Shown here piece by piece: positions 1 to 34,065 of a stretch of 34,065 nucleotides of DNA (its first letter is position 1; each line of letters starts with the position of its first letter). The notes beneath the pieces are model-generated. The model was given only the letters and a program-made list of their open reading frames with translations. It had not been told where the DNA came from and made no database searches. Made by a program: the position numbers and the translations under genes. The stretch comes from a virus. The DNA is taken from the IMG/VR virus record IMGVR_UViG_3300046170_000054, positions 1-34,065 of that record; one strand, written 5' to 3'.

Positions 1-277
1 TACACAGGTTTGGTATGGCAGAGAATGTTCAATTACACCAATTACAAAGCTATTTTTACATAATAATTTAATAGCATATAAAAAGTATAGTAGTTTAATA
101 ATAACAAACTCTGGTTGGTTTTCCAATACTACAAAAGAAAGGTTAAATGGTTTATTAGATTCAATTGGATTTGATAAGATATATCAGAAAAACTTTGAAT
201 GGTTTTTAGCTGATAAAAAATGGAATGGAAATCCTGTTAAGATATTAAAGAATAATAATTGGGAATATATAAATTAA
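1..277 (+). CDS. C-terminal part of a small phage protein (DUF8033-like)
   Basis: Open from the first bases, reading from base 2, to TAA at 275-277. It encodes about 91 residues with the core GWFSNTTKERLNGL and a later NFEWFLADKKWNG. This pattern is known from small phage proteins of unknown function found in many Bacteroidetes and cyanobacterial phages. I recall it as DUF8033, from memory. The missing N-terminus is very probably the ORF at 34001-34065, since the two join in frame if the window is circular. The next gene starts 5 bases downstream, so it belongs to the early small-gene run. Function unknown. Confidence 0.6.
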   Translation, partial: TQVWYGRECSITPITKLFLHNNLIAYKKYSSLIITNSGWFSNTTKERLNGLLDSIGFDKIYQKNFEWFLADKKWNGNPVKILKNNNWEYIN

Positions 278-282
278 AGATT

Positions 283-540
283 ATGAAAATAAAACAATAT
301 TTACCTAGATTAAAAGCTAATAGATATACTTATTATAATTTAGATAATGAGACAAAAAAGCATTTTCAATATCTTTATAACTATTTAAAAAAACATAAAG
401 ACAAAGAAGCTTCAAATATTTTTTATTATTGCGACTCAATAAAAGGTCAGATAGATTTTTGGTTATCTAATAAAAATGAAATTGATTACATTAAAAAGTA
501 TCAAGTTATGAAACTATTATCTGAGGCAATTAAACATTAA
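283..540 (+). CDS. hypothetical protein, 85 aa, basic and helical
   Basis: The start is the ATG at 283, preceded by the A/T-rich AGATT typical of starts in this genome; an upstream in-frame ATG at 259 would overlap the preceding gene. The product is lysine- and tyrosine-rich, with no Cys pairs, membrane segment or signal peptide. It lies 5 bases after the preceding gene and 12 bases before the next one, consistent with one early operon that begins at 32133. I do not recognise a family. Confidence 0.6.
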   Translation: MKIKQYLPRLKANRYTYYNLDNETKKHFQYLYNYLKKHKDKEASNIFYYCDSIKGQIDFWLSNKNEIDYIKKYQVMKLLSEAIKH

Positions 541-552
541 AAATTAAATATT

Positions 553-708
553 ATGAAAGTTAAAATAATTGATAATTTTGATGAACACATTGGTTATAAA
601 GAAAATACTATATTAGAGATAATTGAACAAAATGAGGATGGTTACTATATTTTAAGTAGTGGACATTGGTGTTCAGAAGCTGAATTGGAGTTTATAACAG
701 ACTCTTAA
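553..708 (+). CDS. hypothetical protein, 51 aa; stop codon lies inside a repeat
   Basis: A short complete ORF, ATG 553 to TAA 706-708, with acidic character and the segment YYILSSGHWCSEAELEF, which resembles a small beta-rich domain. The last codons (Asp, Ser, stop) are written by the start of the first copy of the TTAAACATAGTA repeat. It is the last gene of the early run that crosses the ends of the window. No family recognised. Its regular codon use and the close spacing to its neighbour support it. Confidence 0.5.
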   Translation: MKVKIIDNFDEHIGYKENTILEIIEQNEDGYYILSSGHWCSEAELEFITDS

Positions 709-815
709 ACATAGTACATCCTTAAACATAGTATATTTTATTCTTAAACATAGTACCCCCTTAAACATAGTACCTTAGTTATTAAACATAGTACCTTAGT
801 TATTAAACATAGTAC
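704..815 (+). repeat. Repeat cluster A: six direct copies of CTTAAACATAGTAC
   Basis: Six direct copies lie at 704-717, 721-734, 743-756, 760-773, 781-794 and 802-815. Start-to-start spacings are 17, 22, 17, 21 and 21 bases. The 12-base core TTAAACATAGTA is identical in all six, while spacers differ except for a CTTAGTT shared by the last ones. The first copy contains the stop codon of the gene ending at 708. The cluster closes the early operon and lies about 165 bases before a flavobacterial promoter. Role unknown; repressor, replication-protein or termination sites are possible. Confidence 0.9.
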
Positions 816-916
816 GTTTTTTGGGGGTTTCTATTTTCTTATTTATAATCATTCTAGATAATACTTTTGCATCTTCTTTAACCTTTGCAAAGTATTAAAC
901 CAAATTAAATTAGTTA

Positions 917-988
917 GTTAATTATTTGTTAATGTTCTTATTTAGAATAAATATAAATTAATATTGTCATTGTTAATTATTTGTTAAT
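917..988 (+). repeat. 17-base direct repeat upstream of the 1003 promoter
   Basis: GTTAATTATTTGTTAAT occurs exactly at 917-933 and 972-988, 55 bases apart. The second copy contains the TTTG used as the -33 element of the promoter at 980-1010. The first copy has a TTTG but no good TAnnTTTG at the right distance. It may be a duplicated promoter part or a pair of operators. The low complexity of the sequence calls for caution. Confidence 0.55.
936..950 (+). promoter_or_regulatory. Operator-like inverted repeat TCTTATTTAGAATAA
   Basis: TTATT-TAG-AATAA is a 5-base inverted repeat. The same 15 bases occur at 31912-31926. Both copies sit between a TTAAACATAGTA cluster and a flavobacterial promoter, 53 bases before the TATCTTTG box here. 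The shared placement suggests a protein site, but AT-rich sequence makes chance matches easier. Confidence 0.35.
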
Positions 989-1010
989 TAAATTTATTTA
1001 CTTATCTTTG
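980..1010 (+). promoter_or_regulatory. Flavobacterial-type promoter for the 1032-1778 operon
   Basis: TTTG at 980-983, a 19-base spacer and TATCTTTG at 1003-1010 match the Bacteroidetes housekeeping consensus TTTG-N17-23-TAnnTTTG. The first ATG with a usable context follows at 1032. The -33 region shares TTGTTAATTAAAT (981-993) with the promoter at 32079-32110, suggesting that both are controlled alike. Confidence 0.7.
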
Positions 1011-1031
1011 GTTAAAATTAACACACATAAT

Positions 1032-1172
1032 ATGAAAAAACTAATTGAAAAAATAATCTTAAGTAAAGTATTTGTTACTTTATTTATTTACTCATCAGCA
1101 TTAATAATATTTACTTTTTTAATGCTAGGCGAGTCACTAATCGAAACCATAATTTTTAACCTTTTAAAATAA
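1032..1172 (+). CDS. small single-span membrane protein, 46 aa
   Basis: The start is the ATG at 1032. An upstream in-frame ATG at 981 lies inside the promoter and would precede transcription. A short charged N-terminus (KKLIEK) is followed by a long hydrophobic stretch at about residues 9-35 and a second hydrophobic tail, giving one or two membrane passes. It is the first gene after the promoter and ends 4 bases before the next ATG. Small membrane proteins in early phage operons often act on the host envelope or block superinfection, but nothing here identifies this one. Confidence 0.6.
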   Translation: MKKLIEKIILSKVFVTLFIYSSALIIFTFLMLGESLIETIIFNLLK

Positions 1173-1176
1173 TACT

Positions 1177-1377
1177 ATGAACACAGAAACAAAAACAGAA
1201 TCAATTGAAATTAAAGCATTTTCTAATGCTGAGAAGATTTCTTTTAATGTCTTAGACAAACTAAACATCTCAGATATGAACGACTTTAAATTAACTCAAT
1301 TGGTCGTATTTGAGACACTTAGACAATTAGATAAAAATGAATTATTAAAACACGATTTAAAACAATATTTTAACTAA
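1177..1377 (+). CDS. hypothetical protein, 66 aa
   Basis: Compact helical protein beginning MNTETKTES, a Thr-rich start echoed by the next gene (MNTHTQTEN). It contains FKLTQLVVFETLRQLDKNEL, which looks like an amphipathic helix. It lies between the small membrane protein (4-base gap) and the acidic protein (11-base gap), so the three are probably cotranscribed. No family recognised and no catalytic motif is visible. Confidence 0.6.
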   Translation: MNTETKTESIEIKAFSNAEKISFNVLDKLNISDMNDFKLTQLVVFETLRQLDKNELLKHDLKQYFN

Positions 1378-1388
1378 AAACTAAACAA

Positions 1389-1778
1389 ATGAACACACAC
1401 ACACAAACAGAAAACAAAAAACAAACTAAATTTGATGAATTAACTATATTAATAGATGATTTTACAAATATATATTTACCTGACTATTTAGATGCTTTGG
1501 AATTAGAGGCTTTTAATCTTATTAGTGTTGATGATTTATGGGCTGAACTAGATGACAAAGGAGCCTTTAATATTGATATTATTTACTATAATAAAGCTAT
1601 GGATTACCTTTCGCAAAATGATGCGAGTTTATCCGAGTCTATTGAAATAGCTGTTGACATGGGTTATTCATTAGAAAATTTAAGCTCTGAAACCTTAGCA
1701 AGTTTACACGCCTCACAAAAGGCAAGAGATGATTTCTGGGACATTAAGGATGAAATAGATGAGATACTAAGCCGATAA
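1389..1778 (+). CDS. very acidic phage/plasmid protein, 129 aa; possible anti-defence factor
   Basis: By my count it has 29 Asp+Glu against 9 Lys+Arg. The core IIYYNKAMDYLSQNDASLSE followed by an IEIAVDMGYSLENL-type stretch and SSETLASL is a pattern I associate with small conserved proteins on phages and plasmids of many bacteria, without a proven function. The charge and early position fit a DNA-mimic or anti-restriction role, which is inference only. It ends the short operon begun at 1003 and is followed by a strong terminator at 1804. Confidence 0.6.
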   Translation: MNTHTQTENKKQTKFDELTILIDDFTNIYLPDYLDALELEAFNLISVDDLWAELDDKGAFNIDIIYYNKAMDYLSQNDASLSESIEIAVDMGYSLENLSSETLASLHASQKARDDFWDIKDEIDEILSR

Positions 1779-1787
1779 CATTTAAAG

Positions 1788-1829
1788 CTCTTAAACACGC
1801 TATAAAGCCCCTTAATTGGGGCTTTTTTT
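1788..1829 (+). terminator. Rho-independent terminator with a degenerate repeat copy in front
   Basis: AAAGCCCC (1804-1811), loop TTAATT, GGGGCTTT (1818-1825), then a T run to 1829. It ends the 1032-1778 operon. CTCTTAAACA at 1788-1797 is a partial copy of the dispersed repeat. The same order, partial repeat followed by an AAAGCCC-TTAATT hairpin, recurs at 13931-13975. Confidence 0.9.
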
Positions 1830-2023
1830 ATACCCTATATTTACCTTATTAGATTAATGGACTTTTTTTGTAACTCTTTTGTAATTAAATGGGTTAGGTA
1901 TCTCAGATATAACAAACAAAGCCAATTTCATCCCTTTTAAGACACTATCTCCCTATCACCTATACAAACATATCACTTAAACATTAAAGTAGCTTAGAAG
2001 CTCTTATATTAAGTCATTAAAAC
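1830..2023 (+). other. Intergenic stretch, no gene seen
   Basis: Roughly 190 AT-rich bases between the terminator and the next promoter. The only notable piece is CTTAAACATT followed by AAAGTAG at 1976-1992, which could be a decayed repeat copy. No ORF, hairpin or promoter that I can support. Confidence 0.5.
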
Positions 2024-2052
2024 TTTAACAAAACATTAACAGAATATATTTG
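2024..2052 (+). promoter_or_regulatory. Promoter of the long leader / candidate RNA
   Basis: TTTA at 2024-2027, a 17-base spacer and TATATTTG at 2045-2052, a perfect TAnnTTTG box. Transcription should start near 2057. The next start codon is more than 500 bases away at 2573, so the promoter makes either a separate RNA or a very long leader of the tail operon. Confidence 0.6.
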
Positions 2053-2056
2053 TATA

Positions 2057-2520
2057 TTAACGTAAATTGCAGTATGGGGAGCTGAGTTGCCCTCTTCTAT
2101 GAATTCAAACCATTTTGAGGCAGGGGGTGGCCTTTTTCTTGCGGCTAGGTTTCATATAGGCACCCCAGAAAATTACAGACAAACTGATTTTATTAGCAAG
2201 TAGAAGTAGGTACACTGATGCATTGCAAGTATACTTCTATACATAAACAGAGTAGTTCTCTTCTGTAGTATGCACCCCCTTAACATCTTTAAATAAATAG
2301 AAATATGCAGGTAAGGTTGAATAATGTTTGGGTGCTGTACAAAAGATGATTAAAAGAATAACATTGCAATCACTTAACTGACTTAGTGTGCCTGAACCAA
2401 CTGCCTTACGCTTGTGACAGAAGTTTAGGAACTTGCTTAGTAGATTTCCAACTACATTAAGATAACTGTAATATAGTGTTTTTGTTCAACCTATACAAGC
2501 TATATGAGTTAATTTATACT
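2057..2520 (+). ncRNA. Candidate large structured RNA or long structured leader
   Basis: No convincing gene in about 460 bases. G+C is visibly higher than around it (28 of 60 bases in 2101-2160). Helices found by eye: 2088-2094/2117-2122, 2124-2129/2161-2166 (GGGGTG/CACCCC), 2201-2208/2232-2239 (perfect 8 bp), 2247-2251/2262-2266, 2268-2277/2330-2340 (GCACCC/GGGTGC plus GTA/TAC), 2278-2282/2312-2316, 2421-2425/2430-2434, and 2471-2476/2500-2505. GTAAGG at 2311-2316 could also pair with CCTTAC at 2404-2409, a possible pseudoknot. Size and phage setting recall GOLLD and ROOL RNAs, but no homology is claimed. No clear terminator precedes the gene at 2573, so read-through is likely. Confidence 0.45.
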
Positions 2521-2558
2521 TAGTCTAAATAAAGCGTGGTACAGAATTATACTTTTTT

Positions 2559-2575
2559 AGTTATCATACTATATG
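2559..2575 (+). promoter_or_regulatory. Start-proximal motif AGTTATCATACTAT
   Basis: A block AGTTA-YC-W-TAYTAT leads directly into the ATG at 2573. Nearly the same block abuts the starts at 9964 (9952-9966) and 14014 (14002-14016). Here and at 14014 it is preceded by ATACTTTT. It may be a phage-specific promoter or translation element of late genes. Confidence 0.3.
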
Positions 2576-3289
2576 GCAATAATAGAATTAGAATTAAAGG
2601 TACCACAAAAGTTACAAGCTATTAAACTTAGACAGTATCAAGAATATTTAAAGGTACAAAAGGATAATGAAGATGTTGAGGATGCTGAGAACTTTCTTAA
2701 CTCTAAATGTATTCAGATATTTTGTGGATTAACATTAAAGGAGTCTTATAATCTACCTGTAAAGATGTTTGATGGTGTATTACAGCAAATAGGTAAATGC
2801 TTTGAAGAACCTACTCCACTAATAAAAGAATTTAGTATGACTGGTTCTAATGGTGTAGAGGTTAGCTTTGGTATGATACCTTCTTTAGATGAAATGACAT
2901 TTGGTGAGTACATAGACTTAGAAAACTTTATGTCTGATTGGGATAGTATGCACAAAGCAATGGCTGTACTATACAGACCAATAACATTTAACAAGAATGG
3001 TAAATATCTAATTGAAGATTATGATGGTACAGATAAGTACTGGGAGGTGATGAAAGATGCTCCTGTTAATGTTGCTTTAGGTGCAATGGTTTTTTTTTAT
3101 CGTTTAGGGAAAAAATTATGCAAATATACGATGGACTATTTACTCCTTCAGCAAAATCAGAATCAAGCTTCAGTGCAGGAGAAGGATTTGGAAAGAAATG
3201 GGGATGGTATCAATCAATTTATGCTCTCGCTGGAAAAGACGTATCAAGAATTAATGAAGTTACAAAGATTTCATTACACCAGTGCCTAA
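2573..3289 (+). CDS. Tail assembly chaperone, G-type product (238 aa)
   Basis: Its place at the head of the tail genes, with a second overlapping frame, matches the G/GT tail assembly chaperones of long-tailed phages, which hold the tape measure before tube polymerisation. The N-terminal 180 residues contain PSLDEMTFGEYIDLENF and a later FFYRLGKKL, a pattern common in Bacteroidetes phages. The C-terminal 57 codons overlap the other frame. They have many G/C third positions, unlike the rest of the gene, so they are either constrained by dual coding or only an open shadow. The first gene after the long leader. Confidence 0.6.
   Translation: MAIIELELKVPQKLQAIKLRQYQEYLKVQKDNEDVEDAENFLNSKCIQIFCGLTLKESYNLPVKMFDGVLQQIGKCFEEPTPLIKEFSMTGSNGVEVSFGMIPSLDEMTFGEYIDLENFMSDWDSMHKAMAVLYRPITFNKNGKYLIEDYDGTDKYWEVMKDAPVNVALGAMVFFYRLGKKLCKYTMDYLLLQQNQNQASVQEKDLERNGDGINQFMLSLEKTYQELMKLQRFHYTSA
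3090..3098 (+). other. Candidate -1 slippery site, run of nine T
   Basis: T9 contains the heptamer T TTT TTT in phase with the codons of the 2573 gene (GTT TTT TTT TAT). A -1 slip here enters the frame that is open from 3070 to 3366. This is the position and direction expected for a G-GT frameshift. A single missing base in the T run or the A run at 3110-3115 would give the same picture. Confidence 0.4.
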
Positions 3290-3366
3290 TGTGGTTGGAG
3301 TTTGAGAAAGAGAAAAACGATTTAGAACAAAAGATGATTAAAAACGCTTATAATAAAAATAGATAA
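3118..3366 (+). CDS. Tail assembly chaperone, T-type domain in the -1 frame (82 aa or fused)
   Basis: The frame is open from 3070 and has its own ATG at 3118. FGKKWGWYQSIYALAGKDV followed by INEVTKISLHQCLMWLEFE looks like a conserved phage domain, and its codons show the A/T-rich third positions normal here. Joined to the upstream gene by a -1 shift, 2573-3366 gives a 264-residue protein, as in GT fusions. It ends exactly where the next gene begins (A of ATG 3366). Whether it is made by frameshift, by internal start, or is really one gene with a sequencing error cannot be settled from the sequence. Confidence 0.6.
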   Translation: MQIYDGLFTPSAKSESSFSAGEGFGKKWGWYQSIYALAGKDVSRINEVTKISLHQCLMWLEFEKEKNDLEQKMIKNAYNKNR

Positions 3367-3824
3367 TGACACAAGTATACGACATACTAGACAAAGTAAG
3401 AGATAGATTAAGAGATAATCCTAATGTATTTACTGTAACCTTTGGAGATATTAGTGAAGTTGACTTAAACAAGACAACAATATTTCCTTTAAGCCACTTA
3501 ACAATAACAAATGTAACCTTTGAGAGAAGTGTAATTAACTTTACTATTGCTCTTATGTGTTTAGACATAGTAGACTATAATAAAGAAAAGTATGATGATG
3601 ATATATTCTATGGCAATACTAACCTACAAGACGTTTACAATACTCAATTACAAGTTGTAAATGATGTTGTTCAATCAGTTAGAAGGGGAAGTTTATTTGA
3701 TAGTAAGATACAGATTATAGGAGAACCATCTGCTACTCCTTTTCAAGATAAATATGAGAATGAATTAGCTGGATGGGGTATAGAGATTCAAGTAAGTATG
3801 ATTAATGATATAAGTATCTGCTAA
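3366..3824 (+). CDS. Probable tail terminator / head-tail joining protein (152 aa)
   Basis: A soluble alpha/beta protein with FTVTFGDISEVDLNKTTIFP and ALMCLDIVDYNKE, resembling the small tail-terminator or minor tail proteins that follow chaperone genes in flavobacterial phages. There is no signal peptide or membrane segment. Start and stop overlap neighbours by one base each, indicating translational coupling. The family call rests on context and general resemblance. Confidence 0.5.
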   Translation: MTQVYDILDKVRDRLRDNPNVFTVTFGDISEVDLNKTTIFPLSHLTITNVTFERSVINFTIALMCLDIVDYNKEKYDDDIFYGNTNLQDVYNTQLQVVNDVVQSVRRGSLFDSKIQIIGEPSATPFQDKYENELAGWGIEIQVSMINDISIC

Positions 3825-4318
3825 TGAAAGTACTTAATCTAAGAGCTGAATTAAGAAAATATGGTAAACTGTATAAGAAAAAATATAAGTCCCAAATAAA
3901 AGAAGACAAAACAAATGCTTCTGGTGATTTGTATAGAAGCGTTAATTATATTCCAGATTTTAACAAAGAGACTATTCTGAATATCAATTAGTAGCAATAC
4001 AGCTATATAGACAAATATCTGAAGGAAGAAGAAGAGGTGTTATACCTTCTAGCACAAAGATATATTAGATTGGGCTAAACAAAAAGGAATAACTCCAGAA
4101 AAAGGAGGTCAAAGTGAAAGTAATATGAAAAGAATGGCTTTTGCTATTGCTAGGTCTATAAGTGTTCATGGCATGATTGAAAGGCTTGGATTTAAAGGAA
4201 CAGGAATAATAGATAAAGTATTTGACTCTTTATCAAAACAGATGGAAACTGATTTGTTTAAGCTTATGAAAAAGATTTAGACGAAGCAATAAAAGAAATA
4301 AACGATAAAACAAAATAA
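3824..4318 (+). CDS. Tail completion-like protein (165 aa), broken by three single-base losses
   Basis: Begins at ATG 3824 (TAATG overlap). Reading continues in the -1 frame after about 3969, again after about 4057 and again after about 4260. Restoring one base at each point gives 166 codons exactly to TAA 4316-4318. Recovered parts include TNASGDLYRSVNY, a basic GRRRGVIPSST, SNMKRMAFAIARSISVHGMI and a helical acidic C-terminus. The layout resembles HK97 gp10-type tail completion proteins. Losses fall beside A runs, so sequencing error is likelier than decay. Confidence 0.5.
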
Positions 4319-5501
4319 ATGTCAACAGTAATTAACACACGAAGTCCTTTCTATAAAAAGATATCTAATGCTTCTTTAGCAAAAGCTACATTAGAACTAT
4401 ATGTATGGACTGGAGTATATGCAGACAGAGTAGCTGCTGATAAAAAATATACTATAACAAAGGAAGAACTAGGAACAAACAATTATGTCACTTTTGAATT
4501 AAGTGAACTTATAAGAGACTATATGATAACTGAGTATAATGATTATGCTACAGATACATTATGGGTAGATGCAGATGTAACAATATACGATTCAGCAGGT
4601 GCTATAGTACAAGTAGGAGTCACAAGACACAACTACTTATCCATTCTTAGCAATAGATGGCTATGGTTACTTTGAAGATGGCATTAATCCTAGAAGTGTT
4701 GAGTATACTACTCCTATAGGTCCTTCAACATAATACCACTATATACTTTTATGGAGGATATGATATAAAGATTCCTATATATGCAGAAGCTGCTGGTTCT
4801 CCACCAGATAAAATTACTGCTACTTTAACAAGTACGGCAGGAGCTAACATAAGCTGGGATAATGCAGATGACTTTTGGGACACATACGATGTCACTTGGG
4901 GTTCAGGACAAACTCCTGTTGAAATACAAGACAACGGAAATACAAATCAAAAAATACAATACCTAATTATAACGGACACTGAAGATTTAAATGATGGAGA
5001 TACTGTAACAATATCTAGTGATAGCTCTGATTATCCTGATGATATAATTATAACACTTAGAAAAGTATGTGAACCTAAGTTACACTCCTCTTAGTGTAAT
5101 ATTCTACAACAAGTATGGAGCATTACAAAACCTTTGGTTCTTCAAGAAATCAATGACTGATATTTCTATATCATCTAATAAATTTCAAGAACAATATAAT
5201 TGACTTTGATAATTCAGGAGGAAGCCCATCATATTCTTTATCTAAACATCAAGAAAAGATATTTATGGCAAATGGTAAAGAGTCTATTACAATGAATACA
5301 GGATTCTATGAAGAAAGCTTTAATGAGGTTATTAGACAAATGTTATTGTCAGAACAAGTTTGGGTATACGATGGCACAAATACTTTACCTATAAATCTTA
5401 AATCTAATACATTACTATTCAAGAAAGCAGTAAATGATAAATTAATTAGTTATACTGTATCATTTGATTATGCTTATGACAAAATAAATAATATACAATA
5501 G
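4319..5501 (+). CDS. Virion tail protein (about 392 aa), broken by four single-base insertions
   Basis: Extra bases near 4637, at 4731, near 5080 and near 5190 shift the frame. Removing one at each gives 393 codons ending at TAG 5499-5501. The first part contains SPFYKKISNASLAKATLELY. The middle is beta-rich (IYFYGGYDIKIPIYAEAAGS). The last part has the hallmark VIFYNKYGALQNLWFFKKSM, which I have seen in tail proteins of Bacteroidetes phages next to the large protein that follows here. Probably a distal tail or baseplate component. All four shifts go the same way. Confidence 0.55.
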
Positions 5502-7741
5502 TGAAACAACCTATACTATACATAAAAGACAATGATGGTAACTACCAGCAAATGGAAATGTTTAGTGATGAAACAATTACTATAACATCTAAGATACAAG
5601 ATGCTAGAGATATTTCTAAGGTATTTACTGATTTCACTAAAACCTTTACAGTTCCAGCATCTAAAGAAAACAATAAAGTGTTCCAACATTGGTATAATTA
5701 CAATATTGATGAAGGGTTTGACAATAGAATAAAAAAAGATGCCTTATTAGAAATAAACTACTCTCCATATAAAAAAGGAAAGATACAGTTGGACTCTGTT
5801 AATCTAAAAGACAATAAACCATATTCTTATAGTGTGGTATTCTATGGTAACACTGTAAACCTAAAAGACTTACTTGGAGATGATGAGTTAAGTCAATTAG
5901 AGGATTTAGATGATTATACGCATGACTACACAAGTTCTAATGTCAAGAATGGACTACAAACAGGATTATCTTCTGGTAAAATAATATATCCTTTAATATC
6001 TCACACAAAAAGATTTTATTATGATTCAGCTCAATCTACACCTAACTATGATGGAAACTTATATTATAATTCATCACAAAATAATATTGGGTTAAGTTTT
6101 GATGATTTAAAACCTGCTATTAAATGCATGACTATCGTTGAAGCAATAGAAACAAAATACGGAATATCTTTTACAAGAGACTTCTTTAATGAAACTTCAG
6201 GAAGTGCTTTTAGTAATCTTTTCTTGTGGTTAAGCAGAAACAAAGGACCTGTAGGGGGAGATGAAAACCAAGAAGAAACATTAAGTCGTATATGTGGCTC
6301 ATGGGGATATTCTTCTGGTGACTTAGGTTTTAATATAACTGGAGATACTTGGACTGTATCAACCTCAGGACACACAAGACGTTATGATGCTGAATTAACA
6401 ATAACCACAACAGGTGCTAATCAAAGCATACCATATACTGTTAAAGCTGTCGATTATGTTACTGGGAATACATTAGCTCAACTAGCATTAGGTTCTGGTG
6501 CATCAAGAGATTTTACTGTTCAATTAATATCAACTTTTGATTTAGTGAACTATAAGATTAAATGGATTGTTGAATCTAATGAATCATTATCCTTTACTCC
6601 TACTTTAGATATGACAGAGTATATATTAGACCCAGTAACTCAAACACCTACTGGAACAAATACTGCTGTATTTAATATAGGAGGTACTGGAGCAAGTATA
6701 TCCACAACAGGAGAAATAATAATAACTGACAATGTTCCTAAGATAAAAAACATAGACTTTCTTACAGGATTGTTTAAAATGTTTAATTTAACTGCATATT
6801 ATATTGATGATGCTTCAGATGCAGATTTTGGTAAAATATATGTAGACACTTTAGATAATTTTTATGCTGATGCAATAAATAACCCTTCTGATGGTAGCTA
6901 TGATATAAGCAGTATGATAGACATATCAAATACTAATGTAGATGCTCCTATTAGTTATACTGGTATAGATTTTAAATATGAAGAACCAAGTACGCTACTT
7001 GCTATAAATCATAAAGAACAGTTCAATGATATATTTGGAGACGAGAGAACTAGAATATCAGGAATAGATGAAGGTGAAATATATTCTGTAGACACTCCTT
7101 TTGAACACATGAAGTTTGAAAGATTAATTGATGCTAACCAAACAGGAACAAGTCCTTATACCTCAACAATTACTGATGATTACCCAGCTCCATATATAAC
7201 TGATATATTATGGGGTTATTCAGCAGACGGAGATTTTGAATCTAAAACAGATGTAACTCCAGCTACAGGAAACTATTCTCCAGTATTGACTAAACCACTT
7301 GTGTTTTATGCAATACAAGAAACAGGATTAAGTTCAGGAACAGGAATTAAATGGATTTCTGATGGAACCCCTATAGATATAACGCAATACTATAGACCCT
7401 CAAATACAAATGAAGATGAAGATGCGTCTACAGCACCAGAGTTTACAATTAATTTTGACAATGAAACAGATGAATGGAATTTAACTGATTACAACGTAAA
7501 CACAAACTCATTATTTAAGAAGTTTTATGCTAATTATGTAGACTCTTTATTTGACTCTAAAAAAAGAATGTATAAAGTAAAAGCATACTTAACAACAGAG
7601 ATTTTTATAAACATGAGATTAAACGATAGACTTATTATAAATAACAGAGTATTCACAATAAACTCAATAAAGACAAACCTAAAAACTGAAGTAAGCGAGA
7701 TAGAATTATTAAACGTAGTAGATAACGAATTACCATCATGA
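5501..7741 (+). CDS. Large tail/baseplate protein (746 aa)
   Basis: Starts at GTG 5501, overlapping the preceding TAG by one base. The N-terminus has ETITITSKIQDARDISKVFT and FTKTFTVPASKENNKVFQHW, a conserved opening of large virion proteins in flavobacterial siphoviruses. It is rich in Thr, Ser, Asp and beta structure, with no signal peptide. Position between the LWFFKKS protein and the tape measure suggests a distal tail or hub protein that links the tube to fibres. It is intact over 2.2 kb, unlike several neighbours. Confidence 0.6.
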   Translation: MKQPILYIKDNDGNYQQMEMFSDETITITSKIQDARDISKVFTDFTKTFTVPASKENNKVFQHWYNYNIDEGFDNRIKKDALLEINYSPYKKGKIQLDSVNLKDNKPYSYSVVFYGNTVNLKDLLGDDELSQLEDLDDYTHDYTSSNVKNGLQTGLSSGKIIYPLISHTKRFYYDSAQSTPNYDGNLYYNSSQNNIGLSFDDLKPAIKCMTIVEAIETKYGISFTRDFFNETSGSAFSNLFLWLSRNKGPVGGDENQEETLSRICGSWGYSSGDLGFNITGDTWTVSTSGHTRRYDAELTITTTGANQSIPYTVKAVDYVTGNTLAQLALGSGASRDFTVQLISTFDLVNYKIKWIVESNESLSFTPTLDMTEYILDPVTQTPTGTNTAVFNIGGTGASISTTGEIIITDNVPKIKNIDFLTGLFKMFNLTAYYIDDASDADFGKIYVDTLDNFYADAINNPSDGSYDISSMIDISNTNVDAPISYTGIDFKYEEPSTLLAINHKEQFNDIFGDERTRISGIDEGEIYSVDTPFEHMKFERLIDANQTGTSPYTSTITDDYPAPYITDILWGYSADGDFESKTDVTPATGNYSPVLTKPLVFYAIQETGLSSGTGIKWISDGTPIDITQYYRPSNTNEDEDASTAPEFTINFDNETDEWNLTDYNVNTNSLFKKFYANYVDSLFDSKKRMYKVKAYLTTEIFINMRLNDRLIINNRVFTINSIKTNLKTEVSEIELLNVVDNELPS

Positions 7742-7887
7742 TAAAGAATATAATAGATTTACTAAACTCTTCTGACTGGTATATATATGATGAAGACATA
7801 GATATAGCAAAAGGAAAGTACAAATCTCCAAGAACTTGGAAAGAAATAAAAAAAAGTATAAAACGAAACACATACAACAATGGCTGA
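7738..7887 (+). CDS. hypothetical protein, 49 aa
   Basis: The ATG at 7738 overlaps the TGA of the large tail gene (ATGA), and the ORF runs 8 bases into the tape measure gene. It contains SSDWYIYDEDIDIAKGKY and a basic tail. Tight overlap on both sides supports real translation. No family recognised. Confidence 0.5.
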   Translation: MIKNIIDLLNSSDWYIYDEDIDIAKGKYKSPRTWKEIKKSIKRNTYNNG

Positions 7888-9928
7888 TAATATCATAAAA
7901 GTATTTAAAGTACAAGTAGATACAAGTACTGGTGAACTTAAAATTAATGGAATAACTAGCACCATTAAACAGGCTCAAAATGAATTTAATAAATTTGATA
8001 AAATAGCTCAAAAGGCTGCTAAATCAAATGAAACCTTTATAGATAAGTCTGGATTAGCTGGTGCTGCTGTTGTAGAAATTGGTAGAACAATATCTGATGC
8101 CAACTATGGATTTGCTGCAATGGCAAACAACATTTCACAACTTTCTACTCTTTTAATAACATTAATATCTACTACAGGCTCTACTTCTGCTGCTTGGAAG
8201 GAATTAAAAAAAGCGTTTTCAGGTCCTCTAGGAATTATTGTTTTATTTCAGATTGTAGTGACATTGCTTGAAAAAGCAGATAAAGCCAGTAAAAAACTGG
8301 GTGATTCTGTTAAAAGTGCTACTGATGGATTAAACTCACAAATAGTTGTTGCTAATGAATATGTTAAAATATTGGAAGATGTAAATACTTCTGAAGAAAA
8401 AAGAGCTGGTGTAATACAAGAATTAGAAAAATTAATACCTACTCTAAAAGACCAAGAAATAGATTATGGAAAAGAACTAGACATCGTTAAACAAAAAATA
8501 ATTGATTACAGTTTAGCCCAAGCTTCTAGGTTGCAAATGGATAAATTAGTTCAAGAAAACTCAGAAGTTCTTTCACAAAGAAGAAGAATTGAAAATATTC
8601 AAGCAATAAAAAATGAAGAAGAAAGACAAAAAGCTGTTGAGAACTTCTTAAAATTAGAAGGAATAGCTTTAACTGAACAAGTAGAAAAATATGATACTTT
8701 TGGAGGAAGGTTTACCACTTTTGTTAAAAGGTCACAAGAAGATATTAATAAAGATTTTACAGATTTTGCTAATAATGTAGAAAAAGAATCTGCCCCTATA
8801 ATAGAAAAAATAAATGATTTAGCAAATAACTTAGATAAAGCGTTTGTTCCAGATAAAAAAGGAAAATTAACAAAAAGCAGAAGAGAGTTTATAGCTAAAG
8901 AATTATCTTTTGCTGATGATATATTAAAATCTGAAGATAGGATAGCTAAAAAAGTAACAAAAAATCAATTTGATAGGTTAAAACAAGAAGAAGAAGTACA
9001 GAAAAAACTAGCTCAAATAAAGTTTGATGAGTATAAAATTAGAGAACAAGCTAGAGTTGCTGCTATAAAAGACCCAAAAGATAGAGCTAAAGCAGAAATT
9101 AAATCAGCAGAAGCAATAAAGAAGTCTGAACAATCATTACAAGATTTTAAAGTTCAACTAGAAAATGAAACGTCTGCAAAAATATTACAAATAAAAATAG
9201 AACAAGCAGTAAAACAATTAAACATAGTATCTGACTTACAAGCTAAAGAAAGAGAAACTATATTATCTTTTAATGAATCTATGGCAAATACAGAGCTTGG
9301 AAGAATAGCAATTCAAGAGCAGCTAGAAGAAGAAAGACATAAAAACAAAATAAAAAGAATAAATGATGAGATAAAAGAGAGGAAAAGAGAGGGTGAACTT
9401 TATTTTGATTTAGAGGAACAAAAAAGAATAGAAGATGCAAGAAATGAAAGAGAAAAAACCAAACTAACTAAAGCAGGAGAAGATGCTAGATTAAACATAA
9501 TAAATTTTGCTGCTGATGCCGCTATAGCTATTGCAGGTAAAGGTTCTGCTTTAGGAAAAAGTATAGCTGTTGCAATGGCTATTATAAACACAAGAAAAGC
9601 AATTACTGAAGCTTTAGGAGATAAAGAGGTGCCTTCTTTCTTTAGAATACTTCACGCTACTGCAATAGGTGCTTTTGGTTTTAAACAAGTAAAAGACATA
9701 ATGGCTACTAAACTTCCTGTAGGAGATAAAGGAGGAGCAGGAGGTGCAGCTTCAGTTTCTGTAGCAGCTCCAGACTTCAACGTAGTAGGTCAAGGTGCAG
9801 GTAGTCAATTAGCAGGTGTTGTTGGTGCTAGATTTGGTGAACCAATTAAAGCTTATGTATTAAGTGCTGATGTAACTTCTGCACAGGAAATGGATAGGAA
9901 AATAGATTCAACAGCTACAATAGGATAA
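7880..9928 (+). CDS. Tape measure protein (682 aa)
   Basis: A long, lysine/glutamate-rich helical protein with extended coiled coil at about residues 150-530, a hydrophobic segment near 113-133 (GPLGIIVLFQIVVTLL) and an Ala-rich region near 545-585 (FAADAAIAIAGKGSALGKS). The C-terminal segment FFRILHATAIGAFGFKQVKD is of the kind seen at tape measure C-termini. Its length sets tail length, and the hydrophobic parts are thought to help DNA entry. At 682 residues it predicts a tail of roughly 100 nm by the usual rule of about 1.5 Angstrom per residue. Confidence 0.8.
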   Translation: MADNIIKVFKVQVDTSTGELKINGITSTIKQAQNEFNKFDKIAQKAAKSNETFIDKSGLAGAAVVEIGRTISDANYGFAAMANNISQLSTLLITLISTTGSTSAAWKELKKAFSGPLGIIVLFQIVVTLLEKADKASKKLGDSVKSATDGLNSQIVVANEYVKILEDVNTSEEKRAGVIQELEKLIPTLKDQEIDYGKELDIVKQKIIDYSLAQASRLQMDKLVQENSEVLSQRRRIENIQAIKNEEERQKAVENFLKLEGIALTEQVEKYDTFGGRFTTFVKRSQEDINKDFTDFANNVEKESAPIIEKINDLANNLDKAFVPDKKGKLTKSRREFIAKELSFADDILKSEDRIAKKVTKNQFDRLKQEEEVQKKLAQIKFDEYKIREQARVAAIKDPKDRAKAEIKSAEAIKKSEQSLQDFKVQLENETSAKILQIKIEQAVKQLNIVSDLQAKERETILSFNESMANTELGRIAIQEQLEEERHKNKIKRINDEIKERKREGELYFDLEEQKRIEDARNEREKTKLTKAGEDARLNIINFAADAAIAIAGKGSALGKSIAVAMAIINTRKAITEALGDKEVPSFFRILHATAIGAFGFKQVKDIMATKLPVGDKGGAGGAASVSVAAPDFNVVGQGAGSQLAGVVGARFGEPIKAYVLSADVTSAQEMDRKIDSTATIG

Positions 9929-9951
9929 ATAAAACAAAATACAAATATAAA

Positions 9952-9966
9952 AGTTACCATATTATG
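9952..9966 (+). promoter_or_regulatory. Start-proximal motif AGTTACCATATTATG
   Basis: Includes the start codon of the protease gene. It differs from the block before 14014 at two positions and resembles that before 2573. All three sites begin structural gene groups. Confidence 0.3.
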
Positions 9967-11172
9967 AAAACAATAGAATTATATATTGACGAAGAAAACG
10001 AATTTAGTGGAATAGAAGCTATAAGCGTTGTCGAGAATCCAGCAATAGAAGAAGATTTTATTGCACTAAAGAAACAACAAGTACAACTTGCTGAGGTAGA
10101 TAAAGAGAAAAGAATCCTTATGGGAGCTGCTCTTGTACCTAATAAAAAGATATACAGAACTAATGGAGAAGATGAATATAATATATTCTTTAGTGAAGAT
10201 ACTGTAAGAAAAGCATCTGAATTATTCTTGTCAAGAGGCAAACAAAATAACTCAACTTTAGAACATGACGTTAAACTCAATGGGTTGTCTGTTGTAGAAT
10301 CTTGGATTATAGAAGACAAGAAAAAAGACAAGTCAAAAAAGTATGGTTTTGATTTACCAGTAGGAACTTGGATGGTTTCTGTAAAAGTAAATAATGATGA
10401 GATATGGAATGATTTTGTAAAAGAAGGTAAAGTAAAAGGATTTTCTATAGAAGGTTTCTTTGCTGATAAACTAGATGATAGACCAAGAGAAAGTGTAGAG
10501 GAAGACTTTGATGAAATGGAAGCTTTATCTAAGTTATATGAAATGGAAGAAGCGTTCTTAGATTCACAAGAAGTAGAGTTAGAATCATATAACGATTATC
10601 CACAAGGTGCAGTAAACAATGCAAAGAGAGCTTTAAAGTATAAAAAAGAAAATGGTAGTTCTTGTGGAACTTCCGTAGGCTGGAGAAGAGCTTCACAATT
10701 AGCTAACAAACAAAAAATCACAAGGTCTACGATTGCTAGAATGGCTAGTTTTAAAAGACATCAACAAAACAAAGATGTACCATATTCTGAAGGATGTGGA
10801 GGAATAATGTGGGATGCTTGGGGTGGTAGTGCTGGTGTCAACTGGGCTATATCTAAACTTAAAAGAATAGACAAGAAAGTAAACAATTCAGTTACTACTT
10901 TGTATTCTGAAGTTATTAATGATGACTATGCTATTATAGATGATAGATTAGCATATTCTTCTGAAGAAAAAGCATTAGAAATGGCTAAAGACATAGGATG
11001 TGAATTGATACATGAGCATGAGTATGAAGGAAAGATGTGGTATATGCCTTGTGAATCACATTCGGTAGAAGCTGGGGCAACTACTAAGAGTCCTTGCTGG
11101 GATGGTTATGAGCAAAAAGGTTATCAGATTATAGATGGTAAAAGAAGACCTAATTGTGTTAAAAAGAAATAA
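9964..11172 (+). CDS. Prohead serine protease (XkdF/S78_2-like) with C-terminal accessory domains (402 aa)
   Basis: Residues 1-170 form the protease: ENPAIEEDF, the His in STLEHDV (H101) and the Ser in KGFSIEGFF (S161) fit the catalytic His and Ser of XkdF-type prohead proteases. Residues 210-300 carry a module NNAKRALKYKKENGSSCGTS followed by VGWRRASQL and SEGCGGIMWDAWGG, widespread in phage head genes. A third part ends CWDGYEQKGYQIIDGKRRPN. It processes the scaffold and capsid encoded just downstream. The gene starts after a 35-base gap and overlaps the next gene (TAATG). Confidence 0.75.
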   Translation: MKTIELYIDEENEFSGIEAISVVENPAIEEDFIALKKQQVQLAEVDKEKRILMGAALVPNKKIYRTNGEDEYNIFFSEDTVRKASELFLSRGKQNNSTLEHDVKLNGLSVVESWIIEDKKKDKSKKYGFDLPVGTWMVSVKVNNDEIWNDFVKEGKVKGFSIEGFFADKLDDRPRESVEEDFDEMEALSKLYEMEEAFLDSQEVELESYNDYPQGAVNNAKRALKYKKENGSSCGTSVGWRRASQLANKQKITRSTIARMASFKRHQQNKDVPYSEGCGGIMWDAWGGSAGVNWAISKLKRIDKKVNNSVTTLYSEVINDDYAIIDDRLAYSSEEKALEMAKDIGCELIHEHEYEGKMWYMPCESHSVEAGATTKSPCWDGYEQKGYQIIDGKRRPNCVKKK

Positions 11173-11381
11173 TGAGAAGAAGATATAAAAAAACACCAAG
11201 CAGAACAAGCCCTCGTTCATCAAGAAGAGGATGTTTATGTAAAGATGGAACATATTCAACAAAGTGCTGTGATGGTTCATTACAAGCTCAAGGTATAGGT
11301 TCTTTAGTTGGAGAAGAATTATTGTGTACTGAAGCAGGAGCTAATCTACAACAAGAAAATGGTAATAATATAAAAGTATAA
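11172..11381 (+). CDS. small Cys-rich phage protein (69 aa)
   Basis: A basic Arg/Ser-rich N-terminus is followed by RGCLCKDGTYSTKCCDGSLQ, a compact Cys motif (C-x-C...CC) seen in small proteins of Bacteroidetes phages between the protease and capsid genes. It may bind metal or form a small structural knot. It overlaps the protease stop and lies 3 bases before the next gene. Function unknown. Confidence 0.6.
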   Translation: MRRRYKKTPSRTSPRSSRRGCLCKDGTYSTKCCDGSLQAQGIGSLVGEELLCTEAGANLQQENGNNIKV

Positions 11382-11384
11382 AAA

Positions 11385-11837
11385 ATGGCAAAAAAAATAT
11401 CACAATTAAACGCGGCTACAGAATTGCAAGGACCTGAAACTTTTGCAGTAGTTCAAAGTAACGAAACTAAAAAAGGAACAATTAGTCAAGTTATAAATTA
11501 TATACACGCTACTAACATTACTGTTTCATCAGGAGATACTGTTGATTTAGACGATGCAGCTTATGATGACACAAGATTAATAAAGTTGACTTGGACAGGA
11601 GATTCTGGAAATATGACTATGACTTTGCCAGATGCTACAACTTCTAAAAACACAAACAGATTAATAAGATTTGTAACAAACGGAGGATTTAACACAAACA
11701 CAAGAGTTAATTTAACTCCTCTTGCAGGACAAGAGTTAGACGGTTCTTCAAGTTCTTATGAATTAAATGTTGCTTATGAAGGTTTAATGTTGTGGTCAAG
11801 TGGAACTGAATGGATTATAATACAGAAAAAAGGTTAA
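11385..11837 (+). CDS. Capsid decoration or head-fibre-like protein (150 aa)
   Basis: The N-terminus KKISQLNAATELQGPETFAV followed by VQSNETKKGTISQV is a short attachment motif common in phage fibres and decoration proteins. The remainder is a beta-rich domain with many Thr and Asn and ends LMLWSSGTEWIIIQK, a pattern usual for small trimeric surface domains. Placed between protease and scaffold, it most likely decorates the head. Inference from motif and position. Confidence 0.5.
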   Translation: MAKKISQLNAATELQGPETFAVVQSNETKKGTISQVINYIHATNITVSSGDTVDLDDAAYDDTRLIKLTWTGDSGNMTMTLPDATTSKNTNRLIRFVTNGGFNTNTRVNLTPLAGQELDGSSSSYELNVAYEGLMLWSSGTEWIIIQKKG

Positions 11838-11900
11838 AAATACAACAGAAAGAAAGGCTTGAAGTTATCAAGTTATACTATTAATTTAAATCAATAATAT

Positions 11901-12359
11901 ATGAAAGCTACCGACATCGTAGACAAATTTAAGAAAATCTTACTATCTGAGACTGAAGAAAAAGTCGAAGAGATAGAAGTACAAGAAGATGTACAATTAG
12001 CTGAAGAAGTTATCGAAGAAGTAAAGGATGAAGTTTCTGATGAAATTCCTGTAGAGGAAATTGAAAAAGAAGATTTATACGCTACTAAAGAAGAACTTTC
12101 TAAAGCTATTGCTGAAGTAAAAGCAATGTACGACCAATTAATGGAATCAATGAGTGATGAGAAATCACCTGAAGTTCCTGAAGAATTGAGTTCTGAAGAA
12201 GTATCAGAAGAAAGTGAAGTGGAATTATCTTCACAGGAACCAGAAGTAGAGCCTATTGCTCATTCTCCTGAATCCGATGTAGAAAAAAACAATGTTCATT
12301 TATATGGTCAAAACAGACCACAAACAATAATGGATAGAGTATTAAACAAAATATCATAA
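11901..12359 (+). CDS. Scaffold protein (152 aa)
   Basis: Extremely acidic and helical: long Glu/Val/Ser stretches from about residue 18 to 125, and a short neutral C-terminus with LYGQNRPQTIMDRVLNKIS. Size, charge and location directly before the major capsid gene and after the protease are those of phage head scaffolds. The conserved C-terminal peptide probably contacts the capsid protein. The upstream gap of 63 bases holds AAGTTATCAAGTTAT, similar to the motif before other late genes. Confidence 0.65.
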   Translation: MKATDIVDKFKKILLSETEEKVEEIEVQEDVQLAEEVIEEVKDEVSDEIPVEEIEKEDLYATKEELSKAIAEVKAMYDQLMESMSDEKSPEVPEELSSEEVSEESEVELSSQEPEVEPIAHSPESDVEKNNVHLYGQNRPQTIMDRVLNKIS

Positions 12360-12384
12360 TAAACCAAAACTAAAATAATAAAAA

Positions 12385-13319
12385 ATGGCTACTACAACTT
12401 CAATTACAAGTACTTATGCTGGAGAATTTGCTGGAAAGTATATTTCTGCTGCATTACTATCTGGTTCTACTATAGAAAATGGTGGAATTTCAGTAAAACC
12501 TAATGTAAAGTTTAAAGGAAGTAATCAAAAAGGTCTGCTACAAGCGGTCTTATTGCTAATGCTTCTTGTGACTTTGCTGACACAGGTTCAGTTACATTAA
12601 CAGAAAGAATCCTTCAACCAGAAGAGTTCCAAGTTAATATTGAACTATGTAAAAAAGACTTCCGTTCTGACTGGGAAGCTGTACAAATGGGATATTCTAC
12701 ATTTGACAAATTACCTCCAAAATTTAGTGATTTCTTAATCTCTCACGTTGCTGCTAAAGTTGCTGAGAAGACTGAGCAAAACATCTGGAGTGGTGTTAAT
12801 GCTAATGCTGGTGAATTTGACGGATTCTCTACTTTATTAGCTGCTGATTCTGATGTTATAGATGTAACTGGTTCTGCAATTACTTCTGCTAACGTAATCT
12901 CTGAATTAGGTTCTATCGTAGATGCAATTCCTTCTTCTTTATACGGACAAGAAGATATGTATGTATATGTATCTCAAAACATTGCTAGAGCTTATGTAAG
13001 AAGCTTAGGTGGATTTGGAGCTTCTGGATTAGGTGCTGCTGGTACAAACTCTCAAGGAACTCAATGGTGGAACAATGGTTCATTAAGCTTCGATGGTGTA
13101 AAACTATTTGTTGCTAATGGATTAGCTGATGACACTGCTGTTGCTGCTGAAAAATCTAACTTATACTTTGGAACAGGTCTTTTATCTGACCACAACGAAG
13201 TAAAAGTTATCGATATGGGTGACTTAGATGGTTCTCAAAATGTAAGAGTAATCATGAGGTTTACAAGTGGAGTACAATACGGAATCGGAGGAGATATCGT
13301 ATACAGAGTAAACGCTTAA
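12385..13319 (+). CDS. Major capsid protein (about 311 aa), broken by one lost base
   Basis: Opens at ATG 12385 (MATTTSITSTYAGEFAGKYI) and breaks in the A5 run at 12527-12531. Adding one A restores QKRSATSGLIANASCDFADT and a continuous 312-codon reading frame to TAA 13317-13319. It contains LQPEEFQVNIELCKKDFRSD and KLFVANGLADDTAVAAEKSN, patterns of capsid proteins in flavobacterial phages with the HK97-type arrangement of protease and scaffold. Codon use is the most regular in the window, as expected for a highly expressed gene. A terminator follows 15 bases later. Confidence 0.75.
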
Positions 13320-13334
13320 TAATAATAAATAAAT

Positions 13335-13363
13335 AAAGGGTGGGCTTAACCACTCACCCTTTT
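13335..13363 (+). terminator. Terminator after the major capsid gene
   Basis: AAAGGGTG (13335-13342) pairs with CACCCTTT (13355-13362). The loop can add GG/CC pairs, and T bases follow. It probably reduces read-through into the tail tube gene or stabilises capsid mRNA. Confidence 0.8.
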
Positions 13364-13389
13364 AATACTAACTTTTAAAAACTAATAAT

Positions 13390-13920
13390 ATGTCTTGTAA
13401 TTTAACACTATATAGAACAGAACCTTGTAAAGACAGTGTTGGTGGGTTAGATAAAGTTTACTTTGTAAATTATGACAGTTCGTTATATTCAAACATTACG
13501 TTTGACACAACTAACACAGATGCCATAGAGTCAATCACTGGAACTCCATCTGCATACGAATATGACATTAAAGGAACTTCATCTTTCACACAAAACATTC
13601 AGTCTAGTAGAGAAAACGGAACAACTGCTTTTGAGCAAGTTCTTGAATTAACTTTACACAAATTATCTGTTGCTGACCACAAAGAATTAAAATTACTTTC
13701 TTGGGGGAGACCTCATGTTATCATTAAAGATAACAACGGAAATTATTTCTTAGCTGGTATAGAGCATGGAATGGATGTCTCAGGAGGAACCGTTGTTACA
13801 GGTGGTGCTATGGGAGACTTAAGTGGATATACTTTAACTTTAACAGGAATGGAAAAAGCTCCAGCTAACTTTATGGAGTCTGACCCTGCTACTGTTGGAT
13901 TTACTGTTGTAAACTCTTAA
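13390..13920 (+). CDS. Major tail tube protein (176 aa)
   Basis: A beta-rich protein of the usual size for tail tube subunits. It begins MSCNLTLYRTEPCKDSVGGL and contains YDIKGTSSFTQNIQSSRENG, then LELTLHKLSVADHKELKLLS and YFLAGIEHGMDVSGG, which match the fold pattern of siphovirus tail tubes in Bacteroidetes phages. It has its own transcription gap (terminators on both sides), fitting high copy number. Its last codons (Asn-Ser-stop) fall in a repeat copy. Confidence 0.7.
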   Translation: MSCNLTLYRTEPCKDSVGGLDKVYFVNYDSSLYSNITFDTTNTDAIESITGTPSAYEYDIKGTSSFTQNIQSSRENGTTAFEQVLELTLHKLSVADHKELKLLSWGRPHVIIKDNNGNYFLAGIEHGMDVSGGTVVTGGAMGDLSGYTLTLTGMEKAPANFMESDPATVGFTVVNS

Positions 13921-13946
13921 ACATAGTACACTCTTAAACATAATAG
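13916..13946 (+). repeat. Repeat cluster B: two copies of the TTAAACATAGTA element
   Basis: A perfect copy at 13916-13929 begins inside the stop codon region of the tail tube gene. A second at 13933-13946 has one core mismatch (ATAATA). They are 17 bases apart, the shorter spacing of cluster A, and a terminator hairpin starts 5 bases later. Confidence 0.85.
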
Positions 13947-13950
13947 ATAT

Positions 13951-13975
13951 AAAGCCCTTTAATTAGGGCTTTTTC
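13951..13975 (+). terminator. Terminator after the tail tube gene
   Basis: AAAGCCCT, loop TTAATT, AGGGCTTT, then T bases. The stem start and loop are the same as in the 1804 terminator, and TTAATT also forms the loop of the 25131 terminator. Confidence 0.9.
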
Positions 13976-14001
13976 TATATAAAACAAAATCAATACTTTT
14001 C

Positions 14002-14016
14002 AGTTATCTTATTATG
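14002..14016 (+). promoter_or_regulatory. Start-proximal motif AGTTATCTTATTATG
   Basis: Contains the ATG at 14014 and is preceded by ATACTTTTC, as the copy before 2573 is preceded by ATACTTTTTT. It follows a terminator directly, so a promoter is expected in this gap. No TAnnTTTG box is present. Confidence 0.35.
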
Positions 14017-14368
14017 ATAAGATTACTTCCAAATACAGATTCTCAAACGATTAATATAATCCCTAGAGACAAAACGTCTTTGTCAAGTATAAATCTTACT
14101 ATAACACAAGACGGAACAAACAAAAGCGAAACACTAACAGACCTTACAGCTTCTGACAACGGAAACTTTGTTTCTGTATCATTGGCTTCTACTATACTAA
14201 AAGCAGAGACTGCTTACTACTTACAATTCAGTAAAGGGTGGTAATTTATGGTATAGAGATAAGGCTTATGTAACTTCTCAAACAAATGATGAAGTAATAC
14301 ACACATTAAACGAGAACAAGTACACTCAATATGGAGCAGGTACTGAAGACGAATACATAGTAATATAA
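14014..14368 (+). CDS. Small virion-associated beta protein (117 aa), one extra base
   Basis: The frame breaks in GGG at 14236-14238. Dropping one G joins LQFSKG to GNLWYRDKAYVTSQTNDE and gives 118 codons ending at TAA 14366-14368. The opening (MIRLLPNTDSQTINIIPRDK) and the closing 'iyrdkayvtsqt' pattern occur in short immunoglobulin-like proteins coded just before portal genes in Bacteroidetes phages. Function unknown; probably a head or neck component. The next ATG follows after 1 base. Confidence 0.5.
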
Positions 14369-14369
14369 T

Positions 14370-16101
14370 ATGGAAAACAAAAATATTAGAGTAGTCAATC
14401 TATCTGGTTATGAGATACCAGAAATAAAAGAAGTCTACGGAAAAGACTGGGTTCAGTATGGAGATAATAATGATTACTTTGATGAACTTATAGATAAATA
14501 CTTAGGAAGTCCTACAAACGCAAGATGTATAAATGGTATCGTAGATATGATTTATGGTAGAGGATTAGAAGCTACAGACAGTGAAATAAAACCTGAGATG
14601 TATGCCAAGATGAAAATGCTCTTAAAACAAAAGGATTTAAGGCGTGTTGTGAACGATTATAAGATGTTAGGTCAATCTGCTGTTCAAGTGGTCTATAACA
14701 AGCGTAAAACGTCTATTGTGAAGGTGTTACACTTTCCTATGGAGACTCTTAGAGCAGAAAAAGCCAAAAAGGGTCAAATAGAGGCTTATTATTACCATCC
14801 TAAGTGGTCTGAAATGAGTCCTAGTGACAAACCTAAAAGAATACCTTCTTTTGGTAATGGTTCTAAAAAGAGAGTTATAGAAATATATGTATTTAAACCA
14901 TATAGGTCAGGATTCTACTATTATTCTCCAGTAGACTATCAATCTTGCTTACAATATGCAGAATTAGAAGAAGAAGTAAGTAATTATCATATAAATAACA
15001 TAAAGAATGGATTACAACCTTCTTTATTAATAAACTTTAACAATGGAGTACCTAATGAAGAAACTCAAGAGCTTATTGAACACAAAATATATGATAAGTT
15101 TAGTGGCTCTTCAAATGCAGGTAAATTCATACTTACTTTTAATGAGTCTACAGAAACTCAAGCAGATTTACAGCCTATTCACCTTACCAGATGCTCACGC
15201 ACAGTATCAGTTCTTGGCTGACGAAAGCAGAGAAAAGATAATGCTTGGTCATGGTATTGTTTCTCCTATATTATTAGGTATAAAAGACAATACAGGGTTT
15301 GGAAACAATGCAGAAGAACTTAGAACTGCTTCTATCCTTATGGATAACATAGTAATCAGACCATTTCAACAGAATATTATAGATGGTTTAGATGAAATCC
15401 TTGCATTTAACAAAATATACTTAAGTTTATACTTTGTCACTCTACAACCAATAGAATTTACAGAATTAGATAACATTTCTACTAAAGTTAAGAGAGAAGA
15501 GGAAACAGGAGAGAAGTTAAGCTCACAAGAAGAATTAGATTTATCAGATGAAGGTGCAGAGGACCTATATACTCAATTAGAAGTACTAGGAGAGGTTGTT
15601 TCTGATGAATGGGAGCTTATACATAGTGAAGCAGTAGGTAATGACAATGAAGAGTTTGATTTAACTAAACTAAGTGTATCAGAAGATGATGCTAAGCCTA
15701 ATAAGAGGTCAAGTCAAGATAATTCTGGATATAAAATAAGATATTCTTATGGTCCAGTAAGAAACTCTGATAAAAGTAGAGTATTCTGTAAACAAATGGA
15801 ATCTCTTACAAGTAAAAACTTAGTATTCAGAAAAGAAGACATTACTCTTATGTCTTTTAGAGGATTAAACAGTGATTTAGGACATAATAAAAAGAAATAT
15901 AACCTTTTTAAGTTCAAAGGAGGTAAAAATTGTCACCATTTCTGGGAAAGAAGAGTATATAAAAAGAAAGTAACACCAAATGCCGAAGTTGAAGCTTCAG
16001 ATGCTGTACAAGACGGATTTAAGGAACCAAATAATCCTAAAGAAGTCGAAGTTAGACCAGTAGATATGCCAAACAGAGGTGCTTATCCAAAAACTAAATA
16101 A
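14370..16101 (+). CDS. Portal protein (about 576 aa) with a C-terminal Cys/His module, one extra base
   Basis: The frame breaks near 15182. Removing one base continues QPIHL into PDAHAQYQFLADESREKIML and yields 577 codons to TAA 16099-16101. The N-terminus has DWVQYGDNNDYFDELIDKYL and SPTNARCINGIVDMIYGRGL. The centre has HGIVSPILLGIKDNTGFGNN, all usual for this portal group. The C-terminus carries a separate module with SRVFCKQMESL, FRKEDITLMS and KGGKNCHHFWERRVY, with conserved Cys/His, found on phage head proteins. It forms the 12-fold ring for DNA packaging with the terminase. Confidence 0.75.
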
Positions 16102-16103
16102 TT

Positions 16104-16620
16104 ATGGCACAGAAAGCACTCTTTATAACGATAAACGACTTAAAAAGAAAATCTATTATAGATGGTAATGTAGATGCTGATAAACTTATACAGTTTATTG
16201 AAGGTAGCTCAAGATACTCATATTCAAAACTACTTAGGAGGATTACTTTATAAGAAACTACAAACTTTAATATTAAACGGAACTATAGATGATTCTGGTA
16301 ATGCTGATTATAAGACATTATTAGACGATTATGTAAAACCTATGCTTACTTGGTTTACACAAAGTTCTTATTTGCCATTTGCTATGTATCAAATTAGTAA
16401 TGGAGGTGTATTTAAACATAGAAGTGAAAACTCAGAAACTATTTCTTTAGAAGAAATGAGAATGATGTTAGCTAAAGTTACTGAAACAGCAGAATTTTAT
16501 ACTAGAAGATTTGTTGATTACATGGATTACAATAGCACTTTATACCCAGAATATGTTTCCTCTACTAATGGAGACATGTACCCTGATAAAGATGTTAATT
16601 TTAATTCTTGGGTACTTTAA
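16104..16620 (+). CDS. Head-tail connector/adaptor, DUF6712-like (171 aa), one extra base
   Basis: ATG 16104 opens MAQKALFITINDLKRKSIID. An extra base near 16203 (GAAGG) shifts the frame, and dropping it joins KLIQFIE to VAQDTHIQNYLGGLLYKKLQ and gives 172 codons. The pattern 'LFITINDLK..., QD.HIQ.YLG..LY' with later YLPFAMYQISNGGVFKH is that of the DUF6712 group, which sits directly after portal genes and is thought to be a head completion protein. Overlaps the next small gene (TAATG). Confidence 0.65.
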
Positions 16621-16727
16621 TGGATTATAAAAAGATAAAAACATACAAACCTAAAGAAAGTAATGTAGTTAAATTAGATACTTTCTTACAAAAATTAAAT
16701 AAAGATGGCTACACTTTCAGGAAATAA
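16620..16727 (+). CDS. hypothetical protein, 35 aa
   Basis: ATG 16620 overlaps the connector stop, and the ORF reads 23 bases into the fibre gene. The product is Lys-rich and begins MDYKKIKTYKPKESNVVKLD. Coupled starts at both ends support translation, but the short length leaves doubt. No family recognised. Confidence 0.4.
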   Translation: MDYKKIKTYKPKESNVVKLDTFLQKLNKDGYTFRK

Positions 16728-19700
16728 AATAAAAGATACTTATCAATCGCTTGTAAAGTTTTCTGATAATGGAAATATAACGACTTCAGCTAAACAATTA
16801 ACTGATGGTTTTGGTAATAACTCTCCTATGTTTGTTTCTACTACTCAAGTAGGAATTGGAGTAACACCAGAATCAGGATTAAACCTTCACGTCTTTGGAG
16901 ATGCTAAAATAGGTAGCAATCTAACAGTAATAGGAAATTTAGTAGTTGAAGGAAGCACAACAACTGTCGGGACAGATACATTAACAGTAAAAGACCCTTT
17001 AATTGTATTAGCTAATAATAACACCTCTACAGACGCAGTTGACATAGGTTTTTATGGCAAATATACTCCTTCTGGTACTACACTATACTCAGGACTGTTT
17101 AGAGAGGCTCTAACAGGGAAATACAGGTTATTTAAAGGATTAGAGGTTGAGCCTACTACAACAGTAAACACAAGTGGAACAGGATATGCTGTAGCTACTT
17201 TAATTGCTAATTTAGAAGGTAATGTTACAGGTAATCTTACTGGTAACGTAACAGGTAATATTACAGGTAACGTAACAGGAGGTACTATTTCAGGTACTAC
17301 AGGAACATTTAGTGGAGATGTAGAGGTTAATGGTGGAGACTTGTCTATTACTTCTTCTACAGGATTAGCAAGTGTTGAACTTGGTGGAGCTTCAGGTGGT
17401 TATATAGACATTAAAGCACCTGAAAGTGATGATTATGATATGAGATTTATTGTTAGTCAAGGTGGTAATGAAATAACTACTGCAAGTGGTGATTTAAAAA
17501 TAAATACAGCAAACACATTAGCATTAACAATAGATAGTTCACAAGATGCTACTTTTGCAGGAGGTGTAAGTGCTACAACAGGAACATTTAGCGGAGATGT
17601 AAATGTTAATTCTAATCTTATTGTAACAACAGGAACACCAATATCTGGCTCAGCTAATGGTTCTAATGTTATAGCAAAAATAGATTCATCAGCAGGAACT
17701 GATTCTGGTGGGTTAGAAATACATACAGGTGACAATAATGGAGATGAAGCTGCTTTATTACACACAAATTATAATGGAGATGAAGCATTTAGAATATCAT
17801 CTTTAGGTCATATTGTTTCTACTGGAAGTGCAAGTTTTGTAGGTCAAGTAACAATACCAGAAACTCCAACAGCAGATACTCACGCAGCTTCTAAAGGTTA
17901 TGTAGATGCAGCAGTAGAAGGACAAGACACCTTAGCTGAAATACTTGCAATAGGGAACACTACAGGAGGAACAGACATAGCTATAACAGCAGGAGACAAG
18001 ATAACTAATTTTACATCTACAGGTATTGATGATAACTCTACCTCTACAGTATTAACAATAGACAATACAAATAGAGCACTTTTTTCTGGAGACGTTAGTC
18101 TTCAAGCTAATCTTATTGGGAATACCAATGCTACTGGTGACTTAACCATTCTTGGTTCTTTATTTATTGGTGATTATGGAGTAAATGATGACCCTGATTT
18201 ATTATATGCCGATAATAATATAGTAAGAATAGGTTATTATAGTAATGCAAAACAATTTGAAGTAAATGAAACTGATTTTAAGGTAACTGCTACCCATAAA
18301 GTTGGTATTGGAACAAATGACCCTCAAACATTACTTGAAGTTAGTAATGAAAATTCAGGGTTAAATCCAATAATTAGATTAAACAACGTAGACAGTAGTT
18401 TAAGTGACGGTCAAAATCTAGGTAGTATTGAATTTTATAATGACCATACAAATTTAACAACTGCTAATATTGGTGTGTTTCATAGTACAGATGGAACTAT
18501 AGTTAAAGAAATGAAATTTAATTTAGGTTCTTCTGGGGATATACTTACATTAGATGCTAATGAAATAAATGCTACAAAAAGATTTACTATAACAGGAAGT
18601 GGAACTACTCCAAGAGTAACATTAACAAACAATGCAGGAGAGGGTGCTTTAACATATTCTTTAAGGTCTCAAGATAATGGTGAGTTTGGCATTTTTCAAG
18701 AAAGCTCTGAGATTTTAGCAATTGATAATGATGGCGAGGTTTTTATTAATGTAGAAGATGAAGGAAAATTTTCTATAGTAAGTGCAACAGATGAAGCTGC
18801 ATATCTACACTTTTCAGATGGTTCTGGTGTAAAAAACTTTATTCGTGTTGACCACGATGGAGATACATTTGGTTATAATTCTTGGGGTTCACACTTATTC
18901 ACACTTGGTGAAGGAGTTGATTCTTTAACTTTAGATGACAATGGTGCAACTTTTGCAAGTGGAGCAACTTTTTCAGGTAATGTAGGAATAGGAACGCCTA
19001 GTCCTGGTAGGCCTTTGCACGTTATTGGTCAAGTGGCTATTGCCAATGCAGTAGAGGCTACTTCAACCGGAGCTTTGCTTGTTAGCTGCGATGGCACTTC
19101 AAATAAAATATATTCAAGAACAGTACAAAACGTAACAGGAGCTCATCCTATTGATTTTATGCAAACTTCTAGTGCAGTAATGCGTATTGCGAGTAACGGC
19201 AACGTTGGAATCGGGACGACTTCGCCTAGCGCTAAATTTAGTGTATTAGAATCTACTGCAAATACCGAATATGCAAGTATGGGTAGTGGTAGCACAGTAG
19301 CTAGACATTTAAAGTTTTCAGGATTTATAGCAAATGGAACAAACAATGTAGGACATAGATTGTCTGCTTTAAACGCAATAGCTTTAAATGTAGCAGGAGA
19401 TGATGCATTATATATAGACAGTTCAGGAAACTCAACTTTTGCAGGAAGTGTAACTGTTAATGGTGGTCAAGATGCCCTCACTATAAATACAACAGATACT
19501 GATGGTCCTTATGCAGTTTGGGAAAATACCACTAATGCAGCTTTAGGTTACGTTGGTAATGCTAATTCTTTAGCAGCAGCAGGTAATACTAACTTTGCTG
19601 TAAGGGCAACAAATGATTTAATTTTTGCTGCAGGTGGAAACACAGAAAGAATGCGTATAGACAGTTCTGGAAACGTAGGAATAGGAACTGATTCGCCTAC

Positions 19701-20901
19701 AAATTTATTAACTATAAATGACCCTAACGCTAATGGCAGTATTACTGATACAATACCATCTTGGTGGGGATTAGTTATAGATAGGGCATATACAACATCT
19801 TCATCAGCAGCAATTGGTTTAATTGGAGGAACTGTAGCGTCTGGTTCAAGTGGAAGATTATATTTAGGTAATTCTGATGATGTTGATAATTCTTATATAG
19901 ATGGGGGCGCAAATCAATTGCACTTTGGTGTAGGTGGGGAAAGAATGCGTATTGATAGTAGTGGTAACGCTTCTATTGGTGATGGAGGCGCAGGTGCAAG
20001 AGGTGCAAGATTATTATTAAATAATACAGGTTCACAAGGCACACCACAATTAATGTTAATTGATAGTAATGATTCAGGAAAACAATCTGAAATTAGATTT
20101 GATAGTGGTAACCTAATCTTTGATTATTGGGGTGGTACTTCTCGTTCAGAAAGAATGCGTATTACAAGTGAGGGGTATATTTTATTAGGAACACAAGGAC
20201 TGCCCGATGGAACTTCTGTTTATGGTAGTGCATTTATTCCAAGTAGTGTTAATAGAACGGTATTATCTCAAGCAAGTTCTTCAACTGCTGCATCTGTTTT
20301 ACAAGTTTATAGAAATCCAAATGGAATTGTAGGTTCTATTAGTATGACTAATTCTACAACCTCTTACAACACATCTTCTGATTATAGATTAAAAGAAAAT
20401 GTAGTAAAAATGACTGGTGCTTTAGATAGAGTAAGCCAATTAAAACCTAGTAGATTTAATTTTATAGCAGATGCAGATAAAACAGTAGATGGATTCTTAG
20501 CCCACGAAGTACAAGAAATAGTACCTGAAGCTATTACAGGAGAAAAAGATGCTATGCGAGATGAAGAATACGAAGTAAGTCCTGATGTTTATGAAGATGT
20601 TGTTCATCCTGCTGAAGAAGCAGTTTATGAAACTATAGAACATCCTGCTGTTGAAGAAGAATTAGATGATGAGGGTAATGTAATTGTAGAGGGCAAAGAA
20701 GCATATACTGAAGAAGTCCTTGTAACAGAAGCTAAAGAAGAATGGACTGAAAAAGTATTAGTATCTGAAAAGGTAATGGGTACAAGAGAAGTGCCAGATT
20801 ATCAAGGCATCGACCAATCAAAATTAGTGCCATTATTAGTAGGTGCTATACAGGAGTTAAAAGCAGAAATAGAAAGTTTAAAGTCACAAATAAATAATTA
20901 A
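16705..20901 (+). CDS. Tail fibre / receptor-binding protein with C-terminal S74 self-cleaving chaperone (1398 aa)
   Basis: Residues 50-120 form a short fibre head domain (VGIGVTPESGLNLHVFGDAK). Next come GNVT repeats (172-191), then long beta-helical repeats built on 'RMRIDSSGNVGIG' units that recur four or five times to about residue 1160. The C-terminal 174 residues are an intramolecular chaperone: S-D-Y-R-L-K-E-N begins at Ser1225, the expected self-cleavage serine with a Ser/Lys dyad, followed by KPSRFNFIADADKTVDGFLA and a terminal coiled coil (LVPLLVGAIQELKAEIESLK). Residues about 1294-1363 are an acidic insertion. A G+C-richer part near 18990-19245 suggests module exchange. Confidence 0.85.
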   Translation: MATLSGNKIKDTYQSLVKFSDNGNITTSAKQLTDGFGNNSPMFVSTTQVGIGVTPESGLNLHVFGDAKIGSNLTVIGNLVVEGSTTTVGTDTLTVKDPLIVLANNNTSTDAVDIGFYGKYTPSGTTLYSGLFREALTGKYRLFKGLEVEPTTTVNTSGTGYAVATLIANLEGNVTGNLTGNVTGNITGNVTGGTISGTTGTFSGDVEVNGGDLSITSSTGLASVELGGASGGYIDIKAPESDDYDMRFIVSQGGNEITTASGDLKINTANTLALTIDSSQDATFAGGVSATTGTFSGDVNVNSNLIVTTGTPISGSANGSNVIAKIDSSAGTDSGGLEIHTGDNNGDEAALLHTNYNGDEAFRISSLGHIVSTGSASFVGQVTIPETPTADTHAASKGYVDAAVEGQDTLAEILAIGNTTGGTDIAITAGDKITNFTSTGIDDNSTSTVLTIDNTNRALFSGDVSLQANLIGNTNATGDLTILGSLFIGDYGVNDDPDLLYADNNIVRIGYYSNAKQFEVNETDFKVTATHKVGIGTNDPQTLLEVSNENSGLNPIIRLNNVDSSLSDGQNLGSIEFYNDHTNLTTANIGVFHSTDGTIVKEMKFNLGSSGDILTLDANEINATKRFTITGSGTTPRVTLTNNAGEGALTYSLRSQDNGEFGIFQESSEILAIDNDGEVFINVEDEGKFSIVSATDEAAYLHFSDGSGVKNFIRVDHDGDTFGYNSWGSHLFTLGEGVDSLTLDDNGATFASGATFSGNVGIGTPSPGRPLHVIGQVAIANAVEATSTGALLVSCDGTSNKIYSRTVQNVTGAHPIDFMQTSSAVMRIASNGNVGIGTTSPSAKFSVLESTANTEYASMGSGSTVARHLKFSGFIANGTNNVGHRLSALNAIALNVAGDDALYIDSSGNSTFAGSVTVNGGQDALTINTTDTDGPYAVWENTTNAALGYVGNANSLAAAGNTNFAVRATNDLIFAAGGNTERMRIDSSGNVGIGTDSPTNLLTINDPNANGSITDTIPSWWGLVIDRAYTTSSSAAIGLIGGTVASGSSGRLYLGNSDDVDNSYIDGGANQLHFGVGGERMRIDSSGNASIGDGGAGARGARLLLNNTGSQGTPQLMLIDSNDSGKQSEIRFDSGNLIFDYWGGTSRSERMRITSEGYILLGTQGLPDGTSVYGSAFIPSSVNRTVLSQASSSTAASVLQVYRNPNGIVGSISMTNSTTSYNTSSDYRLKENVVKMTGALDRVSQLKPSRFNFIADADKTVDGFLAHEVQEIVPEAITGEKDAMRDEEYEVSPDVYEDVVHPAEEAVYETIEHPAVEEELDDEGNVIVEGKEAYTEEVLVTEAKEEWTEKVLVSEKVMGTREVPDYQGIDQSKLVPLLVGAIQELKAEIESLKSQINN
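17218..17277 (+). repeat. Five 12-base tandem repeats in the fibre gene
   Basis: GGTAAYNTTAC-type units of 12 bases encode Gly-Asn-Val/Leu/Ile-Thr five times. Unit number could vary by slippage and change shaft length by four residues at a time. Confidence 0.8.
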
Positions 20902-20909
20902 TATATTTG
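20877..20909 (+). promoter_or_regulatory. Promoter of the lysis cassette
   Basis: TTTA at 20877-20880, a 21-base spacer and a perfect TATATTTG at 20902-20909, with ATG 20934 downstream. It overlaps the end of the fibre gene. Confidence 0.55.
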
Positions 20910-20933
20910 TAATATAACTATAAATTTAATAAA

Positions 20934-21182
20934 ATGTCAAAAATTAGTAAAGAAGAATTAGAATCATTGTTAGAATCAGAAAAGAAGTTTTCTGCCATTA
21001 AACACGACTTAGGTACTTTAGAAGTACAGAAGCACAGCTTGTTACACGCTTATGCACAAGTGCAAGAAGAAAGTAACAAAGTAAAAGAAGAACTAGAAGG
21101 TAAGTATGGTAAAATTAATATCGACTTGAAAGATGGTTCTTATAAAGAGATTGTTGAAGAAGCTGAAGAAGTAAAAGAATAA
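20934..21182 (+). CDS. Small coiled-coil protein (82 aa)
   Basis: The product is almost wholly helical (residues 5-60), Glu/Lys-rich, and ends with EGKYGKINIDLKDGSYKEIV, a pattern I have seen in small proteins coded near lysis genes of Bacteroidetes phages. There is no signal peptide or membrane segment. It is the first gene after the 20902 promoter, and the next gene starts 4 bases later. Function unknown; possibly a chaperone or a lysis regulator. Confidence 0.6.
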   Translation: MSKISKEELESLLESEKKFSAIKHDLGTLEVQKHSLLHAYAQVQEESNKVKEELEGKYGKINIDLKDGSYKEIVEEAEEVKE

Positions 21183-21186
21183 CGCT

Positions 21187-21327
21187 ATGGATTTTGCAGA
21201 TATGAAGATATACCTTATAAACTCAATAGCTTTTGTAGTATCATTAACTGAGGTTGAGGTATGGTTAAAAATTATACTTCTAATCTGCACAATAGTATAT
21301 ACTATTCAAAAAACTAAGAAATTATGA
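21187..21327 (+). CDS. Small membrane protein, holin-like (46 aa)
   Basis: ATG 21187 to TGA 21325-21327. Two hydrophobic stretches, INSIAFVVSL and WLKIILLICTIVYTI, give one or two membrane passes, and the C-terminus is short and basic (QKTKKL). It overlaps the next gene by ATGA and lies in the lysis cassette. Too short for a firm family call; a holin, antiholin or small spanin are all possible. Confidence 0.55.
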   Translation: MDFADMKIYLINSIAFVVSLTEVEVWLKIILLICTIVYTIQKTKKL

Positions 21328-21602
21328 GTGAATTAAGCGAAGACAGTAAATTTGAAATTAGTATAAAGACACTTATTGCTATAGGGGTAGGATTATCCAC
21401 CCTTATAGGAATGTGGTTTGCCTTACAGGCAGATATAGAAGAAGCTAAACAGCTACCTGAACCTGAGATTTCAAGAACAGAGTATGATTTAAAAGACAAG
21501 CTCGTAAGAGAAACTATTATGAATACTGGTAAAAAAGTAGAAGAAAACTCAGAAGCGTTAAAGAAAATAGACGATAAGTTATTTGAAATAATTAGTAAAT
21601 GA
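21324..21602 (+). CDS. Membrane-anchored coiled-coil protein (92 aa), possible i-spanin or holin partner
   Basis: One transmembrane segment (IKTLIAIGVGLSTLIGMWFA, about residues 14-33) is followed by a charged helical domain to the C-terminus. This is the topology of inner-membrane spanins and of some accessory holins. ATGA overlaps on both sides place it between the small membrane protein and the secreted protein, as in many lysis cassettes. Assignment by topology and context only. Confidence 0.5.
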   Translation: MSELSEDSKFEISIKTLIAIGVGLSTLIGMWFALQADIEEAKQLPEPEISRTEYDLKDKLVRETIMNTGKKVEENSEALKKIDDKLFEIISK

Positions 21603-21937
21603 AAAATATATTATGTGCGATATGTGTATTGGTTGCGGGCTTTGTATATAGTCAAGACGTAACAGTTCTGCAAATAAATGCAGAATGGAATAAAAAGAAT
21701 AATTACGATTTAAGTGATATTACAGGTGCTACTGTAAAGTTTAGTTACCTAAAAGACCAACCTAAAGATATTCAGAATAAAATTATGGCTGTGCCTGTAA
21801 TTGTTATTATGGATAAATCAGGTAGAGTTAGTATGCAATATGTAGCAGATATATCTTTACAGATTAAAGCTACTAGGTTGGAGATACAAAACACTATAAA
21901 TAGAATTAAAAAACCTAGAAGAGCAAGTACTAACTAA
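21599..21937 (+). CDS. Exported thioredoxin-fold-like protein (112 aa)
   Basis: A signal peptide at residues 1-18 ends VYSQ, a usual flavobacterial cleavage context. The mature part has VTVLQINAEWNKKNN, then VPVIVIMDKSG, which follows the thioredoxin layout (first strand with AEWN where WCxxC would stand, then the cis-Pro VP). The active-site cysteines are absent, so no redox role is expected. It stands between a spanin-like gene and the M15 peptidase with ATGA overlaps, suggesting a periplasmic part in lysis. Similar proteins occur in other flavobacterial phages, by my recollection. Confidence 0.5.
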   Translation: MKNILCAICVLVAGFVYSQDVTVLQINAEWNKKNNYDLSDITGATVKFSYLKDQPKDIQNKIMAVPVIVIMDKSGRVSMQYVADISLQIKATRLEIQNTINRIKKPRRASTN

Positions 21938-22407
21938 TGAGTAGAATAAGCAAACATATAACTTACAAAGAAGCTACTAGAAGTAATACAGCTCTTAGAT
22001 TAGGTATAGAAAATGTGCCTAATGAGTATGAGCTTCAGAATATGGAGATGGTAGCTAAGAAAGTGTTTGAACCACTTAGAGAAGCTATTGATGCTCCTAT
22101 AAAAATAAACTCATTTTTTAGATGTGAAGAACTTAATAAAGCTATTGGAGGCAGCAGTAAAAGCCAACATTGTCAAGGACGTGCTATTGATATTGACGAT
22201 ATTTATGGTCACGTTAGTAATGCTTTTATGTATTATTACATTAAAGATAATCTTGACTTTGACCAACTTATTTGGGAGTTTGGCACAGATGATAGCCCTG
22301 ACTGGGTTCACGTTAGTTATGTAGATGGTGACTCCAACAGAAAAAGATGTCTAAAGGCATACAAAGAAAATGGTAAAACTAAATACATAGATATAACTAA
22401 CTCTTAA
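21937..22407 (+). CDS. Endolysin, M15-type peptidase (156 aa)
   Basis: A zinc peptidase of the D-Ala-D-Ala carboxypeptidase / L-Ala-D-Glu endopeptidase group. Zinc ligands are visible as H78 and D85 (SQHCQGRAIDID, HxxGxAxD) and H125 (DWVHVSY), with nearby acidic residues for catalysis. INSFFRCEELNKAIGGSSKS before the first ligand is the usual M15_3 segment. There is no signal peptide, so it depends on a holin for release. It overlaps the preceding gene by one base. Its last codons, Asn-Ser-stop, lie in a repeat copy. Confidence 0.85.
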   Translation: MSRISKHITYKEATRSNTALRLGIENVPNEYELQNMEMVAKKVFEPLREAIDAPIKINSFFRCEELNKAIGGSSKSQHCQGRAIDIDDIYGHVSNAFMYYYIKDNLDFDQLIWEFGTDDSPDWVHVSYVDGDSNRKRCLKAYKENGKTKYIDITNS

Positions 22408-22460
22408 ACATAGTATATCCTACTTCTTAAACATAGTAGGTTACTTCTTAAACATAGTAG
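22403..22460 (+). repeat. Repeat cluster C: three copies of TTAAACATAGTA
   Basis: Perfect core copies lie at 22403-22415, 22426-22439 and 22447-22460 (spacings 23 and 21). The first includes the endolysin stop codon, and the last ends 3 bases before the ATG at 22463. Protein bound here could affect expression of the holin genes that follow. Confidence 0.9.
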
Positions 22461-22462
22461 AT

Positions 22463-22606
22463 ATGAAATACAAAATAGGATTTGCAGAAACATTTACAAC
22501 AGGACCTCTACTTGGCTTTTCTATATACGACCCTACTGTAGAACAAGATTATACTGAGTTGAATATTTACTTGATTTTTTTAATGATACATATAAGAATA
22601 GAATAA
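22463..22606 (+). CDS. hypothetical protein, 47 aa
   Basis: ATG 22463 to TAA 22604-22606, TAATG overlap with the holin gene. It begins MKYKIGFAETFTTGPLLGFS and ends LNIYLIFLMIHIRIE, a pattern of short conserved phage proteins placed near lysis or tail genes. The start codon is 3 bases after repeat cluster C, so the repeat replaces the usual upstream region. Function unknown. Confidence 0.55.
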   Translation: MKYKIGFAETFTTGPLLGFSIYDPTVEQDYTELNIYLIFLMIHIRIE

Positions 22607-23001
22607 TGGGAAACATATTATCAAAACTATTTGGAGCAACAGGTGGAAACATAGCAGAAAAGATTTCTGGTATAATAGACAAACATACTTTTAGTAAAGT
22701 AGAAAAGGCACAGTTTGAAAAAGAGATGGAACAAATTTGGATTGATGCCGAAGCTGATATACAAAAAAATGTTACTGAAAGATGGAAAGTAGACATGGCC
22801 AGTGATTCTTGGTTAAGCAAGAATGTTAGACCTTTAGTACTTATATTTCTAGTTGTATCTACAGTTCTAATGGTATTTATAGATGCAGGAGTTATTGCAT
22901 TTGAAGTAAAAGCAAACTGGATTGATTTATTACAGTTAGTTCTAATTACTGTTATTGGTGCTTATTTTGGAGGAAGAAGTGTAGAAAAGTTTAAGAAATA
23001 A
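22606..23001 (+). CDS. Holin, 3TM-type (131 aa)
   Basis: The N-terminal half is amphipathic and charged (GGNIAEKISGIIDKHTFSKV). Then WLSKNVRPLVLIFL (about 69-82) starts the first membrane helix (76-95), and a second spans about 107-123 (LLQLVLITVIGAYFGGR). The SKNVRPL entry and length are those of GTA-type 3TM holins. It would let the cytoplasmic M15 enzyme reach the wall. The last gene before a 290-base gap. Confidence 0.7.
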   Translation: MGNILSKLFGATGGNIAEKISGIIDKHTFSKVEKAQFEKEMEQIWIDAEADIQKNVTERWKVDMASDSWLSKNVRPLVLIFLVVSTVLMVFIDAGVIAFEVKANWIDLLQLVLITVIGAYFGGRSVEKFKK

Positions 23002-23294
23002 TCTTCTCATAAACATCTTTTGCGAAGCAAAACATAAAAATAAGTATGCTGTTTATTTAAGAACATACTTATCCTGTATACATAAAAAAACTTATTAATT
23101 AATATATATATAGAAGTAAATTGCTTCTACTCCATTGCATTCTAATTCTACTTGTTTATTAAAAAAGAAATATAATATTTCAATTAAGTGGGGAAAGTTA
23201 CAGTTTTTTTTTGATAAAGTCAAGTTTATAAAATAAATAATTATTTTTGTATTTATATATATTATTATTATATTGCAGTAAGTTACTATAAATA
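23002..23294 (+). other. Gene-free gap with inverted repeats
   Basis: About 290 very AT-rich bases. Visible hairpins: TTTTGC-GAA-GCAAAA (23018-23032), TAAGTATG/CATACTTA (23041-23048 with 23064-23071), and TAGAAG/CTTCTA (23111-23116 with 23124-23129). The first two could stop or protect the holin transcript, though no T run follows. TATTTTTG at 23242-23249 is a possible -7 box for the gene at 23295, but its nearest TTG lies too far upstream (about 28 bases). No ORF seen. Confidence 0.5.
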
Positions 23295-23672
23295 ATGAAT
23301 ATAGATAATTGTGAAGGTTTAACGTATTTGACTTGGGATATGTTTGATAGTCCTGACCTTCCTAACTCTGGTTATAAGTTCATGGAAAGAGAACCAGTTA
23401 TGATATTAGACAATATAGTAAAGAAATATAGAATAAGCTTAAACATAATATTAGCTTATACAAGTAAACCTTATGCAGATAAACTTAAATTAATCAGAAG
23501 TAATTCACATAGAGTGGGTAAAGCTGTTAAGATTAGATGTGTAGGTGCCAAGAAAAGATTAACTCTTGTTAGAGGATTAGTTCAACAAGGGGTTCATAGA
23601 ATAGGAGTCAGTGATGATTATGTTTATTTTGATACTGATGACCTTAAAGAAAGAGCATTTTATATCTGGTAA
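23295..23672 (+). CDS. M15-like protein with lost zinc ligands (125 aa), probably not a peptidase
   Basis: The layout is that of the M15_3 fold: LTWDMFDSPDLPNSG start, then a helix, then SNSHRVGKAVKIRC where HxxGxAxD is expected. H72 is kept, but the Asp ligand is K79. The third ligand, His in a '(F/W)(I/V)H(V/F)D' strand, is Y111 (DDYVYFD). RGLVQQGVHRIGVSDD matches the segment before that strand. So it is a degenerate relative of the endolysin family, likely a binding or virion protein. It has its own gap upstream and a strong terminator downstream. Confidence 0.65.
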   Translation: MNIDNCEGLTYLTWDMFDSPDLPNSGYKFMEREPVMILDNIVKKYRISLNIILAYTSKPYADKLKLIRSNSHRVGKAVKIRCVGAKKRLTLVRGLVQQGVHRIGVSDDYVYFDTDDLKERAFYIW

Positions 23673-23717
23673 AGATATAACTGTTTGTTTTTGTTTAGTA
23701 TTGTTGTGTGTTGATTG

Positions 23718-23740
23718 GGGTAGCTTCGGCTACCCTTTTC
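23718..23740 (+). terminator. Strong terminator with TTCG tetraloop
   Basis: GGGTAGC, loop TTCG, GCTACCC, then TTTTC. A perfect 7-bp stem with the very stable UUCG loop. It separates the lysis side from the replication genes. Confidence 0.92.
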
Positions 23741-23762
23741 TGTTAAAGCTATGTTAAAACTC

Positions 23763-23793
23763 TTTAGCATTAAATTATCTCATTATATATTTG
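23763..23793 (+). promoter_or_regulatory. Promoter of the replication region
   Basis: TTTA at 23763-23766, a 19-base spacer and a perfect TATATTTG at 23786-23793. ATG 23810 follows after 16 bases. Directly behind the terminator, as expected for a new transcription unit. Confidence 0.65.
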
Positions 23794-23809
23794 TGTAAAA
23801 TTAAAAACA

Positions 23810-23992
23810 ATGGAAGAATTATTAAGATTTAAAGATTGCAGAATAGAAGCTCTAGTAAATGAGCTAAACAAAAGCAATCAAAGAATATCAGAGTTAGAAA
23901 CTTTTATATTCGAGCTATGTGATAAGGATTGTCCTGAAGCATATAAACAAGTAGTAAAAACTGAATTATATGAAAACAGATATAGTAGTTGA
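23810..23992 (+). CDS. hypothetical coiled-coil protein (60 aa)
   Basis: First gene after the promoter at 23786. The product is helical (VNELNKSNQRISELETFIFE, with leucine-type spacing) and has two Cys near the C-terminus (ELCDKDC). It overlaps the next gene by 23 bases. No family recognised. It might be a small regulator of the replication operon. Confidence 0.55.
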   Translation: MEELLRFKDCRIEALVNELNKSNQRISELETFIFELCDKDCPEAYKQVVKTELYENRYSS

Positions 23993-24248
23993 TAAGCCAA
24001 CAGAATTAGAGATTAATTATTATGACCAGTTTGTCTTGTTGTCAGAAACTATTCTTAAACTTAGACAAGGTAGAATAAGTGAAAGACATATAGATACTAT
24101 TATAAGTCAGTTAAACGAATTAGCTTTTTATGTAAATGAATTACAATTAAAAGTTATGTATAAATCCTCAGAATTAAATTATTATAAACACGCAGTAGAT
24201 GACCTTACAACTGAGGTTATATCCAAAAGATTTGTAGATATAAAATAA
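23970..24248 (+). CDS. hypothetical helical protein (92 aa)
   Basis: ATG 23970 lies inside the preceding gene. The product is helical throughout (YYDQFVLLSETILKLRQGR, then HIDTIISQLNELAFYVNEL) with no cysteines or membrane segment. It is followed after 29 bases by the ERF gene. Unknown function; cotranscription with recombination genes is the only hint. Confidence 0.55.
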   Translation: MKTDIVVDKPTELEINYYDQFVLLSETILKLRQGRISERHIDTIISQLNELAFYVNELQLKVMYKSSELNYYKHAVDDLTTEVISKRFVDIK

Positions 24249-24277
24249 AGTTGTATATTGCATTAAAACAAACAAGT

Positions 24278-24833
24278 ATGTCAAAAACATTAAATTTTGA
24301 ACAAAAGGTAATTGCAATTCAAACAGAATTAAAAGCACCTAAAAACCAATACAATAGTTTTGGTAAGTACAGATACAGAAGTCAAGAGGATATCTTGGAA
24401 TCTGTTAAGCCATTGTTGAAGAAGTATGAGTTATCTATAACTCTAACTGACACAATCAATGAAACACCATCAGGTATTTGTTATGTAGAAGCTAGAGCTA
24501 TACTACATGGTACAGATGGTAAAATTGAATCAGTAGCTCAAGCTGGTATTGATGTTAACAAAAAAGGTATGGATATATCTCAGTCATTTGGTAGTTCTAG
24601 TTCTTATGCTAGAAAGTATGCTTTAAATGGCCTTATTGTTAATTGATGATACAAAGGATGCTGATACAACAAATACTCACGCAACTTCAAGTCTTAAATG
24701 GCTTAATGAAGGTACTCCTGAATTTAATAAAGCAATAGCTCATATTAAAAAAGGTGGAAACATTACAGATATTAAAAAGAAATTTAATATATCTAAAACT
24801 GTAGAATCTAAATTAACTAATATTAAATCTTAA
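24278..24833 (+). CDS. erf: ERF-type single-strand annealing protein (184 aa), one extra base
   Basis: The start is ATG 24278 (MSKTLNFEQKVIAIQTELKA); an earlier in-frame ATG at 24251 lacks conserved sequence. The typical ERF segments are NSFGKYRYRSQEDILESVKP and QSFGSSSSYARKYALNGL. The frame breaks near 24631 (GGCC). Dropping one base gives LLLIDDTKDADTTNTHA, the known ERF continuation, and 185 codons to TAA 24831-24833. ERF proteins anneal complementary strands during phage recombination, usually with an exonuclease and an SSB, both encoded nearby. Confidence 0.8.
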
Positions 24834-24836
24834 ATT

Positions 24837-25125
24837 ATGGCAGGACTAATTTCAATGTCTTTAGATGTAAGTAAATTACCTAAAGAAAAATTCATTAAAG
24901 GTAAGAAAGGGAGTTTACTATAACTTCACAGTAGCTATTAATGATGACACAAAATATGGAAACAATGTTTCTATGTTTGATGCACAAACTGAAGAGGAAA
25001 GAAAGGCTGGAAAGCCTAAGCAGTATCTAGGAAACGGAAAAGTATTCTGGAACAATGGCTCGATAGTAAATGCAGAAAGAGAGGCTCAACCTACTGAAGT
25101 ATCAGCAGAAGGAGACTTATTTTAA
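24837..25125 (+). CDS. Probable ssDNA-binding protein (95 aa), one extra base
   Basis: MAGLISMSLDVSKLPKEKFI is followed by a break near 24911. After removing one base the sequence continues YYNFTVAINDDTKYGNNVSM, KQYLGNGKVFWNN and ends SAEGDLF, 96 codons in all. The strand-rich body and acidic tip ending in Phe resemble SSB proteins, whose acidic tail recruits partners. The gene lies 3 bases after ERF and is followed by a terminator. Family not certain. Confidence 0.55.
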
Positions 25126-25130
25126 TTTAT

Positions 25131-25156
25131 AGGGGGATTAATTTCCCCCTTTTATT
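25131..25156 (+). terminator. Terminator after the SSB-like gene
   Basis: AGGGGGA, loop TTAATT, TCCCCCT, then a T-rich tail. The loop is identical to those of the terminators at 1804 and 13951. Confidence 0.9.
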
Positions 25157-25168
25157 TTCACACACACA

Positions 25169-26031
25169 ATGACAATAAAAGATTATACAAATGAAGAACA
25201 ACAGTATATGCAATATATCGAGGATAAAGCATATATTGACCCTAATAAAGAAGTTAAATATCCTCCAATAGCTATAAGCATGGGAAATTTTAGAGCAGGA
25301 AGTGAAGTTTATCCAATACCAATAGGTACTTATGGTAACTTCTCTTTTATTGCAGCTCCTCCTAAATCTAAGAAAACATTCTTTGTTAGTTTACTGTCAG
25401 CAGTATATCTTAAAGGTAAACTAGATAGTCATGCAAAAGGAATGGTTGGCCACAGAAACGATAGATGCTTAGTGCACTTTGATACTGAACAGGGTAGATT
25501 TCATGCTCAGAAAGTATTTAGAAGAGTATTAGATATGACAGGATTAAGTGATGAATGTTATCATACTTTTGGTTTAAGAACATTAAACAATAAAGATAGA
25601 TTAAAGTTTATAGAATACTTTTTATATCATAAAGTACAAGATGCAGGATTAGTTGTTATAGATGGTATAGCTGATTTAGTTTCTGATGTAAACAACTTAG
25701 ATGAATCTAGTATGGTTATACAAAAGCTAATGAAGTGGACTGAAGAATTAAATTGTCATATAGTTACAGTAATACATAGTAACTATGGTTCTGAAAAACC
25801 TACAGGACATTTAGGTTCTTACTTAGAAAAGAAAGCAGAAACACAAATTCAATTAGAATTAAACACAGTAAATGATGAAATGGTTACAGTTAAATGTAGA
25901 AGAAGTAGAGGTTTTCCATTTGATAAATTTAGCTTTAAAATAAATAAACAAAGGTCATCCTGAAATAGGTTGATGACTTATATGATATTATAGAAGACAA
26001 TAACATAAATGCAACTAAAACTTACGTTTAA
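25169..26031 (+). CDS. RecA/RepA-like AAA ATPase (about 286 aa), two extra bases
   Basis: An AAA_25-type ATPase of phage replication. The Walker A region is IAAPPKSKKTFF (62-72), lacking the usual glycines but keeping the KKT core common in this group. LVHFDTEQGRF follows, Walker B is LVVIDGIADL (D164), and VTVIHSNYGSEKPTGHLGS is the sensor region. The frame shifts near 25950 and near 25969. Correcting both gives 287 codons to TAA 26029-26031. It likely acts as a helicase or helicase loader, or in strand exchange. It overlaps the RusA gene by 23 bases. Confidence 0.7.
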
Positions 26032-26421
26032 TATAAAGCCTGTTCCACACCAATCAGTCAGAATTGGCAGGAATAATATTGCCTTATAAACCTAAGAAAA
26101 TAATTAATTATCAAGTTGCAATAAGAGCTTTAGCAATAGCTCAATTACCTAAAGGATTTGAAATGATTCCAGCAGGTACAGAAATAACAATACAGAGATT
26201 AACCTATCAGTTTGAATATCTCAAATCAACACCAAAGAAAAAGAAGAACAGGTAAAGTTCCTAAAACCACAAAACCAGACTTACACGACAATTTAAACAA
26301 AGCATTTATGGATGCCTTAGAGGGCATTGTATTTGAACAAGACCAAAATATCGTTAAGATAAAGAATCTTGAAAAGTACTATGACAAGGAAGATTTAATA
26401 ACTTTAATACTTAAATATTAG
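26009..26421 (+). CDS. rusA: RusA-type Holliday junction resolvase (136 aa), two extra bases
   Basis: MQLKLTFNIKPVPHQSVRIG is the usual opening (KPVPxxxxR). After a shift between about 26060 and 26085 it continues YKPKKIINYQVAIRALA, and after another near 26240 it gives KPDLHDNLNKAFMDALEGIV followed by FEQDQNIV. The KPDxDN and D-A-L-x-G-I-V-F elements carry the metal-binding Asp residues of RusA. Correcting two bases gives 137 codons to TAG 26419-26421. It resolves branched DNA before packaging. Confidence 0.75.
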
Positions 26422-26422
26422 T

Positions 26423-26981
26423 ATGTTAGAATTGTTGGCTAAGAATCATCTGTTATGGGTAAAGATGGTTTCTAATATGGGATGCCCTAGACATCTTTGT
26501 GAGGATATTGTACAGGAAATGTATTTAAAAATAAATAGATTAGTTACTGACAAAAGAAAGATAATGTATGGAGATGATGATGTCAATAGATTTTATATCT
26601 ATGTTACATTAAGAAACTTATATAGTGATTATAAGAAAGCTAAAAACAAATATACTTTTTTTCAGTTATCTTGAAACAGATGATGCTGATACAATACATA
26701 CAGCAGAATATTTATATTCAGATACTGAAACAGAGAAAGAAGAAGCTTTCTATAAGATAACAATGAAGTTAGCTAGAGAGATTAATTCTTGGCATAGTTA
26801 TGATGCTAAGTTATGTAATACATATTACTTAGGAGATATGTCTCTAAGGCAAATATCCAAAGGAACTAACATTAGTTTGACTAGCATATTTAATTCTATT
26901 AAGAATTATAAAGCAATACTAAAAAGCAAATTTATAGAAGATATAGAGGATTACTTAAACGGAGATTATCACTTACTTTAA
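26423..26981 (+). CDS. Sigma-70-like protein (about 185 aa), one extra base
   Basis: CEDIVQEMYLKINRL (26-40) and FYIYVTLRNLYSDYKKAK fit sigma region 2. After a break in the T7 run at 26656-26662 (one T too many), the second half has LRQISKGTNISLTSIFNSIK, a region-4-like helix-turn-helix. Correction gives 186 codons to TAA 26979-26981. Flavobacterial phages often carry such short sigma-like proteins; it could direct host RNA polymerase to late promoters. It starts 1 base after the RusA stop. Confidence 0.65.
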
Positions 26982-26992
26982 ATAAATAAATC

Positions 26993-27409
26993 ATGAAAGA
27001 ACCAAAAGACAAAAGAACCAAAGCATACAAAGAATGGAAGAAAAACTTTGATGCAGAACAAGAAAACAAATCAAAAGGATTAGGAGATGATATTGAAAAG
27101 ATTACAGAAGCTACAGGAATTAAAAAACTTGTAAAGTTTATAGCTGGAGAAGATTGTGGATGTGATGAAAGAAAGAATAAACTCAATAAGATATTTAGAC
27201 ATAATAAACTAGAATGTTTAACAGAAGATGAATACAATTATTTAACAGCATTCTTTGCTAAGAATAAGAATGTCTTAAACAATGAAGATATTAAAAAGCT
27301 TTATGAAATAAGTAATAGAATATTTAATAAAAAGAATAAACCTTCATCTTGTTCATCTTGTGTTAGAACAACAGTATTAAGATTAAAGAAGATAGTAGAT
27401 GCCTACTAA
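26993..27409 (+). CDS. Cys-containing conserved phage protein (138 aa)
   Basis: LGDDIEKITEATGIKKLVKF is followed by IAGEDCGCDERKNKLNKIF and a C-terminal SSCSSCVRTTVLRLKK. The CGC and CSSC clusters are likely metal ligands. I have seen this order in proteins encoded beside replication genes of Bacteroidetes phages, without a known function. It overlaps the nuclease gene by 11 bases. No catalytic motif visible. Confidence 0.6.
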   Translation: MKEPKDKRTKAYKEWKKNFDAEQENKSKGLGDDIEKITEATGIKKLVKFIAGEDCGCDERKNKLNKIFRHNKLECLTEDEYNYLTAFFAKNKNVLNNEDIKKLYEISNRIFNKKNKPSSCSSCVRTTVLRLKKIVDAY

Positions 27410-27803
27410 TAAATCATTAATAAGGAACTCAAAGCAAGTAAAGCAAGTTATAGATTTTACTGGCATACAAAATGGAAAGATACATCCTTCCGATATTGAT
27501 GCTGTACTTGAATTTAATAACGATGCTTTAATATTGATTGAAGTAAAAAGAAAAGGAAATAGGATTCCTACTGGCCAAAGATTATTATTAGAAAGGATAA
27601 ACGACTCTTGGCATAATCAAGAGAAAGCTATTGTGCTAAAGGTCGTTCATTCTTTTAAAGATGATACAAGAGACATTCCTTTAAACGAATGTACTGTTGA
27701 AGTATGTTACTATAAAAGCAAATGGTCAGAAAGAACTGGTCCTTTACTTGAAGTATTAAATAAATTAGGAGAAACATGGGAAATAAAGAAACTATCTTTT
27801 TAG
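27399..27803 (+). CDS. PD-(D/E)XK nuclease-like protein (134 aa)
   Basis: HPSDIDAVLEFNNDALILIE leads into EVKRKGNRIPTGQ. D34, E48 and K50 fit the D...E-x-K metal site of the PD-(D/E)XK fold, and the later QRLLLERIND helix suits VRR-NUC or Holliday resolvase relatives. Length is right for a single-domain nuclease. It lies between the Cys protein and a nucleotide pyrophosphohydrolase-like gene, so a role in phage DNA processing or host DNA degradation is likely. Confidence 0.65.
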   Translation: MPTNKSLIRNSKQVKQVIDFTGIQNGKIHPSDIDAVLEFNNDALILIEVKRKGNRIPTGQRLLLERINDSWHNQEKAIVLKVVHSFKDDTRDIPLNECTVEVCYYKSKWSERTGPLLEVLNKLGETWEIKKLSF

Positions 27804-27851
27804 ATTGGACTATTACTTGTTCTTATAATGTTAATGTAAAATATATATATA

Positions 27852-28136
27852 ATGACAGAGAGAAAGAAAATACCTGTTTACTCAGGAGTACTGAACTACT
27901 TTCCTGATGCAATAAGAGAAGTCGCTAAATGTAGTTATGCAGGAAACTATCAGCATAATCCAGATAAGCCTTTACATTGGGATAGAAGTAAATCTGGCGA
28001 TGAATTAGATGCACTTGCTAGACACTTACTTGAAGCTGGAACAGTAGACTCAGATGGTATAAGACATTCAGCTAAGGTTGCTTGGAGAGCATTAGCTAAC
28101 TTACAAAAGGAGATTGAAAAGGAACATAAAGTTTAA
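27852..28136 (+). CDS. dATP/dGTP diphosphohydrolase-like N-terminal-type protein (94 aa)
   Basis: RKKIPVYSGVLNYFPDAIRE, PDKPLHWDRSKSGDELDALA and ARHLLEAGTVDSDGIRHSAK form a well-conserved phage domain named in databases as dATP/dGTP diphosphohydrolase N-terminal (DUF5664), from memory. It would adjust nucleotide pools. The conserved HWDR, DELDALARHL and H in IRHSAK are plausible metal or phosphate contacts. A separate small transcription gap (48 bases) precedes it. I see no PurZ or other base-modification gene. Confidence 0.7.
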   Translation: MTERKKIPVYSGVLNYFPDAIREVAKCSYAGNYQHNPDKPLHWDRSKSGDELDALARHLLEAGTVDSDGIRHSAKVAWRALANLQKEIEKEHKV

Positions 28137-28142
28137 CAGACT

Positions 28143-28177
28143 TTTAACAACATTTAATTAACAAAAGTGTATATTAG
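28143..28177 (+). promoter_or_regulatory. Weak promoter with inverted 13-base element
   Basis: TTTA at 28143-28146, 23 bases, then TATATTAG at 28170-28177 (7 of 8 to TAnnTTTG). ATTTAATTAACAA at 28152-28164 is the exact reverse complement of the TTGTTAATTAAAT found in the promoters at 981 and 32085. ATG 28193 follows. Confidence 0.45.
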
Positions 28178-28192
28178 CTTAAAATTAAAATT

Positions 28193-28339
28193 ATGAAAGA
28201 AGACTTAAAAGAAATTTACCTTAAAGCATCTACTGCTAAAGAAAGCCTATTGGATGGTTATGAAGAAACTACATTAGACTTATTGGAACAGATTAAAGAA
28301 GAGATATTAGAATTAAACTCACACATAACAGAACTATGA
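28193..28339 (+). CDS. hypothetical helical protein (48 aa)
   Basis: ATG 28193 to TGA 28337-28339, overlapping the exonuclease gene by ATGA. The product is acidic and helical (LDLLEQIKEEILELNSHITE). Translational coupling suggests it works with, or regulates, the nuclease. No family recognised. Confidence 0.5.
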   Translation: MKEDLKEIYLKASTAKESLLDGYEETTLDLLEQIKEEILELNSHITEL

Positions 28340-29100
28340 TAAAAACATTTGACAATAAAGAGTGGAAGTATTTAGACCTTATAGAAAGAATGTATGATGA
28401 TGAGTTTTACTATGGTTATCTTGGTTCTAACGCACTTTCTTCATCTTCAGCTAAGAAACTACTACAAAGCCCTAAAGCATATCTTAAATCGCTTAATGTG
28501 AATCAGGATGCTCAACCATTAAGAGATGGTAGGCTTGTACATTTATCTGTGCTTGAACCTCAAAAGGTAAAAGACTTAACAATAATTGATGGTTCTAAAG
28601 CTACTAAAGCATTTAAACAAGCTGTATTAGATTTGGGTTCTGCTAATGTATATACTAGAAGTGAATTTAATAATGCTAATAGAATAGCTGATGCAGTTCT
28701 TAAATGTAAAGAGGTAACAAATTTATTACAAGGAGCTGAGTTTGAAGTACCTCAAGCTTCTATGATAGATGGCTTACCTTTCAGAGGTAAAGCAGATGTG
28801 TTAAATGGTAATGTTATCATAGACCTAAAAACAACAGGAGACATAAGTAAATTTAGATGGAGTGCTAAACATTTTTCTTATGATTTACAAGCTGCCTTAT
28901 ATACAAAGATGTTTGATGCAGATGCTTTTATATTTGTTGTTGTAGATAAAGACACTAAAGATATAATGATATGTGATTGTTCAGATGAATTTATGAGAAC
29001 TGGATTGCAGAAATTAGATAGAGCAATAGAACAGTACAAGTATTTCTTTCAAGATGAGATACCTAATCTGGATAATTATGTAACACATGAAACACTATAA
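28336..29100 (+). CDS. RecE-like PD-(D/E)XK exonuclease (254 aa)
   Basis: The order of motifs fits the RecE / exonuclease VIII-like group: SSSSAKKLLQSPKAYL, GRLVHLSVLEP (H69), FRGKADVLN (D154), VIIDLKTTGDISKF (D163, K165) and FSYDLQAALYT (Q185). D154, D163 and K165 are the metal site and Q185 the usual motif III/IV glutamine. Such 5'-3' exonucleases make the single strands that ERF anneals, and ERF is encoded 4 kb upstream in the same region. Length agrees with single-domain phage members. Confidence 0.75.
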   Translation: MIKTFDNKEWKYLDLIERMYDDEFYYGYLGSNALSSSSAKKLLQSPKAYLKSLNVNQDAQPLRDGRLVHLSVLEPQKVKDLTIIDGSKATKAFKQAVLDLGSANVYTRSEFNNANRIADAVLKCKEVTNLLQGAEFEVPQASMIDGLPFRGKADVLNGNVIIDLKTTGDISKFRWSAKHFSYDLQAALYTKMFDADAFIFVVVDKDTKDIMICDCSDEFMRTGLQKLDRAIEQYKYFFQDEIPNLDNYVTHETL

Positions 29101-29350
29101 GGGCAAGGATATTAAAGATGAATACTTTAATCTAGCAATGTATGATTTGGAAGAGGGTATGTCTATAACTGACTTAAGAAAATTACTAGAAGAATATTCT
29201 GCTCAAGAATTATACTGGGAATGTGCAGGAATACAAAAAGCAATAGACCATATGAGTTTTATGCTTTTAACATTAATGAGTGACAAATTAAATAAACAAG
29301 AAATAAATTTAAATTATGCCAATACCAAAGAAGAGACCACAAGAGAATGA
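29087..29350 (+). CDS. hypothetical helical protein (87 aa)
   Basis: Overlaps the exonuclease stop by 14 bases and the next small gene by 35 bases. Mostly helical, with MSITDLRKLLEEYSAQELYW and a Met-rich second half. No Cys pairs or membrane segment. Similar small helical proteins precede DnaA-like or terminase genes in other phages, but I cannot assign a family. Confidence 0.5.
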   Translation: MKHYKGKDIKDEYFNLAMYDLEEGMSITDLRKLLEEYSAQELYWECAGIQKAIDHMSFMLLTLMSDKLNKQEINLNYANTKEETTRE

Positions 29351-29456
29351 AGATGCTTTTGTAAGCAGATGTATGACAGATGCAACAATGAAGCAAGAGT
29401 ACCCACTAAGAGAACAGCGATTAGCTGTATGTATTAATCAATTAAGAAAAGGATAA
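29316..29456 (+). CDS. short conserved Cys peptide (46 aa)
   Basis: ATG 29316 to TAA 29454-29456. IPKKRPQENEDAFVSRCMTD and EYPLREQRLAVCINQL match a short motif (P-x-P-K..E..DF.SRCM....E(Y/F)P...QR.AVC) that occurs alone or on larger phage head proteins in Bacteroidetes phages. Two Cys lie about 21 residues apart. Stop and next ATG overlap (TAATG). Function unknown. Confidence 0.6.
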   Translation: MPIPKKRPQENEDAFVSRCMTDATMKQEYPLREQRLAVCINQLRKG

Positions 29457-29980
29457 TGGATTTAAATAGTACACTACAAACTAAACAGATTAGGAATTAT
29501 ATGGAAACCTGTTTAGGAATAGACCTAAGTTTTAGAACTAGAAAAAGAAGTAATGTATATGCAAGAGCAGTATACTTTAAATTATGTAAAGAATATACTA
29601 GACTTAGTTTAACTGATATAGGAGCTAGTGTTAATGTTGACCATGCTACAGTGATTCATGGGATTAATAATGTATTTCCTATAGTTATGCAATACGATGG
29701 TCACTTACAAGACCTTTATGAAGATTATAAATATTCTAACAATCATGATGCTGAAAGTATATTTGAGAACTATTCAAGATTGCTAAAAGAAAATATAAGT
29801 TTAAGAAGTCAGGTTGATGAGATGAATAATGATGGCTTATTAAATAGCCCTTCTTTTAAAAGGCTTATTAATTTGTATAATGATATACCTAAAGAAAAGA
29901 AACATGATGTTTGTGATAAACTAGAAACTATAGTTAAGGTTACTAAGGCATTTCATGAGAAAGATACTGTACAATCTTAA
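29456..29980 (+). CDS. DnaA domain IV-like DNA-binding protein (174 aa)
   Basis: Residues 25-75 resemble the C-terminal DNA-binding domain of DnaA: RKRSNVYARAVYFKLC, then SLTDIGASVNVDHATVIHGI, with DHATVIHG matching the DnaA signature DHxTVxH. The ATPase domain is absent. The remaining 100 residues are helical, with a coiled coil (YSRLLKENISLRSQV). It probably binds specific sites on phage or host DNA and could act at the phage origin or titrate DnaA boxes. Possible targets are the TTAAACATAGTA clusters, which is inference. Confidence 0.75.
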   Translation: MDLNSTLQTKQIRNYMETCLGIDLSFRTRKRSNVYARAVYFKLCKEYTRLSLTDIGASVNVDHATVIHGINNVFPIVMQYDGHLQDLYEDYKYSNNHDAESIFENYSRLLKENISLRSQVDEMNNDGLLNSPSFKRLINLYNDIPKEKKHDVCDKLETIVKVTKAFHEKDTVQS

Positions 29981-30194
29981 GGCTCAAAGCTGGTGTATAG
30001 AAAGAGGATACAGGATATATATTATACCCTTAAACAATAAGGGAACTAAATGTAAAATTGGAATAGAACTTGGAGAGAAGAAAGCAATAACAAAAGAAGT
30101 TTATTCTAATAAAGAAGTTAGTGTAGAAATATGGAAACTATTTACAAAATTATATAACAGATGGCACGAGCAAAACAAAACTCAGCATACATAA
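29955..30194 (+). CDS. hypothetical protein (79 aa)
   Basis: Overlaps the DnaA-like gene by 26 bases and the small terminase gene by 34. WCIERGYRIYIIPLNNKGTK and a following KCKIGIELG suggest an alternating-strand domain, and the C-terminus (VSVEIWKLFTKLYNRWHE) is helical. The pattern is common directly before terminase genes in Bacteroidetes phages, in my recollection. Function unknown. Confidence 0.55.
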   Translation: MRKILYNLKAQSWCIERGYRIYIIPLNNKGTKCKIGIELGEKKAITKEVYSNKEVSVEIWKLFTKLYNRWHEQNKTQHT

Positions 30195-30586
30195 AACCTA
30201 ATGATGGCAGAAAGAATAATGGAAGAAAGAAAGGGGATAAGTATGGACCAAAGAAACAACTGATTAAATCCTCTTCACAATTAACACCAGCAAAGAAAGA
30301 AAGAATATCTATTTATGCGTTGAACGCAATGAAAGATGTTTTTGGTAGTGAAGAGGAAGCTTGGAAAGCATTAGCAGAACAAGCTAAAGATTCCTTTGCA
30401 CATATGAATTTACTATGGCAATATAGATATGGTAAACCTCAAGATGGCAATGAAGACAATTCTAAGAAGAAGTTAGATGTACCTGTAATTAATTTCTATG
30501 CTTCAGCAAATCAAGTAGAGAAGTTAGAAGATACAATAGATATAGAATCAGAAGAAGTAGATATGGATGAATTAAATAATGAATAA
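30161..30586 (+). CDS. Probable terminase small subunit (141 aa)
   Basis: A very basic, low-complexity N-terminus (NDGRKNNGRKKGDKYGPKKQ) is followed by helices (AKKERISIYALNAMKDVFGS) and a conserved MNLLWQYRYGKPQ, with an acidic C-terminus. The gene overlaps the large terminase by 8 bases. Small terminases recognise packaging sites and recruit TerL. Assignment rests on position, charge and the RYGKP segment usual in such proteins. Confidence 0.6.
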   Translation: MARAKQNSAYIKPNDGRKNNGRKKGDKYGPKKQLIKSSSQLTPAKKERISIYALNAMKDVFGSEEEAWKALAEQAKDSFAHMNLLWQYRYGKPQDGNEDNSKKKLDVPVINFYASANQVEKLEDTIDIESEEVDMDELNNE

Positions 30587-31795
30587 CTTAAAGTTAAACG
30601 AAAAATACAGTCCTTTATTTACAGAGAAGAGTAGATACTTTGTGTGTACTGGAGGTAGAGGTTCTGGTAAATCATTTGGTGTAGCTGTATTCTTATTGTC
30701 ATTAACCTATGAACAAGGCCATAAAGTTTTGTTTACTAGGTATACAATGATATCAGCACAGACCTCTATTATTCCAGAGTTTATTGAGAAGATAGACTTA
30801 ATGGGAGTAAATGACCACTTTAGAATTACTAAAGATGAAATCATAAATATGACCACAGGAAGCTCAATAATCTTCAAAGGTATCAGAACATCAAGTGGTA
30901 ATCAAACCGCTGCCCTGAAGTCTCTAAATGGTGTTACAACCTTTGTTATTGATGAAGCTGAGGAGTTAACAGATGAATCTACATTTGATAAGATTGATTT
31001 CTCTGTAAGGTCACAAACTAAACAGAATAGATGTATACTTATATTAAATCCTACAACTAAAGAACATTGGATATATCAAAGATTCTTTCAGAGTTCAGCA
31101 TGTTAAGCTCAGGTTGGAATGGTTCAACAAATAAAGTTACTTATATACATACAAGTTATAAAGATAATAAAGAGAACTTATCTGATTCATTCTTAGAACA
31201 GATATTTGAAATGAAACTAAAGAGGCCAGACAAGTATGAACATCAGATACTCGGTGGTTGGCTTTCAGCAGCAGAAGGAGCTATCTTTAAGAACTGGAGG
31301 GTAGGAGATTATATACAAACAGAAGCCACCTGCTATTGTCAAGACTTTGGATTCTCAGTGGATTTAACAACGCTTTGTAAAATATCAGTAGATAAGGCTT
31401 TAGGTAAATTATATGTAAAAGAAATCTATGGTAAAGCTGGATTGTCTACAACAGATATAGCAATGAAGAATAAAATGGAATGTGGAGCTGATTTAATTAT
31501 ATGTGATTCTTCCGAACCTAGACTTATCAAAGAGATAAAACAGAAGGGAGATTTAAACATAAGACCTACAATAAAAAAGAAAGGAAGCATATTGTCAGGA
31601 ATCGCATTGATGCAAGACTATGAGATTGTAGTAGATAGAAACTCTCATGGTATTGTAAGAGAACTAAACAATTATGTTTGGCAAGAAAAGAATACTAAAC
31701 CTAACATTGGTTATGAACATTACATTGATGCCATTAGGTATGGGCTTACATTCTTGATACAAGGTCAGAACTCTGGCAAGTATGTCATTAGGTAA
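30579..31795 (+). CDS. terL: Terminase large subunit (about 405 aa), one lost base
   Basis: The N-terminal ATPase has Walker A GGRGSGKS (25-32) and Walker B TTFVIDEAEEL (D125, E126). The frame breaks near 31088. Restoring one base joins YQRFFQ to EFSMLSSGWNGS, VTYIHTSYKDN and the RNase H-like nuclease (CQDFGFSVDLTTL, LIICDSSEP, HYIDAIRYGL), giving 406 codons to TAA 31793-31795. It matches Terminase_3-type enzymes. Acts as the packaging motor at the portal. Four repeat copies begin 3 bases after its stop. Confidence 0.85.
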
Positions 31796-31797
31796 TC

Positions 31798-31894
31798 GTT
31801 AAACATAGTAGGTGTTTCCTTCCCCTTAAACATAGTAGGTATTTTTCTATCCTCTTAAACATAGTAGGTATTTTGTAGCTCTTAAACATAGTGG
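31798..31894 (+). repeat. Repeat cluster D: four copies of TTAAACATAGTAGGT
   Basis: Copies at 31798-31811, 31825-31838, 31854-31867 and 31881-31894 (one core mismatch in the last, GTGGG). Spacings are 27, 29 and 27 bases, longer than in cluster A. The copies share an extension GGTATTTT. The cluster separates the terminase from the early promoter at 32079. Confidence 0.92.
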
Positions 31895-32078
31895 GTATTT
31901 TCATCGAGCCATCTTATTTAGAATAATTACAAATAGATATAACTTTTCTTTAGTCAAATATCTTTTGTAAATAATCCATTAGCCAAACCAAAAATATTTT
32001 GCTAGTCTCAATTATTTTTTGTATACACGCACACGCAATAATAAGGACAGATTAATTTGTTAAAGTTTTGTTAATACT
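31895..32078 (+). other. AT-rich early control region
   Basis: No ORF. It holds the operator-like TCTTATTTAGAATAA at 31912-31926 (shared with 936-950), a CACGCACACGC stretch near 32026, and several TTTTG words that could be -33 elements. With the repeats before it and the promoter after it, this is a reasonable place for early regulation or an origin, but no replication signal is proven. Confidence 0.4.
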
Positions 32079-32110
32079 TTTGAATTGTTAATTAAATGTT
32101 TATATATTTG
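32079..32110 (+). promoter_or_regulatory. Strong flavobacterial promoter of the early operon
   Basis: TTTG at 32079-32082, a 20-base spacer and TATATTTG at 32103-32110, a full consensus match. TTGTTAATTAAAT (32085-32097) is shared with the promoter at 980-1010. The first good start codon is at 32133. Confidence 0.75.
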
Positions 32111-32132
32111 GGTAAACATTAAAACAAACATT

Positions 32133-32636
32133 ATGACTGAAACATTAAACAAAACAAGATTTTTAATAGACTTTGGAGGATTTTATTACTCTATTCACTC
32201 TGATATTTTAGATATTCAAATTGATTATTTTGAAATAGATGAAGATAATGTAAACTATAAAGAGACTTGCAATAGTTATTGTAATGAGTTTATTAATTCA
32301 TTAAATGATATGTTAGAATTGAATTTAAAGTTTATTCAAATTGATTCACCTAAATTCTACAATTTTAGGACTGATAAAATAGAAGCTGAAATTAACGAAA
32401 ATGACTTTAATAAATTAAAAGATACTTATTTAAATAGTAATGAATTTATAGATTATGTAAATGAAAATAGTAAATCTTATGATGGCTTTATAAGTTTTTA
32501 TAATGGATTCAATGAAGTTATAAAAGAAGATGAAATACTATTGCAATATATGTTTAATTACATATTAAAAGAATATGCTGATGAAATTCACAATTATATA
32601 TCCGAAATGGATTTTGAAATAATAGAAAATAATTAA
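32133..32636 (+). CDS. Conserved early phage protein (167 aa), function unknown
   Basis: Start at ATG 32133; an in-frame ATG at 32085 lies inside the promoter. FLIDFGGFYYSIHSDILD, the later IQIDSPKFYNFRTDKIEAEI and DGFISFYNGFNEV form a pattern I know from small acidic proteins in many phages and plasmids ('SPKxYNFxTDxI'). The protein is strongly acidic. First gene of the early operon behind the strongest promoter, so takeover or anti-defence is plausible but unproven. Confidence 0.65.
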   Translation: MTETLNKTRFLIDFGGFYYSIHSDILDIQIDYFEIDEDNVNYKETCNSYCNEFINSLNDMLELNLKFIQIDSPKFYNFRTDKIEAEINENDFNKLKDTYLNSNEFIDYVNENSKSYDGFISFYNGFNEVIKEDEILLQYMFNYILKEYADEIHNYISEMDFEIIENN

Positions 32637-32653
32637 TAACTAAATAAAACAAT

Positions 32654-32785
32654 ATGAAAAAAACACAATTTAAACACAATTTAAGCAAAGCCAAAAGGCT
32701 AAAAGAAAACGAAAGGAATGTATTAAATAACCTTTTTAAAGATTACTCGCAAACATTAATTAATATAACAAATCAAAACAAATAA
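32654..32785 (+). CDS. hypothetical basic protein (43 aa)
   Basis: ATG 32654 to TAA 32783-32785, with gaps of 17 and 2 bases to its neighbours. It begins MKKTQFKHNLSKAKRLKENE and is rich in Lys and Asn. No motif beyond a basic helix. Supported by spacing and by the same AATATG start context as neighbours. Confidence 0.45.
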   Translation: MKKTQFKHNLSKAKRLKENERNVLNNLFKDYSQTLINITNQNK

Positions 32786-32787
32786 TT

Positions 32788-32952
32788 ATGAATTACATTG
32801 AAAACGAAACATTCGCACATTTTAGAATGCAAGAAAAAGTTAAGGAAATTAGAAAAAGTATTAATGTCTTAAAATCTTATGGCTACACTGTTGTAGATTT
32901 AGAGGGTAAGATAATTGATGAAAAAATTAAAATTGAAGATATAAAACTATGA
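32788..32952 (+). CDS. hypothetical protein (54 aa)
   Basis: ATG 32788 to TGA 32950-32952, overlapping the next gene by ATGA. A helical start (FRMQEKVKEIRKSINVLKSY) is followed by a strand-like GYTVVDLEGKIID. Coupled to the following gene. No family recognised. Confidence 0.5.
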   Translation: MNYIENETFAHFRMQEKVKEIRKSINVLKSYGYTVVDLEGKIIDEKIKIEDIKL

Positions 32953-33137
32953 AAACACAATATAAAGAAGTTATTGATTTTTACAATAATTCAACACCAA
33001 AACAACATCAATATTTTTTACAATTAATATCTGATAACATAACATTGTTTAATGCTGAAACAGGAACCTGTTATGAATTTGATGAAGAGTATATAATAAG
33101 TTTTAATGGCACACAACATCAAATAAATATAAAATGA
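32949..33137 (+). CDS. hypothetical protein (62 aa)
   Basis: Begins in the stop of the preceding gene and ends in the start of the next (ATGA on both sides). EVIDFYNNSTPKQHQYFLQL is a helical segment, and the C-terminus is strand-rich (YIISFNGTQHQINIK). No catalytic or metal-binding motif seen. Early operon member of unknown function. Confidence 0.5.
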   Translation: MKTQYKEVIDFYNNSTPKQHQYFLQLISDNITLFNAETGTCYEFDEEYIISFNGTQHQINIK

Positions 33138-33430
33138 AAACAATAATAAAGAAAATCAAAGAATATAATCGGAAAATGATGGGTCAAGTTAAAAAGACAA
33201 GAGAAGAGCTACAAGACGATGTTAAAATTGAAATCAGTTCTAATTACAGGATAGAAGGCGACAAGGAAGAAAAGAAAGATATGTTAGCGAGTTTAGAAAT
33301 ATATTCCTATACCATCACACCAGAAGAATTAGAAGTTCTCTTAGAAGCTCTTAAATGCGTTTATTCAAATCATCCTGATGGAGAGATTAAAATGTATGTT
33401 ACGCATAATCACGAATACTTAAATTGTTAA
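33134..33430 (+). CDS. hypothetical protein (98 aa)
   Basis: A basic N-terminal helix (IIKKIKEYNRKMMGQVKKTR) leads to an acidic body with YTITPEELEVLLEALKCVYS and a strand ending YVTHNHEY. Alternating charge suggests a small alpha/beta protein. Translationally coupled to the preceding gene. I do not recognise the family. Confidence 0.55.
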   Translation: MKTIIKKIKEYNRKMMGQVKKTREELQDDVKIEISSNYRIEGDKEEKKDMLASLEIYSYTITPEELEVLLEALKCVYSNHPDGEIKMYVTHNHEYLNC

Positions 33431-33432
33431 TC

Positions 33433-33567
33433 ATGAGAAAATGCAAAAAGTGTTCAAACTTAATTGAACAAAAAGCGAAGCAGTTATTTTGTTATTACTG
33501 CAAAGGATATAAAATGCCTTATGAAACTTATAAGTTTAATTCACTAATAAACCAAATAAACAAATAA
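33433..33567 (+). CDS. small zinc-ribbon protein (44 aa)
   Basis: ATG 33433 to TAA 33565-33567. CKKC near the N-terminus and CYYC further on form two CxxC knuckles separated by about 15 residues, the usual zinc-ribbon arrangement, after which the chain is short and basic. Possible nucleic-acid or protein binding in early infection. It follows the previous gene after 2 bases and precedes the next by 2. Confidence 0.55.
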   Translation: MRKCKKCSNLIEQKAKQLFCYYCKGYKMPYETYKFNSLINQINK

Positions 33568-33569
33568 TT

Positions 33570-33767
33570 ATGAAAGTAAACAGAGTATATAAAGCAGTGA
33601 GACCAATGCGAAAGTTTGGAAGACTATTAAAAGATTTATTATTTCCTGATAAGTCAACACATTTTTGGATAAGAGTTCCTGAAATTGCTGAAAGCAAAGA
33701 AGACAAAGAAGAACAGATATTTAGAATAATAGAATTATTAAATAATAGAATAGATATAAAAATATAA
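33570..33767 (+). CDS. hypothetical basic protein (65 aa)
   Basis: A strongly basic N-terminus (VNRVYKAVRPMRKFGRLLKD) is followed by HFWIRVPEIAESKEDKEEQI and a helical tail. Charge pattern suits nucleic-acid or membrane-surface contact. No known family. Early operon, close spacing on both sides. Confidence 0.5.
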   Translation: MKVNRVYKAVRPMRKFGRLLKDLLFPDKSTHFWIRVPEIAESKEDKEEQIFRIIELLNNRIDIKI

Positions 33768-33770
33768 ATT

Positions 33771-33947
33771 ATGACACACACAGAAGATATTGAAAGATTA
33801 AGAAAAATTAATGTTCAGAATAACAGAATTATTGATTTAAAAGATAAGCAACATTTTAAATTATGGTGTGAATTTGATGACTTAGTGAAAGAGTTTAAAT
33901 TATTATGTAACGATGTATTGAATGATGAAATTCCTAGAGATTTATGA
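33771..33947 (+). CDS. hypothetical protein (58 aa)
   Basis: ATG 33771 to TGA 33945-33947. Helical, with THTEDIERLRKINVQNNRII and two Cys (LWCEFDD, LLCND). Three bases separate it from the preceding gene. The 53 bases after it contain only very short ORFs, before the start at 34001. Confidence 0.5.
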   Translation: MTHTEDIERLRKINVQNNRIIDLKDKQHFKLWCEFDDLVKEFKLLCNDVLNDEIPRDL

Positions 33948-34000
33948 AATGCTTTTTCAAGTAGCTATTGGAGACATCTTACGCAAAATAAATTATAATT

Positions 34001-34065
34001 ATGAGACAGATAACAAAACAAGCAGTAAACAAATTTAATAATAACGAAAACTTTACTTAAGAGAA
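34001..34065 (+). CDS. N-terminal part of the DUF8033-like gene that continues at base 1
   Basis: ATG 34001 opens MRQITKQAVNKFNNNENFT, the usual beginning of the small phage proteins whose C-terminal half lies at 1-277. Reading across the window ends keeps frame exactly (65 + 277 bases is 114 codons), giving NTQVWYGR next, as expected. One TAA at 34058-34060 interrupts the joined frame. It could be a real nonsense change or an error at the contig edge. Confidence 0.6.

Follow-up and report, generated by a model that had tools for sequence, protein, structure and literature searches.

The stretch of DNA analysed here, referred to as the window, is a virus record of 34,065 nucleotides from an uncultured lineage related to a marine flavobacterial phage. 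Its nearest isolates by protein are the Nonlabens phages P12024S and P12024L (53% identity for the terminase of a close relative, 28% for the 746-aa protein). No tRNA was found in the window. Five genes are each split over two ORFs in this record, namely those for the terminase (30579-31795), the sigma-like protein (26423-26981), ERF (24251-24833), the portal (14370-16101) and family 11, probably the capsid (12385-13319). Since these genes are mostly unsplit in relatives, sequencing errors are likely in this record. The C-terminal part of a 1398-aa tail-fibre-like protein (20364-20552) is 80% identical at the DNA level to Pelagibacter phages, a match that would reflect recent domain exchange among phages of different host phyla.

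The window contains 14 exact copies of the 12-mer TTAAACATAGTA, every one of them on the + strand, compared with 0.06 copies expected by chance, and none of 100 shuffles reached this number. The exact copies start at 705, 722, 744, 761, 782 and 803 (array A), 9218, 13917 (array B), 22404, 22427 and 22448 (array C) and 31799, 31826 and 31855 (array D). All but the one at 9218, together with two one-mismatch copies at 13934 and 31882, make up four + strand arrays of 6, 2, 3 and 4 copies. Array A (705-814) consists of six TTAAACATAGTA copies with start-to-start spacings of 17, 22, 17, 21 and 21; array B (13917-13945) of TTAAACATAGTA followed by TTAAACATAATA at a spacing of 17; array C (22404-22459) of three copies spaced by 23 and 21; and array D (31799-31893) of three exact copies and TTAAACATAGTG, with spacings of 27, 29 and 27. 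A degenerate copy, TTAAACACGCTA, lies on the + strand at 1791-1802, 12 nt past the stop codon of ORF 1389-1778. Every copy listed in the earlier note exists, but the starts given there were one base too low (704 instead of 705, and so on), and it missed the remaining exact copy at 9218-9229, which lies in sense inside a 682-aa ORF (7880-9928), where it encodes Leu-Asn-Ile-Val. Near copies inside ORFs of the window are also biased to the coding strand, perhaps through codon usage.

The arrays adjoin stop codons. In three of them the first copy itself holds the TAA stop of the upstream ORF: 706-708 for ORF 553-708 in array A, 13918-13920 for the family 12 gene (13390-13920) in array B and 22405-22407 for the endolysin ORF (21937-22407) in array C. 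Array D starts 4 nt past the end of the stop codon of the terminase large subunit (31795). The earlier note placed every cluster just past the last gene of a unit, which needs correcting for array C, where the end of a unit is not clear: it lies between two ORFs that are 57 bp apart, is accompanied by neither promoter nor terminator, and a 47-codon ORF at 22464 begins 5 bp past its last copy. Across 40 array-bearing gene gaps in 20 genomes, with distances taken from simple ORF calls rather than a trained gene finder, the median distance is 3 nt from the stop codon to the start of the first copy and 215 nt from the end of the last copy to the next ATG. Array sites recur in several genomes after the terminase, after the family 12 gene and after the endolysin gene.

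Further elements lie downstream of many arrays. A 23-bp palindrome, TTATTTAGAATNATTCTAAATAA, is found at 839-861, 24 bp after array A (two mismatches), again past the same array at 938-960, and at 31914-31936, 20 bp after array D (three mismatches). When genomes of all four clades described below were searched together, it was located no more than 300 bp downstream of an array in 31 of 42 cases, most often at a distance of 10-40 bp. This palindrome is probably an operator, kept although the array words differ. Scanning for the Bacteroidota sigma-type promoter pattern TTTG-N18-21-TAnnTTTG revealed + strand matches at 980-1010 (N19), 165 bp past array A, and at 32079-32110 (N20), 185 bp past array D, so that both + strand consensus promoters of the window sit at most 450 bp downstream of an array. 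Over the wider set the same is true of 20 out of 29 + strand promoters, in zones that account for 3.9% of the sequence. The 12 sister-clade genomes showed no exact consensus promoter downstream of their arrays. Hairpins resembling intrinsic terminators are present on the + strand directly past array B (13952-13974, with a T tract) and after the degenerate copy (about 1804-1830); their co-occurrence with arrays is modest, at 13 of 40 array gaps (33%) versus 57 of 248 other gaps (23%). The adjacency to stop codons, together with the positions of palindrome and promoter, points to a common module consisting of a stop codon, a polar array, a palindrome, a promoter and the next gene block.

The paired 12-mer matches at least 117 IMG/VR stretches. 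Among the matches listed, the window and the IMG/VR loci together contain 437 exact copies, all of them in the coding direction, and in loci of the window's clade (clade A) coding amounts to 532 kb on the copy-bearing strand versus 6 kb on the other. We read 20 long records whole, of which 19 share the core genes of the window; G002 was rejected as an unrelated contig with a chance match inside an ORF. The wider consensus of the 12-mer is approximately AYYC-TTAAACATAGTA-GG(T), and clade A copies vary as TTAAAC[AG][CT]A[AG]T[AG], mostly by transitions. The array motif was not found in annotated phages, plasmids or the literature, searches in which BLAST is weak for repeats so short, and arrays are absent from the isolated phages P12024S/L, Riemerella RAP44 and Olleya Harreka_1. 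Among 84,980 cellular genomes the paired motif gave just four tandem matches, chance-like and unrelated in appearance. The end of a Chitinophagaceae MAG contig (L131, 1-8000) carries a tandem GTGACGTATTAAACATAGTAC that includes the 12-mer and looks unrelated.

A terminase search extended the comparison to 80 loci, and later scans and twelve more genomes agree with its outcome. The word of the window is found in loci whose terminase is at least about 77% identical, and in more distant loci the position after the terminase, or one close to it, is taken by other words: GTTTAATATGATGGGG in clade B, GTTTAACATTATGGGG in clade C, and CTTTAACATAGTAGG and CTTTAATRYAGGAGGG in clade D. Apparent period-8/9 repeats after the terminase in L243 and L244 are of another kind and were excluded. 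Copies running the same way and the opposite way number 212:0 in clade B, 69:0 in clade D and 38:4 in clade C, which is small; with the 437:0 above and arrays that abut stop codons, relatives do not show the random or two-way placement that the earlier note had named as evidence against its reading. In G025-G027, where a minus-strand gene block is present, no array flanks this block in reverse. An 86-codon minus-strand ORF located between the post-terminase arrays of clade B (G025, 11323-11583; G027, 28717-28977; oriented coordinates) suggests an inserted gene. The change of words at kept positions suggests a trans-acting partner with drifting specificity.

The spacing of neighbouring copies follows a rule that the earlier description in classes of 17, 21-23 and 27-29 bases had hidden: nearly all spacings are odd. 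Counting distinct units, odd and even spacings number 159 and 12 in clade A (171 units), 68 and 7 in clade B (75), 50 and 3 in clade D (53) and 8 and 0 in clade C (8), which leaves 22 even values among 307; in clade A a decayed copy lies within some of the even spacings. The only even spacing in the window, 22 between 722 and 744, may itself be an error, given the sequencing errors likely in this record. On the terminase tree a parsimony count, in which positions were matched by order in the array so that homology is only approximate, showed that spacing length had changed at least 57 times at array positions but parity only six times, compared with a mean of 26 when parity was assigned randomly to each length class; six or fewer were seen in none of 500 trials. 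By eye, parity is not kept in the distances from stop codon to first copy or from array to palindrome. Helical phasing was rejected as the cause, as odd spacings from 13 to 33 reach all faces of the helix; it is parity that defines the spacings, which the two helical turns mentioned in the earlier note do not explain. A codon-frame effect was likewise rejected, with spacings in all three classes modulo 3, as were spacer hairpins, compensatory pairing of spacer ends being 0.469 observed versus 0.502 shuffled. We know of no precedent for the odd-spacing rule and of no accepted explanation, and it is the most novel feature of the element.

The search for a binder has one leading, weakly supported candidate. 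The + strand gene at 29456-29980 encodes a protein with a DnaA domain IV (Pfam Bac_DnaA_C, 4.8e-12; PDB profile match to DnaA, 3.5e-10; model and fold match) and an extra C-terminal helical part beyond this domain, and the gene is conserved three genes upstream of the terminase. The earlier note had named this DnaA-like protein as a possible binder; the domain is real, but neither presence and absence nor strict co-variation with the arrays supports a binding role. Homologues are present in the array-less P12024 phages and Olleya phage Harreka_1, none was detected in the array-bearing G028, L225, L226, L233 and L236, and the type of recognition helix only partly tracks the type of repeat, clade-B words occurring with both GRSSI- and NHATA-type helices. 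The protein stays a candidate. An alternative is the sigma-region-2-like protein (26423-26981, + strand), split by a frameshift in this record. Neither repressor nor integrase was recognised among the ORFs and families examined; many small ORFs have no assignment.

We propose that the arrays are polar, putatively protein-bound zones that stop or insulate transcription, an interpretation to which we give about an even chance. A protein made in the infected cell would bind each asymmetric 12-15 bp site on DNA; it would most likely be phage-encoded, because the clades use different words. The bound sites would form tandem roadblocks that stop RNA polymerase coming from the upstream gene block. 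Read-through would in this way be kept out of the next promoter module, with its 23-bp palindrome followed by a host-type promoter, or the downstream gene would be dampened. Protein binding, recognition of DNA instead of RNA, and termination are all three things that we infer. The stop zone is favoured because of the polarity of the arrays, their adjacency to stop codons and the promoter modules downstream. In these nearly one-strand genomes the direction of the arrays would fit transcription, replication or packaging alike, and a DNA roadblock gives no ground for odd spacing.

The main rival is that the arrays are polar replication-fork barriers, at which bound sites, in the manner of rDNA barriers, would halt forks that run head-on into a gene block from its 3' end; we regard this as unlikely. 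Polarity, tandem arrangement and a place at the 3' end of transcribed units are features that the arrays share with rDNA Ter/RFB sites and Sal boxes (PMC5368702). A conserved AAA_25 protein, possibly a RepA-like helicase (25169-25963), is encoded in every array-bearing sister-clade genome checked; the P12024 phages, which lack arrays, yielded no homologue. The step of DnaB-type helicases is 2 nt per subunit (PMC13105403), and a fork-barrier version of the odd spacing would place neighbouring sites in alternate registers of such a helicase, the only mechanism found under which parity would matter. However, GC skew has one sign across nearly all of the window, both the helicase identity of the AAA_25 protein and its 2-nt step are putative, and register coverage alone would call for a single odd interval in each array, not for odd intervals almost throughout.

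It is similarly improbable that the arrays act as an RNA 3'-end element, in which the transcribed words would be bound by a protein responsible for processing or protecting the upstream mRNA at its 3' end. Strict sense orientation, stop-codon adjacency and the predominance of transitions among clade A variants would suit such an element, but the window arrays have no stable fold, with folding z-scores close to zero unless a terminator is part of the sequence, pairing between spacer ends is not compensatory, no Rfam match was found and a single-stranded RNA site gives no ground for odd spacing. The GU-rich arrays of two relatives have a folding z-score of about -2.6. RNA hairpins are disfavoured, as are single-origin iterons. 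Replication iterons, the second analogue offered by the earlier note, would be sites of the DnaA-like initiator, whose conserved gene and the match of the word to the DnaA box (TTATCCACA) at six of nine positions speak for them; they fit poorly because a genome has several arrays, up to four or more, and these sit at the 3' ends of genes and not at one origin. With the mismatched distribution of homologues and the mixed recognition helices described above, we consider iterons very unlikely. Least probable of all is that the arrays mark recombination boundaries or are selfish short repeats that the phage annealing system (ERF plus exonuclease) has spread. Related arrays do reuse spacer modules in new orders, and genes for ERF and an exonuclease are present, but one orientation, stop-codon adjacency, conserved positions and parity would be left unaccounted for.

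The odd spacing might also be a functional code in its own right, with neighbouring sites required to alternate between two-nucleotide registers; a motor that advances 2 nt at a time (a replicative helicase or another ring translocase) or a dinucleotide-reading protein would then always meet one site in phase. This is a long shot; if true, it would be a new principle for polar roadblocks. It seems that phages with no recognisable repressor use polar arrays to flag where a gene block ends; between clades the word of these arrays has changed, but not their position, direction or odd spacing. This offers a natural setting for comparisons aimed at finding the binder and at studying how DNA-bound proteins halt a moving polymerase or helicase.

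Amongst known systems, intrinsic terminators share the location of the arrays, and some arrays have one beside or inside them, but the array words form no stable GC hairpin with a T tract, which is true only of the sequence beside array B. The Sal boxes and Ter sites of rDNA (bound by TTF-1, Reb1 or Fob1), for which we know of no parity rule, differ in being eukaryotic and in using unrelated proteins. Like the arrays, they consist of repeated sites at a transcription unit's 3' end, and they act there as terminator and fork barrier (PMC5368702). As for DnaA boxes (9-mer TTATNCACA), it is TTAAACATA that gives the partial match noted above, and variants and sister-clade words differ further. E. 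coli DnaA favours boxes 2-3 bp apart. A protein with DnaA domain IV is encoded by the window too, and DNA-bound DnaA is a roadblock to RNA polymerase that ends elongation at E. coli asnC and other genes (PMC11317965). Compared with the stoperators of cluster A mycobacteriophages (L5, TipsytheTRex), the present element differs in its tandem arrays of 2-6 copies, odd spacing, abutment of stop codons and several clade-specific words, and in that no immunity repressor or integrase was recognised. What the two share is asymmetric sites of 12-13 bp, many per genome, oriented with transcription and located in short intergenic spaces at gene ends, here with rare in-gene copies such as that at 9218; L5-type repressor sites lose their function on reversal (PMC9283540). 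The stoperator analogy of the earlier note fits the one-way copies and the arrays abutting stop codons and is the best parallel to the arrays; the element is real, widespread and conserved, and most likely acts like stoperators.
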